Origin: an uncultured Bacteroidales bacterium
GTDB lineage: Bacteria; Bacteroidota; Bacteroidia; Bacteroidales; Bacteroidaceae
Length of the DNA stretch: 64,000 bases
Direction: 5' to 3'
Assembly (NCBI GenBank): GCA_902779845.1
Contig: CACZCZ010000020.1
Location: 62,001-126,000 of the forward strand
The position numbers and the translations under genes are program-made. Within the stretch, counting starts at the first letter, position 1. Each line of letters starts with the position of its first letter. Positions 1 to 64,000 of the stretch are shown here, in pieces. Under the pieces are notes generated by a model. That model ran no database searches and was not told where the DNA came from. It worked only from the letters and a program-made list of their open reading frames with translations.

Positions 1-3000
1 GCATACTCCCTGATGAGGTTCAGCGGCAGCACGCTCTCGAACATTCCGACCTCGTCGATATGGCCGTTCATCACGTTCGTAGGCGTGTTCTTGTCCACAT
101 AGGTGGCACCCAAGGCGATGTGGTCGCCAACGATACCAGCCAGGCTGTCTGCCGGGAAGGATTCAACCAGTGCCTTGTCCTTATAGACATTTGCCACATT
201 CTGGGAACGGCTGACCGTCATGGCGAAGTGGTGCCAGCTGCCATCACCCACGAATGCTGAAGTCTCCTTTTCGAAGCCGGATGAGCGGACATAGAGCTTA
301 CGATTCCTCACACCGATGTTGATTTGGTTCTCCTGATCGCGCTGGGCCTCACCGTTAGAGAACAGTGTGGCATTCTCGTCGTTCGTGCGGAACCAGAACG
401 TCAGCGTGTAGTCGTGGTTCTTCGTGCGCATAAACTTGTCGGATTTCAGACGCAGACCCTTGTCGCCCTTGATGGCCATTGAGATACCATTAGGACGCTT
501 CCAGCTGGTGCCTGCCAATACGAGGTCCATGCTGCCAGGTGCCTTATCGTAAGCCCATGTGCCCTCGCCCTCGTTCAGCGGGTAGTAGTCGAGCAGTCCA
601 CTCTCGTAGCCCGTCAGTTTCTTCTTACTATAGCTGCCGAGTGAAGCGGCATCCATGGCGCGGTTCCAGAGGCGGAACTCCAACATCTCACCTTTATATG
701 ATGTTGTGCGTGTGACATCGCTATTAGAACCTAATATCATGCCTGAATAAACACCTTCGTAGCGTTCCTGCAGTTGCTTGCTACCGATAGCCTTGTTGCC
801 ATCGTAGAACTTCACGGTGGTCTTGTCGCCGCTTTGGTCGAGCACGTAGGCCACCTGGTGCAGCATATCGTTGAACTCCACGATGTCGTCGGATTCCAGC
901 GTCTCGCCATTGATGGTTGCCGAGAGTTTCTTATCAGGAGTCAGTCCGAAGCGCAGTCCCTTCTCATCGCCGCCATGCGAGAACACCGTCATCTCGCGAT
1001 TCTCGGTGGCTGGATTCAACATGACATCCACGGTGAAGCTCTTACCCTGCAGGTTGCGTTCACCCAGAGTAACTGCCAAGGCATCACCGTCGAAGCTCAG
1101 CGACGTTGACGTTGAGATGTCGTTGCTCATCAGCGTTCCCAACACTTCGAAGTTGTTGATGTCGCGCAGGTAGTTACCAGCAATAGGCTCGGAGAACTTG
1201 ATGATGATATCGTCGCCAATGCCCAGAATGCCATTGGTAGGCTCTGGTGTGCCGAAGGCCACGGGCCGACGGGTGTCCTTGATGCCCTTCAGCACCTCCG
1301 ACGAACCTGTCAGGTAGCCGCCGGCATGGCGACAGTAGCTCACGGCGCGGATGTCGTAATACTGCTCTACAGGATCCATCTCGCCATAGAACGGAGCCAC
1401 GATGATGCCCGAACTTGGTATCGTGTCGGTGACACCGCTGGCTTTCTTCTGCAGCTCCTTGTCGGCATAGTATGAGCAGACGTTCACCCAATCCTTGTCA
1501 CCTTGGTTCGAGAGTTTGTATTGCAGTTCGATGTGGTCGAAACTGGGCCAGTTGGTGTCGAAGCCCTCTATGCGAACAGGCATATAGTAAGCCTGGCGAT
1601 CGCCATCCAAGGGGCTTTCTGTGTTCATCACCCAGTTGTTGCTGGGCACGCTCACCTTCACCTTGCCTGCCGATGGGATGAAGTGTGCCGAGATGGGACA
1701 TTCAAACACACGGGAATTGTCTTCAGGATCCATCAGGCAGAGGGTGATGTCCTCATAATCGAACTCCGTATCGGGATAAAGCTCTACCCTCTTGGTAAAG
1801 ATGGTGTGCTTTCCGTCGGCACCGATGACAGGGTACATCGTGATATTGGTACCCTGCGTGGAGGCAGGCACACCGTCCACATACACCTTGGCACCCTTGG
1901 GATTCGAGTTAGCCTTGATGAAATACTGGAAGATGGGCGATGCCTGTTCGGGGTAATCGGTCTCGTTGGCTATGTGCAGCGTGAATCGTGCAGGTTCGCC
2001 GTATGGCACATTGCTCACCACAGGCTCGTCAACCCAGATTCTGGGTTTGTCGGCAGGGATGGTAGCTACATCCAGCACGGTGCCTGCCTGGAACCACTTC
2101 GTCTTGCGCTCACCCTCGTAGGGCTCACAAGTCACACCACCTATCGTACGGAACACGAAGTTCGAATACACCTTCGTTCCATAGTCGAGATAGCTTAGAT
2201 AAGACGTTACCACGCCACCCCAGCGCACTTTGTCAATCATGTCTTCCGTCAGTTGGATGAAGACATTGTTCGTAGAGTCACATGTGAATTCGTTGGCCGT
2301 GCGATAGACTTCTACCGAGAGGCTCGACTTGCTGGCAGTTGACAGCGTGAAGCCCACCTTCTTGGAGTGGGTCTCCGTGCTGGTATGCTTGTCAGAAAAG
2401 GCTGCTTCAATAATAGGTGTGAACGCCATGGATGCGTCAACAGCTAATGTTTTGGTTACCCATTTGACTTTCAAATCGTCGCCTACTTCCTTTTGATGGA
2501 CATCAAGTGACTGGCCGCCCTTCATTTTATTCCAAGCTTGCCAGAATGTACCTAAAATCTGAAGACCTCCCTCTACGAAATTCCCGACATCAGCCAATAA
2601 CGGATAGCGCAGATAACGCGAATTCGTCTTACTGGTTGAGAAGTTCTCACTGTACTGTATCGATCCGCCACCATCGAAGTCATAGCGCTTCACCAGATCC
2701 GAGGACATGACGGACAACTTCTCCTGTTCGTTCTTCGCCAGGAAGTCCATCCATTGACCCACTTCCTGGTTCAGCGCATGAATGCTGTCGCCTGTCTCAT
2801 ACATGGTGTCATTGGGACCCACCGCCGTTGCCTGAGAATTCTTGGGCCAATAGATTTTGTACTTGAAGCCAAAGTACTCATCGTTTTCATCCACCTCACT
2901 GACATAAACCGCATATCCACGGTTGTCAGCCAGTTTTTGGGCGTTAGCCTCGCTATATCCCTTTGACAGCAGCAACGAGTTACGCAGCTTAATCAGGTCG

Positions 3001-6000
3001 GGCAGCAGTTCGTTCTCGATATAGAACTGTGAATGTACGAATGTGGACTTCACGACATTGCTCATGCCCAACGCCTCGTTACGTATCAGATAGATGGGCT
3101 TGCCCGTATCGTCAACACCCTGTGCCAACACCTCCATCGTGCCTACAGGCACTTTGACCGTAGCACCGTTCTTGGTGTTGAAGGTGCCGCCTTCGTGCAG
3201 CTTCAATTGCTGGTAAACGCTGTCGGGAATGACTGTCACAGCCAAGGCGTCCTGAATGATATTCATCAGAGAAGCACCGATAAAGAGGTCGCCCTTTGGA
3301 CCTACCCACTTCTTGCCGGAGTTCGTCTGTATGCGCTCCGTGACATCGATGTTGTACGTGTAAACCCATGAGAAGCCGAAACTGGTCGAAATATCGAAGT
3401 CAAAATATGCATTTTTTTCAACATGATCGTAAACGCCATTAGCAGGCATACCATTCGTCACATTTGCCAAAGTCTTCCAAGTATCTTCACCAGTTCCAAG
3501 CGTTTCGCTGATATTCATGCCCAGTGTGGCCGAGAAGTCGGCTGAATAGCCATAGCTCATCTTCGAGCCTTCCTCAATATACGAGTAACTGCCGCCACCC
3601 GGTGGGTCGCGCAGGATGTCGAACAAGATAGGAGGCCCCGTCGCAATGCTCTTTCTGCCCTCAGGCTTTGGCTTGGTAGCCATCACAAAGCCTTGCAGGA
3701 TGCCACTGTTCAGCGGCTTCACGTCGTAGAAAGAGTTGTCGTATTCCAGCGTGATGCTGATGTGCTTCAGGGCATACTGGTCGCGCAGGTCGAAAGTGGC
3801 ATTCTGCGGCGTGAAAATATAGGAGCCCATGCCCTCTTCGTCGAGCGTAATCTCTTTGTTGTCGGTGTCGCTCAGCATCGTGTTCTTGATGGTGACCTTA
3901 CCGCCATGGAGGTTCACAATGTCGGGAGTAGCATTGGAATTGTTGTTCCAATAGTACATCTCGCAGGCCTGCAGCGTGAAAGCATAAGGCGAACCAGCCA
4001 TGAACACGGGATAGCCGAATGAGTAGGTAGGTGTGACCTTTTCAGGATTCTGCGGGTCTTTCTTGTTATACCAGAGCTGAATCATGGACTTGTTGCCGAT
4101 GATGTCTGTCGAGATCATTTTCTGAACACCGAAATAGTCCTCGCCACTGGGGTTGAACTGCTTGACATTGACAGTGGGCACAGCATGGTAGATGCGGTTG
4201 TAAACCACGGTGTCGTTCTTACCATTGAACGTCATATCCACGGTCTCGCCCACCTTGCCGTCTTGGAACAGGGTGGCATAGCCCTTGGCCGACACCTCAA
4301 TGACCTTGTACTTAGCGGGGTGCAGTTTTACCTGGTATTCGCCTGTCTTGGCATCAGGACGAACGGTCAGCGTGTGGCGGGTAATATCCACGCGTGTAGT
4401 ATCCTTTTCGCCAGCACCGAAGGCTGTCTTGTAGGTAGCGCTCTTCACCGTCTCGTCGTCCTGCTTACGGATGAGCCACGAGGCGTTGTCGCCCTCCAGC
4501 TGGATGACTATCTTCAGCGAGTCGCCCAGGTTGTTCTTCGAGAGGCTGTGACCAAGCGGCCTGTCACCCTCGATGTCACCACCTACTACGCGACCTCGCA
4601 ACACGACAGTAGTAGAGTCCCAAAGGAAGACTCCCGCGACGTCATTGATAAAGTTATATTTATATTTTTGATCCTCGCTGACGGCATCATGATTCACCAG
4701 GAAACCGTCGTTGGCAAAGTAGTGTCCTTCCTTCACGGCCTGCACCGTGTGAGTGCCACGCGGGATGCTCAGCGCAAAGGCACCCTGGTTGTCGGTGATG
4801 ATGACCTGTTTGCTGGCATCGTGCATCACGTTGCCGTCGAGCTTGAACGAGACGCCCGGCACAGGCATTGAAGTGTCGCGGTAGTACACGTGACCTGAAT
4901 AGACAAAGTAGTTGTCCATATAGAAGTTAAAGCCCTGCGACCAGTTCGTGTTCTGGCTGAAATATACCAGTCCGTCGCTGTTTGGACCTACGAAATTACC
5001 ACCGTCGCCTGTTGCGATGACTTCCACGGTATAACTGCCGTTCTTGTTGTAAGGCAGGTTTCTGAACTCGTAGTAGCCTTCGTCATTGGTAGTGGTCTCA
5101 TAGACGGCCTGGGCACCAGGAATACTACCATTTGGATGGCACTGTATGGTGACACCACCCATGGCTGTACCGTCAGACATGCGGATATAGCCGTCGATCA
5201 TACCCGTCTTCACACAAGCACCTGTGCAGCTCTCCTTCTCGATATTGGTGCCCTCACACTGATAGACACTCTCCACGCGGTAGTCGTAGTCCTGCTGTAC
5301 CAATACGGTCTTATCCTCGTAGAACAGCTGGTTCAGGTTGGTGGCGATGGTGTCTGCCTCGGGCCATTTCTCATTGTTCAGGCTGACGTTCGGATCATGC
5401 TTACGACGCAATACGCGGAAGTAGTCGTGGTCGCCACCAGTGGTTTCCCACTGCAGCAGCACGGACGACTGCTTTGCCGTTGCCGTCAGCGAGGTGATGC
5501 GATTGCTATTCTGGAAGCGGTAGCTCTTGTCGCCCTGGTCGGCCTTCGTCACAGCGTAGGTGGCACTATTCTCCTTGACCCCGACAATCGGTAATGGCGA
5601 CTTACCCCTCTCCACAATCAGGTCGAAGGAGTAATCGACGCACTTGCGCGACAGCTCTTGCGTGAACTGCTGTTTATTGATGGCATCTTCGTTGCCCGAC
5701 AAGTCTATCAGCTTGCTCTCCACGCCCTTCTCGCCATGCATATTGATGCGCAACTGCAGCTTGGCACGCGGATCCCAGACAGTGCTACCGTAAAGGCTAC
5801 CCTCGGAACGTTCGAATTTGGGTACTATGGCATTGCCTGCTATCTGCCACTTGTCGCCTAACTTAGAGAGCAGGTCGGCATCAGTAAGGTTATAGTTAAA
5901 TATTCCCTGGCCAATGGAACTGGCTTCCATCTTCGGAACCACCATATCGCCTTCTTCTGTCCAGCTGTCGCCTAACTTTGCTAACAGCGTTTGGTTCGAC

Positions 6001-8687
6001 CACTTACCCACATTGCGGTTGCCTTCATACACTGTCGACCAGTCATGCGTGCTATAGTTCGTGTTGTCACACCCATATGGCGTTAGGATTGGACCCATTG
6101 CTGGGATTTCCACCATTCTCCAGCCCATTTCGAGGTGTTGGACGTTGGTGTAGGTGCCGTTCTCATAGCAGTTATTGATAGTCCATGTGCTAGACGCATT
6201 GTCGGAATAAGAAATGAAGGGTGCAGCATAGGAGTTTTCCCAATTGGAGGACGTAATAGTACCATCAAACAGACAGTTACTCATCCTCACTATGGTATAT
6301 CCTGCATTCTGTATAAATCCAGAGGCTCTGCACTCATTGGAAGTATCTGTAAGGTCGGCAGAGACACGGACATGTATCACGTTGAAGTTTGCTCCTAATG
6401 GAGCACTAACATGCTGCACCAGACCTGCAGGATCATCACCACGAATAGTACCCGTGACATGGAGATCGTGGATCGTCGCTGAGCCAGCGTAGGCGAACGG
6501 AGCCGCTACGCCTTTCTCAGAAGCATTGATATTGCAATTGATGATGTGACCATTGCCATTGAAGAGGCCAGAAAAAGGTTTCGCTGCGGTGCCTATTGAC
6601 TCAGTAATGGTGATGTCGGAATTCAGGATAGCATTGGTATTGGGTTTCTGACCCAACGCCTTCCAGTCATCAGCATTACGGATGATAAAGTACTCAATGC
6701 CATTGATGGTTGTCGTCACACTGCCGTCGTAGAGTTCGGAATAGTAGCAGTTATATATTTGCAACGAAACGTTACTATTATGACGGGCAAAAGTCTGACA
6801 ATTATCCAGCTTGGTACTGAGCTTCTTCGGCTTGAAATAACAATCCGTAAAATAAGCATGCTCGGTTATTGCTTTATCTACCCAACCGACGAAACCACCA
6901 TTGCTGTGACATTTATCGCCTATAAAGCTGCCATCAAAGAGGCAATCATAAAAATACAACTGACCACTCAGCGAATGAGCAACAAAACCGCCATTGGTAG
7001 CATCTCCATCGACAGAACTTTCGAGGGTTACAGACGATTGGCAATTATGGAACTCAATCACACCATCTTGATTCATCTGGCCTACTATACCGCCACAGAA
7101 TTTGGCACTCGAACTGATAGTTCCGGCGACTCTCAGGTTTTTGAACCGCGCGTCAGCAACATAGCGGAAGGGCGCCGTATAGTCCTCTGTATTCTTGTAA
7201 TTAACGGTCAGCGTATAGCCATTACCATCGAAGGTGCCTTTGTAAAAATTATTCGTCGTTCCCACCATGGTCTGACTCTTGCCGAGGTCGATATCGGCGG
7301 CAAGGATGGCGCCGAGGGTACTCTCACCGCTGTTGACACGCTGGGCAAAGCGCTCCCAGTCGGCAGCATTACGGATGATGAAAGTACCTTTTTCATCAGT
7401 CTCCGGACCGCTGAAGTTGAAGGCAAAGTTAGCCTTGTGTACATCGTCGTTCCACTCGGTTGCGCTTCGGGTGACGGTGGCATTGTTGACGCCAAAAAGA
7501 CTCAGGACGGCAGGAATCTGCACCTGGGCATACTTGGCAGCAGGTGTCCATCCCCACAAAGTGGTAGCCTGACGGCGCACGCGATAGCTGACAGGTTTGC
7601 CCAGATAGCCATCGAGCACGGTGGTGTCCAGGATTTCATAGCTGGCCTTGTTGCGTTCATATAGCTCCTGAGCAATGGTCACCCACGAGGCATCGTTGGG
7701 GTCGGTGTTGCCCGTCATGTTGCGCTGAATGTCGAACAGGTCGTTCTCCATGATATCACCCAATTCAGGCAAATCTACTTGCCACTTCAACACCACCCTG
7801 CCATCGGAGCGCATCGTAGCCGTCAGTTCAGTTGGCGTATGAAGCATGGGAACGTTAATTGTATTAGACGCCAACTCGCCGTCAATAGCTGAGCCATCGC
7901 TGGCTACCGCATGACCTTTGAGCGTCACGCTGGAATAAGGACGGTCCATGGGAATATTGACATAACCCGAGAGGCCGCTGGTCTCCACCCTTTTAATAGA
8001 CACACGACCTGTAGCACCGTCAACCATGCGCAGCTTGGCATCAGTCAGGCTCTTCAGCTGGGCGTACCAGGGAATCATGATGTAGCCGGCGCTGCTCTTG
8101 TCGAACGCCAACATGGGGTCCATCAGCGTGATGCCTGAATCAATAGGCTTGGGGCAATCATAGTCTTCGAATTTGTGCTTGACCTCGCTATGGCCAAAGC
8201 GGTAATCATATCTGAAATGTACACGCATCTTCAGCAACTTGCCACGCCAATGATAGGGCACCTTCCAGCGAATCTTAGCCGTATGATGATCGTCATCGTC
8301 GGCATCACGCTTCAGCACATAGCTCACTGAGCCACTGTTGCGGTTGAAGCTGACAAGACCACTGGTGGTGTTGACAATCTTGAATTCGCCTTCAGACTGG
8401 GCCGTGAACGTGGCAGGTTTGTCCTGGTCGCGCGACTCGTCGTAAGCATAGTAGAGGATACTGGTCTCGCTCTCACCCTCGGGCGTGACGTAGATGTAAC
8501 CCCACTTGACGGCATCGTTCGATGAGGAATCCCAGATGAACACGGGGATGGAGAACTCAATCTCGCAATCGCCACTGGTCATCCAAGTGAAACCCTTCGA
8601 TTCAGTAAAATACCACGCACCGCTGTCAGCCTTCGTGTTGAGACTCACGGCCAGCAAGGCAAAAATAAAGAGAAATTTTTGTTTCAT
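1..8687 (-). CDS. Giant secreted multidomain surface protein (3' end outside window)
   Basis: A single minus-strand frame stays open from an ATG at 8687 to the window edge (2895 codons), so the C-terminus is missing. Residues 1-20 form a signal peptide (MKQKFLFIFALLAVSLNTKA). I read fibronectin-III-like segments near 280-375 and 1055-1160. Two blocks resembling GLUG-containing regions lie near 430-640 and 660-860, with motifs such as GTFDGNGYT and GGIVGQM. Carboxypeptidase-regulatory-like modules lie near 1165-1340. A bacterial Ig-like segment (IIIKFSEPI) is near 2490, and two LamG/concanavalin-like domains lie near 2530-2700 and from 2730 on. Such mosaics are typical of Bacteroidota cell-surface or secreted adhesins. 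The substrate is unknown. It has a consensus promoter and is divergent from an AraC-type regulator. Domain names come from motif reading and are tentative; the single long ORF is certain. Confidence 0.9.
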   Translation of the reverse strand, partial: MKQKFLFIFALLAVSLNTKADSGAWYFTESKGFTWMTSGDCEIEFSIPVFIWDSSSNDAVKWGYIYVTPEGESETSILYYAYDESRDQDKPATFTAQSEGEFKIVNTTSGLVSFNRNSGSVSYVLKRDADDDDHHTAKIRWKVPYHWRGKLLKMRVHFRYDYRFGHSEVKHKFEDYDCPKPIDSGITLMDPMLAFDKSSAGYIMIPWYAQLKSLTDAKLRMVDGATGRVSIKRVETSGLSGYVNIPMDRPYSSVTLKGHAVASDGSAIDGELASNTINVPMLHTPTELTATMRSDGRVVLKWQVDLPELGDIMENDLFDIQRNMTGNTDPNDASWVTIAQELYERNKASYEILDTTVLDGYLGKPVSYRVRRQATTLWGWTPAAKYAQVQIPAVLSLFGVNNATVTRSATEWNDDVHKANFAFNFSGPETDEKGTFIIRNAADWERFAQRVNSGESTLGAILAADIDLGKSQTMVGTTNNFYKGTFDGNGYTLTVNYKNTEDYTAPFRYVADARFKNLRVAGTISSSAKFCGGIVGQMNQDGVIEFHNCQSSVTLESSVDGDATNGGFVAHSLSGQLYFYDCLFDGSFIGDKCHSNGGFVGWVDKAITEHAYFTDCYFKPKKLSTKLDNCQTFARHNSNVSLQIYNCYYSELYDGSVTTTINGIEYFIIRNADDWKALGQKPNTNAILNSDITITESIGTAAKPFSGLFNGNGHIINCNINASEKGVAAPFAYAGSATIHDLHVTGTIRGDDPAGLVQHVSAPLGANFNVIHVRVSADLTDTSNECRASGFIQNAGYTIVRMSNCLFDGTITSSNWENSYAAPFISYSDNASSTWTINNCYENGTYTNVQHLEMGWRMVEIPAMGPILTPYGCDNTNYSTHDWSTVYEGNRNVGKWSNQTLLAKLGDSWTEEGDMVVPKMEASSIGQGIFNYNLTDADLLSKLGDKWQIAGNAIVPKFERSEGSLYGSTVWDPRAKLQLRINMHGEKGVESKLIDLSGNEDAINKQQFTQELSRKCVDYSFDLIVERGKSPLPIVGVKENSATYAVTKADQGDKSYRFQNSNRITSLTATAKQSSVLLQWETTGGDHDYFRVLRRKHDPNVSLNNEKWPEADTIATNLNQLFYEDKTVLVQQDYDYRVESVYQCEGTNIEKESCTGACVKTGMIDGYIRMSDGTAMGGVTIQCHPNGSIPGAQAVYETTTNDEGYYEFRNLPYNKNGSYTVEVIATGDGGNFVGPNSDGLVYFSQNTNWSQGFNFYMDNYFVYSGHVYYRDTSMPVPGVSFKLDGNVMHDASKQVIITDNQGAFALSIPRGTHTVQAVKEGHYFANDGFLVNHDAVSEDQKYKYNFINDVAGVFLWDSTTVVLRGRVVGGDIEGDRPLGHSLSKNNLGDSLKIVIQLEGDNASWLIRKQDDETVKSATYKTAFGAGEKDTTRVDITRHTLTVRPDAKTGEYQVKLHPAKYKVIEVSAKGYATLFQDGKVGETVDMTFNGKNDTVVYNRIYHAVPTVNVKQFNPSGEDYFGVQKMISTDIIGNKSMIQLWYNKKDPQNPEKVTPTYSFGYPVFMAGSPYAFTLQACEMYYWNNNSNATPDIVNLHGGKVTIKNTMLSDTDNKEITLDEEGMGSYIFTPQNATFDLRDQYALKHISITLEYDNSFYDVKPLNSGILQGFVMATKPKPEGRKSIATGPPILFDILRDPPGGGSYSYIEEGSKMSYGYSADFSATLGMNISETLGTGEDTWKTLANVTNGMPANGVYDHVEKNAYFDFDISTSFGFSWVYTYNIDVTERIQTNSGKKWVGPKGDLFIGASLMNIIQDALAVTVIPDSVYQQLKLHEGGTFNTKNGATVKVPVGTMEVLAQGVDDTGKPIYLIRNEALGMSNVVKSTFVHSQFYIENELLPDLIKLRNSLLLSKGYSEANAQKLADNRGYAVYVSEVDENDEYFGFKYKIYWPKNSQATAVGPNDTMYETGDSIHALNQEVGQWMDFLAKNEQEKLSVMSSDLVKRYDFDGGGSIQYSENFSTSKTNSRYLRYPLLADVGNFVEGGLQILGTFWQAWNKMKGGQSLDVHQKEVGDDLKVKWVTKTLAVDASMAFTPIIEAAFSDKHTSTETHSKKVGFTLSTASKSSLSVEVYRTANEFTCDSTNNVFIQLTEDMIDKVRWGGVVTSYLSYLDYGTKVYSNFVFRTIGGVTCEPYEGERKTKWFQAGTVLDVATIPADKPRIWVDEPVVSNVPYGEPARFTLHIANETDYPEQASPIFQYFIKANSNPKGAKVYVDGVPASTQGTNITMYPVIGADGKHTIFTKRVELYPDTEFDYEDITLCLMDPEDNSRVFECPISAHFIPSAGKVKVSVPSNNWVMNTESPLDGDRQAYYMPVRIEGFDTNWPSFDHIELQYKLSNQGDKDWVNVCSYYADKELQKKASGVTDTIPSSGIIVAPFYGEMDPVEQYYDIRAVSYCRHAGGYLTGSSEVLKGIKDTRRPVAFGTPEPTNGILGIGDDIIIKFSEPIAGNYLRDINNFEVLGTLMSNDISTSTSLSFDGDALAVTLGERNLQGKSFTVDVMLNPATENREMTVFSHGGDEKGLRFGLTPDKKLSATINGETLESDDIVEFNDMLHQVAYVLDQSGDKTTVKFYDGNKAIGSKQLQERYEGVYSGMILGSNSDVTRTTSYKGEMLEFRLWNRAMDAASLGSYSKKKLTGYESGLLDYYPLNEGEGTWAYDKAPGSMDLVLAGTSWKRPNGISMAIKGDKGLRLKSDKFMRTKNHDYTLTFWFRTNDENATLFSNGEAQRDQENQINIGVRNRKLYVRSSGFEKETSAFVGDGSWHHFAMTVSRSQNVANVYKDKALVESFPADSLAGIVGDHIALGATYVDKNTPTNVMNGHIDEVGMFESVLPLNLIREY

Positions 8688-8734
8688 GAATTTATTGTCG
8701 TAATTGTTAATTCCCCATTGTTTTATTTTTGCCA

Positions 8735-8766
8735 CAAAGGTACGCCAAAAAAACGAAGCATGCAAA
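8735..8766 (-). promoter_or_regulatory. Bacteroidota-type promoter of the giant surface protein gene
   Basis: On the minus strand TTTG (8766-8763) is followed after exactly 20 bases by TACCTTTG (8742-8735), matching the Bacteroidota -33/-7 consensus. This predicts a start about 7 bases further and a leader of roughly 40 bases before the ATG at 8687. The -33 box lies inside an inverted copy of the TTTTGCTTT iteron described separately, so the regulator bound there would directly affect this promoter. Confidence 0.75.
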
Positions 8767-8846
8767 GCAAAATCGCCAAGAGCGAAGATTTTGCTTTAGA
8801 TGAGACATTTTTGCTTTAGCTGAGACTTTTTTGCTTTAACCGAGAG
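8762..8846. promoter_or_regulatory. Iteron cluster, three direct copies at 20-bp period plus one inverted copy
   Basis: TTTTGCTTTA occurs three times with its G at 8793, 8813 and 8833, exactly 20 bp apart. Two copies extend to a shared TTTTGCTTTAGNTGAGAC and the third is degenerate. An inverted copy (GCAAAGCAAAATC, 8762-8774) faces the first, giving an 11-bp inverted repeat with GATTTTGCTTT. Spacing of two helical turns is what tandem binding of a dimeric regulator would need. The cluster sits between the divergent giant-protein and AraC-type genes. Binding by that regulator is inference. Confidence 0.6.
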
Positions 8847-8889
8847 TAGTTTTTGGGGAAAATGTGCCCGAGTTCACCGAAAATAATCG

Positions 8890-8897
8890 TAATTTTG
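8890..8897 (+). promoter_or_regulatory. Putative -7 box of the AraC-type regulator gene
   Basis: TAATTTTG fits the TAnnTTTG -7 consensus, followed by GCGGCGCAAA. No good -33 box is seen at the usual distance. Its position makes the upstream in-frame start at 8853 unlikely and supports the ATG at 8928. Confidence 0.5.
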
Positions 8898-8927
8898 CGG
8901 CGCAAATGCAGCCATCATAACAACGAT

Positions 8928-10070
8928 ATGCCCGAACAAATAACGCCATTATCGATACTCTATCTCCTGCTCCACGGCGCAGGAACTGCCATCTGCGTCG
9001 TACTGTGCCTCTACCTGCTGCTGTGCCGGGGCAAGGCCGTCGCGCCCGACATCACGCCGCCTGCACGACTGCGCCGCTGGGCTGCAGCACTATTCGGTGT
9101 CATGGCCATGGCCCACATCTGGTGGATACTGTTCTACACGTTCTCTAACAACCCCCACTCGGTGCTCTACGGGTTGCTCGTCGCTATCGACTGCATGGCG
9201 CTACCCCCCGTCTTCGTCGGCACTCTGCTGGCCATGCTGCAGGACCGCCGCCGACCGCTGTGGCCCATTTTCGTTGTCATGACACCCTGTGCGGTGCTCG
9301 CAGTGCTGCAAACAGCCTTGCCATACATCGACCTCACGACGCCGAACAAAATCTATGGACTGGCCCTCGTCGTGACCTTTATTATATATATGGTGGTGGC
9401 CGTGAGACAATATGGGCGGTGGCTGCGCGACAACTATGCCGACCTGGAGCACAAGGAGGTGTGGATCAGCCTTACGCTGCTCATCGGTCTCATGCTGCTG
9501 CTCACGAGCTATGAATACACCGATGACTACGTGATGTGTACCATCGCTCACCTCACCGGATTCCCGCTGGCGGCCCTCCTGCTCTGGCGCGTGGAGACAT
9601 TGAAAGACCTGAGCACCGACAACCTCCTACCCCACTCTGCCCATAGCGACGTCAGCCTGAGCGAGCACTCGGCGGTGCCGCTTAGCGAAACAAAGAACCC
9701 CGCCTCCAAGGGCGAGGTTTCCCATATCGGCCAACTGCTGGCGAAGCACTGCGAGGACACGCAGCTCTACCTGCAAACAGACTTGACCCTGTCGCAACTC
9801 TCGGCAGCTGTCGGCGTGAACCGCTACTATCTCAGCCAGTACTTCACCAGTCAGAACACGAGCTACTATGAATACATCCACGACCTTCGCGTAGCTCACT
9901 TCGTAGCCCGCTACCACGAACTTGCCGCTGCACAGAAACCCATTGTCGCCCAGCAGCTGGCACGGGAGAGCGGCTACCACAGCTACAGCACCTTCAGCGC
10001 CGCCTTCAAGCAGCGAATGCACCAGAGCGTCACCGCCTGGATGCACATGCAGCCATACGCTGCTCATTGA
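8928..10070 (+). CDS. Membrane-anchored AraC-family transcriptional regulator
   Basis: The 380-residue protein begins MPEQITPLSILYLLL. I chose this ATG because the open frame upstream runs through the predicted -7 box. The first ~230 residues contain about six hydrophobic helices. A linker of about 40 residues leads to a C-terminal AraC-type double helix-turn-helix (about 285-378) with LTLSQLSAAVGVNRYYLSQY and the conserved second half GYHSYSTFSAAFKQR. This layout, an integral membrane sensor joined to an AraC DNA-binding domain, recurs in Bacteroidota. The signal is unknown. Its best candidate target is the divergent giant protein gene through the shared iterons. It converges on the cobalamin operon downstream. 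Confidence 0.88.
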   Translation: MPEQITPLSILYLLLHGAGTAICVVLCLYLLLCRGKAVAPDITPPARLRRWAAALFGVMAMAHIWWILFYTFSNNPHSVLYGLLVAIDCMALPPVFVGTLLAMLQDRRRPLWPIFVVMTPCAVLAVLQTALPYIDLTTPNKIYGLALVVTFIIYMVVAVRQYGRWLRDNYADLEHKEVWISLTLLIGLMLLLTSYEYTDDYVMCTIAHLTGFPLAALLLWRVETLKDLSTDNLLPHSAHSDVSLSEHSAVPLSETKNPASKGEVSHIGQLLAKHCEDTQLYLQTDLTLSQLSAAVGVNRYYLSQYFTSQNTSYYEYIHDLRVAHFVARYHELAAAQKPIVAQQLARESGYHSYSTFSAAFKQRMHQSVTAWMHMQPYAAH

Positions 10071-10077
10071 GCCCTGC

Positions 10078-10128
10078 TCAATACTTCAGTCGTAGGCTGG
10101 CGATGAAGGAGCGGCCTACGGCATAGCC
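10078..10128 (-). pseudogene. Remnant of a TonB-dependent receptor C-terminus
   Basis: Just beyond, and overlapping, the end of the precorrin methyltransferase gene, another minus-strand frame reads GYAVGRSFIASLRLKY followed by TGA, with a stop directly before it. This looks like the last beta strand of a TonB-dependent receptor, whose C-termini commonly have a glycine-arginine turn and then alternating hydrophobic residues ending in an aromatic residue. Only 16 codons remain, with no barrel upstream. With the orphan plug domain at the other end of the operon it suggests a rearranged btuB-like gene. Short length limits certainty. Confidence 0.45.
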
Positions 10129-10820
10129 TTAAGGATGCAAAGTGAAAAATAAGGCATCTTCCTATCCAGAATCATATCATGACTGGAGCTGTAGAAATGC
10201 GCAGGAGTGCCGACGTTCTCAAAATAGTGACACTCGGTGTCGGGATACTGAAGGAGATAGTCCTTCAGCTTCTGCTGACAGCGTGACAACTTCATCACGA
10301 CGACTACATGCCGGCTGGTCAGCAGCTGCCGAAGTGCACCGGCTTCTATGTCGCCAGGTAAGACGACCAGGCGCTGTCCTTGGCTAATCAGAGAGAGGCC
10401 TGCAGAAGCGGCGGCGGCAATGAACGACGGTATTCCCGGGCACTGTTCAACAGGGATGGAGAGCTTCTGAAGACGTTCCAGTACGTAGTGAATGGACGCA
10501 TAGATGCTCACATCGCCCTCAACAGCCACGATGACGCTCAACCCACTGCGATACCACTCGGCAGCGCTGGAGCACATGTCTTCGTAAACGTGCATCACAG
10601 CCTCGCGGTTCTGCTGCATTGGCAAGGTGTAATACCGCATCTTGTCCGCCGAGCACCATTCTGCAATGATGTCAGCCGCGCGCGAGTGGACTGTGCCGTC
10701 GCCACTTTCCGTGACGGGAAGCATCACGATGTCAGCCTCACGAAGCATCCTGACGGCCTTGAGCGTCAACAGCTCAGGGTCGCCAGGGCCTAGTGAGAGG
10801 AAAGTGATATTAGTCTTCAA
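10116..10820 (-). CDS. cbiL: Precorrin-2 C20-methyltransferase-like protein
   Basis: SAM-dependent tetrapyrrole methylase of the CobI/CbiL type, which methylates C20 of (cobalt-)precorrin-2 in corrin ring synthesis. The N-terminal LSLGPGDPELLTLKAVRML is the glycine-rich SAM-binding signature, and the C-terminal MPYFSLCIL matches the family end. No ATG is available. The TTG at 10820 gives the usual N-terminal length (MKTNITFLS...), whereas a GTG at 10865 would overlap the upstream gene by 56 bases. The gene overlaps the stop of the DUF4374-like lipoprotein gene and is last in the riboswitch operon. Only this one corrin-ring methyltransferase is present here, so other pathway genes must lie elsewhere or be absent. 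The distinction between the cobalt-early and cobalt-late form is not resolved. Confidence 0.8.
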   Translation of the reverse strand: MKTNITFLSLGPGDPELLTLKAVRMLREADIVMLPVTESGDGTVHSRAADIIAEWCSADKMRYYTLPMQQNREAVMHVYEDMCSSAAEWYRSGLSVIVAVEGDVSIYASIHYVLERLQKLSIPVEQCPGIPSFIAAAASAGLSLISQGQRLVVLPGDIEAGALRQLLTSRHVVVVMKLSRCQQKLKDYLLQYPDTECHYFENVGTPAHFYSSSHDMILDRKMPYFSLCILKAMP

Positions 10821-12090
10821 GGAGGCGGATTTGATCAAAGTAGTAACCTGCGGCGATGGAAGCACCCTTGGCGACGGCGCCGGTGGCGATGTCGTAGATG
10901 TAGATGCATTGCTCGTCGGCCGTGTTCACCCCGATGTAGGCCTTGTTCTCCTTGGCATTGACAACGGAGCGCTGGGAGAAGCTACCGCTGCTGTAAGGAA
11001 TCTCCGTCTCGTTGTAGGCAAGTCGGGTGCTGGTCTTGGCTTCGAGGTCGATAATGGAGTAGTAGTAGGCAAGATCGCCGATGCTTGTGCCTACGGTGTT
11101 ATCACCAGAATATGCCAGCACTTTATTGCCACCCAAATACTGGATTGTCAGCAGTTTGCCTTTCGATTCGGGAAAGGCGTTGTAGCCCTCTTCGAAGTCG
11201 AAGGCGCCCTTCTTGATTCGCAACAGACAGCCGTAGTTTTTCTTGCTGACAACATTAAAGCAGGAAAGATAGAGGTTGTCGTTCTCGTCGAAGAAGAGGG
11301 TGTTCTGTAGCAGCTCACCATAGGCTGATGCGGTCATCTGTGCAGCTTCCTTGTTAATGATTTCCTGATCTACGGTCATCGTCGCAGGGTTGATGACGGC
11401 GATGCGGAAGAAGGGCTCGTTGGTGGTCTTGTTGCTGCCGCTGGTCTCCTTCTTATTATAGTAGAAGTAGAAGAGCTTGTTGTCGCTCTTGCGGTAGGCT
11501 GCGATGCCGCTGGTGGTCAGTACGTTGTAGTCCTCGGCAACCTCAATGGAGAGTGTGCCCTCGCCCAGGATGGTCATGTCGGAGGCGTTGAGTTTGGTCC
11601 AGATGACTTTCTTGTGCTCGCCGTCGGTGGACATGATGAGCAGCGTGTTGCTGTCCAGCCAGGCGTGAGTGTAGTTGCGAGACTTGTACGTGTTGGCGAC
11701 GAACTTCTGCTCCTGCACGACTTGCATCTTGTTGTCCTTGAACTGGAGTTTCGAGAAACGGTCGCTGGAAATGGGCACCTGGTAGTAGTACTTACCGTCG
11801 TAGATGCACTCGATGGTGTAGTCGGTGATCTCGGCACCCTGGCCTTCAAAGGAAATGGTGGTGGCGGCATCGGCGAGCGAGGGCACGCTCAGCGTGATGT
11901 GAGACTTGTCCTTGGTCATACCACCGTGGTTGCCTGCGACGACAGTGAGGTCGTAGTGGTAGGTAGCGGCAGCAGGGCTGGGTTCGGGCTCGGGAGTCTT
12001 GTTCTCATCGTCGTCCTTGGAACAGGCGGTGAAGGCTGCGGACAGCACCAGTGCTGCCAGCAGCGAATGGAAAAAACTTAACTTTTTCAT
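10810..12090 (-). CDS. DUF4374-like surface lipoprotein of a TonB uptake system
   Basis: 426 residues beginning MKKLSFFHSLLAALVLSAAFTAC, a lipoprotein signal peptide with the lipobox Cys at about 24, followed by an acidic SKDDDE stretch that resembles a surface-export signal. The rest is beta-rich with repeated short strands (YYYQVPISSDRF, YTHAWLDSNTLLIMS) compatible with a beta-propeller. I place it near DUF4374 with moderate confidence. Surface propeller lipoproteins in Bacteroidota (BtuG for cobalamin, XusB for siderophores) sit beside their TonB receptor and capture ligand for it. Position after the receptor gene under a cobalamin riboswitch suggests capture of a corrinoid or related ligand; that role is inference. 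Confidence 0.72.
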   Translation of the reverse strand: MKKLSFFHSLLAALVLSAAFTACSKDDDENKTPEPEPSPAAATYHYDLTVVAGNHGGMTKDKSHITLSVPSLADAATTISFEGQGAEITDYTIECIYDGKYYYQVPISSDRFSKLQFKDNKMQVVQEQKFVANTYKSRNYTHAWLDSNTLLIMSTDGEHKKVIWTKLNASDMTILGEGTLSIEVAEDYNVLTTSGIAAYRKSDNKLFYFYYNKKETSGSNKTTNEPFFRIAVINPATMTVDQEIINKEAAQMTASAYGELLQNTLFFDENDNLYLSCFNVVSKKNYGCLLRIKKGAFDFEEGYNAFPESKGKLLTIQYLGGNKVLAYSGDNTVGTSIGDLAYYYSIIDLEAKTSTRLAYNETEIPYSSGSFSQRSVVNAKENKAYIGVNTADEQCIYIYDIATGAVAKGASIAAGYYFDQIRLLED

Positions 12091-12166
12091 TGTGGTTTGA
12101 AATGATTAAAAGGGTGATTGATGTTTTGTTATTTTGTTATTTCGACATTTCGATATTACGACTTCA

Positions 12167-14365
12167 TTATTGCAACAGCAGCCGAAATTTGACAAATAGG
12201 GAGCGGCCTGGTTTCTGCAGCTTGTAGTTGTCATAGATCGTCTGGTTCAATAGGTTCTGGCAGTCGAGCGACACGCTGTAGCGCTCCTTGTGCCACGAGT
12301 AAGTCACGTTGGCTCCCAGGATGCTTTTCTCGGGGATGCGTGCCTTGGTGTCCTTGGCGCCGTAGGCTTCCCATGAGAGAAAAAACCAATGAACCCACTG
12401 AAAGTCAACGCCAAGGAGCAGACGGTCGTTCTTGAACAGGAGGTTTTTGAAAGCATAGCGCGCTTCGGCTGAGGCAAAGAGCCATGGGCGATTGGGCACG
12501 CGGTTATTGAACGTCACCGACTCCTTCCCGTCGTCCATATAGCGGTTGCGATTACGAGCGTCCTGCCAGCTGATGTTACCCGTCACCTGCAGGCGGTGGT
12601 TCCAGTCGTAGCGCACTTCGCCCTCGACACCTTTGATGTGCACAGCAGGTTCGTTGACATACTGCATCGTTCCCTCTTTCTCCGTAATCTGCGGCTGGAT
12701 GTAGTTATCCACGAAACGCAGGAAGCCGTTCACCTCGTAGAAGAAGGTGTGCAGACCGGCGTTCACTGTGCCAAAGAATCCGAGGTTCACGTTGTCGCTC
12801 TTTTCGGGCTTCAACGTCAGGTTGGCATAGATGGTTGTGCCGTTGCCCAGCAGCTCACGCGCTAAGGGCAGGCGTACGCTGTGCTCGTAGCTGGCTTTGA
12901 CGGCCAACGGCTTCACAATTTCAAAGCGTGAGCCTACACCCCCACCCAAATTATTCTGCGTATTGGAGGAGGCTACTTCATCAGACAACGTGATGAACGA
13001 GAGGTCGGTTTGCTCCACAGAAAGGTAGTTAATATAGTCTTTCAAGAAGAAGGTGTTATACATCCGACCGTCCCACAGAGACTGGTTGTAAGCAAGGCTG
13101 ATGATGTGTTTCGCCAGCACATCGTTGGCTGGTTCAAAGCTTGCATCCACCTCGTCCCAGCGGTTGTTTCCCGTTCGATTCAGACCATAGCTCAGGTTCA
13201 GCAGATGCTCGTCTGAGAAGCGGTAGTTCAGGTCGGCGTGGGCGATGGTCAGCGGGCGTTTGATGTGGCGTTGCGAGAAGGCACGCCCGTTGATTTCGTT
13301 GCGCTCGCTGCGAATGTAATCGCCATTCCAGTCGTATTGTCGGTGGGCGGTGTCGGTCGTCAGCGCATGGTCCCAAGTGTGTGATAGTGAGAGTGTGGTG
13401 CTGAGGTTATCCAGTAGGAAATGGCGTTTCTGGTAGTGTGCACCGATGCTCCAGGCCTGGCTGGTGCGCTCGGCCATACCAATGACGCGGCTCTGCACCT
13501 GCCCTGTCTGTAGTTCTTTGGCGGTCTGATTGTAGGCCAGCGTGACGAAAAACTCGTCGGTCCACCATTTGTCGTTCACACCTGCCTCCACCTGACCGAT
13601 GATGGAGAAGTAGTCATCGTGGAAGCGGCGACGGTCCTGCGGCAAGTACTTGCGAGCGTCCTCATCCCAGACCTCCACGTCCTTCATCATGTAATCGTTC
13701 TTTGAATAGCAGAGACTGAACGACGGGCGGATAGTGAACCCATTACGGAAGACATATTGTCCGCTGACGTCGGCCTTGTGTGTATGGAACGAGCCGAGTC
13801 CGTAGGAAGCGTCCAGATAATTGGTTCGCTTGCGGTTTGTGACGATGTTGACGGCGCCGCCCAGCGCATCGCTACACAACCAGGTAGGAACCACACCTTT
13901 ATATATTTCGACATGATCAATCAAACTCACGGGCAGGTTGGTCAGCGTGACACCTGTGCCCTTGGTATTCAAAGGCACACCGTCGAGGAAATAGCGGACG
14001 GCATTGCCGGACATACCATTAATCAAGAGGTCAAAGTCCGAACCTACGCCACCTTCCTCACGCAGTTTGACGCCTGCACTGCGATCCACAAGACCGCTCA
14101 GGGAGCTGATGCTGCTGACGAGAGAACGCACATCAATGGCATTCACGGTAAGCGCTCCCTCGCGCAGGCGCTGTGTTTTGGACTTGCCGGTGATGATGAC
14201 GTTGTCAAGTGTCACCGCCTCCTTCGCCTTGTTCTCCAACCGTACGCTGTCTTGTCCAAATGAGGGCAGCAGCTTCAGCAAACAAAGCGACAGCCAAAGC
14301 ATTCTTCGTGTCGGTATTGAGCCCCTCACGAAGATGTGCAGCAACTGTGAAATGGAGCGGTTCAT
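12167..14365 (-). CDS. TonB-dependent outer membrane receptor of the cobalamin-riboswitch operon
   Basis: 732 residues. The start ATG overlaps the upstream stop as ATGA, so translation is probably coupled. After the signal peptide (about 20-38, LWLSLCLLKLLPSFGQ) comes a TonB-box-like segment LDNVIITGKSK. The plug domain spans about 60-185, with VRYFLDGVPLN and HVEIYKGVVPTWL...GGAVNIVT. A 22-strand-type barrel follows and ends in LFVKFRLLLQ. It lacks the N-terminal carboxypeptidase-like domain of SusC-type receptors, as is usual for metal-complex and vitamin receptors. The substrate is inferred from the riboswitch and the BtuF-like neighbour. Confidence 0.88.
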   Translation of the reverse strand: MNRSISQLLHIFVRGSIPTRRMLWLSLCLLKLLPSFGQDSVRLENKAKEAVTLDNVIITGKSKTQRLREGALTVNAIDVRSLVSSISSLSGLVDRSAGVKLREEGGVGSDFDLLINGMSGNAVRYFLDGVPLNTKGTGVTLTNLPVSLIDHVEIYKGVVPTWLCSDALGGAVNIVTNRKRTNYLDASYGLGSFHTHKADVSGQYVFRNGFTIRPSFSLCYSKNDYMMKDVEVWDEDARKYLPQDRRRFHDDYFSIIGQVEAGVNDKWWTDEFFVTLAYNQTAKELQTGQVQSRVIGMAERTSQAWSIGAHYQKRHFLLDNLSTTLSLSHTWDHALTTDTAHRQYDWNGDYIRSERNEINGRAFSQRHIKRPLTIAHADLNYRFSDEHLLNLSYGLNRTGNNRWDEVDASFEPANDVLAKHIISLAYNQSLWDGRMYNTFFLKDYINYLSVEQTDLSFITLSDEVASSNTQNNLGGGVGSRFEIVKPLAVKASYEHSVRLPLARELLGNGTTIYANLTLKPEKSDNVNLGFFGTVNAGLHTFFYEVNGFLRFVDNYIQPQITEKEGTMQYVNEPAVHIKGVEGEVRYDWNHRLQVTGNISWQDARNRNRYMDDGKESVTFNNRVPNRPWLFASAEARYAFKNLLFKNDRLLLGVDFQWVHWFFLSWEAYGAKDTKARIPEKSILGANVTYSWHKERYSVSLDCQNLLNQTIYDNYKLQKPGRSLFVKFRLLLQ

Positions 14366-15528
14366 GGGATGAGTTGATAGTAATGTGTCGTGTAATGGGG
14401 TAAGAGCTCGGGGTGGAATGCCTTCACGAAGTCGGCGAGGAGGAAATGGGGTTGCACACCGGCCAGCTCGCGGTAGGGCGTGCGGGCGAGGTTGCAGAAG
14501 AGGACATGACCCTGCTTGTAGGCGTCCATCGTGGCATAGCGCGGGTCTTCGTCGGCCAGCGTCTGCAGCGTGAAGTCACCATCATAGCTGCCATCGGTCT
14601 GCCAGAAGTCAGCGTGCAGGCCACGGGCATAGACGGCCTCGAAGTCCAATGAGAGGCCACCGGATTCCTGATGGTCGGCCATCACGTAATCAGCACCGGC
14701 ATCGCGGAAGAGTTGTGCCAGGTAGCTGCGACCACCTGCGATGTACCATCCGTCGCGTATCTGCCGCCCGCTGATGACGGTGGGAAGAGGCTGCTTGGTG
14801 CGTGCTGCCACCTCGTCGCGCAGTGTCAGGTACTTGCGCTCGATGTCGTCGAAGACAGCGTTGGCACGGCGCGGTTCGCCTGTGAGCAGTCCCACGAGCT
14901 TGATCCATTCGGCTTGCCCCAGCGGGTCGGTCTCCTTGTAGCCGTGGTGCGAGATGAGCGGGATGCCGCAGTCGCGCAGCGCCTCGAAGCCGCCGTGTTT
15001 GGAAGCCGAGACGAAGATGTAGTCGGGCTGCGTGGCCAGTACGGTCTCCAAGTCGAAGTTGCCTTCCTTGCCGATGCGGGCGGTGTGACCACTCTCCCAC
15101 TGCTCCTTCATGCGCGGCGAGAAGAGATTGCGCAGGCTGTTCATTCCCACGATGCGGTCCTCCAAACCCAGCACCTCGAAGTTGCCCAGCTGCAGCGCCG
15201 TGGTACAGATGAAGCGGCTGGCAGGTTGGGTGATGAGCAGCTCCTCGGCAGGCGTCGCGACCGCCGACGGGTCGGGGTTGGTGATGGTGACACGGATGCC
15301 CTCGGGCAGATAGCGAACCTGCAGGCCACGGGCATACTTGATCACGATCGTGTCGCTGAACGCATCGGCCCGGGCCAGCGCAGAGTCCTTCTCTGCAAAG
15401 AGTTCGTCGGCAGCGGGATTGGTTCTCCGGTCCGCAGACGTACACGCCGTGAGTAGTAGGAAAGCGGCGCCCCCGCAGAAGAGCAGGAGCACCGCCGTGA
15501 GGCAGATAGTATTTATGATGTGCTTCAT
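14362..15528 (-). CDS. ABC-type substrate-binding lipoprotein, BtuF/FecB-like
   Basis: 388 residues with an N-terminal membrane segment and lipobox (LLTAC, Cys about 29). The body has features of the helical-backbone class III binding proteins used for vitamin B12, haem and siderophores: VLGLEDRIVGMNS, LATQPDYIFVSAS, GIPLISHHGYKETDPLGQAEWIKLVGLLTG and VISGRQIRDGWYIAGGRSYLAQLF. The usual partners BtuC and BtuD are not in the window. It lies 9 bases after the chimeric ORF and overlaps the receptor gene downstream. Cobalamin specificity rests on the riboswitch, not on residues I can identify. Confidence 0.82.
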   Translation of the reverse strand: MKHIINTICLTAVLLLFCGGAAFLLLTACTSADRRTNPAADELFAEKDSALARADAFSDTIVIKYARGLQVRYLPEGIRVTITNPDPSAVATPAEELLITQPASRFICTTALQLGNFEVLGLEDRIVGMNSLRNLFSPRMKEQWESGHTARIGKEGNFDLETVLATQPDYIFVSASKHGGFEALRDCGIPLISHHGYKETDPLGQAEWIKLVGLLTGEPRRANAVFDDIERKYLTLRDEVAARTKQPLPTVISGRQIRDGWYIAGGRSYLAQLFRDAGADYVMADHQESGGLSLDFEAVYARGLHADFWQTDGSYDGDFTLQTLADEDPRYATMDAYKQGHVLFCNLARTPYRELAGVQPHFLLADFVKAFHPELLPHYTTHYYQLIP

Positions 15529-15537
15529 GGATTCATT

Positions 15538-16077
15538 TTATTCCTCGGGGTACATGCTGTGGTAAGCATCCTCCAAGAACTCAGCATCCTTGGTGTGCTG
15601 AATCCAGACATTCAGGATACCGGGGAGTTCCAGCAGACCCTGGGGGTGCTTGCCTACGACAGGCACGATGGCCTCGTAGCCGAAATTATTGAAGAACTCG
15701 AACCAGCTGTTGTCCTCGCTGGTGGGTAGGTCGTTCTCGCCGCCCACATCGCCATGAATGCGTTTGCCGTCGATGAGAATCAGGATGTAGGAGTTACCCA
15801 GGCCGCCCAGCTGCATCTGGCTGCCCATATCACCCTCGTTGAAGGCGAAGCTGGCCGTGAGTCCGCTCAGGATCTCCTCGATGCTCTTGCCGCCGTAGCT
15901 GTCCAGCATCTTGCGCGAGATGACCTCCGTCTGCACAGGCGCGTTCTTCAGCAGGTGCTCTGTGCCAGTACCCGTAACAACGATTTCCTGGAGGTCGCCG
16001 ACCTTCAGGGAGTCCTGTGCTTTGAGTGTGGAGACGAGGCACAGCAGTGCCACGCCGAGAGACCAGAGGTGTTTCAT
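15538..16077 (-). pseudogene. Chimeric ORF: BtuB-like plug fragment joined to a CbiK-like C-terminus
   Basis: 179 codons immediately downstream of the cobalamin riboswitch. Residues 1-20 are a signal peptide. About 25-108 are a TonB-receptor N-terminus and plug: LQEIVVTGTGTEHLLKNAPV, DSYGGKSIEEILSG, GNSYILILIDGKRI. The barrel is absent. From about residue 108 the sequence changes to NDLPTSEDNSWFEFFNNFGY followed by GLLELPGILNVWIQHTKDA. This parallels the C-terminal end of sirohydrochlorin cobaltochelatase CbiK (DSW, then a G-L-x-E-x-P-x-I segment, then a histidine). I read this as an in-frame deletion fusion of btuB and cbiK. The CbiK assignment is from remembered family patterns and is moderate. 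Confidence 0.6.
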
Positions 16078-16109
16078 TAAACTCGCTTGCGCCTATTCCT
16101 GAGCGCCGC

Positions 16110-16196
16110 TTCATTTGACAATTTGACGATTTACGATTTGACGATTCACGATTTGCATCGTTAAACGTTAAACGATTATCGTTCTACGAAACGAGG
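16110..16196. repeat. AT-rich short-period repeat between riboswitch and first ORF
   Basis: A run of TTGACGATTT/TTTACGATTT-type units and TTAAACGTTAAACGATT, about 10-bp period. The same family fills other gaps in this window. It separates the riboswitch from the first start codon. No gene is seen in the 16078-16463 gap apart from the riboswitch and its promoter. Confidence 0.6.
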
Positions 16197-16418
16197 CAGG
16201 TCTTCTGGCTCTCCCCGGCTTACCTTACCTTCCCAGCCTTTCGTAAAGTGCAGACTCAAAGCTTTAAACTTTAAACTCTGGACTTTAAACTTAATCAGCC
16301 AGTGGCGTTATACAGGTTGCCTGTGAACGGGGATAACAGCTGCAGGTACAGCTCCGGATTCTCACCGGATTCCCTTACATCGGACGGCATTCAGCCCTCC
16401 GATTGCCTTATTTCGGTG
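16190..16418 (-). ncRNA. Cobalamin riboswitch (B12 element)
   Basis: On the minus strand the leader contains the conserved blocks in order: GGTGAGAATCCGGAGCTGT near 16360, a modified form of the segment before the CCCCG block at 16330, the B12-box core GCCACTG near 16305, then GGGAAGG near 16230 and GCCAGAAGACCTGCC near 16200. The interval between GCCACTG and GGGAAGG is expanded to about 65 bases by an AT-rich TTTAAAGT repeat. It is preceded by a strong promoter and followed after about 115 bases of AT-rich repeats by the chimeric ORF. It should repress the operon when cobalamin is abundant. Confidence 0.92.
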
Positions 16419-16450
16419 CAAAAGTACAAAATCCCGACAAATCTCCCAAA
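16419..16450 (-). promoter_or_regulatory. Promoter of the cobalamin-riboswitch operon
   Basis: Minus strand TTTG (16450-16447), 20 bases, then TACTTTTG (16426-16419): a complete Bacteroidota consensus placed just before the riboswitch aptamer. Confidence 0.8.
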
Positions 16451-16463
16451 TAAAAAGGAGAAA

Positions 16464-18197
16464 TTATATCACTTCGATGCCCATTTTTTCGCAGAGCTTG
16501 AGGCTGAGTTCCTTGAGCTTGAACTTTTGGATCTTGCCGGAACCCGTGAGAGGGAACTCTTCTACGAAGAACACATACTTGGGAATCTTATAGCGTGAAA
16601 TCTTGCCCTTACAGAAGTCGCGGACATCCTCGGGCTCCATGGTGGCACCGGGTTGGAGGATGATGAAGGCGCCGACTTCCTCGCCGTATTTCTTCGAGGG
16701 CACGGCAGCCACCTGCACATCCTTGATGCCAGGCATCTGATAGAGGAACTCCTCGATCTCGCGCGGATAGACGTTCTCACCACCGCGAATAATCATGTCT
16801 TTGATGCGTCCGGTGATGCGGTAGAAGCCTTGCTCGTCCTTCACGCCCAGGTCGCCGGAGTGCAGGAAACCGTTCTTGTCGATGACCTCGGCCGTGGCTG
16901 TCGGGTTCTTGTAGTAGCCCTTCATCACGTTGAAGCCGCGACAGCACATCTCGCCCTGCACGCCTACAGGGCACTCCTCGCCCGTCTCGGGATCGAGGAC
17001 CTTAACCTCCACGAAGGGGAAGTCGCGGCCTACGGTAGTGCAACGCTGCTCGAAGGTGTCGTTGAGGCAGGTCTGTGTCATGCCGGGCGACGACTCGGTG
17101 AGGCCATAGACGCTGGTAATGGTCATGAACATCTTCTCCGACACGCGCTTCATCAGTTCCACGGGGCAGAGGCTTCCGGCCATGATGCCAGTGCGGAGGC
17201 ACGACATATCGAACATGGAGAACATGGGGTGGTCCAGCTCGGCGATGAACATCGTGGGCACACCATAGACGGCGGTGCAGCGCTCCTTATGGATCGAGGC
17301 GAGGACCACGAGGGGGTCGAACTTCTCCACCATCACCTCGGTGCAACCGTGTGTGAGGCAGTTCATGGTGGCCAGCACCACGCCGAAGCAGTGGAAGAGG
17401 GGCACGCAGACACAGAGCTTGTCGTCCTGTGTGAAGCCCATATTCTCGCCCGTGAAGTAACCGTCGTTGGAAATGTTGTAATGCGTGAGCATCACGCCCT
17501 TGGGGAAGCCTGTGGTTCCGCTGGTGTACTGCATATTGCAGACGTCGTGGCAGGAGACATGGCTCTTCATCTCGTCGAGCGTCGTATCGGGGATGTTCTG
17601 TCCCAACAGCAGCAGCTCGGCAGTATTGTACATTCCGCGGTACTTCTCCATGCCGATGTACACGACATTCTTCAGGAAGGGGAAGCGCTTGCTCTGCAGG
17701 CGGCCACGTTCACACTGGCGCAGCTCCGGCAGCATCTTGTAGGTCATATCGACGTAGTCGCACTCCCACGTGCCGTTGGTGATGCAGAGCGTATGCATGT
17801 CGGAGTCCTCACACAGGTACTCCAGTTCGTTCTGCTTGTAGTTGGTGTTCACCGTCACGAGCACGGCACCAATCTTGGCGGTAGCATAGAGGAAGGTAAG
17901 CCAGTCGGGGACGTTGGTGGCCCAGATGCCGACATTGCTGCCTTTCTTGACGCCAATGGAGATGAGGCCTTTGGCCAGATTATCTACGCGCTCGTTGAAC
18001 TGCTTCCAGGTAAAGCGCAGGTCACGGTCGCTATATACGATATATTCTTTATCAGGAGTCGTCTCTGCCCAGTGTTCCAGCCACTGTCCCAGCGTGCGTT
18101 CATAGAGCTGATAGCCCTCGGAACCCGTCTCAGCAGGATATGTTCTGTCAGGCAACGGCCTGCCAGCCATGTCTAATTTTACGTTGCTTGCTTCCAT
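16464..18197 (-). CDS. AMP-dependent acyl-CoA synthetase
   Basis: 577-residue member of the ANL adenylating superfamily, activating a carboxylate to its CoA thioester through an acyl-AMP. P-loop-like [16 protein letters not shown] lies near 200, the adenine-contacting [15 protein letters not shown] near 355, the [19 protein letters not shown] motif near 430, the hinge and [12 protein letters not shown] near 460, and the catalytic lysine region GSGKIQKFK near 555. The length and the unbroken GENVYP motif fit medium/long-chain fatty-acyl-CoA synthetases rather than acetyl-CoA synthetase. It follows the XRE-cupin gene by about 50 bases, an arrangement suggesting that regulator controls it. Confidence 0.9.
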
Positions 18198-18204
18198 TGT
18201 TGCT

Positions 18205-18247
18205 TGATTTCGTTATTACGTTATTCCGTTATTCCGTTATAACGAAA
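18205..18247. repeat. AT-rich CGTTATTA/CCGTTATT short-period repeat
   Basis: Four to five degenerate 8-10 bp units of the CGTTATTACG/TTCCGTTAT type fill the gap between the XRE-cupin and acyl-CoA synthetase genes. They resemble repeats at 21944-21981 and 59503-59550. Confidence 0.55.
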
Positions 18248-18249
18248 CA

Positions 18250-18828
18250 TTAGAATGGAATATACACCACAGCCAGAATCTTGGCAGCTTGGCCGTTGGC
18301 GCCATGGACATGGTGCTCGACGATGGAGTCATAGAAGATGCTGTCGCCTTCGCCCAGCGTGTAGGCTGTCTTGCCATAGGAGATTTCCACTTTTCCGGCG
18401 AGGACGTAGATGAACTCTTCGCCCTCGTGGGCCGACAGCTTGAAGTTCTTCTCCTCGGAGGGATGGATGTCGATCACGAAGGGTTCCATGTGGCGACCGG
18501 CCTTCTGCTTGGCCAGTGCGTGGTACTCCATGTTCTTACGGGCTTCGACAGCATCGTTGGAGAAGCTGATGCTGCCCGTGCGCTCCGTAGCACGGCACAC
18601 TACAGGTCCGAGCTCGTCGCTGTCATCCAAGAAAGTGCCCAGGCGCACACCCAAGGCGCGCGCAATCTTGATCAGCGGGCCCAGCGAGGGCAGGAACTGG
18701 TCGTTTTCAATGGACTGGATTTGTTCGACCGAGAGGCCGCTACGTTCTGCAATCTCCTCTACAGAGAGGTTCTTCGTCTCCCGAAGACCTTTAATCTTGC
18801 TACCTACAACAGAGTGATGAGTGGACAT
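18250..18828 (-). CDS. XRE-family regulator with C-terminal cupin domain
   Basis: 192 residues from MSTHHSVVGSKIKGL. I chose the ATG at 18828 because a -7 box lies at 18876-18869 and the longer frame (to 18975) runs through it. An HTH_3 domain (about 8-65) contains LSVEEIAERSGLSVEQIQSIE. A cupin_2 domain (about 110-190) contains EGEEFIYVLAGKVEISYG and LGEGDSIFYDSIVEHHV. Such small-molecule-sensing repressors often sit before the gene they regulate. Here that is the acyl-CoA synthetase, so an acyl or CoA-linked ligand is plausible. Confidence 0.87.
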   Translation of the reverse strand: MSTHHSVVGSKIKGLRETKNLSVEEIAERSGLSVEQIQSIENDQFLPSLGPLIKIARALGVRLGTFLDDSDELGPVVCRATERTGSISFSNDAVEARKNMEYHALAKQKAGRHMEPFVIDIHPSEEKNFKLSAHEGEEFIYVLAGKVEISYGKTAYTLGEGDSIFYDSIVEHHVHGANGQAAKILAVVYIPF

Positions 18829-18868
18829 AAGACTGAAGATTTTGTTGATACACTGTGTTTTTGCGGCG

Positions 18869-18876
18869 CAAAGATA
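18869..18876 (-). promoter_or_regulatory. Putative -7 box of the XRE-cupin gene
   Basis: Minus strand TATCTTTG followed by CGCCGCAAAA, matching TAnnTTTG and placed about 40 bases before the chosen ATG. The -33 element is not obvious. Confidence 0.55.
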
Positions 18877-18952
18877 CGTATTTCTACTGAAATAGCTATA
18901 CTTCAGCGTCATTTTTTCAATGAAGTTCCCGAAAAAGGCGTCTGAATCATGC

Positions 18953-19876
18953 TTAGCGGTCCAGATGTGCGGCACCTATCAGTTCGCGCACCGACGTCAT
19001 CCCATGACGTTGCAGATAGTCGGCAATGCCCTCGACGACCTTCACCGTCACGGCGGGATCGATGAAGTTGGCGGTGCCGATTTCCACAGCGGTAGCTCCG
19101 GCAAGCATGAACTCGACGGCATCGGTGGCATTCATGATGCCGCCCAAGCCCACGATGGGAATCTTCACGGCATCATAGACCTGCCACACCATCCTCAGCG
19201 CCACCGGCTTCACGGCAGGCCCTGAGAGTCCGCCCGTTCCGATGCTCAGGATGGGACGACGCTTCTCGGCATCAATAGCCATTCCCATGAGCGTGTTGAT
19301 GAGCGAGACGGCATCTGCGCCCTCGGCTTCGACAGCGCGGGCGATGTCAGCGATGCTGGTGACATTAGGCGAGAGTTTCACGATCAATGTCTTGGGATAG
19401 GCGGCGCGCACGGCTTTGACGACGGAGGCAGCACCCTCGCAGGTGACGCCGAAGGCCATTCCACCCTGCTTCACATTGGGACAGGAGATGTTGAGTTCGA
19501 TGGCGGGGATGTCCTCCAATTCCGCGATGCGACGTGCGCACTCGGCATAGGTCTCGGGGCTATTGCCGCTGACGTTGACGAGCACGGCGGTGTCTATCTT
19601 CCGCACTTCAGGATAGATATGTTCACAGAAGTAATCAACGCCTTTGTTCTGCAGACCTACGCAGTTGAGCATCCCTTGTGCCGTCTCTGCCATACGTGGA
19701 TAGGCGTTGCCCTGACGTGGCTCCAGCGTGGTGCCTTTGACGATGATGCCTCCAATGCGCGAGAGATCCACGAAATCGGCGAACTCCAAGCCGTAGCCGA
19801 AAGTGCCGGAAGCCGTCATCACGGGATTCTTCAAGGCCAGGGAGCCTATATTTGTTCCTAAATCAATATTTTCCAT
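18953..19876 (-). CDS. pyrD: Dihydroorotate dehydrogenase, catalytic subunit (class 1B)
   Basis: 307 residues from [19 protein letters not shown]. Its ATG shares a base with the pyrK stop (TAATG), so the subunits are probably translated in a coupled way; a GTG two codons upstream is the alternative. Oxidises dihydroorotate to orotate in pyrimidine synthesis. Visible are the FMN-binding N-terminal [10 protein letters not shown], the GGIIVKGTT segment, the catalytic loop [15 protein letters not shown] with the class-1B cysteine (near 128-132), and [12 protein letters not shown] and [19 protein letters not shown] (FMN phosphate site). The partner PyrK supplies electron transfer to NAD. Confidence 0.95.
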
Positions 19877-20667
19877 TACCACTTCAACTTTTCAACGTTA
19901 AACACCGGTCCTTCCTTGCAGACACACACATGGCCCTCTGTCGTGTCCTCGACACAGCAGAGGCAGGCGCCGAGTCCGCAGGCCATCAGGTTCTCCAGCG
20001 AAGCCTCGCAGGGCAGACCCTTTTCGCGTGCCAGACGGGACACAGCCACCATCATGGGCTTGGGGCCACAGGTGCAGATGCGCCACTGCTGCGTGGCATC
20101 AACATCCGCCCACAGGCTGTGCTGGGTGACGAAGCCCCGCTCGCCCTCACTGCCATCCTCCGTGGTCACATAGACATCGCCGATGGCGCGGAAGAGCTCC
20201 AGCTGCAGGAGATCCTGAGCGCTGCGAGCGCCCAAGAGGAAGACTGGACGGCAACCACGCGACAGCAACTCTTGGCCCATATACAGCAGTGGCGCCGTGC
20301 CAACACCGCCGCCCACCAGCAGATAGCGCTCGGAAGTGGTAGTGGGCAGCGTGAAGCCATTGCCCAGCGGTGCCACGATGTTCACGACAGCGCCCTCCTG
20401 CAACTGCGCCAACGCACGTGTGCCGTCGCCGACAGCGTGCACAAGGAGCCACAGCTCATTGGCCTCGCGATCGACGAAGTTGATGCTGATGGGGCGGCGC
20501 AGAAACGTGGTGGGCGAGCCATCCACGCGCACCTCCACAAACTGCCCCGGCAACATTGCGGGCAGTGGCCGCTCGGGGTCGGTGAGCTGGAGAAGGACGT
20601 AACCGGGGCGCGGCTGCGTGATGTGCCGCACCACCAGGTCAAGGATATATTTCTTCATCTTGTCCAT
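19876..20667 (-). CDS. pyrK: Dihydroorotate dehydrogenase electron-transfer subunit
   Basis: 263 residues from [13 protein letters not shown] (ATG 20667, 15 bases after the preceding stop; the longer frame overlaps that gene). It carries FAD and a [2Fe-2S] cluster and passes electrons from PyrD to NAD. Visible are the FAD-binding [10 protein letters not shown] (near 54-63), the pyrophosphate-binding [14 protein letters not shown] (near 115), and a C-terminal cysteine cluster [12 protein letters not shown]...[10 protein letters not shown] for the iron-sulfur centre. It is followed directly by pyrD. Confidence 0.94.
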
Positions 20668-20681
20668 ATAATGATGTTCTG

Positions 20682-20852
20682 TTAGAGCTGTTGAACTTGC
20701 AGGTCGAGAGTGCCGCCCACCCACTCCACAAAAGGCTCTTCGCCCACGAGCGGATGAAAGGACAGGAAACGGCCGTCGGCATCGAAGCAGACAACGACCT
20801 GCTGATGCACAGTGCCGTCGGGGAGGACGAGTCGATGGTAGGCTTTCTGCAT
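20682..20852 (-). CDS. Small conserved-looking 56-residue protein upstream of pyrK
   Basis: ATG at 20852, seven bases after the stop of the DUF4296 lipoprotein gene, encoding MQKAYHRLVLPDGTVHQ...LSFHPLVGEEPFVEWVGGTL. The amino-acid pattern is protein-like, unlike shadow frames here: a strand pair with LPDG, then an acidic GEEPF turn and WxGGT. Similar small proteins following DUF4296 genes occur in related Bacteroidales as far as I recall. No function is known. Its placement inside an otherwise tight operon supports it being real. Confidence 0.65.
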   Translation of the reverse strand: MQKAYHRLVLPDGTVHQQVVVCFDADGRFLSFHPLVGEEPFVEWVGGTLDLQVQQL

Positions 20853-20859
20853 AGCGGCA

Positions 20860-21924
20860 TTAGCGCTTGCGGCGCTGTTGTTGATTGGGTTTTCTGCGCT
20901 TCGGAATCTGATAGGGTTTCTCCTTGACGACCTTGATCTTCTGCTCCACATCCTGCTGGTTGCGGAACTCCATGGGTGAACGGCGATGGTCGAGGCTGTC
21001 CAGCGTGATGGCACCGGCAGAGCGCGATGAGGTGACAGCAAGCGTGTCGGCCTGGAGTGTGTCTGTCTGCACGCTATCGGGCTTGTTCAGGCGGTCGCGC
21101 CACTGCTGACTCTTGTGGAAACGGATGAGGGAGATGCGATTGAGGATGTCGATGCAGAGGCGCTGCGGGTCGTTGTCGGCAGGAATGTAGAAGAAGCCGC
21201 TCACGCCACGCGCCACCCAGCCCTCGGGGTTGTTGATGCGCAGTTCGCTGGACGTGCGGGCAGTGAACTGCATGGTACGGGCACGCACGGAATCGTTGTC
21301 GTAGCTCACCACCATGGTGACATATATACTATAGTACCCGTCGCGCGCATAGGACTGTGTCTGGAAGCGGAACAGCAGGTCGTCGCCCGGCAGCCACGTG
21401 GAATCACAGGGGATATACCACGACCGCAGGTTCTCGCCGCTGCGGTTGCGGATGGCGAAGAGCTGACGTCCCGACCACACATTGGCGGTGTCGCCGTCTG
21501 CCGTGAGGCCAGCATAGATATCGCCGCTGCCCAGCGAAGCGCCCAAGGCCTCGGCATCACGATCCAGACGCTCCGAGAGATGTTGATAGAGGCGGTTCAT
21601 GCGGTCCAGATCGCTGCAATAGAAGACCATGGAGCTGTCGAACTCCGCCTGTGTGATGCCATGCTTGCGCAACACAGCCTCCTGCAGCTCATAGCGCTGG
21701 AAGTCTATGGTCTTGCCGGGCTCTGTGGAGACCTCGGACATCGCCTGTGCCACATGGTAGTCGTAGAGCACCTCCTCCATTTTGGATTCCGACATGACAC
21801 CATCGGGCAACTGGGGCTCGCAGGAGGAGAGGAAAAGGAGGAGGAGAAGGAGAAGACCCACCCCCCTGCCCCTCCCTTGTAGGGAGGGGAGTAAGATGTG
21901 TCTGAGAAATGAGTGTAACTCCAT
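20860..21924 (-). CDS. DUF4296-like lipoprotein with a repeat-encoded signal-peptide segment
   Basis: 354 residues. The N-terminus is MELHSFLRHI, then LLPSLQGRGRGVG encoded by a palindromic repeat copy, then a poly-leucine core and lipobox LFLSSC (Cys about 35). Residues about 36-120 match the DUF4296 pattern: EEVLYDYHVAQAMS and LRKHGITQAEFDSSMVFYCS. A beta-rich middle region and a basic tail (KRRKPNQQQRRKR) follow. Function is unknown. It lies between lspA, which would process it, and the pyrimidine genes. The arginine-containing insertion in the n-region of the signal peptide leaves the hydrophobic core intact. Confidence 0.8.
   Translation of the reverse strand: MELHSFLRHILLPSLQGRGRGVGLLLLLLLFLSSCEPQLPDGVMSESKMEEVLYDYHVAQAMSEVSTEPGKTIDFQRYELQEAVLRKHGITQAEFDSSMVFYCSDLDRMNRLYQHLSERLDRDAEALGASLGSGDIYAGLTADGDTANVWSGRQLFAIRNRSGENLRSWYIPCDSTWLPGDDLLFRFQTQSYARDGYYSIYVTMVVSYDNDSVRARTMQFTARTSSELRINNPEGWVARGVSGFFYIPADNDPQRLCIDILNRISLIRFHKSQQWRDRLNKPDSVQTDTLQADTLAVTSSRSAGAITLDSLDHRRSPMEFRNQQDVEQKIKVVKEKPYQIPKRRKPNQQQRRKR
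21854..21893 (-). repeat. Palindromic GC-rich repeat, in-frame copy in the DUF4296 gene
   Basis: CCCCTCCCTACAAGGGAGGGG hairpin core (split as CCCCTCCCT / AGGGAGGGG) with the tail GGGGGGTGGGTCT, in sense orientation. Translated as LLPSLQGRGRGVG within the signal peptide. No inverted partner is seen downstream of lspA. Confidence 0.8.
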
Positions 21925-21943
21925 CCTAATTTTTTTGGGCGAC

Positions 21944-22020
21944 CTCGTTATACCGTTATACCGTTATACCGTTATTACGACAATTCCTAGCCGCCTTTAA
22001 CCATTAACCCTTAACCCTTA
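21944..22020. repeat. AT-rich CCGTTATA repeat and ACCCTTAACCCTTA run
   Basis: About four CCGTTATAC units (21946-21981) are followed by ATTAACCCTTAACCCTTAACC-type units that run into the 3' end of lspA. They are intergenic filler of the second repeat class. No gene is seen. Confidence 0.55.
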
Positions 22021-22676
22021 ACCTCTAACCTCTCCTCCCCCTTCTTCGCTCCCAGCTCATTGCTCAGCGTGCGGCGATAGAACAGCAGCAGGGCGATGAC
22101 ACCACAGGAGATGCAGGCGTCGGCGACGTTGAAGATGTAAGAGAAGAAGAGGTAGTGCTGACCGCCGATGAAGGGCATCCATGCGGGCCAGTCCCACTCG
22201 AAGAGGGGGAACGAGAACATATCCACGACACGGCCGTAGAACCATGTGCTGTAGCCGCTGCCGAAGGGCACGAACTGCGCCACCTGCGGCCATGCGGGGT
22301 CGTTGAAGATGAGGCCGTAGAAGAGGCAGTCGATGATGTTGCCTGCCGCGCCGGTCATGATGAAGGCCATGCAGATGAGGTAGCCCCACCCTACTCCCTT
22401 GCGTATGAGGCGCATGATGTAGTAGGCGAGGAAGAGCGTGGCCACGATGCGGAAGCCCGTGAGGAAGAGTTTGTCGAAGAACTCCATGCCGAAGGCCATG
22501 CCGTTGTTCTCGATGAAGGTGATGTAGAACCAGTCGGTGATGCGGCGGCTCTCATGCAGCGCCATGTGCGTCTTCACCCAGATCTTCACGGCCTGGTCGA
22601 TGGCCATGAAACCCAAGAAGATGGCAGCCACCGCGACGGCCTGCCATCGTTTTACGTGTGATGTCAACGTTGTCAA
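22011..22676 (-). CDS. lspA: Lipoprotein signal peptidase (SPase II)
   Basis: 221-residue inner-membrane aspartyl protease that removes signal peptides from prolipoproteins. The TTG at 22676 is the start, 13 bases after the DksA-like gene. Four membrane helices are visible. The catalytic aspartates lie in GAAGNIIDCLFYG (near 105) and FNVADACIS (near 185). AIDQAVKIWVK near residue 26 and ENNGMAFG near 58 are the other family motifs. It is longer than the E. coli enzyme because of the insertion between the two aspartate motifs, which is usual in Bacteroidota. It sits between the DksA-like gene and a lipoprotein gene. Confidence 0.94.
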   Translation of the reverse strand: MTTLTSHVKRWQAVAVAAIFLGFMAIDQAVKIWVKTHMALHESRRITDWFYITFIENNGMAFGMEFFDKLFLTGFRIVATLFLAYYIMRLIRKGVGWGYLICMAFIMTGAAGNIIDCLFYGLIFNDPAWPQVAQFVPFGSGYSTWFYGRVVDMFSFPLFEWDWPAWMPFIGGQHYLFFSYIFNVADACISCGVIALLLFYRRTLSNELGAKKGEERLEVKG

Positions 22677-22689
22677 GTCCTGGTGTTGA

Positions 22690-23076
22690 TCAGTGGGGGC
22701 GTTTCTTGTCGTTCTTCACCTCGATGCTGAGCGTGGCATGAGGCACGGCACGCAGACGCTCCTTGGGGATGAGCTTGCCCGTCTCGCGGCAGATGCCGTA
22801 GGTTTTGTTGTCGATGCGCACGAGTGCAGCCTTCAGTCCCTGGATGAATTTCTGCTGTCTCAAGGCCATGGCCATGAGCTGTTCCTTGGTCTGTGTCTCG
22901 CTGCCCTCCTCCAGTGCGTGGTAGGTGGGCGCAGTGTCGTCAGCCTCGTTGCTGTCGCGGTTCATGATGCGGTCCATGGTTTTCTCATAGTCGCTTTGTG
23001 CCACAGCCAGTTTCTCGTTGATCAGGACGCGGAACTCCTCGAGTTCTTCGTCGGTGTAGCGTGTTTTTTCAGCCAT
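22690..23076 (-). CDS. TraR/DksA-family zinc-finger-like protein
   Basis: 128 residues. A coiled-coil N-terminal half (about 8-85) precedes the DksA-type C-terminal segment DNKTYGICRETGKLIPKERL. Of the usual four zinc-binding cysteines only the one in GIC remains, with threonine, alanine and histidine at other positions, so zinc is probably not bound in the classical way. The same degeneration is common in Bacteroidota homologues. DksA-like proteins bind the RNA polymerase secondary channel and modulate rRNA and stress transcription; that role is by family. It lies between ileS and lspA in a tight operon. Confidence 0.87.
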   Translation of the reverse strand: MAEKTRYTDEELEEFRVLINEKLAVAQSDYEKTMDRIMNRDSNEADDTAPTYHALEEGSETQTKEQLMAMALRQQKFIQGLKAALVRIDNKTYGICRETGKLIPKERLRAVPHATLSIEVKNDKKRPH

Positions 23077-23117
23077 TGTAGTGCTATGTTGTCGTTAAGA
23101 TTAGTTTTTCTATAAGA

Positions 23118-26100
23118 TTAGATTTTCTCGATACGTGCGTTGAGCTGGAAGTCCTCGAAGTCGAGCACAGCGGCGTCGGCGACAGTGTCGGCGAGCGTGA
23201 TGCCGTCGGCCAGCACCTGCGCGGTGATGTAGCTGCCGAAGGCCTCCACGGCGCGGTCTGTCTGCGCGTTGTGTTCGAGGGTGATGTGTATGCGGTCGGT
23301 GATTTCGAAGCCGCTCTCCTTGCGCAGGTTCTGTATGCGCTTCACGAGCTCGCGGGCGTTGCCCTCGTTGCGCAGCTCGTCGGTGACGGTGATGTCGAGG
23401 GCCACGGTGAGTACGCCGTCGTTGGCCACGGTCCATCCGGGGATGTCCTCGCTGAAGATTTCCACGTCCTCGAGCTCCACGGTGATGGCGTCGCCGGTGG
23501 GCAGTGTCAGCGGCAGCTGTCCTGTCTCGAGCACAGCAATCTGCTCCTGTGTGAGGGCAGTGACGGCGGCGTTGACATCCTTCATCAGCTTGCCGAACTT
23601 CTTACCCATCGTGCGGAAATTGCACTTCACCTTCTTCGTCAGCAGCCCGGCGCCCTCCACGAACTCGAGCTCCTTGACGTTGACCTCGTCGAGGATGAGC
23701 TGCTTCACGGCTTCGATGCGCTGCTGCAGCTCGCGGTCGATGGCGGGAATGGCGATGCGTGCCAGGGGCTGGCGCACGATGATCTGCTCCTTCTTGCGCA
23801 GCGAGAGCACCATGGAGGTGATTTCCTGTGCCAGTGCCATGCGCGACTCCTGTTCCTTGTCGATGAGGGCATCATCGGCCACAGGGAAGGAGGCGAGGTG
23901 GACGCTGTTGGGCTCGGCAATGGAATTGTCGAGCACACTATGCAAATCCCTGTAGAGCTGGTCGGCGTAGAAGGGAGCGATGGGGGCCATCAGGCGCGCC
24001 ACGGTCTCCAGACAGGTGTAGAGTGTCTGGTAGGCGCTGAGCTTGTCGATGCTCATCTCGCCGCCCCAGAAACGCTTGCGGGAGAGGCGCACGAACCAGT
24101 TAGAGACATTGTCGATGACGAATGCCTGGATGAGGCGTCCGGCGCGCGTGGGCTCGTAGGCCTCGTAGCTCTGCTCCACCTCGCGGATGAGGGTGTTCAG
24201 CGACGAGAGAATCCAGCGGTCCATTTCCGAGCGCTGGCTCATGGGAACTTCGGGCTCCTCGAAGTGCCAGCCGTCCACGTTGGCATACATCGCCAGGAAG
24301 CTGTACGTCTGATAGAGTTTGCCGAAGAAGGAGCGGGAGACCTCTTGAACTCCTGCTTCATCATATTTGAGGTTATCCCATGGCTGTGAGTTGGTTATCA
24401 TGTACCAGCGCACAGCATCGGAACCGAATTTCTCGATGTTGTCGAAGGGGTTGATGGCGTTGCCGAGGCGCTTGGACATCTTCAGTCCGTTCTTGTCCAG
24501 CACGAGGCCGTTGCTGATAACTGCCTTGTAGGCGACGCTATCGAAGACCATCGTGGCGATGGCGTGGAGCGTGAAGAACCAACCGCGCGTCTGGTCCACA
24601 CCCTCGGCGATGAAGTCGGCGGGATAAACGACGCGCTTGTCCAGTGCCTCCTTGTTCTCGAAGGGATAGTGAATCTGAGCGTAGGGCATGGCTCCGCTGT
24701 CGAACCACACGTCGATGAGGTCCAGCTCGCGCTGCAGTGGCTTGCCGCTCTCGCCCACGAGGACGATGTCATCCACGTAGGGGCGGTGCAGGTCGATGCG
24801 GTCGTAGTTCTCCTGCGACATGTCGCCGGGCACGAAGCCCTTGTCCTTGAGCGGGTTCGAGGCCATCACGCCTGCGCGCACGCTCTTCTCTATCTCGTTG
24901 TAGAGTTCCTCGATGCTGCCGATGCAGATCTCCTCGCGCGTCTCACGGTTGCGCCAGATGGGCAGCGGTGTGCCCCAGTAGCGGCTGCGGCTGAGGTTCC
25001 AGTCGTTGAGGTTCTCCAGCCATTTGCCGAAGCGCCCTGAGCCCGTGGATTCAGGCTTCCACAGGATGCTCTTGTTCAGCTCCATCATGCGCTCCTTGGC
25101 GGCTGTCGAGCGGATGAACCAGCTGTCCAGCGGGTAGTAGAGCACAGGCTTGTCGGTGCGCCAGCAGTGGGGGTAGTTGTGCACGTGCTTCTCGATTTTG
25201 AAGGCCGTGCCCTCCTGCTTCATCTCCATGCAGAGGACGATGTTCAGGTCCTCGGTCTTGGCCAGCGCTTTCTCGTCGAGGCCGGCATACTGCGGGTCGT
25301 AGGCGTTCTTGACGAAGTCGCCGGCGTGGTGCCAGTAGCTGTCGTTGACGCATGTCGCCACGAAGGCCTCGTCCATGTCGTCCTTCACGAAGTACTTACC
25401 CGTGAAGTCCACCATGGGTCGTGTGTCGCCGGCTTTGTCGATGACGAACAGCGAGGGGATGCCGGCATCCTTGGCCACCTTGGCATCGTCGGCACCGAAC
25501 GTAGGCGCGATGTGCACGATGCCCGTACCGTCCTCCGTGGTCACGTAGTCGCCGGGGATGACGCGGAACGCCTCGGCGCTCTTGTCCACGGCCTTGCCGC
25601 CCTCCAGCGCACAGGGCTTCACCCAGGGGAAGAGCTGCTCATAGTGGAGGCCCACGAGGTCTGTGCCCATAAATTCGGCTACGACCTCAGGAGCGGCAAC
25701 GCCCTCCTCCTTCGGCTGGGGGAAATAGACATCCTTGCGGCTCTCGGCCACGATGTAGATGGCCTCCTCCTTCGTATAGGGGTTCTGTCCCTTGACAGCG
25801 ACATATTTGATTTTCGGGCCTACGCACAGTGCCGTGTTCGAAGGCAGTGTCCAGGGCGTCGTCGTCCACGCCAGGATATAAACAGGCAAAGACCCAGCAG
25901 CCACATGTGACCACTCTCCCCCTTGAGGGGGAGCGGGGAGGGGGTCTGCTACCTTAAACTGCGCCGTGACGGTCGTGTCCTTCACATCGCGGTAGCAGCC
26001 GGGCTGGTTCAGCTCGTGGCTGGAGAGGCCGGTACCGGCGGCAGGGCTATAAGGCTGGATGGTGTAACCCTTGTAGAGCAGGTCCTTCTCGTAGAGCTGC

Positions 26101-26597
26101 TTCAGGAGCCACCACAGCGACTCGATATACTTATTGTCGTAGGTGATGTACGGATGTTCCATATCGACCCAGTAGCCCATGCGGCGGCTGAGGTCCTCCC
26201 ATTCGCTGGTGAACATCATCACGTTCTCGCGGCACTTGCGGTTGTAGTCGTCGATGGAGATGGTCTTGCCGATGTCCTCCTTCGTGATGCCGAGTTCCTT
26301 CTCCACGCCCAGCTCCACGGGCAGTCCGTGTGTGTCCCATCCCGCCTTGCGGTGGACCTGGAAGCCCTTCATGGTCTTGAAGCGGCAGAAGGTATCCTTG
26401 ATGGAGCGCGCCAGCACGTGGTGGATGCCGGGGTGTCCGTTGGCCGAGGGAGGGCCCTCGAAGAAGACGAACGAGGGGCAGCCCTCGCGCTCGTCGATGC
26501 TGCGGTGGAACAAGTCCTCGCTGTCCCACTGCTTCAATATCTCATGGTTCACCTCCGTGAGGTTGAACTTCGAATATTCAGGGAATTTCTTACTCAT
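23118..26597 (-). CDS. ileS: Isoleucyl-tRNA synthetase with a repeat-encoded insertion
   Basis: 1159 residues, a class I synthetase charging tRNA-Ile. The HIGH-equivalent region is PPSANGHPGIHH (near 49-60) and the KMSKS-equivalent is LKMSKRLGN (near 705). The editing-domain entrance YILAWTTTPWTLPSN is near 235. The DWNLSRSRYWGTPLP segment and the C-terminal anticodon domain are present. Between the AQFKV strand and PVYILAW an extra segment ADPLPAPPQGGEWSHVAAG is encoded by a palindromic repeat unit, placed just before the CP1 editing domain. It remains in frame. It has its own promoter and is first gene of the operon. Confidence 0.96.
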   Translation of the reverse strand: MSKKFPEYSKFNLTEVNHEILKQWDSEDLFHRSIDEREGCPSFVFFEGPPSANGHPGIHHVLARSIKDTFCRFKTMKGFQVHRKAGWDTHGLPVELGVEKELGITKEDIGKTISIDDYNRKCRENVMMFTSEWEDLSRRMGYWVDMEHPYITYDNKYIESLWWLLKQLYEKDLLYKGYTIQPYSPAAGTGLSSHELNQPGCYRDVKDTTVTAQFKVADPLPAPPQGGEWSHVAAGSLPVYILAWTTTPWTLPSNTALCVGPKIKYVAVKGQNPYTKEEAIYIVAESRKDVYFPQPKEEGVAAPEVVAEFMGTDLVGLHYEQLFPWVKPCALEGGKAVDKSAEAFRVIPGDYVTTEDGTGIVHIAPTFGADDAKVAKDAGIPSLFVIDKAGDTRPMVDFTGKYFVKDDMDEAFVATCVNDSYWHHAGDFVKNAYDPQYAGLDEKALAKTEDLNIVLCMEMKQEGTAFKIEKHVHNYPHCWRTDKPVLYYPLDSWFIRSTAAKERMMELNKSILWKPESTGSGRFGKWLENLNDWNLSRSRYWGTPLPIWRNRETREEICIGSIEELYNEIEKSVRAGVMASNPLKDKGFVPGDMSQENYDRIDLHRPYVDDIVLVGESGKPLQRELDLIDVWFDSGAMPYAQIHYPFENKEALDKRVVYPADFIAEGVDQTRGWFFTLHAIATMVFDSVAYKAVISNGLVLDKNGLKMSKRLGNAINPFDNIEKFGSDAVRWYMITNSQPWDNLKYDEAGVQEVSRSFFGKLYQTYSFLAMYANVDGWHFEEPEVPMSQRSEMDRWILSSLNTLIREVEQSYEAYEPTRAGRLIQAFVIDNVSNWFVRLSRKRFWGGEMSIDKLSAYQTLYTCLETVARLMAPIAPFYADQLYRDLHSVLDNSIAEPNSVHLASFPVADDALIDKEQESRMALAQEITSMVLSLRKKEQIIVRQPLARIAIPAIDRELQQRIEAVKQLILDEVNVKELEFVEGAGLLTKKVKCNFRTMGKKFGKLMKDVNAAVTALTQEQIAVLETGQLPLTLPTGDAITVELEDVEIFSEDIPGWTVANDGVLTVALDITVTDELRNEGNARELVKRIQNLRKESGFEITDRIHITLEHNAQTDRAVEAFGSYITAQVLADGITLADTVADAAVLDFEDFQLNARIEKI
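25889..25948 (+). repeat. Palindromic GC-rich repeat unit inside ileS
   Basis: It begins AGACCC at 25889 and ends GGGTCT at 25946. It includes CTCTCCCCCTTGAGGGGGAG and a G-rich tail, with GTGACCACTC in common with the copy at 41265. It is antisense to the gene but fully open in the ileS frame, encoding DPLPAPPQGGEWSH. Confidence 0.75.
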
Positions 26598-26660
26598 TTT
26601 CTTATGCTTCGATTAACCTTGATTGTATGCGTGAATATAATGTTTCCATAAAAAGCGGCG

Positions 26661-26691
26661 CAAAAATACACAATTCATGCCGAACAACAAA
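26661..26691 (-). promoter_or_regulatory. Promoter of the ileS operon
   Basis: Minus strand TTTG (26691-26688), 19 bases, then TATTTTTG (26668-26661), followed by CGCCGC. Predicted leader about 60 bases. Confidence 0.7.
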
Positions 26692-26787
26692 ATAATTTAT
26701 TATTTTTTGTGTGCCCGTGTGACATTTTACGTGCCTCACTTCCATTTCCACGATTCATTCCGAGCGCGAATATCAGTAAACTCAACC

Positions 26788-26852
26788 GCAACATTGAATT
26801 CACCTTGTTGCAACATTGAATTCGTCCTGTTGCAACATTGAATTCGCCTTGG
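26788..26852. repeat. 22-bp tandem repeat, three copies
   Basis: GCAACATTGAATTC followed by an 8-base segment such as ACCTTGTT or GTCCTGTT repeats with copies starting at 26788, 26810 and 26832, a period of exactly 22 bp. Lies in the 26598-26953 gap, in which I see no gene. Confidence 0.75.
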
Positions 26853-26925
26853 TCTTATGCCGTGTTCCACCGGTGGAACTCGGCGTAAGACCAAGGTCTT
26901 CACGCGTTTCTCACTGGTGAGAAAA
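26847..26925. repeat. 50-base near-perfect palindrome plus a second hairpin
   Basis: 26847-26896 has arms CCTTGGTCTTATGCCG and CGGCGTAAGACCAAGG (one mismatch) around a perfect GTTCCACCGGTGGAAC. It is followed at about 26907-26925 by TTTCTCACTGGTGAGAAA, another perfect palindrome. Together with the tandem repeat this forms a dense hairpin array upstream of ileS and downstream of the RDD gene pair. It could be a transcript boundary or a nonautonomous mobile repeat. Confidence 0.7.
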
Positions 26926-26953
26926 CCATTCACGCCCTGCTGCGTTGGCGTTT

Positions 26954-27502
26954 TCACCTTGCTGCATCGCGCTTCGATGCATGGTGCACATGATTCAGCC
27001 CATTCACAACGCTCATCAAACAGCCAAGCAGAAGGGCAGCGAGGCAGATCCAAAGGAAAATGATGTTTATCGATTTATTATATTCAAAGTAAATGTCTTT
27101 GCCTTCTGTGACTTGTGGACCTTCCTTCAAAAACTCCCATGCCCCGAGCCAATAACCCGGCAACAGACGTTCTCGTTCCTCAAGTTTTGCTCTATTCTCC
27201 GGATCAAACAGATGGTTGAATCCTACGCTTGAGCGATGGTCGATAAGAGCTTTGTAATAAATGAATCCATTAAACATGTCTTGGTACTGCAGGCCATTTT
27301 CCATTGCCCATGGCAAAGCAAAATAATCAAAGTTGTCTTTACCAAATGGAGAGTCCTTAAGATCAAATGCAAAAGCATCTGTAGGCATCTGTTCGAAAGC
27401 AACATTCCACTCTCCGTGACGAAGGTCGGGGCGTGCGATTTCTTTTCCTAAGGCTAAAGATAAAAAATCAAGTTTTACATTATTAATCATTACATTTGCC
27501 AC
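26954..27502 (-). CDS. C-terminal half of a split RDD/esterase-like membrane protein
   Basis: 182 codons from a GTG that overlaps the end of the preceding ORF by 20 bases. It contains DYFALPWAMENGLQYQDMFN and FIYYKALIDHRSSVGF, then a membrane helix near the C-terminus (IIFLWICLAALLLGCLMSV). The first part reads like the continuation of the catalytic-type domain in the upstream ORF: the upstream frame ends just where homologous folds would continue, and a single +1 shift joins them. I therefore suspect one original protein of about 540 residues. Function unknown. Alternatively it is an independent translationally coupled gene. Confidence 0.6.
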   Translation of the reverse strand: MANVMINNVKLDFLSLALGKEIARPDLRHGEWNVAFEQMPTDAFAFDLKDSPFGKDNFDYFALPWAMENGLQYQDMFNGFIYYKALIDHRSSVGFNHLFDPENRAKLEERERLLPGYWLGAWEFLKEGPQVTEGKDIYFEYNKSINIIFLWICLAALLLGCLMSVVNGLNHVHHASKRDAAR

Positions 27503-28583
27503 CTTTCTTCAGGCTATCTGATTCAATAGTTTTTATGATGTTATCCGCCATCACGCTATCTCTTTGCGCCAGCTCTGTCCTGTCAATCCAATTTCTGTCA
27601 GCAAACATTATTTCTACCTTCTTCTCCCTATCATGATTGAAGTAGTACATTCTCTTCAGAAATGTGAACCAATTTGTGTTAGGCCACAGAAGGTGTACCG
27701 TCTGATTCTCCATCAGAAACGAGGCAAGACCTTTTTCAAGCAGAGTGTCATTCGGGAATGTGGTTTCAACAAGTGTCCTGTATGCATCTCTTGACTCAGC
27801 ACATCCTATTTCTGTAAATACGACACCTACTTTATCCACGAACCTGCTGTCCGTCACAAGGTCATATATCATGTCGTATTGTGTCATGTCCTGGTGATGA
27901 CGTTCGCATAAGACGACATAGTCATACTTCTCAAAAAGCCCCAGTACATAGTCATTGATATCCTGCCGATTATTCTTGAGATAGTCAACATACTTGCTTA
28001 CAGAACTAACCGTTGGACGGGGAACTGCCTTTAATGGCGACTCAACAAGGAATGCTTTGTCGTTTGTACATAGGGTGTTGACCACTCGGGCAAGGACACC
28101 ACCCAGTAGAATCAGCAGAAAAATACCCGCTGATGTCTGATAGAAAGGTCGCTTGGCTGCTATTGTATCTTGTTCGCGTTTGACTAATGAGATGCCAAAC
28201 ATCTTCCTTCTGAGGCAAATCAGCAAAAGGAGGACGACAAAAATGACTATTGAACGCTTGGCCACGAACTGATTCCAGCATAAGGTCCATGCTATCAAAG
28301 CAGGAAAGGAAGTGAACGCTTCGCGAAGAATAATCTTAATCCAAGCTGGCACGAAACCCTTATTTGCTACGATTTGCGCATTAAAGAAGGATTCCCCCAA
28401 AGTCCTGCCGAATGTGCAGTATGATGCGATATAATAAACTATCCACACGAACCAAACGCCCGGGAATAGAGGCAAGAAACAGAAAGGAGATAGCAAGAAA
28501 GCTACTATTTGAAACAGGAAGACGACAGTGAAGGCATCTATCAGAAATGCGCCAAGTCGTTGGAAAAAATTGGCTTTTCTCAT
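27483..28583 (-). CDS. RDD-family membrane protein with an erythromycin-esterase/ChaN-like domain (N-terminal part)
   Basis: 366 codons. Residues about 1-160 are an RDD-type membrane region: FFQRLGAFLIDAFTVV, SYCTFGRTLGESFFNAQIV and several hydrophobic helices. Another helix lies near 165-185. A soluble part follows with YDYVVLCERHHQDMTQYDMI, VVFTEIGC and MFADRNWIDR. Paired histidines in a C-E-R-H-H motif after a hydrophobic strand resemble the erythromycin-esterase/ChaN-like fold, though I cannot assign an activity. GC content is visibly lower than in neighbours, hinting at different origin. It ends in a frame that overlaps the next ORF (see that entry). Confidence 0.6.
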   Translation of the reverse strand: MRKANFFQRLGAFLIDAFTVVFLFQIVAFLLSPFCFLPLFPGVWFVWIVYYIASYCTFGRTLGESFFNAQIVANKGFVPAWIKIILREAFTSFPALIAWTLCWNQFVAKRSIVIFVVLLLLICLRRKMFGISLVKREQDTIAAKRPFYQTSAGIFLLILLGGVLARVVNTLCTNDKAFLVESPLKAVPRPTVSSVSKYVDYLKNNRQDINDYVLGLFEKYDYVVLCERHHQDMTQYDMIYDLVTDSRFVDKVGVVFTEIGCAESRDAYRTLVETTFPNDTLLEKGLASFLMENQTVHLLWPNTNWFTFLKRMYYFNHDREKKVEIMFADRNWIDRTELAQRDSVMADNIIKTIESDSLKKGGKCND

Positions 28584-28607
28584 ATTTCGTGTTATTTTGT
28601 GTCTGAG

Positions 28608-29312
28608 TCAGAACAGGGCGAGGAGGGCGACACCCAAGAGGGTGAGGAGGAAGGCGAGGAAGAGGAGGCGGGAGTCGCGGGGCTCGAAGCCGTCGGGGTT
28701 GCTGCGGTAGCCGAGGAGCGTGGGGGCTACGGGCCACTCGGGGCGCAGGGGCTCCAGCCAGCGGGCAGAGGCCCACAGCATCACGGCATAGACGGCGCCG
28801 CCGGCGAGGAGGCCGAAGAGGGCGCCGGCGAGGATGTCGCCGGGATAGTGGAGGCCGAGATAGATGCGGGAGTAGCTGCTGAGGCAAGCCCAGAGGAGGA
28901 GGGTCAGCGTGGTGAGGCGCCGACGGAAGTAGAGCGCGAGGAAGGCGCAGAGGCCGAAGGTGTTGGCGGCATGACTGGAGATGAAGCCGTAGAGGCCCCC
29001 TCGCCTACCCTCCACGAGATCGACGAGGCCTTCGAGCAAGGGCTCGTGGCTGGGGCGGAAGCGGTGGAAGAAGGGCTTGCAGAAGCCGCTGGAGAAGCGG
29101 TCGGTGATGAGAATGAGCAGGGCCATGGCGGCGACGACGAGGAGGACTTCGCGCCAGGGGCGGTTCTTCAGCAGGATGTAGAGCAGCACGAGGAGCAGGG
29201 GCACCCACGTGCAGGTCTTGGTCACCATCATGAAGATGTTGTCCACGTAGGTGCTCTCGCTGCCGTTCAGGGCCAGCAGCAGGCGCTGGTCAAAAGAAAT
29301 TACCTCTTCCAT
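28608..29312 (-). CDS. PAP2-family membrane phosphatase
   Basis: 234 residues with about five membrane helices. All three phosphatase motifs are present: KPFFHRFRP (near 80), SSHAANTFG (near 113) and SRIYLGLHYPGD (near 160). Family members dephosphorylate undecaprenyl pyrophosphate or phosphatidylglycerol phosphate at the inner membrane; I cannot choose between substrates. The C-terminal arginine-rich stretch and final helix extend beyond the minimal domain. It is directly downstream of batE in the same direction and could be cotranscribed. Confidence 0.9.
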   Translation of the reverse strand: MEEVISFDQRLLLALNGSESTYVDNIFMMVTKTCTWVPLLLVLLYILLKNRPWREVLLVVAAMALLILITDRFSSGFCKPFFHRFRPSHEPLLEGLVDLVEGRRGGLYGFISSHAANTFGLCAFLALYFRRRLTTLTLLLWACLSSYSRIYLGLHYPGDILAGALFGLLAGGAVYAVMLWASARWLEPLRPEWPVAPTLLGYRSNPDGFEPRDSRLLFLAFLLTLLGVALLALF

Positions 29313-29327
29313 GAGAAGTTTAAGGTG

Positions 29328-29370
29328 GCCCCCTCTAAATCTCCCCGAGGGGAGACTTGGGGAAGGGGTT
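29328..29370 (+). repeat. Variant GC-rich palindromic repeat, intergenic
   Basis: CTCCCCGAGGGGAG core flanked by CCCCCTCTAAAT and a G-rich tail. Related to but shorter than the other copies. It is followed by an AAGAGTTTAAGAGTTCAAGG-type repeat to 29406, which fills the gap between batE and the PAP2 gene. Confidence 0.6.
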
Positions 29371-29401
29371 AAGAGTTTAAGAGTTCAAGGGTTCAAGGAG
29401 T

Positions 29402-30163
29402 TCAAATCACTTCTAACTCTTTTCGTGGCAGCCAGCCCTGCTTGCCGTCGGTCATGTGCACCTCCACCCACTCTTTCATCGAGTCATCGACAATCTCCAC
29501 ATGGGTGCCCTCGTGGAGGATGAAGAGGTCGGTGCCGGAGGCGCTGGGCGTGCTCTTGACGACGGCCGAGGGGGCCATGATGACGGCGCCTGTGCGATGC
29601 TCTATCTGGTGGCGCTGGCGCACGGCGGCGACATTGGCGAAGATGCAGACGAGGAAGGCGAGGATGGCCACCGTGAAGCCTGTTTTCTTGGCCCACAGCA
29701 GGGGCGCAAAGAAATAGACGGCCAGGGCCAGCAGCGCCAGCATGAACATGGCCACGGCCAGCACAGCCCACCCCTGGATGCTCATGGAGAGCACCAGCTG
29801 GCGGTAGAGCGAGACGAAGAACATCTCAGAGGCGGGCACTACCTTGTCCACGGTCTTGGCGCGCGCCATCTCGAGATTGAAGCGGATGTCGTCGTCGGAG
29901 GGGTCGAGCAGGCGGGCGCGCTCGTAGTAGAGGATGGCGCGCGCGAGGGAGTCCTGACGGAAGTAGCAGTTGCCGAGGTTGAAATAGAGCTGGGCGCTCT
30001 CGCCCATGGAATCTACGAGCTGGCGATAGATGACAGCGGCCTCGGCGTAGTGCTCGTGGGTGTAGGCGGAGTCGGCAAGGGCGGAAGACTCTCCCCCCGC
30101 CCTCCCTATCAGGGAGGGAGCGGTTAGTATTAGCGCTAAAAGTAGTTTATGTATTGTTTTCAT
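29402..30163 (-). CDS. batE: BatE-like TPR protein of the Bat operon
   Basis: 253 residues. The N-terminal MKTIHKLLLALILTAPSLIG is nearly identical to that of the BatD protein here, and its second half is repeat-encoded. TPR repeats follow (about 30-100: AEAAVIYRQLVDSMGESAQL, YFNLGNCYFRQDSLARAILY). Two membrane helices lie near 130-180, and a C-terminal SH3-like domain (about 190-250: VVKSTPSASGTDLFILHEGT and VEVHMTDGKQGWLPRKELEV). BatE proteins belong to the Bacteroidota aerotolerance system of VWA membrane proteins. It follows batD. Confidence 0.88.
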   Translation of the reverse strand: MKTIHKLLLALILTAPSLIGRAGGESSALADSAYTHEHYAEAAVIYRQLVDSMGESAQLYFNLGNCYFRQDSLARAILYYERARLLDPSDDDIRFNLEMARAKTVDKVVPASEMFFVSLYRQLVLSMSIQGWAVLAVAMFMLALLALAVYFFAPLLWAKKTGFTVAILAFLVCIFANVAAVRQRHQIEHRTGAVIMAPSAVVKSTPSASGTDLFILHEGTHVEIVDDSMKEWVEVHMTDGKQGWLPRKELEVI

Positions 30164-30259
30164 TATGTACTCATTATGTATAAAGATTTCTATTCTTGTT
30201 CGCTATCGCTCTCCCTCTCCCCTCTCCCCTCCCTAACGGGAGGGGTCGGGGGTGGGTCT
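30086..30259. repeat. Composite inverted-repeat unit bracketing the batE start
   Basis: The left end at 30086 starts AGACTCTCCCCCCGCCCTCC and carries a CCCTCCCTATCAGGGAGGG hairpin (in frame, APSLIGRAGGES). The right end (30226-30259) is an inverted copy ending GGGGGTGGGTCT one base before the batD stop codon at 30261. The core holds the batE ribosome-binding region, ATG and first codons. The core resembles that of the 32058-32208 unit (TTAGTATTAGCGCTAA and TTTCTATTCTTGTTC in both). Confidence 0.8.
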
Positions 30260-30260
30260 T

Positions 30261-32135
30261 CTAATTCCTCTTCAGTTCCCCCTCCATCTTGTTGATGACC
30301 TCCTCGGCAGAGGCGTAGATTTTGTCCATGGTGGCGGCAGGGTCGCCGGGGGCGAAGCGGGCGAACTCGCAGTCGTCGAGGGTGGTGAGGAACTGTGTGA
30401 TGAGCGTCTCGGAGATGTTGCGGTCGGTGAGCTTGCCGCGGACGTTGTCCTTGGAGAGCTCGCTGACGGGGATGTTCAGCTTGTCGCTGACGTAGCCCCA
30501 GAGGGCTTTCATGGTCTCCTCGTAGAAGGCGGTGGCATCGTTCTGCTGCATCAGCTTGCGCGCCACCTTCAGGCGCTTCGTGGCGGCTTTGCTGGCCTTG
30601 CGGCCACGGCGGCCTACGAGGTCGGCATTGGCGACCATATAGCGGCGGAAGGCCACGGCGAGGACGATGAACACGAGCAGCGAGCCGATGTAGTAGGCCC
30701 AGTAGCGGCGCGAGCCGAAGAAGGCGCTGTCGCCCGTCTGATAGGTGGGCGTGCCGGTCTTGATGAAGCGGATGTCGCTGTTGAGCATCTCAATCTCCTC
30801 CTTGGACAGGTTGCTGCCGCTGGAAGCGCTGCCGCCCTTGCCCTTGGCGACATCGATGGTGTAGCCCTCGGAGGTCAGCGTCTTATAGGCGCGGGCGTCG
30901 GGGTCGAAATAGCAGAACTCCACGGGCGGGAGCTCATACTTGCCCTGGTGGCGCGGCACGGCGATATAGTCGAAGAGCACCTCTCCCGTGGAACCGTTAG
31001 GGCCGATTTTTGTCTTCTCCTCGATCTTGGGGTCGTAGCGCTCGAAATCCTTGGGCCATGCCACCTCGGGGGCGTTCATCAGCTTCATGTTGCCCGTGCC
31101 GCTGACACGCAGGCGCAGCGTGGTGGCATCGTTGGACTTGAGTGCCTGAGGCGTGAGCGACGAGGAGAGGGAGAACTTACCCACAGCGCCCGAGAAATTC
31201 GAGGGCTTGGGCGTCGGCAGGGCATCTACGTGCAGCGTTACAGCCGGCGCCATCACCGTCTTCTTCACCTCCTGCATCATCGAGCCGCCGCCGAAGAAGA
31301 TGTCGAAGGGGTCGGCAGAGCGGTTCTGCTGGATGACGGTGGCCTCGTACTTGATTTCGGGAATCTTCAGCTCGCCCGTCTGCTGCGGGAAGACGACATA
31401 CTGCGACCATACGACGGTGCCGTAGTTCTTGCCGTTGTAGTGCTCCATCTTCAGCTCCGGCTGCTTCTGGCGGTTGATTTCCTGCACATGGAAGCCGTCC
31501 AGCTCGGGCATCTTACCCATGAGCTCGCTGACGTTGACCAGCGTGTAGAGCTTATAGGTCAGCAGCACGGCCTCCTGCTCGAAGACGCGCTTCTTGGAGG
31601 CTGTCACGGCGATGAAGAGGTCCTTGCTGCCAATGCGGTCGCCCACGCTCTGCGTGCGCATGCGGTCGGCCTGCTGCGAGTGAGCCTGCCCGCCTTGTCC
31701 TGCGCCACCTTGCCCCGAGCCGCCGGAACCGGCAGAGCCGCCGGGCAGCACGGTGATCTGCGGCGAAGCGGACTTCACGGTCTTGCCGCCGCTGGTGACG
31801 GTGGCGGCAGGCACACGGAACGTGCCGGCCTTGTCGGTGGTGACGGTGTAGGTGAAGGTCACAGAGCTGCTGCTCGTGGCCTTGCCGTTGATGATGGAGT
31901 AGCTCGACGACTGGCTGCGGCTGGGGCCATACAGCTCCACGAGGCCCTCGAAGGCGTCGATGCGGAAATCATCCACATCGGAGGTGTTCACGATGTAGGC
32001 AATGCGGAAGCGGTCGCCCTGTATCACCTCGGAGGGAGCCTGCACGCGGATGGTGACGGACTCTCCCCCCGCCCTCCCTATAAGGGAGGGAGCAGTTAGT
32101 ATTAGCGCTAATAGAAGTTTATATATCGTTCTCAT
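30261..32135 (-). CDS. batD: BatD-like oxygen-tolerance protein
   Basis: 624 residues. The signal peptide MRTIYKLLLALILTAPSLIG is partly encoded by a palindromic repeat. A large beta-rich periplasmic region (about 30-490) has repeated Ig-like strands (VTFTYTVTTDKAGTFRVPAA, FDYIAVPRHQGKYELPPVEF) and a glycine-serine-rich loop near 135-160. A membrane helix lies near 465-485 (YWAYYIGSLLVFIVLAVAF). A cytoplasmic helical tail contains MKALWGYVSDKLNIPVSELS. This is the standard BatD architecture. It probably works with BatA/BatB VWA proteins and the MoxR ATPase at the inner membrane. Confidence 0.9.
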   Translation of the reverse strand: MRTIYKLLLALILTAPSLIGRAGGESVTIRVQAPSEVIQGDRFRIAYIVNTSDVDDFRIDAFEGLVELYGPSRSQSSSYSIINGKATSSSSVTFTYTVTTDKAGTFRVPAATVTSGGKTVKSASPQITVLPGGSAGSGGSGQGGAGQGGQAHSQQADRMRTQSVGDRIGSKDLFIAVTASKKRVFEQEAVLLTYKLYTLVNVSELMGKMPELDGFHVQEINRQKQPELKMEHYNGKNYGTVVWSQYVVFPQQTGELKIPEIKYEATVIQQNRSADPFDIFFGGGSMMQEVKKTVMAPAVTLHVDALPTPKPSNFSGAVGKFSLSSSLTPQALKSNDATTLRLRVSGTGNMKLMNAPEVAWPKDFERYDPKIEEKTKIGPNGSTGEVLFDYIAVPRHQGKYELPPVEFCYFDPDARAYKTLTSEGYTIDVAKGKGGSASSGSNLSKEEIEMLNSDIRFIKTGTPTYQTGDSAFFGSRRYWAYYIGSLLVFIVLAVAFRRYMVANADLVGRRGRKASKAATKRLKVARKLMQQNDATAFYEETMKALWGYVSDKLNIPVSELSKDNVRGKLTDRNISETLITQFLTTLDDCEFARFAPGDPAATMDKIYASAEEVINKMEGELKRN

Positions 32136-32208
32136 TGTTTAAGATGAATTTCTATTCTTGTTCAGTATTCGCTCCCTCCCTCATAGGGAGGGCGGGGGGA
32201 GAGTCTTC
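32058..32208. repeat. Composite inverted-repeat unit bracketing the batD start
   Basis: The left end carries CCCTCCCTATAAGGGAGGG in the batD frame (APSLIGRAGGES). The right end CTCCCTCCCTCATAGGGAGG with tail GGGGGGAGAGTC lies one to two bases before the batB/batC stop at 32210. The ~77-base core includes the batD start codon and is homologous to the batE core. Confidence 0.8.
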
Positions 32209-32209
32209 C

Positions 32210-33925
32210 TTACCACTGCTTCTCCAGCTGCCGGCGCTGCGGTTGCTGCTGTGCTTTCTGCACTTTGTCCTGCGTCTGCTTCTCCTCCTGCTGGGCAGCT
32301 TTCAGCAGCTGCTCGGCATTCTCGCGGGACATCTTGGGCTGCTGCTGTTGCTGTTGCTGCTGGTCCTCCTTCTGTTCCTGCTGTTGCTGTTGTTGCTGCT
32401 GTTGTTGTTGTTGTTGCTGTTGCTGCTGTTGTTGCTGTTGCTGCTGCTGGTCTTGATTCTGCTCCTGCTGTTGGTTCTGCATCTGCAGGCGGCAGAGGGC
32501 CAGATTGTAGCGCGTCTCATCGTCGGCAGGATTCTTGCGCAGCGCGTTCTTGTAGCACTCGATGGCCTCGGCGAACTGCTTCTGACTCTGCAGGATGACG
32601 CCCATATTGTGGTAGGCCTGCGCCAGCCGCTTGGGGTCGCGCTGCATGCGCACAGCCGTCTCGAAGCTCTTCATCGCTTCCTTGGGCTGTCCCTGCACAA
32701 GCAGGGCATTGCCGAGGTTGTAGTGGGCCACAGGGTTGGTGTTGTCCTTCTCCAGCGCCTTCTGGTAATCGACCTGCGCCTTGGCGAAGAGGCTGTCGCG
32801 AAAGAAGCGGTTGCCGTGGCGCACGAAGTAGCGGTCGTTCTGCTGCTGGGCCACTGCGGGCACAGCCATGAGCAGCAGGGCTATCGCCACGGCCGCGCGC
32901 GACGTGGCCTTGAAGAGCGTGAAGCGGCTGAGCACATGGTTCTTGCGTTCCAGGAAGAGCACTTCAAGGAGGAGCAGCACGAGGGCTGCCCACGCGAAGT
33001 CGCGGAAGTGCTCGTCGAACTCGCTGTAGAGCACGCTCTCCATCTCGGCCTTGCCCAGCTTATCGACATATTTCTGCAGCGCCGACTGCGCCGAAGAGCT
33101 GTTATCGACATAGATGTAAGCGCCCTCTCCGGCACTGGCTATCTCGCGGCACATATCCTCGTTGAGCTTCGAGATGACGGTGTTGCCGGCATTGTCGGTG
33201 ATGTAGCGGTTGCTGCCGGGGATGGGGATGGGAGCGCCCTCGGGAGAGCCTACGCCAAGGACATAGACGTGCATCCCTTTCTTGGCGGCAGCCTGTGCCG
33301 CGGCCACTGCCCCACCCTCGTTGTCCTCACCGTCGGTGATGACGAAGATGGCACGCCCCACTCCCTCCTGCTGCGTGAAGCTGTGCGTGGCCAGCTCAAT
33401 GGCGCGGGCGATGTCGGTGCCCTGCACGGAAATCATGGCGGGCGAGATGTTGTCGAGGAACATCTTGGCAGAGACGTAGTCGCTGGTGATGGGCAGCTGC
33501 GTGTAGGCATCGCCGGCATAGACAATGAGGCCTACCTTGTCATCAACCATATTATCTACGAGGCTGCTGATGAGCATCTTGGACTTCGACAGACGGCTGG
33601 GCGTGACATCCTCGGCCATCATGGAGTTACTGACGTCCAAGGCGATGATGGCCTCGATGCCGCGGCGCGTGCGCGTGTCGATGCGAGTGCCGTACTGCGG
33701 ACGTGCCAGGCACAACACCAGCATGGCCAGCGCCGCATTCAGGAGCCAGAACTTCAGTTCGCGACGCCAGCGGGAGACATCGGGCATCAGCGCCTTCAGC
33801 AGCGACGGGTCGCCATAAGCGCGCAGGCGCTTGCGGCGCAGCAGCTCTGTGCCGTAGTGGAGCAAGGCCAGCAGCGGGATGACTGCCAGCAGATAGAGAT
33901 ATAAGGGATTAGCGAATCGGAACAC
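32210..33925 (-). CDS. Fused BatB-BatC: VWA domain membrane protein with TPR and polyglutamine
   Basis: 571 residues from a GTG start. Residues 1-320 are BatB: two N-terminal membrane helices, a VWA domain with MIDAS motif ALDVSNSMMAED (near 93) and VFVITDGEDNEGG-like metal-site residues, and a third helix near 315. A second hydrophobic stretch VAIALLLMAVPAVAQQ (about 350) resembles the signal peptide of a formerly separate BatC. TPR repeats (about 370-480: PVAHYNLGNALLVQGQPKEA, AQAYHNMGVILQSQKQFAEA) follow. The C-terminus is a long glutamine tract. Fusion is seen in other Bacteroidota. Part of the Bat operon. Confidence 0.9.
   Translation of the reverse strand: MFRFANPLYLYLLAVIPLLALLHYGTELLRRKRLRAYGDPSLLKALMPDVSRWRRELKFWLLNAALAMLVLCLARPQYGTRIDTRTRRGIEAIIALDVSNSMMAEDVTPSRLSKSKMLISSLVDNMVDDKVGLIVYAGDAYTQLPITSDYVSAKMFLDNISPAMISVQGTDIARAIELATHSFTQQEGVGRAIFVITDGEDNEGGAVAAAQAAAKKGMHVYVLGVGSPEGAPIPIPGSNRYITDNAGNTVISKLNEDMCREIASAGEGAYIYVDNSSSAQSALQKYVDKLGKAEMESVLYSEFDEHFRDFAWAALVLLLLEVLFLERKNHVLSRFTLFKATSRAAVAIALLLMAVPAVAQQQNDRYFVRHGNRFFRDSLFAKAQVDYQKALEKDNTNPVAHYNLGNALLVQGQPKEAMKSFETAVRMQRDPKRLAQAYHNMGVILQSQKQFAEAIECYKNALRKNPADDETRYNLALCRLQMQNQQQEQNQDQQQQQQQQQQQQQQQQQQQQQQQQEQKEDQQQQQQQQPKMSRENAEQLLKAAQQEEKQTQDKVQKAQQQPQRRQLEKQW
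32335..32480. repeat. CAG/CAA trinucleotide tract encoding polyglutamine
   Basis: About 45 codons, nearly all CAG or CAA on the minus strand, in the BatC part of the fusion gene. They are broken only by a few Glu, Asp, Asn and Lys codons. Mixed CAG/CAA use limits but does not prevent slippage, so length is likely to vary among strains. Confidence 0.85.
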
Positions 33926-33928
33926 GAC

Positions 33929-34020
33929 TTTATTTGACGATTTAACGATTTAACAATTTTACGATTAATAACACTGGACAATTGCGAAATGGTGGAAGTC
34001 GTGGAATTGTCCAATTGTCC
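33929..34020. repeat. AT-rich TTGACGATTTAACGATTT repeat and AATTGTCC units
   Basis: Filler between batA and the batB/batC fusion: ATTTAACGATTTAACAATTT followed by two GGAATTGTCCAATTGTCCAATT-like units. No gene is seen. Confidence 0.55.
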
Positions 34021-34022
34021 AA

Positions 34023-35021
34023 TTACGGGATTTTCTTCAATATGGTTTCGCGCAACAGCAGCTCCAGCAGCAGGAAGAGGCCGGCAAAGAGGGCGAAGGG
34101 CGCAAAGGCCTCGTAGCGCTTGCTGTACTCCTTCACATTCATCTTCGTCTTCTCCAGCTTGTCAATCTCCTGATAGACTTCGCGCAGCTTGTTGTTGTTC
34201 GTGGCACGATAGAACTCGCCATTCGTGGTGCCGGCGATGGACGCCAGCGTCTTGGAATCAATCTCCACGGGGATGTTGATGTACTCGATGCGCCCGCCGA
34301 CAGGATAGGGATAGCGGGCAGTGCCATTGGTGCCTACGCCGATGGTATAGACGCGGATGCCGAAGCTCTTGGCAATCTCGGCGGCTGTCAGCGGAGAGAT
34401 GTCGCCGGCGTTGTTGGAGCCGTCGGTCAGCAGGATGATGACCTTGCTCTTCGCCTTGGAATCCTTCAGGCGCGAGATGGCATTGGCGAGACCCATGCCG
34501 ATGGCGGTGCCGTCGCTCATCAAACCGCGCTGCACCATGTCGCAGCTGACGCTGTTGAAGAGGTTCAGCAGCACAGCGTGGTCCGTGGTCATGGGACACT
34601 GCGTGAACGACTCGCCGGAGAAGATGGTGAGGCCGATGTTGTCGTTCGGACGACCGGCGATGAACTCCGACGCCACCTTCTTGGCCGCCTCGATGCGGTT
34701 GGGGCGCAGGTCCTCGGCAAGCATCGAAGTGGAGATGTCCATGCACAGCATGATGTCGATGCCCTCAATCGTGCGGTCGCTCCAGGAGTTGCTCGTCTGA
34801 GGGCGGCACAGCACCAGGACTATCATCACGAAGACCAGGCAGCGCAACAGGAAAGGGGCATGAATGAGCAGATGCTTGTAGGTGTGAGGAGCATGGCGGA
34901 AGGCACCTGTCGAAGACACCTGCAGCGAAGGCTCATTCTCATGGCTCCGCAGGATATACCATAATATATAAGGTATCAACAGCAGGAGCAGCAACAAAAG
35001 ATATGGATGTGCAAATTGCAT
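34023..35021 (-). CDS. batA: BatA-like VWA membrane protein
   Basis: 332 residues. N-terminal membrane helices (about 5-20 and 56-75: LLLLLLLIPYILWYILR) precede a VWA domain with the MIDAS motif LCMDISTSMLAEDLRPNR (near 92), a conserved downstream threonine region (MSDGTAIGMGL) and VIILLTDGSNNAGD. A C-terminal membrane helix lies near 308-325. BatA presumably interacts with BatB and is acted on by the MoxR ATPase. The gene starts five bases after the upstream ORF ends, in a compact operon. Confidence 0.92.
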   Translation of the reverse strand: MQFAHPYLLLLLLLLIPYILWYILRSHENEPSLQVSSTGAFRHAPHTYKHLLIHAPFLLRCLVFVMIVLVLCRPQTSNSWSDRTIEGIDIMLCMDISTSMLAEDLRPNRIEAAKKVASEFIAGRPNDNIGLTIFSGESFTQCPMTTDHAVLLNLFNSVSCDMVQRGLMSDGTAIGMGLANAISRLKDSKAKSKVIILLTDGSNNAGDISPLTAAEIAKSFGIRVYTIGVGTNGTARYPYPVGGRIEYINIPVEIDSKTLASIAGTTNGEFYRATNNNKLREVYQEIDKLEKTKMNVKEYSKRYEAFAPFALFAGLFLLLELLLRETILKKIP

Positions 35022-35026
35022 AGGAA

Positions 35027-36154
35027 CTATCTGATAAGGTCAATAACAAGATACAGCGCATAGACAGCCAGCACACAGGCCACAACAGCACTCACGCCCA
35101 TGATAATCTTCATCGTCAGCGAGCGTGCCTTGATCTGCTTCACCTCCTCGGGGATGATAACTTCCTCCTCCGACTGGTTGGGATCGACTTCCTGCTTCGT
35201 CTGGTTGATGAAGTCAATGGCACTGACCAGATTGGCGTCGTTCTCGCCCGTGAGCGTCCTCCACTTGGCGAACTTCACAAGGTCGGCGGTCTGGAACAGC
35301 TGGCGCAGCTCGTTGAGGGCGGTCTCATCCTGCTCCTGCAAAAGGCGCTCGATGATTTCCGCCGAGGTCATCTCCATCGCATTGAAGCCAAAGCGCTCAT
35401 GGATGTAGTTGCGCAGCGTGTCGGTGAGCTGTGTGTAGTACTCCTTGCTGTCATCCTCCGTCCAGTGGCGCTCGCCCTTGATGCGCTCAATTTCATTCAT
35501 CGCCACCTGATGGGCGGGCAACTTGCGCTTGCGGCGGATGATGCGTATCAGCGGCTTGTTCTCATGCCAGCGGCTGTAGAGCCACAGCAGCGCCAGCGCC
35601 AACAGCTGATGGAAGAACAGCAACCACAACACAGGCTTCCAGTCATCCCATGAGAAGGGATTATTCTGAATAGGCTTGTTGGGACAGTACTGAGTGTAGT
35701 CCACCGTGAGCGTGTCAATGGGAACTGTTAGCACTTTCAATGCCAGCTCCTTAGACTTGTATGGTTTACCATCTACTTCAACAGTAAAAGGCGGCAGGAG
35801 CACAAGGGTGGAGTCCCATGCCGTGAGCGTGTAGCGCTGCTGCACCTGCATCCTTTTACCATCATCGAGGTAGGTGGTGTCTGTGCCCAACAGCTCAACA
35901 ACCTCCACCTCGGGGGCCAGCGGTTGCTGCGGGCGCAGGTCGGGCATCTTCAGCTTCTGCTTCGAGCCGCAGGTGATATCCAGCGTCAGTTCGCGCTGCT
36001 CGCCGATGAGCAACACCAGCGTGTCGATGCGCGCCTCGAAGACTACCTGAGAGAAAGCGGAGAGAGGGAGAAAAAGCAGAAGACCCACCCCCCTGCCCCT
36101 CCCTGCGAGGGAGGGGAGTAAATACTTCTGCAGTATATGTTTCAATCGCTTCAT
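35027..36154 (-). CDS. Bat-operon membrane protein of unknown function
   Basis: 375 residues between the DUF58 gene and batA, the usual place of an uncharacterised Bat-operon protein. The N-terminal signal region MKRLKHILQKY-LLPSLAG-RGRGVG-LLLFL contains a palindromic-repeat-encoded segment. A beta-rich periplasmic part (about 35-160, with ARIDTLVLLIGEQRELTLDI) is followed by a membrane helix (about 175-192) and a helical cytoplasmic region with YYTQLTDTLRNYIHERFG and ERLLQEQ. A final helix is near 355-373. It probably joins the Bat membrane complex; function is inferred from context only. Confidence 0.85.
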   Translation of the reverse strand: MKRLKHILQKYLLPSLAGRGRGVGLLLFLPLSAFSQVVFEARIDTLVLLIGEQRELTLDITCGSKQKLKMPDLRPQQPLAPEVEVVELLGTDTTYLDDGKRMQVQQRYTLTAWDSTLVLLPPFTVEVDGKPYKSKELALKVLTVPIDTLTVDYTQYCPNKPIQNNPFSWDDWKPVLWLLFFHQLLALALLWLYSRWHENKPLIRIIRRKRKLPAHQVAMNEIERIKGERHWTEDDSKEYYTQLTDTLRNYIHERFGFNAMEMTSAEIIERLLQEQDETALNELRQLFQTADLVKFAKWRTLTGENDANLVSAIDFINQTKQEVDPNQSEEEVIIPEEVKQIKARSLTMKIIMGVSAVVACVLAVYALYLVIDLIR

Positions 36155-36277
36155 TTATCTCTGAAAGAAAAATCTATAATCTAATTATTTTGAATGGAAC
36201 TACACCCGCCGTAGGCTTCCCCCTCGCCCCTTGGAGAGTGGGCTAGGGGGTGAGGTTTGGGTTGGGGGTGGGTCTTC
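36081..36277. repeat. Composite inverted-repeat unit bracketing the start of the Bat-operon membrane protein
   Basis: The left end AGACCCACCCCCCTGCCCCT with a CCCTGCGAGGG hairpin encodes LLPSLAGRGRGVG in the signal peptide. The right end is a longer variant (36214-36277) ending GGGGGTGGGTCT, two bases before the DUF58 stop at 36280. The core contains the ATG at 36154. Confidence 0.75.
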
Positions 36278-36279
36278 AT

Positions 36280-37149
36280 TTATGTTCTCTGTGCGAACAG
36301 GCTCCTCAGCGCCACGACATAGTCCTGGTCGGTGCGCACACTCACGTGATCCACGCCAGAGCGACTGAAGATGTCCGTGAGACGGTTCTGACTCTCGCGC
36401 CACCATGCCGCCTGCGCATTGCGCACACGCTTGCTGGACGTGTCAACCCACTCCAAGTGCCCTGTCTCGGCATCCTTCACGCGCATCAGGCCCACATTCG
36501 GTAACTCGGCGATACGACGGTCATAGACCTGAATCGCCACCACGTCATGCTTGCGGTTGGCAATGGTGAGGGACTGACGGAAGTCACGCTCGTCAATGAA
36601 ATCGCTGAGCAGGAAGCACGTGCAACGACGCTTGATGACCTGCGTCAGATACTCCACAGCCTGCTGGATATCAGTGCGCTGGCTGTCGGGATGGAAGTCC
36701 AGCAGCTCGCGGATGATATACAGGATGTGCTTGCGACCTTTCTTAGGCGGGATGAACTTCTCAATGCGGTCGGAGAAGAAGATGACGCCTATCTTGTCGT
36801 TGTTCTGGATAGCACTGAAGGCCAGCGTGGCAGCTATCTCGGTCTGCATCTCGCGCTTCGTCTGCACAGAAGTGCCGAAGTCAAGACTGCCGCTGACGTC
36901 CACCAAGAGCATCACCGTGAGCTCGCGCTCCTCCTCGAAGACCTTGATATAAGGCTTGTTGAAGCGCGCGGTCACATTCCACTCGATATCGCGGATATCG
37001 TCGCCATACTGGTACTCGCGAACCTCACTGAACGCCATACCACGCCCCTTGAAGGCAGAGTGGTACTCGCCGGCGAAGATGTTGTTCGAGAGCCCGCGCG
37101 TCTTGATCTCTATCTGACGGACACGCTTTAATATCTCAGAAGTTTCCAA
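36280..37149 (-). CDS. DUF58 protein of the Bat operon
   Basis: 289 residues. It starts at a TTG (37149), giving METSEILKRVRQIEIKTRGL, the usual family N-terminus; the family normally has ATG here. The DUF58 core is GEYHSAFKGRGMAFSEVREY followed by YGDDIRDIEWNVTARF (near 28-63). A degenerate VWA-like domain has LLVDVSGSLDFG (near 83). Partner of MoxR ATPases; the cytosolic protein may be inserted or remodelled by the adjacent MoxR. An AT-rich repeat ending in CAAATTGTCAATTG lies directly against the start codon and supplies the TTG. Confidence 0.92.
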   Translation of the reverse strand: METSEILKRVRQIEIKTRGLSNNIFAGEYHSAFKGRGMAFSEVREYQYGDDIRDIEWNVTARFNKPYIKVFEEERELTVMLLVDVSGSLDFGTSVQTKREMQTEIAATLAFSAIQNNDKIGVIFFSDRIEKFIPPKKGRKHILYIIRELLDFHPDSQRTDIQQAVEYLTQVIKRRCTCFLLSDFIDERDFRQSLTIANRKHDVVAIQVYDRRIAELPNVGLMRVKDAETGHLEWVDTSSKRVRNAQAAWWRESQNRLTDIFSRSGVDHVSVRTDQDYVVALRSLFAQRT

Positions 37150-37186
37150 TTGTCAAATTGTTAAATCGTCAAATTGTCCAATTAAG
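37146..37186. repeat. AT-rich TTGTCAAATTGTTAAATCG repeat at the DUF58 start
   Basis: Units of AAATTGTCAATTG and AAATCGTCAAATTG fill the gap between the moxR stop and the DUF58 start. They include the TTG start codon itself. Confidence 0.55.
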
Positions 37187-38177
37187 GAACTTCGACCTTG
37201 TTGAGAATCTTGCTGATGATTTCCTCGGCTGTGACATTGTTGGCCTCTGCCTCATACGTCAGACCGATGCGATGGCGCAGCACATCGTGGGCCACGGCGC
37301 GCACATCCTCGGGGATGACATAGCCGCGACGCTTGATGAAGGCATACGCACGGGCTGCCAAGGCGAGATTGATGCTGGCACGGGGCGAGCCGCCGAACTC
37401 AATGTAATCCTTGATTTCCTTGAGGTTATACTTCTCCGGATAGCGCGTAGCAAAGACAATGTCCGTGATATACTGCTCTATCTTCTCATCGAGATACACC
37501 TGACGCACAACGTCGCGCGCATCAATGATATCCTTAGTAGTGAGAATCGCTTTGACAGCCTGACGCTCGCCACCGATGTTCTGGCGGATAATCTTCTTCT
37601 CCTCGTCGAGCTTCGGATAGTCAATGACCACCTTCAGCATGAAACGGTCCACCTGTGCCTCGGGCAGCGGATAGGTGCCTTCCTGCTCGATGGGGTTCTG
37701 CGTGGCCAGCACCAGGAAGGGCGAAGGCAGCTGGAAGGTCTGCTTGCCGATGGTCACCTCGCGCTCCTGCATGGCTTCGAGCAAGGCACTCTGTACCTTG
37801 GCCGGCGCACGGTTGATCTCGTCGGCAAGGACGAAGTTTGCAAACACAGGGCCCTGCTCCACCATGAACTTCTCGTCCTTCTGGGAGTAGATCATCGTGC
37901 CTGTCACATCGGCGGGCAACAGGTCGGGGGTAAACTGAATGCGGCTGAACTTGGCATCGATGAGCTGTGCCAAGGTCTTGATGGCAAGGGTCTTAGCAAG
38001 ACCGGGGACGCCTTCGAGAAGGACGTGGCCATCAGAGAGCAAGCCGATGAGAAGAGATTCTACAAGATGACGCTGACCGACAATCGTCTGGTCCATTCCC
38101 GTCATCAGATTGGTGACGAAAGCGCTCTGGCGCTCAATGAGCTCATTCAAAGCGCGAATGTCAATTGATTCTGCCAT
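37182..38177 (-). CDS. MoxR-family AAA+ ATPase
   Basis: 331 residues. Walker A GVPGLAKTLA (near 57) and Walker B FVLADEINRAPAKVQSALLE (near 118) with the MoxR-typical arginine are present. The sensor-1 region LATQNPIEQEGTYPLPEAQ and the C-terminal lid (GGSPRASINLALAARAYAF, GYVIPEDVRAVAHDVLRHRI) follow. MoxR ATPases act as chaperones that activate VWA proteins through inserted metal or folding. The gene is first of the Bat operon, 33 bases before DUF58. Confidence 0.95.
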   Translation of the reverse strand: MAESIDIRALNELIERQSAFVTNLMTGMDQTIVGQRHLVESLLIGLLSDGHVLLEGVPGLAKTLAIKTLAQLIDAKFSRIQFTPDLLPADVTGTMIYSQKDEKFMVEQGPVFANFVLADEINRAPAKVQSALLEAMQEREVTIGKQTFQLPSPFLVLATQNPIEQEGTYPLPEAQVDRFMLKVVIDYPKLDEEKKIIRQNIGGERQAVKAILTTKDIIDARDVVRQVYLDEKIEQYITDIVFATRYPEKYNLKEIKDYIEFGGSPRASINLALAARAYAFIKRRGYVIPEDVRAVAHDVLRHRIGLTYEAEANNVTAEEIISKILNKVEVP

Positions 38178-38230
38178 AATCTGTTTTAATATTTCTAATA
38201 TCTTGGAAACAAATTTATTATAAAGGATTA

Positions 38231-39847
<1,617 letters not shown>

Positions 39848-39855
<8 letters not shown>

Positions 39856-41230
39856 GTGAGATATATGTAATTGAATCAATATATTCTGCATAGAGGTCAA
39901 AGTCATCAGAAGACGTGATGCGAACATCATAGAAAGCGCCGATTTCCAAGGACTTATCATTCACAGGAATGAGTACCTCAGGATCTACTTCCGGCGAATC
40001 AAACTGTGTGCGGCCGACATAATAGTCGCCTTCGATGCGGTCGATGATGACACGCTGCACAGTGCCCACCTTCGCCTCCTGAATCTCGCCGGAGATGCGC
40101 TGCTGCAGGCGCATGAGCTTGGAGAGGCGCGCCTGCTTGACATCCTCAGGAATATCGTCAGCGTAGTGCTCTGCGCTATAGGTCCCTTCTTCCTCGCTGT
40201 AGGCAAAGGCGCCCATACGCTCGAAGCGAGCCCAGCGCACAAACTCCAACAGCTCATCGAAAGCTGCATCTGTTTCACCGGGATGGCCCACCATCAAGGT
40301 CGTACGCAGATGAATACCAGGCACTTCGCGACGAATACGTTCCACAAAGGAATAGGTCTCCTCCTTGGTGATATGGCGACGCATGGCCTCGAGCACGGGC
40401 GTGCTGATGTGCTGCAGCGCAATGTCTAAGTAGCGACAGATATTGGTATGACGATTGATGACAGGCAGCAGCTCCCAAGGGAAATCCGTAGGATAGGCGT
40501 AGTGCAGACGAATCCACTCAACGCCCTCAATATCAGCCATCTGGTCAATAAGTTCCGCGATGGCACGACGGTGATAGAGGTCGAGGCCGTAGAACGTCAG
40601 TTCTTGGGCGATGACATTGAACTCCTTCACGCCCAGTGCCACCAGCTGCCGCACTTCCTCCAGAATCTCTTCCATCGGACGGCTGACATGGGCGCCCGTG
40701 ATAATCGGGATGGCACAGTATGAGCAATGGCGGTTGCAACCCTCAGAAATCTTGATGTAGGCATAATGTGAAGGGGTGGTAATGATGCGGCTGGGCTTCA
40801 AGTTCTCGTCCCAAGCCTTACCCAGATCGGTCAGCAGCTGGGGCCAGTCGAACTTTCCATACCAGCCATCCACCTCGGGAATCTCCGTCTGGAGTTCCGC
40901 AAGATAGCGCTGCGAGAGACAACCCATCACAAAGAGCTTTTTCAGTGTGCCTTCAGCCTTGCGCTGTCCCTGTTCCAGAATGACATTGATGCTCTCCTCC
41001 TTGGCATCACCGATGAAGCCACAGGTGTTGACAACACAGATGTCGCCCTTAGCCACCTCGGGATCATGCTGCACAGCGAAGCCCGCCTGACGCAACTGTG
41101 CCAACAGGCGCTCACTGTCCACCAGATTCTTGGAGCAACCCAGGGAGATGATGTCTATAGACCCACCCCCCTGCCCCTCCCTTGTAAGGAGGGGAGTAGA
41201 ATGTTTTGCTATAGAAGAGCTAATCGCCAT
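39848..41230 (-). CDS. rimO: Ribosomal protein S12 methylthiotransferase
   Basis: 460-residue radical-SAM enzyme that methylthiolates the conserved aspartate of S12. The N-terminal UPF0004 domain has IISLGCSKNLVDSERL, with iron-sulfur cysteines here and in CVVNTCGFIGDAKEES. The radical SAM motif CNRHCSYCAIP lies near 165. IRLHYAYPTDFP and TTLMVGHPGETDAAFDELLE lie in the barrel, with a C-terminal TRAM domain (VIIDRIEGDYYVGRTQFDSP). The normal start would be just before IDIISLG. Here a 23-residue extension MAISSSIAKHS-TPLLTREGQGGGS is present, its second half encoded by a palindromic repeat. Confidence 0.95.
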
Positions 41231-41304
41231 TATATAATCTTATAGAATCTCAAATCTTGAAGGTGACCACTCCCTCCCTACAAGGGAGGGTGAGGGGTGG
41301 GTCT
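41159..41304. repeat. Composite inverted-repeat unit bracketing the rimO start
   Basis: The left end AGACCCACCCCCCTGCCCCT with CCCTCCCTTGTAAGGAGGGG encodes TPLLTREGQGGGS in RimO. The right end (41265-41304) CTCCCTCCCTACAAGGGAGG ends GGGTGGGTCT one to two bases before the ftsY stop at 41306. The rimO ATG at 41230 is in the core. Confidence 0.8.
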
Positions 41305-41305
41305 G

Positions 41306-42268
41306 TTATTCTCCAAACAGGCTATCTACAAACTCTTTTCTGTTGAATGGCTGCAGGTCTTCCATACCCTCGCCGAGACCGATATAGCGGACGGGAATCT
41401 TGAACTGGTCGGAGATACCGAGCACCACCCCACCCTTGGCTGTACCGTCGAGCTTGGTAATAGCCATCGAGGTGACATCGGTGGCAGCGGTGAACTGCTT
41501 GGCCTGCTCGAAGGCATTCTGACCTGTGGAACCGTCGAGAACGAGCATCACATCGTGCGGCGCATCGGGCACTACCTTCTGCATCACACGCTTGATCTTC
41601 GAGAGCTCGTCCATCAAACCTTTCTTGTTATGCAAACGACCTGCGGTGTCTATCAGCACGACATCGATATCATTGGCAACTGCGCTTGAGAGCGTGTCGA
41701 AGGCTACGCTGGCAGGGTCGCTGCCCATCTGCTGCTTCACTACAGGAACGCCTACGCGCTTGCCCCAGATGGCTATCTGCTCCACGGCAGCAGCGCGGAA
41801 CGTGTCGGCAGCGCCCAACATCACCTTCAGGCCTGCCTGCTTAAACTGCCAGGCGAGCTTGCCGATGGTCGTAGTCTTGCCAACGCCATTCACGCCGACA
41901 ACCATGACCACATAGGGCTTCTTGCCCTCGGGTATCTGGTAGCCTTCGGTGTCGGTGGTGTTGTTTTCTGTCAGCAGAGCAGCAATCTCATCGCGAAGGA
42001 TGCCATTGAGCTCGCTGGTGCTGACATACTTGTCGCGTGCCACACGCTCTTCAATGCGTTTGATGATGTTCAGCGTTGTATCGACGCCCACATCAGAGGT
42101 CACAAGGACTTCCTCAAGGTCGTCGAGCACATCATCATCCACCTTGCTTTTGCCGGCCACGGCACGCGTCAGTTTGCCGAAGAAACTCTCCTTGGTCTTC
42201 TCAAGACCCTTGTCGAGCGTCTCCTTCTGCTGTTCCTTATTCTTGGAGAAAAAATTGAAGAATCCCAT
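41306..42268 (-). CDS. ftsY: Signal recognition particle receptor FtsY
   Basis: 320 residues, the GTPase receptor that docks SRP-ribosome complexes at the membrane. It has a short acidic/basic N-terminal helix (FNFFSKNKEQQKETLDKGLE) instead of a long A domain. The N domain is about 30-90. The G domain has the P-loop VVGVNGVGKTTTIGKLA (near 125), DTFRAAAVEQ, DTAGRLHNKK, TKLDGTAKGG and the closing GLGEGMEDLQPFN. Its promoter is at 42291. The downstream gene is rimO, separated by the repeat unit. Confidence 0.96.
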   Translation of the reverse strand: MGFFNFFSKNKEQQKETLDKGLEKTKESFFGKLTRAVAGKSKVDDDVLDDLEEVLVTSDVGVDTTLNIIKRIEERVARDKYVSTSELNGILRDEIAALLTENNTTDTEGYQIPEGKKPYVVMVVGVNGVGKTTTIGKLAWQFKQAGLKVMLGAADTFRAAAVEQIAIWGKRVGVPVVKQQMGSDPASVAFDTLSSAVANDIDVVLIDTAGRLHNKKGLMDELSKIKRVMQKVVPDAPHDVMLVLDGSTGQNAFEQAKQFTAATDVTSMAITKLDGTAKGGVVLGISDQFKIPVRYIGLGEGMEDLQPFNRKEFVDSLFGE

Positions 42269-42290
42269 GGTGTATTGCGTTTACGGGCGC

Positions 42291-42320
42291 AAAGATACAA
42301 CTTTGTTCCTAAAGGAACAA
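42291..42320 (-). promoter_or_regulatory. ftsY promoter with an operator-like palindrome
   Basis: Minus strand TATCTTTG (42298-42291) matches the -7 box; the -33 position has CTTG at about 42321. The spacer is occupied by TTGTTCCTAAAGGAACAA (42303-42320), a 7-bp perfect inverted repeat around a 4-base loop, which could bind a regulator. Confidence 0.55.
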
Positions 42321-42403
42321 GCCTTTCAGAAAGATTAAGATTATTAATCCAGAAAGATAAAGAATCTTAAAACAGATAATGAGGGTCAAAAGCACATAAG
42401 AAA

Positions 42404-42436
42404 GGAGCTGTGTCGCTTGACACAGCCCCGTTTTTT
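42404..42436 (+). terminator. Terminator-like hairpin between rplT and ftsY
   Basis: GCTGTGTC (42407-42414) pairs with GACACAGC (42419-42426), extended by GGA/CCC, followed on the plus strand by six T. Read on the minus strand, the sense for rplT, the hairpin is followed by the weaker CCTTTCTT. It may stop transcription in both directions. Confidence 0.6.
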
Positions 42437-42466
42437 CTCAGTTTTCAAAAATGTTGAGAAACCTGT

Positions 42467-42811
42467 TTACTTCACCTTAGCAACGATGGCCTTGAAAGCC
42501 TCGAAGTGGTTCATGGCGAGGTCAGCGAGTACCTTGCGGTTGATCTCGATACCGGCCTTGTGCAGAGCGCCCATGAGCTGGCTGTAGCTCATGCCCTCCA
42601 TGCGGGCAGCAGCGTTGATACGCTGAATCCACAGAGCACGGAAGCTACGCTTCTTGTTCTTACGGTCGCGATAGGCGTAGGTCAGACCCTTCTCCCAAGT
42701 GTTCTTGGCAACGGTCCAGACATTTTTGCGGGCACCATAGTAACCGCGGGTAAGCTTCAGGATTCTCTTTCTCTTTGCACGTGAAGCGACGTGATTGACT
42801 GATCTTGGCAT
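42467..42811 (-). CDS. rplT: 50S ribosomal protein L20
   Basis: 114 residues, [20 protein letters not shown] onward, with the conserved [20 protein letters not shown] and [20 protein letters not shown]. It binds 23S rRNA early in assembly. In many bacteria it represses its own operon (infC-rpmI-rplT); no leader site was identified here. Last gene of the thrS-infC-rpmI-rplT cluster. Confidence 0.97.
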
Positions 42812-42940
42812 AATTTTGTTTGTTTTTGAACGATGGCGAATTTAATAGTTTAAATTTCTTTTATTGCACATACGTTCGGTTAATGACTTTGGGTGATTTC
42901 CTTGCAGAAATACTTGTTAAACTCTCTATCCTGAAGTTGA

Positions 42941-43138
42941 TTAGCGGAGCAACAGGAGTTCGCGAACCTGCTTGCGGTTGGCCGTCACGACCAGGTCGCT
43001 GTGCTGCAGATTGCGCTTCTGCTTCTTGGTTTTCTTCGTCAGGATGTGGCTGTGATAAGCGTGATGACGCTTAATCTTACCCGTTCCGGTCAGCACAAAA
43101 CGCTTCTTGGCGCCGGAATTAGTCTTTACTTTTGGCAT
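42941..43138 (-). CDS. rpmI: 50S ribosomal protein L35
   Basis: 65 residues, [20 protein letters not shown] and then [20 protein letters not shown]; the standard short basic L35. It lies between infC and rplT. The 129-base gap to rplT holds no other gene. Confidence 0.97.
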
Positions 43139-43250
43139 TTTTTGTTTTGTTTAAATTGTTATTATTAACGGCGTGGCAACGCATATACCGGGCGCAGCGC
43201 ACTACCTTTTTCTCGTTACAGTTCCTCACGGCTCTCCGTGAGGTTTATCA

Positions 43251-43931
43251 TCAGTCATCCCAGTTCTCGCCTTCCACCTTGGGCCCCGTGTATTCCTTGG
43301 GTGCCTTCTGCTGCGGCTTCTTGCGCACGGGCTCCTCTATCGGACGTTCTTCCTCGTCCTCGAAGTCTTCATCCTCCAGCGGGCCTTCAACAGCCGGCTT
43401 CTTGGGGGTCACCTTCTTGGGGGCGATGAACATAATCATGCGCTTACCCTCCAGAACAGGCATAGACTCTACTTTTCCATACTCCTCCAAGTCTTGTGCA
43501 AAGCGGAGGAGAAGTACCTCGCCCTGCTCCTTGAACAGGATGCTGCGGCCGCGGAAGAAGACATAAGCCTTCACCTTGTCACCATCGGCGAGGAAGCCCA
43601 TAGCGTGCTTGAGCTTGAAGTTGTAGTCGTGGTCATCGGTCTGCGGTCCGAAACGAATCTCCTTCACGTCAATCTTCACCTGCTTGGCCTTCATCTCCTT
43701 CTGACGCTTCTTCTGCTGGTAGATGAATTTGGAGTAGTCGATGAGTCGGCACACAGGAGGCTCCGCGTTTGGCGAGATCTCCACGAGATCAACGCCCTTC
43801 TGTTCAGCGATGTGCAGAGCATCACGGGTACTCAGAATCTGTGATTCAATGTCATCTCCGACAATGCGAACCTCACGAGCACGAATCTGCTCGTTGACGC
43901 GATACTGGCTTTTGAGATTGTCTTTCTTCAT
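43251..43931 (-). CDS. infC: Translation initiation factor IF-3
   Basis: 226 residues. The N-domain has [17 protein letters not shown], with [20 protein letters not shown] closing it and a linker helix [14 protein letters not shown]. The C-domain has [20 protein letters not shown] and [19 protein letters not shown]. The C-terminal tail of about 50 acidic and basic residues ([20 protein letters not shown]) extends beyond typical IF-3, as in other Bacteroidota. The start here is ATG rather than AUU, so classic IF-3 autoregulation is not evident. Confidence 0.96.
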
Positions 43932-43978
43932 TCAAGTCGCCCTTCGGCGAAATATTTAAGTTGGATGATTTGCGGGCG

Positions 43979-43986
43979 CAAAATTA
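43979..43986 (-). promoter_or_regulatory. Putative -7 box of infC
   Basis: Minus strand TAATTTTG followed by CGCCCG, overlapping the thrS stop codon and about 50 bases before the infC ATG. It suggests infC-rpmI-rplT can be transcribed without thrS. Confidence 0.5.
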
Positions 43987-45927
43987 GTACTTTTCTGTCA
44001 TACTGCGCACTTCATCGTTGATTTTCTTTGCAAAATCCTCGATTTTCATGCTTCCTTGGTCACCCTGACCCTGTCTTCTTACACTCACAAGTCCATCAGC
44101 CTCTTCTTTCTCACCAACAATCAGGAGATAAGGAATGTGCTTCATCTCATTATCACGGATCTTACGACCAATCTTCTCAGCGCGGTCATCGAGGACGGTG
44201 CGGACATCATTCTGTTCCAGCACTTCCTGAACATGCTGTGCGTAGTCGTTATATTTCTCCGAGATAGGCAGGATGGCCACCTGGTCGGGCGTGAGCCACA
44301 AGGGGAAGTGGCCGGCGGTGTGCTCGATGAGCACAGCCACAAAGCGCTCCATGCTGCCGAAGGGCGCACGGTGAATCATCACCGGACGGTGCTTCAGATT
44401 GTCCTCACCCGTGTATTCCAGCTGGAAGCGTTCGGGCAGGTTGTAATCGACCTGAATAGTTCCCAGCTGCCAACGGCGGCCCAGGGCATCCTTGACCATG
44501 AAGTCGAGCTTAGGACCATAGAAAGCTGCTTCGCCGAGCTCGGTACGGGTCTTCAGGCCCTTCTCCTCGCAAGCCTCAATGATGGCTCTCTCTGCTGCTT
44601 CCCACACCTCGTCGGAACCGATGTATTTTTCCTTGTTATTAGGATCACGCAGGGAGATCTGAGCCTCGAAATTATTGAAGTCGAGAGCGCCGAAGATAAT
44701 CTGGATAATCTCCATCACGCGGATGAATTCCTCCTTCACCTGATCCGGACGGCAATAGAGGTGTGCGTCGTCTTGAGTAAAGGAACGCACGCGCGTGAGG
44801 CCGTGGAGCTCACCGCTCTGCTCATAGCGATAGACAGTGCCGAACTCAGCCAGGCGCAGCGGCAGGTCCTTATAGCTGCGGGGCTTCGAAGCGAAGATCT
44901 CGCAGTGGTGAGGGCAGTTCATGGGCTTCAGCAAGTATTCCTCGCCCTCTTCGGGAGTGTGGATGGGCTGGAAGCTGTCTTTGCCGTAGTGATCCCAGTG
45001 TCCGCTGGTGACATAGAGGTTCTTACCGCCGATGTGCGGGGTGATGACCTGCTGGTAGCCGTAGCGCTTCTGAATCTTCTTCAGCATATCCTCCAGGCGC
45101 AGGCGCAGTGCCGTGCCCTTCGGGAGCCAGATGGGAAGACCCTTACCCACACGGTCGGAGAACATGAACAGCTCCATCTCCTTGCCGATCTTGCGGTGGT
45201 CGCGCTTTTTGGCTTCCTCCATGAGGGTGACATACTCGTCGAGCAGCTTCTTCTTGGGGAAGGTGATGCCGTAGATTCGAGTCATCTGCGGACGTTTCTC
45301 GTCGCCGCGCCAGTAGGCGGAACTCACAGCCGTAATCTTCACAGCCTTGATAGGTGCTGTATTCACGAGGTGCGGACCACGACAGAGGTCTGTGAAGGCG
45401 CCCTGCGTGTAAGTGGTGATGTGACCATCCTCGAGGTCAGCGATGAGTTCGTTCTTGTATGTCTGTCCTTTGTCGCCGAAGAACTTCAGCGCATCGGCCT
45501 TGGCAATATCCTTACGCACCAGCGCTTCCTTGCGCTGCACGAGTTCCATCATCTTCTTCTCGATAGCCTCGAAGTCAGCTTCGCGGATGACAGTGCCCTC
45601 GGGCGGCATCACATCGTAGTAGAAGCCCCGCTCGATAGCAGGGCCGATACCAAACTGAGTGCCGGGATACAACTCCTGCAGGGCCTCAGCCATCAAGTGA
45701 GCACTGGTATGCCAGAAGGCGTGCTTGCCCTGTTCGTCATCCCATTTGTACAAAACCAAATCAGCGTCCGTGGTGATTGGGCGGTTCAATTCCACCGTCT
45801 CACCATTGACGCCGCATGCTAACACATCGGCAGCCAAACGGGGTGAAATACTCTCTGCTATCTCATAACCCGTCACACCTGCCTCACGCTGGAGGACAGA
45901 GCCATCGGGAAGTGTGATTTTAATCAT
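43984..45927 (-). CDS. thrS: Threonyl-tRNA synthetase
   Basis: 647-residue class II synthetase. The TGS domain (1-62: [17 protein letters not shown]) and editing domain follow, the latter with [16 protein letters not shown] and YYDVMPPEG and its zinc-like histidines. Motif 1 is near 270. The catalytic zinc and motif 2 region is [10 protein letters not shown] with [20 protein letters not shown] and [14 protein letters not shown]. Motif 3 is in [18 protein letters not shown], and the anticodon-binding domain is at about 545-640. Full length with no insertion. Confidence 0.97.
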
Positions 45928-45991
45928 AGGTAGTATGTTTCTTTTTGATATAATCTCGTAACACGTGAGTCTTTATTCACAAAGACGGGCG

Positions 45992-45999
45992 CAAAATTA
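45992..45999 (-). promoter_or_regulatory. Putative -7 box of thrS
   Basis: Minus strand TAATTTTG followed by CGCCCG, about 70 bases before the thrS ATG. A -33 box at the usual spacing is not seen. Confidence 0.45.
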
Positions 46000-46082
46000 C
46001 AGTTTTTTTTTCATACCACCGCACAAAATCCTTAAAAATCTGTCCTACAGAGCCATTTTTCACTAAAATGTAGAAACGAGAC

Positions 46083-46511
46083 CTATACCAAGGAGGTAAG
46101 AGCGCTCTCATCAATGCTCTTAAGGCCATTCGCCACGATGACAGAGGCAGCCTTCTCGTTGTTGTCAGTCCGGAAGATAAGAATGCCCTTGCCATGCAAG
46201 AGGAAAGAATACATATAGGCAATACTAATTCCTGCCTCGCTGAAGATTTTCACGGCATCGGCAGCACGACCAGGCTGATCGTCAATCTCCACCGCAAAGA
46301 CATCACTCAGAGCCACCGCGATGTTTGCATTCTTCAGTTCCTCGCATGCACGCATGGGTTCGCTGCAGATAAGACGGTATATGCCATACTCAGCAGTATC
46401 TGCGATGGTTGATGCAATAATCTGAATTTTAGCCTCCTTCAGGGCATTAAGAACCTTGATGAGTGTACCAGAACGGTTCTCTATAAAAATGGATAGCTGA
46501 TGAATTGTCAT
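46083..46511 (-). CDS. Tandem ACT-domain protein
   Basis: 142 residues from MTIHQLSIFIENRSGTLIKV; an upstream in-frame extension lies within the paaK gene end and is unlikely. Two ACT domains are visible (about 1-70 and 72-142): LSIFIENRSGTLIKVLNALK and VFAVEIDDQPGRAADAVKIF. ACT domains sense amino acids or related metabolites. Such genes regularly follow paaK in anaerobic Bacteroidales, alongside indolepyruvate or arylacetate metabolism, so it may regulate or assist the ligase. Confidence 0.9.
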   Translation of the reverse strand: MTIHQLSIFIENRSGTLIKVLNALKEAKIQIIASTIADTAEYGIYRLICSEPMRACEELKNANIAVALSDVFAVEIDDQPGRAADAVKIFSEAGISIAYMYSFLLHGKGILIFRTDNNEKAASVIVANGLKSIDESALTSLV

Positions 46512-46545
46512 GACTACGACTTGTTTAATGTTTATAATTTTACAT

Positions 46546-47910
46546 TTACTGATATACCTTTCTCTTGTCAACCACGCGTACTGCCTTACCTTCACTAACA
46601 GGGAGAGAGCCCTTGGGAACAAGACGTACAATGGGTTTCAGCAAGATCTCGTCGCCCAAGCGATGACGGATCTCCTTTGACAGGAGCTGGATCGCATTGT
46701 AGTCATCGGTGGGCTCGCGGAGTTCCACTTCGACAATCATCTGGTCGTTGTTATCCTCCGTGACAAGTGTGATCAGGTAATTCGTTCCGACTTCGGGGAA
46801 CTGCATCAGGATCTTCTCAATCTGAATGGGGAAGATATTGACACCACGCAGCACGATCATATCATCGCTGCGACCTTTCATGCGATCAATGCGAACATGA
46901 TTGCGGCCACAGGGACATGTGCGTCCCAAGACACGGGTAAGGTCTCGAGTGCGATAGCGCAGCAGCGGCATGGCCTCGCGACAGAGTGTCGTCAGCACCA
47001 GTTCGCCGACTTCGCCGTCGGGCACAGGCTCCAGCGTCTCAGGATTGACAATCTCCACGATGTAGTAGTCTTCCCAGAAGTGAAGGCCGTTTTGTTCAGG
47101 GCATTCAAAGCCCACGCCCGGGCCGCACATCTCACTCATGCCGAATGAGTTGTAAGCCTTCACGCCCATCATCTCCTCGATGCGCTTGCGCTGCTCCTCG
47201 CTGTGGGGTTCGGCACCGATGGCCAGCACCTTCAATTTCGTGTCACGACGCGGGTCAACGCCCTCTTGCTGCATCACTTCGTACAGGCGTGTGACATAGC
47301 TTGGGATGGCATGAATGGCTGTGGTACCGAAGTCCTTGATGAACTTGATTTGGCGCAGCGAGTTTCCCGCCGCAGCAGGAACGGTAAGCATCCCCAGCTT
47401 CTCAGCGCCATACTGGAAGCCGAGACCGCCAGTAAACATTCCGTAACCGCTGGAATTCTGGAAAACGTCATCGGGGCGTAAACCCACCATCCACAGATTA
47501 CGTGCGACCTGATTAGCCCACTCGTCAAGGTCTTTCTGTGTATGCAGAATAACCGTGGGATTGCCTGTTGTTCCGCTGGAAGAATGAAGGCGCACACAAT
47601 CGCGCAGAGGAACACAAGCCATTCCGAAGGGATAGGTTTCGCGCAGGTCCTGCTTTGTCGTGAAAGGCAGCTTACGCACATCAGCCAGTGACTTGATATC
47701 GTCAGGCGTGATGCCAGCCTCAGCAAACTTCTTGCGGTAGAACTCATTGTTCATGCAGTGGCGCACTGTCTTTTGCAGACGCTCCAACTGCAACGCCTCA
47801 ATCTCAGCACGGGAGAGAGTTTCAAATTCCGGGTTAAAGAAAGCAGACCCACCCCCAGCCCCTCCCGTAAGGGAGGGGTGAGGCTGGCGCGATGTTTCTT
47901 TATTATCCAT
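46546..47910 (-). CDS. paaK: Phenylacetate-CoA ligase, first copy
   Basis: 454 residues, ANL-superfamily ligase forming arylacetyl-CoA. The motif LHSSSGTTGNPTVILHTQKD lies near 100. Further markers are QNSSGYGMFTGGLGFQYGAE, the SFGMSEMCGPGVGFEC motif (near 252), and RTRDLTRVLGRTCPCGRNHV with DDMIVLRGVNIFPIQIE near 370. The N-terminal MDNKETSRQ-HPSLTGGAGGGS is an extension encoded by a palindromic repeat; the family core begins near FFNPEFETLSR. It is paired with a second paaK upstream and an ACT gene downstream. Confidence 0.93.
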   Translation of the reverse strand: MDNKETSRQPHPSLTGGAGGGSAFFNPEFETLSRAEIEALQLERLQKTVRHCMNNEFYRKKFAEAGITPDDIKSLADVRKLPFTTKQDLRETYPFGMACVPLRDCVRLHSSSGTTGNPTVILHTQKDLDEWANQVARNLWMVGLRPDDVFQNSSGYGMFTGGLGFQYGAEKLGMLTVPAAAGNSLRQIKFIKDFGTTAIHAIPSYVTRLYEVMQQEGVDPRRDTKLKVLAIGAEPHSEEQRKRIEEMMGVKAYNSFGMSEMCGPGVGFECPEQNGLHFWEDYYIVEIVNPETLEPVPDGEVGELVLTTLCREAMPLLRYRTRDLTRVLGRTCPCGRNHVRIDRMKGRSDDMIVLRGVNIFPIQIEKILMQFPEVGTNYLITLVTEDNNDQMIVEVELREPTDDYNAIQLLSKEIRHRLGDEILLKPIVRLVPKGSLPVSEGKAVRVVDKRKVYQ

Positions 47911-47994
47911 ATATTATAGATTTATGGTTTAATCTCAAATTGTTTCAGCCCGCAGGCCCTCCCCTCCCTCACGGGAGGGGTAGGGGGTGGGTCT
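47845..47994. repeat. Composite inverted-repeat unit bracketing the first paaK start
   Basis: The left end AGACCCACCCCCAGCCCCTC with CCCTCCCGTAAGGGAGGGG-type hairpin encodes HPSLTGGAGGGS. The right end CCCCTCCCTCACGGGAGGGG ends GGGGGTGGGTCT at 47994, overlapping the stop codon (47993-47995) of the second paaK. The core carries the ATG at 47910. Confidence 0.8.
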
Positions 47995-49300
47995 ATAGCT
48001 TGCGCTTATCAATCACATGTGCGCTCTTGCCTTGACTGCGCTCAATGGTGTTGGGCGCTTTCAGCTGCACCTTGGCGGCAATGCTGAGCACGCTCTTAAG
48101 TTTGGCCGCCAGTTTCTTCTCGAGCTGGTCCACAGCGGCAGGCGTGTCGAAGACGCCGGTAAAGAACTCTTGACGGATCTCTACCTGTACCTGTAACGTA
48201 TCGAGGTTGTTGACACGGTCCACGATAAGCATATAACGTGGCGCAAACTCCGGCATCGACAGTACGACGCTCTCCACCTGCGAGGGGAATACATTGATAC
48301 CGCGGATGATGAGCATATCGTCCGAGCGTCCTTCGATGCGCCCCATACGCACATTCGTACGGCCGCAGTCGCAGGTGCCAGGCAGCAGCGAACAGAGGTC
48401 GCGTGTGCGATAACGCAACACAGGCATCCCTTCTTTTGTGAGCGTCGTGAACACCAGTTCGCCCGTCTGTCCGGCTGGCAGGGACTCCAGCGTGGTAGGA
48501 TTGATGATTTCGGGATAGAAGTGGTCCTCGTTGATATGGGAGCCGTGCTGCATCTGGCATTCGTAGCTGACGCTCGGCCCCATCACCTCGGAGAGGCCGT
48601 AGATGTTGTAGCCCTTCAGTCCCAGACGCGCCTCTATCTCCTGACGCATACTCTCTGTCCAGGGCTCAGCGCCGAAAGCGCCTACGCGCAGCTTGATATC
48701 CTCTTTTCGAATACCCAGCTTGTCCATCGTCTCCGCAAGGTAGAGGGCGTATGACGGTGTGCAGGCCAAGCCCGTTATTCCAAGGTCGCGGATGAGCTTT
48801 AAGTGCTTCTCGGTGTTGCCCGTGCCGGCCGGGATTACGCTGGCGCCAAGATGCTCCACGCCATAATGAGCGCCCAGACCGCCCGTGAACAGGCCGTAGC
48901 CGTAGGCCACGGAGAAGATGTCGTCGCGCGTGACGCCATAGGCTGTCAGACAACGCGCCATACACTCGCTCCACACCCCGATGTCCTTACGCGTGTAGCC
49001 CACAATGGTGGGATTACCCGTGGTGCCGCTGGAAGCGTGTACACGGATAATCTCACTCTGTGGCGCAGCCTGCAGACCAAAGGGATAGTTGTCACGCAAA
49101 TCCTTCTTTGTCGTGAAGGGCAGCTTCTTGATGTCCTCTATGGTCTGAATGTCATCAGGACGAATGTCCAGCTCCTGCAGCTTGTTGCGGTAGAAGGGCA
49201 CATTATGATACACGTACTCCACAATTTTGTGAAGACGTTTACCCTGGAGCGCGCTCATCTCATCGCGGCTCATACATTCTTTTTTCGGATTCCAAATCAT
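47993..49300 (-). CDS. paaK: Phenylacetate-CoA ligase, second copy
   Basis: 435 residues, about 50 percent alike to the neighbouring paaK by eye. VHASSGTTGNPTIVGYTRKD is near 88. Also visible are YGYGLFTGGLGAHYGVEHLG, IYGLSEVMGPSVSYECQ (near 240) and RTRDLCSLLPGTCDCGRTNV with DDMLIIRGINVFPSQVE. There is no repeat-encoded insertion, so the N-terminus MIWNPKKECMSRDEMSALQG represents the family's usual form. It follows mce by about 50 bases, giving the order mce, paaK, paaK, ACT. Confidence 0.93.
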   Translation of the reverse strand: MIWNPKKECMSRDEMSALQGKRLHKIVEYVYHNVPFYRNKLQELDIRPDDIQTIEDIKKLPFTTKKDLRDNYPFGLQAAPQSEIIRVHASSGTTGNPTIVGYTRKDIGVWSECMARCLTAYGVTRDDIFSVAYGYGLFTGGLGAHYGVEHLGASVIPAGTGNTEKHLKLIRDLGITGLACTPSYALYLAETMDKLGIRKEDIKLRVGAFGAEPWTESMRQEIEARLGLKGYNIYGLSEVMGPSVSYECQMQHGSHINEDHFYPEIINPTTLESLPAGQTGELVFTTLTKEGMPVLRYRTRDLCSLLPGTCDCGRTNVRMGRIEGRSDDMLIIRGINVFPSQVESVVLSMPEFAPRYMLIVDRVNNLDTLQVQVEIRQEFFTGVFDTPAAVDQLEKKLAAKLKSVLSIAAKVQLKAPNTIERSQGKSAHVIDKRKL

Positions 49301-49353
49301 GATTTATTGTTGTGTTTGAGGAGCTGGTTATTCGTTATAGGATTCATTGCGGA

Positions 49354-49767
49354 TTATTTATTGGGATCCTCGCAAAGCTCGGTGAGAATACCTACCGTGC
49401 TCTTCGGATGCAGGAAAGCAATCTGCAAACCGTCAGCGCCCTTGCGCGGAGCCTTGTCAATCAAGCGGATGCCCTTCCCATCGCACTCTGCCAGAGCCTC
49501 AGCAACGCCATCTTCTACGCAGAAAGCCACATGGTGAATGCCGCGACCGCCATTGTCCAAATACTTCTGCACAGTGCTTTCGGGGCACGTGGGCTCCAGC
49601 AGTTCCAGCTTCACCTCGCCGACCTTCAGGAAAGCAGTCTTCACCTTCTGGTCCTCGACAACTTCTGTCTTGTAGCACTTCAGGCCTAAAACATTCTCGA
49701 AATAAGGGAGCACTTCGTCAATGCTTTGCACGGCGATGCCCAAGTGTTCAATCTTTGAAATCTTCAT
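49354..49767 (-). CDS. mce: Methylmalonyl-CoA epimerase
   Basis: 137 residues of the vicinal-oxygen-chelate fold, interconverting (R)- and (S)-methylmalonyl-CoA in the succinate-propionate pathway. Metal-ligand positions are visible in KIEHLGIAVQSID (His near 8), KLELLEP (Glu), GIHHVAFCVEDG (His near 86) and GILTELCED (Glu near 131). It is preceded by a strong promoter and followed by the two paaK genes. Confidence 0.94.
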   Translation of the reverse strand: MKISKIEHLGIAVQSIDEVLPYFENVLGLKCYKTEVVEDQKVKTAFLKVGEVKLELLEPTCPESTVQKYLDNGGRGIHHVAFCVEDGVAEALAECDGKGIRLIDKAPRKGADGLQIAFLHPKSTVGILTELCEDPNK

Positions 49768-49810
49768 GATGATTTAATGTTTGAAATGAATAAAATGTTG
49801 TTTTGCGCTG

Positions 49811-49842
49811 CAAAAGTACGATTAAGCGAGCGAAAAACCAAA
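49811..49842 (-). promoter_or_regulatory. Promoter of the mce-paaK operon
   Basis: Minus strand TTTG (49842-49839), exactly 20 bases, TACTTTTG (49818-49811), followed by CAGCGCAAAA. It is divergent from another full-consensus promoter 26 bases away. Confidence 0.8.
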
Positions 49843-49867
49843 GAAAAAGTCGATTTTCTTCAAAAAA

Positions 49868-49899
49868 TTTGGCAGAACGGAAAAGATGGCGTACCTTTG
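49868..49899 (+). promoter_or_regulatory. Promoter upstream of a terminator-like leader
   Basis: TTTG (49868-49871), exactly 20 bases, TACCTTTG (49892-49899). Predicted start about 49906. It drives the leader hairpin and probably the small plus-strand gene. Confidence 0.8.
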
Positions 49900-49914
49900 C
49901 TGCCAGAAACGAAT

Positions 49915-49972
49915 ACGCAACAATCCATGCAGGCCACGCCAAGTGGCGCTCACGGTATTGTTGCGTCTTTTT
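49915..49972 (+). terminator. Terminator-like leader hairpin (possible attenuator or small RNA)
   Basis: ACGCAACAAT (49915-49924) pairs perfectly with ATTGTTGCGT (49957-49966), followed by CTTTTT. The loop holds an inner hairpin GCCACGCCAAGTGGCG. It starts about 10 bases after the predicted transcription start, so most transcripts would be about 66 nt unless antitermination occurs. A 27-codon ORF (49927-50010, MQATPSGAHGIV...) starts in the loop and overlaps the next ATG. Confidence 0.6.
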
Positions 49973-50006
49973 GTGCGCACGGTCACGATGAGTTAAGGCG
50001 CTCACA

Positions 50007-50528
50007 ATGAGCGCAATCGTTCTTTCACTTATTGTAATCGTCGTTATGATGAAAAGAAAAAGTTTCCAACGGCCGAAGGTGAACTGCCTCTGCCGTTGTA
50101 CGCCCGCCACGGGCATTGTGATCCTCCACCACCAGCAACTGGAGAGTGTGGTTCAAGACGCCTACTCCCGCATCAGTGCCACACGAAGCACAAGCGTCAT
50201 CGCCTCACAGGCAGTGCGCGTCGGAGGGATTCTGGAACAGACTGGTCACCTCGTTCCTGCGATGACGATGTACGACACAGCCATCAGATGCATCTTCAGG
50301 ATGGATTCCAGTCGCGCTGAAGACTACTACTACTTCGGTCCCTTGCCGCCCAATCCGTACTACCGCAGCTGGTATGAGCGCATGAACGACGCCGATGCAC
50401 TGGAGGTGGCAGCACGGCTCGACCCGCTCTACAAACGCCTGAAAATGCCAGGCTATGCTCACCAACAGCGGTTCGTCCGCGTCTATTACGAGGGCCTCTT
50501 CAGGAGCGTCTATAGCGCTTGTATGTAA
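50007..50528 (+). CDS. Uncharacterised small protein behind an attenuator-like leader
   Basis: 173 residues if the ATG at 50007 (overlapping the leader ORF stop) is used; an ATG at 50046 gives 160. An N-terminal hydrophobic stretch (MSAIVLSLIVIVVM) is present only with the first start. The body has protein-like composition: QQLESVVQDAYSRISATRST, FRMDSSRAEDYYYFGPLPPN and PYYRSWYERMNDADALEVAA, rich in tyrosine. I recognise no family. Support is the dedicated promoter, the absence of any minus-strand gene here and a plausible codon pattern. It could be degenerate. Confidence 0.5.
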   Translation: MSAIVLSLIVIVVMMKRKSFQRPKVNCLCRCTPATGIVILHHQQLESVVQDAYSRISATRSTSVIASQAVRVGGILEQTGHLVPAMTMYDTAIRCIFRMDSSRAEDYYYFGPLPPNPYYRSWYERMNDADALEVAARLDPLYKRLKMPGYAHQQRFVRVYYEGLFRSVYSACM

Positions 50529-50546
50529 GAGGGGGAAGGGAGGACA

Positions 50547-52973
50547 TCAGAACTCAATCAGCACACGGCCGTTGATCATACGGCCTGTGAGGTAGTTGGG
50601 GACAGCGTATTGCTGCGAGGAAATGTCGGTAATCCAGAGATAGGATGCGACATTGTTCAGACCGAGGACATTGAAGCAGTCGATACCCAGCCACACATTG
50701 CGCAAGTAGCGCAAGAAGGGTTTACGATTGTGACGATCCTCATTTTTAAACAACCGGTAGCTCATGCCAATGTCCGCACGGCGGTAGGCAGGAGCCCGGA
50801 ACACCATTTTTTCGAGGCCCGAGTGGGGCGGTCCAAAAGGCAGACCGCCCGCAAAGGCCATCTTCAACGTCATCTTCCAACGCTCCGTTCCAGGGAAATA
50901 GTCGGAGAAGAAGAAGTTGACGCTCCATCGGTGGTCTGTTGGCTGCGGGATGGTTTTGCCGTTCAGCGTCATCGACGCCTTCATCAGCGAGAAGGAGATC
51001 CATGAGTCGGTGCCGGGGACGAACTCGCCGTAAAGTTTGAAGTCGGCACCGACGACATAACCCGAGGCTTCGTTGCGACCGTAATAGACGACCTTCAGGT
51101 TATCGACGTTGTAAGGGTTCAGGCGGTCCTGCAGTTTCCAGTAGAGCTCGGTTGTGAACTTGAAAGGCCGGTTTGCGACACGGAACTTATACTCACCGCC
51201 AGCAACAATCTGGAAAGAGCGCTGGCTCTGAATATCCCTGTTCAGTGTCACGATGGTAGCGCCATCACGCGTCGTCGTATCGCGCAACTCCTTGTAGAAG
51301 GGTGCTTGGTAGTAGAGGCCGGTAGCCAGACGAAAGGTCAGGTTGTCGTTCTTCTTGGGCACAAAACCGACGCTGGCGCGCGGAGAGAACAGCGTCTCCT
51401 TGTTCCAAGACCAGTAGCTAAGACGAGCTCCATAGTTAAACGATATAACACCGATTCCCAGTTCTTTACGCCATGTGTCTTGTAGATATACTTCAAGGCG
51501 GTTAGACTTGACATCCTGTACGCTCTTCAGATTGTAAATGAGCTCCAGGCGGTCGCCGTAGTGAGGCATAGAATAGCCAGCCGAATCGCGAAATTCCCAC
51601 TCACGGGTGTTCTCGCTGATGGTCTCATGTTTGAAGAGAAGACCGGCACGGATGTCATGTCCGCGAGGCTTGAACTCATAGGCAGCACGTGCAGCAATCG
51701 TACTTGAGGTGAGCAGATTTCGGGCGTGCTCCATGTAGGTCCCGACACCCAGCTGCTCACTGGTATTGGTGTCATCGAGCCAGTACTGTCCTTGTATGTC
51801 ATAGGTCTCGCGTTCCTTGGTCGTGAAGGCTGAGGCACCGAAGGTCAGTGTGCTACGGCTGCCAAGCTTACGTGTGAGGGACAGCGCGCCGAACATCGTC
51901 CGGAAGAGGTCCTGCTCCTCGCCGTCGAAATAGACACGGAAGCTCTTTACATCCTCCATTGTGCCGAAGTTGGTCTCACGGTCTTTGGGCTTGAAGCGGT
52001 ATTTGTTGTTCGAGATATAGCCGATGACGTCCAGCCTCCACTTGTCTGTGGGCTGCCACGAGAGATAAGCCTGATAGTCGATAAAAGTAGGGTCATACTC
52101 GCCATTGGTCTGCAGCGAGCCAAGAAGGTAGCGGTTTGATTTGAAGCGGAAGCCCTGCGAGAAGGAGACCTTTCCTACACGAAAGCCGTCATAGATATTG
52201 GCGCCGAGGAGGCTGGCACTGACAGAGCCCTCGTGGCGTTCAGGGCGTTTGTAGGTGATGTCCAGCACCGAAGCCATCTTGTCGCCGTACTTCGCTTCGA
52301 AACCGCCTGCGGAAAACTGCACACGCTCCACCATATCCGAGTTAATCACCGAGAGTCCCTCCTGCTGACCGCTGCTGATGAGCATGGGGCGGTAGATTTC
52401 TACGCCATTGATATAGACGCAGTTCTCATCGAAGGAACCGCCTCGGACATTGTACTGGCTGGAGAGTTCGTTGTGTGTAGAGACACCCGCCTGTGTAGCC
52501 ACCAGCTCTTCCACGGCATTCCCCGTGGTGCTTGGCATCCGCTTGATATCTCTTGTAGTGATATCCTGCGTGAAGCCCATCTGACGGCGCACCTCGCTGA
52601 CCACCACCTCACCCATGTCTGTGCCGCTGTTGCGCAGCGTGACATTCCAGACGAGCTTACCCTGCGGCCGCACCAGCACCTTCTGTTTCTTCTCGTAACC
52701 AATGAGGGTGTAGTTGATGACGACAGAGTCCGCCGTTTCAAAATCAAAAGAATACTTGCCGTCTAGACTTGTCAGTGAACCTGCCACCTGCCCTTCAACC
52801 TTCACCGTCACAAACGGCAATGGCTTTTGGTCTTCATCCACCACACGTCCGCTGATTGAACAGGTCGTGACGGACGGTGCATGGGTGCTGTCGGGCAGGG
52901 CTACAGGATCTTGTGCCCATACGCTGACAACACACGCGAATAAGAGGACGATATATGATAAGTGGCGTTTCAC
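50547..52973 (-). CDS. TonB-dependent receptor with N-terminal carboxypeptidase-like domain
   Basis: 808 residues from a GTG (52973), giving the signal peptide MKRHLSYIVLLFACVVSVWA; the longer frame overlaps the upstream gene. CarboxypepD_reg-like domain about 35-120 (CSISGRVVDEDQKPLPFVTV, SLDGKYSFDF). The plug has QAGVSTHNELSSQYNVRGGS, ENCVYINGVEIYRPML and VERVQFSAGGFEAKYGDKMA (about 160-250). The barrel ends LTGRMINGRVLIEF. This class is common in Bacteroidota; no SusD-like partner is adjacent, so the substrate is unknown. It lies downstream of the kinase-RapZ gene. Confidence 0.9.
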   Translation of the reverse strand: MKRHLSYIVLLFACVVSVWAQDPVALPDSTHAPSVTTCSISGRVVDEDQKPLPFVTVKVEGQVAGSLTSLDGKYSFDFETADSVVINYTLIGYEKKQKVLVRPQGKLVWNVTLRNSGTDMGEVVVSEVRRQMGFTQDITTRDIKRMPSTTGNAVEELVATQAGVSTHNELSSQYNVRGGSFDENCVYINGVEIYRPMLISSGQQEGLSVINSDMVERVQFSAGGFEAKYGDKMASVLDITYKRPERHEGSVSASLLGANIYDGFRVGKVSFSQGFRFKSNRYLLGSLQTNGEYDPTFIDYQAYLSWQPTDKWRLDVIGYISNNKYRFKPKDRETNFGTMEDVKSFRVYFDGEEQDLFRTMFGALSLTRKLGSRSTLTFGASAFTTKERETYDIQGQYWLDDTNTSEQLGVGTYMEHARNLLTSSTIAARAAYEFKPRGHDIRAGLLFKHETISENTREWEFRDSAGYSMPHYGDRLELIYNLKSVQDVKSNRLEVYLQDTWRKELGIGVISFNYGARLSYWSWNKETLFSPRASVGFVPKKNDNLTFRLATGLYYQAPFYKELRDTTTRDGATIVTLNRDIQSQRSFQIVAGGEYKFRVANRPFKFTTELYWKLQDRLNPYNVDNLKVVYYGRNEASGYVVGADFKLYGEFVPGTDSWISFSLMKASMTLNGKTIPQPTDHRWSVNFFFSDYFPGTERWKMTLKMAFAGGLPFGPPHSGLEKMVFRAPAYRRADIGMSYRLFKNEDRHNRKPFLRYLRNVWLGIDCFNVLGLNNVASYLWITDISSQQYAVPNYLTGRMINGRVLIEF

Positions 52974-53001
52974 TGTATTGATAACGTACAGCCCCCCCGA
53001 A

Positions 53002-54666
53002 TTATTGTACAGCCACGCGACGGGGCAGAACCTGACGAATACCTTGCTCACGGTGTGTCAGGATGACTTCAACACCGTACTTCTTGTTCAGGTGTTCGGC
53101 CAGATGCTGGGCACTATAGACAGAGCGGTGCTGTCCACCCGTGCAGCCAAAGGAGAACATCAGATCGGTAAAGCCACGCTGCAAGTAGCGCTCTACATGA
53201 GCATCTGCCAGTCGATAGACACTGTCGAGGAAGGTCGTGATCTCGCCATCGTCCTCCAAGAATTTGATGACGGGAGCATCCAGGCCTGTCAGCTGTTTAT
53301 ACGGTTCATAGCGCCCGGGGTTGTGCGTGCTGCGGCAGTCAAAGACATAACCTCCGCCGTTGCCGCTCTCATCCTCGGGGATACCACGCTTGAAGCTAAA
53401 AGAAAATACGCGGACAACAAGGGCAGACTCACCACCTACGGACTCACCCACTACAGACTCACCCCCCTGCCCCTCTCTTGTAGAGAGGGGAGTAATTACA
53501 TTTGGGGAAGAGGGGGAAATGCAATCCTGACTTTTAGTGAGGGCTTCCAAGACCTTGCGCAGTTCGGGATAGGGGCAGGAGCCTTCTTCCTTCAACAGCT
53601 CTCGCAGGTTGTCAAGGGCTGGCGGGATGCTATCGAGAAAATGTTTCTTACGCTCGAAATAGCCGCGGTAGCCGTAGGCACCGAGAACTTGCAGGAGACG
53701 GAAGAGGATGAAGGAGTGAAAAGCGGAAAATGAAAAGTGAAAAATGGAGGTACCCTGAGCCTTCAGCACCTCATCCATGCTCTGGCAATAGACCTCTGTC
53801 AACTCCTGGCGCAACGCTTGTGGATAGCGGGCAGAGGCCTGCCACAGGAAGCTGGCAAGGTCATAGTAGATAGGACCTCGGCGGCCGCCCTGGAAATCAA
53901 TGAAGAAGGGATTTCCGTTGGCGTCAAGCATCACATTGCGCGCTTGGAAATCGCGGTAGAGAAAGGCAGACTCTCCCCCCTGCCCCTCCCTATGAGGGAG
54001 GGGAGTAGTTACCTTTGCGGATGGAGATACGGATGCCCGCTCAGAACATTCCACTCCCTCCCTTATAGGGAGGGAGGGGGGAGAGTCTGTTGTGAGAAGG
54101 TCCTTTGCCAACTGGCGGAAGTCCTGTTCGAGACGGACTTCGTGGAAGTCAACGCCCGTGGCCTTGAGAAAGCAGTATTTGAAGTAGTTGAGATCGAACA
54201 TGACGTTCATCTCGTCCATTTCAGGCTGGGGATAGCAGACAGAGAAGTCCAGGTCCTGTGCGCCGAGAATCTGCAGACGCGGCAGCTGGGCAATGGTGCG
54301 CCGCAGCAGTTCCTTCTCCTGCTCGCTGTACAGCCCGCCGGCCTCACGTCCGCTTTTCAGGGCATCGAAGAGGGAGTAGGAGCCCAGGTCTTCCTGCAGG
54401 TAGCACATCTCATCATCCGACACAGCCAGCACCTGCGGCACAGGCAGCCCCTTCTCAAAGAAATGACGTGCAAGGGTGATGAAAGCGTGGTTCTCTTCAT
54501 AGGACGTGCCATGCACGCCGATCAGGCTTGTTCCATCGGTGGAAAAGAAGCGGACATACTGGCGGTTAGAGCCCGACCCCGTGATGCTTTCCACGCGTTC
54601 AGGAAGCGCACCGGCGTAGGCGCTATAGAGGTTGAGCAGGTTGGGATGTAAATCTTTACTTTCCAT
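53002..54666 (-). CDS. Sugar-kinase-like/RapZ C-terminal fusion protein with three repeat-encoded insertions
   Basis: 554 residues from MESKDLHPNLLNLYSAYAGA. Residues about 15-370 are an aminoglycoside-phosphotransferase-fold kinase like AmgK: RVESITGSGSNRQYVRFFST, the catalytic loop YRDFQARNVMLDANGNPFFI (near 250) and DFQGGRRGPIYYDLASFLWQ. AmgK phosphorylates the anomeric position of MurNAc/GlcNAc in cell-wall recycling. Residues about 415-550 are a RapZ C-terminal domain: NPGRYEPYKQLTGLDAP and FSFGCTGGQHRSVYSAQHLA. Three in-frame palindromic repeats add SPPSLPIREG and TPLPHREGQGGES before the catalytic loop, and TPLSTREGQGGES between the domains. Another short repeat-like HFSFSAFHSF lies near 320. 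Confidence 0.88.
   Translation of the reverse strand: MESKDLHPNLLNLYSAYAGALPERVESITGSGSNRQYVRFFSTDGTSLIGVHGTSYEENHAFITLARHFFEKGLPVPQVLAVSDDEMCYLQEDLGSYSLFDALKSGREAGGLYSEQEKELLRRTIAQLPRLQILGAQDLDFSVCYPQPEMDEMNVMFDLNYFKYCFLKATGVDFHEVRLEQDFRQLAKDLLTTDSPPSLPIREGVECSERASVSPSAKVTTPLPHREGQGGESAFLYRDFQARNVMLDANGNPFFIDFQGGRRGPIYYDLASFLWQASARYPQALRQELTEVYCQSMDEVLKAQGTSIFHFSFSAFHSFILFRLLQVLGAYGYRGYFERKKHFLDSIPPALDNLRELLKEEGSCPYPELRKVLEALTKSQDCISPSSPNVITPLSTREGQGGESVVGESVGGESALVVRVFSFSFKRGIPEDESGNGGGYVFDCRSTHNPGRYEPYKQLTGLDAPVIKFLEDDGEITTFLDSVYRLADAHVERYLQRGFTDLMFSFGCTGGQHRSVYSAQHLAEHLNKKYGVEVILTHREQGIRQVLPRRVAVQ
53455..53493 (-). repeat. Palindromic GC-rich repeat between kinase and RapZ domains
   Basis: CCCCTCTCTTGTAGAGAGGGG hairpin (arms CCCCTCTCT and AGAGAGGGG) with the GGGGGGTGAGTCT tail, sense orientation, translated TPLSTREGQGGES. 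It is followed by two further GAGTC-containing short duplications encoding VVGESVGGES. Confidence 0.8.
53968..54089. repeat. Composite inverted-repeat unit wholly inside the kinase-RapZ gene
   Basis: The left copy 53968-54007 (AGACTCTCCCCCCTGCCCCT with a CCCTATGAGGG-type hairpin) and right copy 54041-54089 (CTCCCTCCCTTATAGGGAGG, tail GGGGGGAGAGTCT) are inverted with a 34-base core. The whole 122-base unit is open in the gene's frame, encoding SPPSLPIREG ... TPLPHREGQGGES just before the kinase catalytic loop. Confidence 0.85.
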
Positions 54667-55885
54667 TGAGAGTGCTGTATAAACCACGCTTAAACATCTT
54701 GGGAGAGCGGGGCGTGAGACGGTTGATTTTCCTGCGGATGGCGACGATATTGAAGAACGATACGATGACGAAAAGTGCAAAGCCGATGAGGATGGTCATC
54801 GACACGGGGCCCTCGGCAAGCGTCGGGAACATCTCCCACAGGCGGTCGAGATAGATACCGCGAATCCAGAACAGCAGCACAAACGAGAGCAACAGCACGA
54901 GTGCATTGAGACCCACGGTCAGCAGCTGGTAAGGGCGGGACACTCGCGCAGGCGAATAGCCAATGAGCACGAGATTCTGCAGCTTGTCGGCGTTCTTCTG
55001 CACCAGCAGGAAGATGCTGAGCATGAGGATATAGAACGAGAGCAAACTGATGAGCAGCCCCACGGCCATGACGATAACGGCTACGACCTTCAGGAAGTAG
55101 GTGGCACGTCCGGCCTCGAGGCTATTATCTTCCAGCTCGTAACCTTTATCCTGAACATATCGCGCGATGGCATCGTCAGCGGGATTCTTCACCTCTACGA
55201 TCAGTCGTGTAGGGGCAGCAGCCGCAGCGGGGGCCAGCTCACGGTTGCTCTGTTGCATAAAGGATTCGGGCACAAGGACTGTGTTCAGGCGTGTGGAGAA
55301 GCCCACGACCTGCCCTTTCATGCGACGCTCTACCCCGCCCTCGCCACGCAGCCTCAGGTCGAGCTGAATCATCGAGACAAGGCCTTCGGAGAGTTTCGGG
55401 AGTGACTTGCTCTGTGCAAAGCCGAAGTTATAGATGGCCAGATAGGAACGGGGCAAGATGATAGGGACAGTCTGAGCATCCACTGCGGGCCACTGAACAT
55501 CCACGAAGGCATCCGGGACGCTCTCGAAGAACATATCGGTGCCGATTCCCATTCCGCCCATCGAGAGAGAGCCATAGACCTGATACTGCGAGGCGGTAAA
55601 AGCGCCCACGCGCCGTGTGAAGCCCTGTGCCTCGAGGTCGCGGATGTCGGCATCGGTGAAAGTCTGTGCCTCGCCGCCGAGCGTAGAGACGGCGGAGATG
55701 TGCTTGGAGAGGATGATATAGGTGTTCTTCATCACGCCGTCCTCACCGGAGAAAGCAGGAACGACATCTTCGTAGAACTGCAGGGAGAGCAGCACAATCA
55801 ACATCCCAAGCAGGTTGGCAAAGAAGAAGCCTGCCAGCTGCCCCACGCTCACATGCTGACGAAGGAGTTTCCAAATGAGTGTCAT
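54656..55885 (-). CDS. FtsX-like ABC transporter permease
   Basis: 409 residues. The first membrane helix (about 15-37) is followed by a large periplasmic domain (about 40-265, MacB-PCD-like: YIILSKHISAVSTLGGEAQT, FFESVPDAFVDVQWPAVDAQ). Three more helices follow near 270-300, 320-340 and 370-390 (VIVMAVGLLISLLSFYILML). This four-helix topology is that of the MacB/LolC/FtsX type VII family, which drive extracytoplasmic work rather than ordinary import. Its ATPase is encoded directly upstream (4-base ATGA overlap). Confidence 0.87.
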   Translation of the reverse strand: MTLIWKLLRQHVSVGQLAGFFFANLLGMLIVLLSLQFYEDVVPAFSGEDGVMKNTYIILSKHISAVSTLGGEAQTFTDADIRDLEAQGFTRRVGAFTASQYQVYGSLSMGGMGIGTDMFFESVPDAFVDVQWPAVDAQTVPIILPRSYLAIYNFGFAQSKSLPKLSEGLVSMIQLDLRLRGEGGVERRMKGQVVGFSTRLNTVLVPESFMQQSNRELAPAAAAAPTRLIVEVKNPADDAIARYVQDKGYELEDNSLEAGRATYFLKVVAVIVMAVGLLISLLSFYILMLSIFLLVQKNADKLQNLVLIGYSPARVSRPYQLLTVGLNALVLLLSFVLLFWIRGIYLDRLWEMFPTLAEGPVSMTILIGFALFVIVSFFNIVAIRRKINRLTPRSPKMFKRGLYSTLNGK

Positions 55886-56529
55886 AGCTTGAAGACTTTA
55901 TCGTAGGGTAAATCCATGTGATGACCAATACTTGTGATGATGACGCCGGCGCCCTGACTACGGGCCTCGTTCATGATCAGTTCGCCCATGGCGGCCGTAT
56001 TGTCAGCATCCAAATGGCTGACAGGTTCGTCTGCCAACAGGAAATCAAAGGGCTGGCAGAGGGCGCGGATGAGCGCCACGCGCTGCTGCTGTCCGAAGCT
56101 CATCTGCGCCAGCTTCACCTCGCGTTTGTCCGCGATGCCCAGCGCCTCGAACCACGCACAGATGTCGGCGTCGCTCTTGTGGTTGGTGAGTCGGTTCTTG
56201 ATTTGCACATTTTCCCAAGCCGTCAGTTCAGGGAAAAGGCGCAGTTCCTGGAACATCGTGCTTAGAGAGCGCTGACGCACCTGCGTCCAGTCGTAGGTAC
56301 AGAACTCATGGATGTCGCTGCCATCGAAGAGGATTTTTCCTTCGTAGTCCTGACGGTAGCCAATGAGGAAACTGCACAACGATGACTTGCCCGTTCCCGA
56401 CGCGGCCTCTATCAGATAGAGATGACCGCGTTCGAGCGTAGCATCCTGCTTCCAGATGTCCGACGGCGGAAGCGAGGGACGGTCTGCGAAGACTCGGGGA
56501 AGCGTATGGAGAAGAGAGATGGTATTCAA
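55882..56529 (-). CDS. LolD-like ABC transporter ATP-binding protein
   Basis: 215 residues from a TTG start (56529). Walker A is unusually EAASGTGKSSLCSFL (near 42-52), with serine-threonine where many have a second glycine-small pair. The Q-loop is in FQELRLFPELTAWENV. The signature is MSFGQQQRVALIRALC, diverged from the usual LSGGQ. Walker B DFLLADEPVSHLD follows and the switch histidine is in IITSIGHH. It pairs with the FtsX-like permease; MacAB/LolCDE-type function is by family. Confidence 0.87.
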   Translation of the reverse strand: MNTISLLHTLPRVFADRPSLPPSDIWKQDATLERGHLYLIEAASGTGKSSLCSFLIGYRQDYEGKILFDGSDIHEFCTYDWTQVRQRSLSTMFQELRLFPELTAWENVQIKNRLTNHKSDADICAWFEALGIADKREVKLAQMSFGQQQRVALIRALCQPFDFLLADEPVSHLDADNTAAMGELIMNEARSQGAGVIITSIGHHMDLPYDKVFKL

Positions 56530-56565
56530 GGGAATGAAGAATAAGAGTTACTAATGAGGAATGAA

Positions 56566-56640
56566 GAAGGCTGCGATTAAGCGAGAGGAGAGTCAAGCTC
56601 GCTTGAACTATCCCGAGCGTGAGCAGGCTCGACCGAAGGT
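56566..56640. repeat. Intergenic AAGCGAG/CTCGCTT inverted-repeat element
   Basis: AAGCGAG (56579-56585) pairs with CTCGCTT (56598-56604), followed by CCCGAGCGTGAGCAGGCTCG. It lies between the ABC ATPase and the DUF4836-like gene. It resembles dispersed noncoding repeats of related genomes; copy number in this genome cannot be seen here. Confidence 0.5.
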
Positions 56641-56655
56641 CAATGAAGAATGGGA

Positions 56656-58137
56656 TTATCTCAGGAGTAGTTTCTTGGTGAGATTTGTGTCTTCGGGCGC
56701 TACAAGTTGTATCTCGAATTGTCCGACCTCTTTCATGGTCACATTCAGGCGTTTGAACAGACGGAACATCCCCAGCGTCTGCCCTTGGCCGAACAGACGT
56801 CCGAGCGCTGCAATCGGCTGTGTGTCAAGGGTCAGATAGAGACGATAGTTCTTTATCTGCTGACGTTCAGATCGGAGGTAAGCATTTTCCTGTGGCACAC
56901 GTTCCGTGGTGGCCAAATTCTGACTGGCTGCAACATACAAGATATTGTCATGGGCTCCGAACCACGCCGAATAGCCGTTGGCCATCAGACAGAAGTCCCG
57001 CGGCGAGGACTCAGTGAGTTTGTATCCCGACTGCGCGGCAGCACTCTTCAGCCAGTAGTCCTTCTGTTGGAGGAAGTTCATGTCCTTGAGTTCCGCCAGC
57101 AGGCGCAACGAGGGCGTACGACTCCACCCCAGCAGGAAGGTGACATCTGTCAGTTCCAGCATCACGTCGCCATCAACGGCTGTCAGCATCTGGTCTGCAT
57201 CAACCATCATATTCATCCCCAACAGCGCGGTGCGCAGGTCAGGGTTCTTGCGCAGGAATTCAATGAGCGTGCTACCTTGGACATTGCACATCAGCCACAT
57301 CAGCCCCGAGGGCTGTGCCCGATCAATGAGACGTCCATCGATGGGTCGCAGTGTCTTCGCAATGTCCTTGAGATGCTGCGAAGCCTCAGCCTGATCTGTC
57401 AGCAGGTCTATATGGAACACCAGTTCATTCTTGTTGGCATCGGCCGCCAGACGCAAATAGATGTCATCCAATGTCTCCAAGCCCAGCATCTCCGAGATCT
57501 GTCCTCGCCATTCTATCGGCAACAGCGCCGCATCTGCCACTGCCGACAGCGGCTCGACATTTCCATCCAAGCGATGAAAGAGTTCGGTGTGGATAGCGCT
57601 CTGCAAGGGATTCTGTTTCATGAGCTCGGCCATCTGTCCACGCAGGCGGTCCTGGTCAGCACCGATGGCAGGTCCCATGACGAGAGCTCTGTCATCATCG
57701 AAGCACAACAACCACTGACGCGCCACCACAGCCCACGAGAAGCCACGTTGCCGGGTCATCTCCGAGGCCAGTCCGCGCTCCTGAAGCTCCTCGCAGAAAT
57801 CCTCAAAGTCATCGTCGTCGCTCAGCGCCGCCACAGCGCCAAAGCCTCCTTCCTTGGTAGCAAAACCATAGATGGGTTTCTTCAAGTCGATTCCCAAGTC
57901 CGTTTCGTCGTCAGCATCGCTCATATAACGTCGCATCAGTTGCAACTGTTCCTCGAGGGTGAAGTCTGCTTTGTCAAAGAGATGGACTATGTCAAGGCGG
58001 GCAATGGCAACAGCATCCTTGGGGATGACACTGCCGTGAATCACGCGGCGCCGCGACCATAAAAAGAGCACTGCCGCAACGATGATTACCACGGCAATGA
58101 CAGCTGCAAGGATATAAAGATGTTTCTTTTTCATCAC
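56656..58137 (-). CDS. Membrane-anchored DUF4836-like protein
   Basis: 493 residues. One N-terminal membrane helix (LYILAAVIAVVIIVAAVLFL, about 6-27) anchors a long soluble part, probably periplasmic. Repeated beta-alpha patterns are seen: IPKDAVAIARLDIVHLFDKA, GFATKEGGFGAVAALSDDDD and SWAVVARQWLLCFDDDRALV. It resembles the DUF4836/DUF3352 group of Bacteroidales proteins, for which no function is established; I am not sure of the family. It lies six bases after rsmE. Confidence 0.7.
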   Translation of the reverse strand: MMKKKHLYILAAVIAVVIIVAAVLFLWSRRRVIHGSVIPKDAVAIARLDIVHLFDKADFTLEEQLQLMRRYMSDADDETDLGIDLKKPIYGFATKEGGFGAVAALSDDDDFEDFCEELQERGLASEMTRQRGFSWAVVARQWLLCFDDDRALVMGPAIGADQDRLRGQMAELMKQNPLQSAIHTELFHRLDGNVEPLSAVADAALLPIEWRGQISEMLGLETLDDIYLRLAADANKNELVFHIDLLTDQAEASQHLKDIAKTLRPIDGRLIDRAQPSGLMWLMCNVQGSTLIEFLRKNPDLRTALLGMNMMVDADQMLTAVDGDVMLELTDVTFLLGWSRTPSLRLLAELKDMNFLQQKDYWLKSAAAQSGYKLTESSPRDFCLMANGYSAWFGAHDNILYVAASQNLATTERVPQENAYLRSERQQIKNYRLYLTLDTQPIAALGRLFGQGQTLGMFRLFKRLNVTMKEVGQFEIQLVAPEDTNLTKKLLLR

Positions 58138-58143
58138 AAATGT

Positions 58144-58902
58144 TTATCGATTAGCCAGACGCATGAGATGCACCGCCACAAGTGCGGCTGTCTCTGTACG
58201 CAGGCGGCTTGTGCCTAAAGAGACCGAGCGGAAGCCGGCCGCTTCAGCAGCCCTAACCTCGTCGATGCTGAAGTCTCCTTCGGGACCGATGAGCACTAGA
58301 GCCGGGGTCTGGGGTTGTAAAATATCAAGGAGAAAAGGAGCAGACTCTCCCCCCGCCCTCCCTATAAGGGAGGGAGCAGAATGTTCTGAGCAGGCGTCCG
58401 CATGGCAATGCGCTATGAAGCGTTGCTCGGGGAGGTCTGTGCGCTGGATGAACTTTTGGAAAGGCATCATCTCTTCAAGGACCGGCTTCCAGGCCTTGTG
58501 GCTCTGTTTCATGGCGGCTATCAGGATCTTGTCGAGGCGGTCGGTCTTGACAACACGGCGTTCCGAGAAGCGGCAGTCCAGCAGCGAGAGGCGGTCGAGC
58601 CCGACCTCTGTGGCCTTCTCTGCCAGCCATTCCATCCGGTCCATATTCTTTGTCGGTGCCACGGCCAGATGAATCATCCCTGTCCATTCAGGTTGCTGCG
58701 GTTCACGCGCTTCGATGCGATAGCGGCAGTGGTGTCCTGTGGCTTCCGTGATGACAGCGCGATAGAAGCCACCTGTTCCATCCATGAGATGTATCTCATC
58801 ACCCATCTGCAAGCGCAACACGCGCAGGGCGTGCTGTGCTTCGTCGGCCGGGAGCTGTCCGGCCTCGGGTTCGGGTGTATAGAAGAAACGGACTTCTTTC
58901 AT
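58144..58902 (-). CDS. rsmE: 16S rRNA (uracil-1498-N3)-methyltransferase with a repeat-encoded insertion
   Basis: 252 residues. It methylates U1498 of 16S rRNA. The N-terminal PUA-like domain (1-70) has QHALRVLRLQMGDEIHLMDG. The SPOUT methyltransferase domain has VAPTKNMDRMEWLAEKATEV, LLDCRFSERRV and the SAM-knot LIGPEGDFSIDEVRAAEAAG and VSLGTSRLRTETAALVAVHL. The segment DACSEH-SAPSLIGRAGGES between HCHA and PFLLDILQ is encoded by a palindromic repeat and falls in a loop before the knot. The catalytic motifs are intact, so function is probably kept. Confidence 0.95.
   Translation of the reverse strand: MKEVRFFYTPEPEAGQLPADEAQHALRVLRLQMGDEIHLMDGTGGFYRAVITEATGHHCRYRIEAREPQQPEWTGMIHLAVAPTKNMDRMEWLAEKATEVGLDRLSLLDCRFSERRVVKTDRLDKILIAAMKQSHKAWKPVLEEMMPFQKFIQRTDLPEQRFIAHCHADACSEHSAPSLIGRAGGESAPFLLDILQPQTPALVLIGPEGDFSIDEVRAAEAAGFRSVSLGTSRLRTETAALVAVHLMRLANR
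58341..58390 (-). repeat. Palindromic GC-rich repeat inside rsmE
   Basis: TCAGAACATTCTG extension, then CTCCCTCCCTTATAGGGAGG and tail GGGGGGAGAGTCTG, sense orientation, translated SEHSAPSLIGRAGGES. The same TCAGAACATTC extension occurs in the copy at 54041, so the full unit is about 50 bases. Confidence 0.85.
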
Positions 58903-58920
58903 GAGTAGTTCAGCAAAGGC

Positions 58921-59490
58921 TTACAGGCTTTCGTCCTGCTGAGGTGTTCGTTTTGCCAGTTCATCGCGCAGCTTCGAGGCTGCCTCGTAGTTCTCCGTTG
59001 CCACTGCGTGCTGCAGGGCCTCTTCAAGCATCTGGCGCGTCAGCGTATTGATGTTGAGGGCATAAGAATGTTCGCCCGTGCGGTGCATATACTGTGCTGC
59101 CAACAGTTCCTCCTCGATCATGATAGGACACATCGCCGACATTGCCATCACGAGGCCGTCGGTGGCCTGGCAGAATTCCAGCACCCGCTCCTCGCCGTCG
59201 CGTTCTGCCACGATGCGGCAGAAGAAGGTGGCATCCTTGATGGTGGTGATTTCCATACGCTGCAGATGCACGCCGAATTTCAGCATCAGCAGATGCGAGG
59301 CATCGGCGACTGTGGCTGCCACGGGCATGGGCAAGGGTATCTTGGCACGCGTCATCAGCGTGAGGGCGCGGCGCGTGGACATCATAATCGGCAGGATGCG
59401 TTCTCCACCTTTCTCACGCAGCATCAACATCGAGCGATCGTTGTCCGACGTAATGCCTGCAACAGCGTGTATTTCGAGTTCTATGAGCAC
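58921..59490 (-). CDS. Bifunctional nuclease family (DUF151) protein with UVR motif
   Basis: 189 residues from a GTG (59490). A BFN/DUF151 domain (about 1-130) shows MLIELEIHAVAGITSDND, GGERILPIMMSTRRALTLMT and EITTIKDATFFCRIVAERDG. A UvrB/UvrC-type helical motif at about 150-180 reads MLEEALQHAVATENYEAASK. The combination is widespread in Bacteroidota; the biochemical role is unclear despite the family name. It follows the MFS gene across an AT-rich repeat. Confidence 0.88.
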   Translation of the reverse strand: MLIELEIHAVAGITSDNDRSMLMLREKGGERILPIMMSTRRALTLMTRAKIPLPMPVAATVADASHLLMLKFGVHLQRMEITTIKDATFFCRIVAERDGEERVLEFCQATDGLVMAMSAMCPIMIEEELLAAQYMHRTGEHSYALNINTLTRQMLEEALQHAVATENYEAASKLRDELAKRTPQQDESL

Positions 59491-59499
59491 GCTTTCAAT

Positions 59500-59552
59500 C
59501 TTTCGTTATAACGTTATTTCGACATATCGGCATTTCGACATTTCGACAAAAA
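59500..59552. repeat. AT-rich CGTTAT/TTTCGACAT short-period repeat
   Basis: TTTCGTTATAACGTTATTTCG followed by CGACATATCGGCATTTCGAC-type units, about 11-bp period, between the MFS and DUF151 genes. Split here: TTTCGTTATAACG and TTATTTCGACAT. Confidence 0.55.
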
Positions 59553-59555
59553 CAC

Positions 59556-60845
59556 TTAATGCCCCACGCTCGCCGCGTCCACAGTTTTCTTCGGTCCTTT
59601 GAAGAAGATGGCGAAGAGGATGGCGACGACGGCAGCATAGGTGGCGAATATATACCACGAGGTCTGCCAGCCGGCAATGATTTCCTCTGACGAAGCATCC
59701 TCCAGCTGTGGCAGGAAGACGTAATGGTTCAGCACACGCTGTGCCAGTTGTGTCCCGAAGAATGCGCCCAAACCGTTGGTCATCATCATGAACAAACCCT
59801 GCGCACTGGAGCGGATGCTCTCGTCGGTCTCCTGATTCACATACAGCGAGCCAGAGATGTTGAAGAAGTCAAAGGCTACGCCATAGACAATCATCGAGAG
59901 GATGAAGAGCCAGACACCGCTGCCGGGGTTACCCATGCCGAAGAAGGCAAAGCGCAGCACCCATGCCAGCAGCGCAATGAGCACCACTTTCTTGATGCCG
60001 AAGCGCGAGAGGAAGAAGGGGATGAGCAGAATACACAGTGTCTCGCTCATCTGCGACAGCGAGATGAGGATGTTGGCGTGCTGCACCCCGAAGGTGTCGG
60101 CATAGGCAGGAATCTCGCCGAAGCTGGTGATGAAGGGATTGGCAAAGCCGTTGGTGATCTGCAGGCAGGCGCCCAACAACATCGCGAAGATGAAGAAGGT
60201 GGCCATACGAGGATTCAGGAAGAGCTTGAAGGCGTTCAGTCCGAGGGCCTCAGCCAGAGATTTCTTCGGTCCCTTTTGAATGCGCATCCGCGGCATCGTC
60301 AGCGCATAGGCTGCCATGACAAGACTCAGCGCACCGCTGACCATCCACTGCCCGGGGGTGGCCTGCAGACCCGTCAGATCCACAACCCACATCGTCACGA
60401 TGAAGCCTACGGTTCCCCACACGCGGATGGGCGGGAAGGTTTTGACGCTATCGTAACCGGCGCCCTCGAGGGCGGAGTAGCTGACAGAGTAGTTGAGCGC
60501 TATCGTAGGCATAAAGAAGGCCACCGACAGCGAGTAGAGGGCAAACAAGGGCGCAAACTGAACGGCGCTGCCCGCCTCGTAGGCATAGAAGGAAGCCCCC
60601 ATCATGAACAGCCCCGCCAACGTGTGGCAGAGGCTCAGCACGCGCTGTCCTTCCATCCAGCGGTCGGCGAGCATCCCCATGAGTGCGGGCATAAAGATGG
60701 AAACCATTCCCTGCATGGCATAGAACCAGCCGATGTTCGTTGCCAGTCCTACACTGGCAAGATAAGTCCCCATAGACGTCAGGTAAGCGCCCCAAACGGC
60801 GAATTCAAGGAAGTTAAGCGCTGTAAGTCGGATTTTCAGATTCAT
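59556..60845 (-). CDS. Nucleoside:H+ symporter-like MFS transporter
   Basis: 429 residues with about twelve membrane helices. I chose the ATG at 60845 (MNLKIRLTALNFLEFAVWGA) because the next upstream ATG falls inside the -7 box at 60875-60882. The signature LNFLEFAVWGAYLTSMGTYL, PALMGMLADRW and IPFFLSRFGIKKVVLIALLA resembles NupG/XapB nucleoside permeases. Substrate not proven from sequence. It is divergent from the GH16 gene with about 110 bases between starts. Confidence 0.87.
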   Translation of the reverse strand: MNLKIRLTALNFLEFAVWGAYLTSMGTYLASVGLATNIGWFYAMQGMVSIFMPALMGMLADRWMEGQRVLSLCHTLAGLFMMGASFYAYEAGSAVQFAPLFALYSLSVAFFMPTIALNYSVSYSALEGAGYDSVKTFPPIRVWGTVGFIVTMWVVDLTGLQATPGQWMVSGALSLVMAAYALTMPRMRIQKGPKKSLAEALGLNAFKLFLNPRMATFFIFAMLLGACLQITNGFANPFITSFGEIPAYADTFGVQHANILISLSQMSETLCILLIPFFLSRFGIKKVVLIALLAWVLRFAFFGMGNPGSGVWLFILSMIVYGVAFDFFNISGSLYVNQETDESIRSSAQGLFMMMTNGLGAFFGTQLAQRVLNHYVFLPQLEDASSEEIIAGWQTSWYIFATYAAVVAILFAIFFKGPKKTVDAASVGH

Positions 60846-60874
60846 GAGAACAGATGTTTTCTTAATGTTCGGCA

Positions 60875-60882
60875 CAAAAGTA
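60875..60882 (-). promoter_or_regulatory. Putative -7 box of the MFS gene
   Basis: Minus strand TACTTTTG followed by TGCCGAAC. It decides the start at 60845. The -33 region is not clear. Confidence 0.5.
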
Positions 60883-60925
60883 CAAAAAAAGTCGCTTTTC
60901 GCGATGCTCTATGGACAACTTTTTC

Positions 60926-60933
60926 TATTTTTG
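60926..60933 (+). promoter_or_regulatory. Putative -7 box of the GH16 gene
   Basis: TATTTTTG followed by CCCCGAAAA, about 22 bases before the ATG at 60955. The leader would be very short. Confidence 0.45.
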
Positions 60934-60954
60934 CCCCGAAAAATTCTTTTCACA

Positions 60955-61878
60955 ATGACAAATAAACATTTCCTGTTGCTCCTGACGATGTCCTTTTCCG
61001 TCCTCGGCAACGCACAAAACACGACAGCAAATCCCGACAACATGACACTTGTCTGGTCCGATGAGTTCGACTACACCGGAGCGCCCGACTCCACTCGCTG
61101 GCAGTATGAATACGGTTTCGTCCGCAACGAAGAGTTGCAGTGGTATCAGCCCCAGAACGCCCGCGTCCTCAACGGCGTTCTGCAGATTACGGGGCGCCAC
61201 GAGCAGGTGGCGAATGCGCGCTACCGCAGCGACAGCCGCGACTGGCGCCGCAACCGCGCCGTGGCGGAATACACCAGCGCCTGCGTCCACACCCGCGACC
61301 GCTTCACCTTCCGCTACGGACGTCTCGAAGTGCGGGCTCGCATTCCCGTGGCTCCGGGCTCATGGCCTGCCATCTGGACCCTCGGCAACCGCTGGGGGTG
61401 GCCAGCCTGCGGCGAAGTCGATGTGATGGAGTTCTACCGTGTGCCGCCCGCCACCACCGGCATCAGCCATCTTCAGGCCAGCCGCGAGCGCTCGCTGCCC
61501 ATCATCCTGGCCAATGCGTGCTGGCACGGTGACAACGGCCGCGACGCCTGGGACTCCAGCCGCACTCCCCTCTCCCACTTCACCGACCGCGACCCGGAGT
61601 GGGCATCGCACTTCCATGTCTGGCGCATGGACTGGAGCCCTGAGGCCATCCGTCTCTATCTCGACGACGAGCTCCTCAACGATATCCCCACAAACCAAGC
61701 CGAGCGTGGCGGCGGCCGGGATCACGATGTCAACCCCTTTGCCAACGACACGCCCGGCTTCGGACATTATATTCTCTTAAACCTCGCCATCGGCAGCTGC
61801 GGCGGTCAGCCCGACAACACAGCTTTTCCGATGGTCTATGAGATAGACTACGTGCGCGTGTATAAGAATAAGGATTAG
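60955..61878 (+). CDS. GH16-family beta-glucanase, secreted
   Basis: 307 residues from MTNKHFLLLLTMSFSVLGNA, a signal peptide. GH16 jelly-roll features: LVWSDEFDYTGAPDSTRWQY, RYGRLEVRARIPVAPGSWPA and IWTLGNRWGWPACGEVDVME, which contains the catalytic E-x-D-x-x-E (about residue 153-158). Strands FHVWRMDWSPEAIRLYLDDE and the C-terminal YEIDYVRVYK follow. Laminarinase or lichenase activity is likely by family. It converges on a TonB receptor gene and their stop codons overlap within TTAG (61875-61878). Confidence 0.93.
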   Translation: MTNKHFLLLLTMSFSVLGNAQNTTANPDNMTLVWSDEFDYTGAPDSTRWQYEYGFVRNEELQWYQPQNARVLNGVLQITGRHEQVANARYRSDSRDWRRNRAVAEYTSACVHTRDRFTFRYGRLEVRARIPVAPGSWPAIWTLGNRWGWPACGEVDVMEFYRVPPATTGISHLQASRERSLPIILANACWHGDNGRDAWDSSRTPLSHFTDRDPEWASHFHVWRMDWSPEAIRLYLDDELLNDIPTNQAERGGGRDHDVNPFANDTPGFGHYILLNLAIGSCGGQPDNTAFPMVYEIDYVRVYKNKD

Positions 61879-63821
61879 AACGACACGTGTATGCCGGCCA
61901 TCACCGTGGCACGCGGCATCGGGAAACCGTAGTTGATTTCATAGCGCTGTGCCAGCAGGTTCTCGCCACGCACCCAAATCTTCACCTGCGGGAAGAGATG
62001 GTAGGCGGCTGAGGCATTCAGCAGGAAGAACGTGTCCTCCTTCGTATCGCCGAAGCCGTTGTCATCGGTGTCCTTCCACAGACCGTTCACACACTGCAGA
62101 CCGGCCGTCAGTTCCAACTTGCACACACGATAGTGAGCGCCGAGGTAGCCTTTGTACGTCGGCGATGCAGGGATGCGCTTGTCATCAGGCATGTGGAGAT
62201 AGCTGTGGTTGGTGGTGATGGTCCAGTGTTTACCGGCCTGATAGCTCAGTTCCAGCTCGGCACCGTAGTGCTCTGTCTCGCCCGTGTTGTAGTTGGCCAT
62301 CCGACCCAGTTCCGTCACCATCGCCGTGGCGATCAGGTTGTCAGCCTTCAGGTAGAAGAGGTTGACGCCGTAGGTCAGGCGGTTGTTCAGCAGGCGGTGT
62401 TTCCATGCCAACTCATAGTTCCACAGACGTTCAGGCTTCAGGTCGGGATTGGCCACGCCGTAGAGGTACATCTCGCGCAGGTTGGGAACACGGAAGCCTT
62501 TGCCGGCGCTCAGCTTCAGCTCGCCGTTCTTGGCGGGTCGGAAGACGAAGCCGCCCTGCGGCACCCATTCGCCGCCAGCCTCGCTGTGATGGTCATAGCG
62601 CACACCGGCCTCCACCGTCCACCACGAGAAGATGTCCTGCCGCAGATCCACGTAGCCGGCGAACTCCGTGAGGTTCTTGTCCAGCGGATAGTGCATATTC
62701 TGCTCCATCTTGCGGTTGAGACGCTCGCGCGTGGCCGTGCTTTCATTCCAGCATTCACCGTGGATGTTCTGATAGTCGAAGCCCAGCGTCAGCCAGCTGC
62801 CCTTCCACAGACGCAGACCCTGGTGGGCGCTGACGCCCGTCAGGGCATCCTGTGAGCGGAAGAGGAAGTCGCGCGGCGCTGCCGTGGCGACATGACCGTC
62901 GTTGATCTTATGGCGGCCGAAATTGTGATAGACGCTGATGGCGCCGCTCGTGCGGTCGTAGCGGTTCTCCACGCTGGCCTCCACGACACCGCGGTTCACC
63001 CACTGGCGCGCGCCCAGCAGCGGAGCCTGCTCGGGGCCTGGATTGGCGGCAGCGAAATGGGTGAGGTTGGCTGAAGCCCAGGCACGCCAGTGGGAACTGA
63101 AGTCATAACCCAGCTTCACGACGCCGCCATACTGGTAGAAATCCATGTTCTCACGGTGGTTGTCCGAGGACTGGTAGTTCAGTGCGATGTCACTGAAGAA
63201 ACGGCCTGCCCTCAGGTGGTTGGCGAGCTCGGCCTGTACGCCGGCATAGGAACCGCCGCCCAGATTGAAGTCGGTCTGAGAATGCACGCCCTTGCCACCC
63301 GCGCCGTCTGCTGCAGGGCGCTTTGTGATGATGTTGATGACACCGCCCATGGCGTTGCTGCCATACAGCAGCGAGGCCGGGCCGCGCACCACTTCAACGC
63401 GCTCTGCCACCATCGTCTGATAGGCATCGGCAATGGAATGACCATAGATACCCTGGTACTGCGGATGACCGTCGATGAGCACCATGGCACGTCCGGCGCC
63501 GGAGTTCAGACCGCGCATCGTGATGCCGCCTGCTGCGCCGCCGCTGACACCGTAGCCCATCATGCCACGTTGTGTGACGAAGACATTGGGAATGAGCTCC
63601 GAGAGAGTGGGCAGGACACTGACGCGCTCCTGCACACGGAGCTGCTCGCCGTCGATGGTGGAGACAGTGGAGAGGATAGCACGTTCGGGCACCGCCGTAC
63701 GGGTGCCGGTGACGACGACATCACGCATCACGCTGTCGCGCATCACCTCGTCCTCAGCTGCCTGAAGACCGACGCTGACAAGGGACAATGCGGCGACGAG
63801 AAAGTGCGTTTTGTTTTGCAT
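61875..63821 (-). CDS. TonB-dependent receptor
   Basis: 648 residues from MQNKTHFLVAALSLVSVGLQ, a signal peptide ending AA. The N-terminal TonB box is near VMRDVVVTGTRTAVP. The plug (about 45-160) has LIPNVFVTQRGMMGYGVSGG, GRAMVLIDGHPQYQGIYGHS and VERVEVVRGPASLLYGSNAM. The barrel ends in PRATVMAGIHVSF. There is no carboxypeptidase-like domain, as in vitamin and metal-complex receptors. The upstream frame (to 63962) continues into the symporter gene and is not used. No riboswitch is seen near it; the substrate is unknown. Confidence 0.9.
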   Translation of the reverse strand: MQNKTHFLVAALSLVSVGLQAAEDEVMRDSVMRDVVVTGTRTAVPERAILSTVSTIDGEQLRVQERVSVLPTLSELIPNVFVTQRGMMGYGVSGGAAGGITMRGLNSGAGRAMVLIDGHPQYQGIYGHSIADAYQTMVAERVEVVRGPASLLYGSNAMGGVINIITKRPAADGAGGKGVHSQTDFNLGGGSYAGVQAELANHLRAGRFFSDIALNYQSSDNHRENMDFYQYGGVVKLGYDFSSHWRAWASANLTHFAAANPGPEQAPLLGARQWVNRGVVEASVENRYDRTSGAISVYHNFGRHKINDGHVATAAPRDFLFRSQDALTGVSAHQGLRLWKGSWLTLGFDYQNIHGECWNESTATRERLNRKMEQNMHYPLDKNLTEFAGYVDLRQDIFSWWTVEAGVRYDHHSEAGGEWVPQGGFVFRPAKNGELKLSAGKGFRVPNLREMYLYGVANPDLKPERLWNYELAWKHRLLNNRLTYGVNLFYLKADNLIATAMVTELGRMANYNTGETEHYGAELELSYQAGKHWTITTNHSYLHMPDDKRIPASPTYKGYLGAHYRVCKLELTAGLQCVNGLWKDTDDNGFGDTKEDTFFLLNASAAYHLFPQVKIWVRGENLLAQRYEINYGFPMPRATVMAGIHVSF

Positions 63822-63852
63822 TGTGTGAAAGGGATATGAGATAGTTTGAAAA

Positions 63853-64000
63853 TCATTTGCGGTAGCAGTCAAACATCTTATCCACATCGGCGCGCGACAT
63901 CTTCTTCGTGAAGAGGCTGACGAGCCACACCACGGGGAAGCCGCCGAGCATGGCGATGGCACCGCAGTTGATGGGGTTGATGGGATTGCCCAGGAGCATA
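63853..64000 (-). CDS. Sodium:solute symporter, C-terminal end (5' part outside window)
   Basis: The last 49 codons read MLLGNPINPINCGAIAMLGG, then FPVVWLVSLFTKKMSRADVD, ending KMFDCYRK. A membrane helix followed by LFTKKMSRADVDKMF is typical of the C-terminus of SSS-family (SGLT-like) symporters in Bacteroidota. The substrate cannot be told from this part. Confidence 0.7.
   Translation of the reverse strand, partial: MLLGNPINPINCGAIAMLGGFPVVWLVSLFTKKMSRADVDKMFDCYRK

Follow-up and report, generated by a model that had tools for sequence, protein, structure and literature searches.

Gene-invading palindromes in a Bacteroidales bacterium are probably the terminal arms of very small DUF559 nuclease elements

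RAYT-associated REPs are short palindromes, often in inverted pairs, and in the part of the review used here their enzyme genes are described as flanked by the same repeats (PMC3733652). The same part describes the enzymes as repeat-specific and reports intragenic copies that are in frame (PMC3733652). The CGTC repeats, as treated there, apparently have no dedicated transposase, and what moves palindromes lacking a RAYT was given as an open question in 2013 (PMC3733652). Yeast mitochondrial GC clusters are GC-rich palindromes which, in the sections of PMC8811140 cited here, are held to be transposable, occur in frame in var1 and are linked to gene conversion. One DUF559 gene has been assigned to the EDxHD homing family, according to the portion of PMC9403480 consulted.

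We analysed a 64-kb stretch of a Bacteroidales genome, hereafter the window. The initial annotation had claimed at least 17 hairpin copies, 11 of them inside genes with the frame kept, read in at least three frames. All three claims were borne out: 17 arms are listed in the window, 11 of which lie in open reading frames (ORFs), and the in-gene arms occupy phases 0, 1 and 2. The list combines our searches with imperfect stems and sister families added by hand. Each arm consists of a GC-rich outward tail, a hairpin of 8-10 bp and a short inner motif, the tail of families A and B being AGAC[TC]C[AT]CCCC. Searching the window with a 20-base hairpin consensus (up to 3 mismatches) gave 21 matches over the two strands, falling at 11 sites, against 0.11 expected. 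The match at 46590 is on one strand only and is probably due to chance. When pyrimidine-stem hairpins of at least 7 bp were sought separately, the window had 15 and the reversed window 1.

The arm-bearing ORFs are DUF4296, ileS, batE, batD, the Bat-operon ORF 35027-36154 (whose BatD Pfam match is below cut-off), rimO, the PaaK-type AMP-binding ORF 46546-47910, kinase-RapZ with three arms and rsmE with one. The gene names proposed earlier agree with our Pfam results. As with Rickettsia palindromic elements, palindromes thus lie in frame inside many unrelated genes (11/17 arms). Some details needed correction. The hairpins are real, but the copy in ileS (25909-25945) is of a different arm family; the DUF4296 and 35027-36154 copies are in frame but N-terminal, where the true start is uncertain. 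The element itself holds the first start codon of the batE, batD and rimO ORFs. The features are as follows.

21854..21890, + strand: single family A arm close to the DUF4296 N-terminus, LPSLQGRGRGVGL
25909..25945, - strand: another family's hairpin arm, in frame within ileS, DPLPAPPQGGEWS
29330..29370, unstranded: intergenic hairpin of another family, from the hairpin scan and arm list
30086..30259, unstranded: paired element at the batE leader, left arm A, right arm B; signal-peptide codons and start codon in its interior
32058..32206, unstranded: paired A element at the batD leader; its interior shows homology with the leader of batE
36081..36275, unstranded: hybrid pair, left arm A, right arm C-type, at the N-terminus of the Bat-operon ORF 35027-36154
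41159..41304, unstranded: pair of A arms at the start of rimO
47845..47994, unstranded: pair of B arms between two PaaK-type genes; at the N-terminal end of ORF 46546-47910 it is in frame
53455..53491, + strand: single A-like arm in the kinase-RapZ linker
53968..54088, unstranded: paired A element, in frame within the kinase domain of kinase-RapZ
58342..58376, + strand: single arm of family A, in frame within rsmE, APSLIGRAGGES

Most arms are paired. Of the 98 arms in the fetched stretches of the genome, 70 make up 35 inverted pairs that face outward; the window holds five by strict family A/B search, plus the hybrid pair. Pairing of copies as two halves of one element was absent from the initial annotation. 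Pairs are mostly 117-275 bp long, and loops are identical within 13 of the 34 readable pairs (4.2 expected). Among the 35 interiors, the two nuclease copies match each other, as do batE and batD; otherwise little beyond short inner motifs is in common. We therefore rejected mobility of the whole interior; since interiors are mostly not common between loci, it seems to be the arms that spread, not whole elements. Element length modulo 3 in open frames was not constant (6/4/2 over 12 frames in 11 elements), and with remainders this mixed it was dropped as a route to target duplication. No target duplication was readable against the relatives, which are diverged and carry other stretches of ~11 to >100 nt at the element sites.

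Comparison with relatives supported the claim that palindromes are tolerated in frame inside genes of a Bacteroidota and are absent at the site in relatives. In the homologue alignment of kinase-RapZ that had been proposed as a check (29 aligned), the insert was absent in 19/19 readable relatives. At the DNA level it was absent in seven of eight genomes and present in the eighth, G304. There the kinase element sits at the same site with 1 mismatch in 121 bp, while the 200-bp flanks are 83-86% alike. That two species have almost the same element at one site could reflect EDxHD-style copying into an empty allele, as judged by sequence comparison.

The earlier interpretation is partly supported, and several copies are not simple insertions. 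Pairs have replaced the leaders of batD and a sulfatase-like gene, start codon and signal peptide included, and elsewhere they bracket host codons. At the batD site relatives instead carry a leader of 215 bp (G304) or 121 bp (G041), and one G041 match of two shows 15 nt in place of the rimO element. Different arm families occupy the same site in different species: G041 has a B pair at the site of the hybrid pair, and G304 and G330 carry other arm types at 47845..47994. G304 also has a 6.7-kb insertion at batE. At site L014:6302, G041 is empty, G304 has an intact nuclease and our genome has an internally deleted copy; L013:6713 shows the reverse arrangement, with a weak remnant match (E 0.031). 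Short copies formed by internal deletion of a full-length element, as in MITEs, are thus strongly indicated at the former site and weakly at the latter. At one orthologous site, the pair carries the gene in one genome and lacks it in another.

The nuclease is a DUF559 protein (EDxHD/Vsr-type endonuclease). All four DUF559 matches in this genome lie inside inverted pairs, representing three arm families. Inverted cognate arms were found at 69/72 tested DUF559 loci in the genus (0/139 shifted-span controls), at 17/29 in the phylum (control 1/53) and at 79/79 loci in named genomes, 72 of these loci new (control 1/152); the named genomes include the isolate Xylanibacter brevis ATCC 19188. Plasmid records had arms at 9/15 tested loci (control 2/30), the positives coming from Cyanobacteria, Deinococcota and Alphaproteobacteria. 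Because the threshold is the maximum of random shuffles, borderline loci vary by run: the phylum gave 19/29 and 17/29, and Synechocystis plasmid 3 and Azospirillum swapped status. No significant arms were detected at 12/29 phylum and 6/15 plasmid loci, indicating that DUF559 genes can live without arms. Long elements in named genomes are 472-688 bp, with one DUF559 gene of ~120-130 codons between two inverted cognate arms; the remaining copies have lost the gene, contain other DNA or are solo arms. Elsewhere in the phylum, LeuRS, MetH and HsdR contain whole nuclease domains in frame. The DUF559 profile matched PDB 3hrl (4.6e-34) and 3r3p, a 'mobile intron protein' (E 2.9e-8). With this homology and invariant E29, E68, D70 and H74 (L034 numbering), DUF559 shows the conserved acidic and histidine residues of EDxHD homing endonucleases. 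A search of phages gave nine distant records, and our searches of an open-licence collection listed no paper on the association of DUF559 with hairpin arms.

DUF559 and arm sequences covary at non-orthologous sites (Mantel r 0.21, 0/2000 permutations), weakly so outside close relatives. Arm family was common to 14/20 pairs at DUF559 identity of at least 70%, and to 0-3% below 60%. DUF559 lineages differ in their arms, and several families can coexist in a single genome (A, B and C in this one). In the seven genomes where a DUF559 gene has A-like arms, family A arms numbered 29, 0, 9, 32, 56, 34 and 5, against a mean of 1.8 in 54 other genomes. Family M copy number tracks its gene likewise but more weakly; M-like arms occur at a DUF559 gene in six draft genomes, three without an exact M copy. 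The drafts G015 and G048 have 40 and 33 family A arms and no A-like DUF559 detected, and draft G010 has an A-like DUF559 gene and no exact arm copies.

Four other explanations were weighed. DUF559 may be a passenger or parasite, a homing-type gene settled between arms that are spread by host recombination, an unknown enzyme or replication slippage. Host DNA can lie between arms, the same sites carry different arm families across species, and the arm-rich G015 and G048 fit this reading. We consider it unlikely, as arm family follows DUF559 lineage at unrelated sites, copy number follows gene presence, and one orthologous site has both a gene-less and a gene-bearing pair. That the arms are REPs moved in trans by a Y1 tyrosine transposase is very unlikely. 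The paired, inverted, outward-tailed hairpins do resemble REPINs in arrangement and length, and our search for alternative mover enzymes, which covered Y1_Tnp, found one such gene. This sole Y1/RAYT-like gene found in the draft (47 contigs, 86% complete) has no inverted arms, however: its flanks scored 10.0 against a shuffle maximum of 12.5, and the nearest hairpin arm is ~2.6 kb away. Families A and B have no GTAG-type tag at the hairpin foot, and it is DUF559 that arms flank instead. The RAYT hypothesis, raised earlier as a mover to look for, was therefore rejected.

Selected host features (terminators, mRNA stabilisers or linkers) spread by gene conversion would explain why several hairpins lie in spacers directly 3' of stop codons. 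Copies in frame within enzymes, relatives with empty sites, family turnover at a single site and nuclease genes within pairs make this highly improbable. An assembly or binning artefact is scarcely credible, even in a draft of this kind, where element L013:7775 includes a run of N: the same elements recur at orthologous sites in other assemblies whose flanks have diverged, and the isolate genome shows the same architecture.

The palindromes are thus probably the terminal arms of very small nuclease-driven mobile elements with short derivatives, whose movement we infer. The nuclease may recognise the arm of its own element, perhaps in cruciform or single-strand hairpin form, and as a dimer could cut two nearby inverted sites. 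Repair of the break templated by another element copy would then lay down a new arm pair. Such a mechanism would account for the absent transposase, for target DNA being replaced rather than duplicated, for common loops in pairs and host DNA between arms, and for the variable interior (nuclease, signal peptide or host codons). In-frame copies may survive because the arms contain few stop codons and are read as linker-like peptides.

More tentatively, and with slightly more doubt than belief, we propose that mobile elements of a widespread class without any transposase occur in Bacteroidota, Cyanobacteria, Deinococcota and Proteobacteria, and that one ~120-residue nuclease and its hairpin arms suffice for their spread. 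Arm pairs laid around other DNA would yield leader and signal-peptide swaps and in-frame nuclease domains in core enzymes, and the class would drive non-RAYT intragenic palindromes. The DUF559-linked elements of this rumen-type bacterium may reveal what moves gene-invading palindromes of this kind, and with a cognate nuclease-arm pair that question becomes open to bench tests. In-frame peptides, GRAGGES and REGQGGES among them, would be explained by these elements, which would also offer proteins a natural route to linkers, new signal peptides and whole extra domains.

Among known systems, yeast mitochondrial GC clusters belong to an organelle, and in the cited sections no cognate nuclease gene is described as lying between their palindromes (PMC8811140). 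REPIN/RAYT systems of the GTAG superfamily share inverted palindrome pairs, a repeat-flanked enzyme gene and in-frame copies, but their enzyme is an HUH tyrosine transposase; here a DUF559/EDxHD nuclease lies between the arms, there is no GTAG tag, host DNA is bracketed and leaders are replaced. CGTC REPs and Rickettsia palindromic elements likewise place palindromes in frame in many genes, whereas here the tail differs and a nuclease partner was found. The parallel with the Rickettsia elements, drawn in the initial annotation, is one of behaviour. At the protein level the comparison is with EDxHD homing endonucleases, DUF559 being homologous to PDB 3r3p, which we take to be I-Bth0305I. The known case is intron-borne, whereas here the gene lies between hairpin arms, has gene-less short derivatives and, in some genomes, lies in frame with host proteins.

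The hairpins are real and lie far above chance level: a 20-base consensus matched 21 times on both strands of the window against 0.11 expected, and 15 pyrimidine-stem hairpins were found, compared with one in a reversed control. The initial annotation had described a palindromic repeat family of at least 17 copies, 11 of them translated inside nine named genes in at least three frames. This description holds, as 17 arms (a hairpin with a GC-rich outward tail and an inner motif) lie in the window, 11 within reading frames and occupying all three phases, and Pfam results agree with the gene names. AT-rich inverted simple repeats of TTTAACGATTTAACG type and AAGTTTAAAGTTTAAGG type (33928-33966 and 37148-37186 in the window; L280, L299 and L312 in relatives) flank spacers as hairpin arms do, and replace arms at some sites in relatives. 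The window also holds, within open frames, a 15-bp tandem array and a CTGTTG-rich array (38892-39236 and 32331-32495).

From the outside inwards, a complete element has an AGAC[TC]C[AT]CCCC tail, a hairpin and an inner motif, then the interior, followed by the mirror image; many of the arms each form one half of such an element. Family A and B arms number 98 (14 in the window) across the window plus 28 further stretches of the genome, of which 27 were picked for pattern matches and one for a Y1_Tnp gene, a count that is not a genome-wide total. Seventy of these form 35 outward-facing pairs, five in the window. The same arm type stood on both sides in 27 of the 35 pairs, and loops were identical within 13 of 34 pairs (4.2 expected; reached in 0 of 5000 shuffles) or, counted within arm type, 10 of 26 (4.8 expected; 39 of 5000 shuffles). 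Four family A arms lie in direct tandem, 37 bp apart, at L021 5120-5265. The sole Y1_Tnp-type gene found (L001 1261-2565) carries the in-frame short tandem repeats AEVHGGERD and GARGDEG.

Two long arm pairs of this genome enclose a gene for DUF559 (PF04480), an EDxHD/Vsr-type endonuclease. The genome has four PF04480 matches, and arm families A, B and C are all represented in the window.

DUF559 matches in this genome
Two intact genes: inside family A pairs
One fragment: inside a family B pair
Fourth gene, intact: inside a family C pair located 5' in asnS (named from sequence reading), at its end

To find inverted arms, the 300 bases upstream of each DUF559 locus were aligned with the reverse complement of the 300 bases downstream, the threshold being the maximum of 200 base shuffles (genus, phylum, plasmids) or 100 (named genomes); the control shifted the span by about 1 kb. 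Within the genus, arms were present at 69 of 72 loci against 0 of 139 controls, the exceptions (L040, L041 and L109) all being at threshold; the 72 are what remained of 90 listed matches once 17 weaker or partial ones and one located at a contig edge had been set aside. Across the phylum, 17 of 29 loci from the best matches had arms (control 1 of 53), with more than 100 further matches listed besides. In named genomes arms flanked all 79 loci tested, 72 of them new relative to the earlier loci (control 1 of 152). These came from the best 80 of 535 relatives of a family A-centred alignment, one lying too close to a contig end, and are closely related; most come from MAGs of Prevotellaceae, Bacteroidaceae or Bacteroidales, often of ruminant origin, and one from an isolate, Xylanibacter brevis ATCC 19188. 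Of 36 plasmid records found, 15 were analysed and 9 had arms (control 2 of 30); two plasmids carry repeats of their arm, at 5 and 8 places of the record.

Arm test on DUF559 plasmid records
Arms significant: two Pseudanabaena, Picosynechococcus, Sphingomonas, Sphingobium, Novosphingobium, two Deinococcus, one Synechocystis (at threshold)
Arms not significant: Azospirillum (at threshold), Sinorhizobium, Photobacterium, E. coli, second Synechocystis plasmid, Shinella

The flanks of 27 elements of this genome were compared with relatives G304 and G041 (53 comparisons).

States of the L014:6302 site
This genome: 256-bp pair enclosing a B-type DUF559 fragment, its C-terminal end
G304: 542 bp, intact DUF559 gene (E 5.7e-44)
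G041: 18 bases instead of the element

At L013:6713 DUF559 is intact in this genome, and at the same site G304 has a short N-terminal remnant between arms, a weak match (E 0.031). Intact and truncated DUF559 at orthologous sites thus indicate that short pairs can arise through internal deletion.

The elements appear to replace host sequence, not only to insert. Ahead of VTIRVQAPS in batD, G304 and G041 have MKKNRFVILFSLLMIMSSLMAQ and in this genome the element provides MRTIYKLLLALILTAPSLIGRAGGES, with flanks 99 and 96% alike between this genome and G304; its interior matches the batE leader. A sulfatase-like gene shows a similar leader change. In Mfd- and UvrA-like genes (all three names from sequence reading) host codons lie between two arms; three species differ in the arms that they carry at these two positions of the Mfd-like gene, and the UvrA-like gene of G041 lacks arms. 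At sites 36081 and 47845 arm type also differs between species, and no target duplication was readable in site comparisons with relatives. A 6.7 kb insertion with a 1911-codon open frame occupies the batE leader in G304 (L188, contig C53, about 1311-8005).

In kinase-RapZ the insert (about residues 231-271) is missing from 19 of 19 readable sequences of relatives among 29 aligned and, at the DNA level, from seven of eight relatives. The eighth, G304, shares the insert to the exact base position, with 1 mismatch over its 121 bp, and the 200-bp flanks are only 83-86% alike. Separately, window 29600-38810 is mostly 97-98% identical to G304 and matched parts from 39224 to 49316 only 83-90%, a contrast that suggests recent exchange between the two lineages.

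Whole DUF559 domains also occur within or ahead of host proteins; in the arm test L082, L085, L108 and L041 fell below significance.

Whole DUF559 domains at host genes
In frame, LeuRS: L082, L085
In frame, MetH: L102, L108
In frame, HsdR: L086, L088
In frame, HsdM: L096
In frame, epimerase-type protein: L041
Ahead of guanylate kinase: L046

We consider it probable that these are mobile elements driven by the nuclease, with short derivatives, although their movement is inferred. That DUF559 is a passenger between arms spread by something else seems unlikely, yet deserves some weight; the weakness of the second deletion case (L013:6713) slightly lowers the former explanation and slightly raises the latter. 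DUF559 identity covaried with arm similarity across 68 genus loci (Mantel r 0.21, 0 of 2000 permutations; 2205 pairs, none with common flanks). This covariation is concentrated in close DUF559 pairs, arm family being common to 62% of the 16 pairs with 70-80% identity, to 4 of 4 above and to only 0-3% of pairs below 60%. Seven genomes with an A-like arm beside DUF559 (one-sided in G010, G016 and G040) had 29, 0, 9, 32, 56, 34 and 5 exact family A arms, the nuclease's own included, against a mean of 1.8 in the other 54 (rank test p 2e-5), among which G015 (40) and G048 (33) are outliers. For family M, six genomes, two with one-sided arms, had 5, 16, 0, 0, 0 and 1 exact arms against 0.22 elsewhere (p 8e-4).

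Among the matches listed in the open-licence literature, by title and abstract start, we found no paper associating DUF559 with palindromic arms, which is not proof of absence. One paper discusses intragenic REPs and says that CGTC repeats lack a transposase partner (PMC3733652); another places one DUF559 gene in the EDxHD family (PMC9403480). DUF559 has E, D and H residues that are invariant across 49 aligned sequences. In the PDB its profile matches 3hrl ('endonuclease-like protein') and 3r3p ('mobile intron protein'), the latter presumably I-Bth0305I. A review describes I-Bth0305I as dimerising on a target that spans nearly 60 bp (PMC3943268). Given this match, a dimeric DUF559 might likewise cut at two inverted sites, and the break would be repaired from another element copy.
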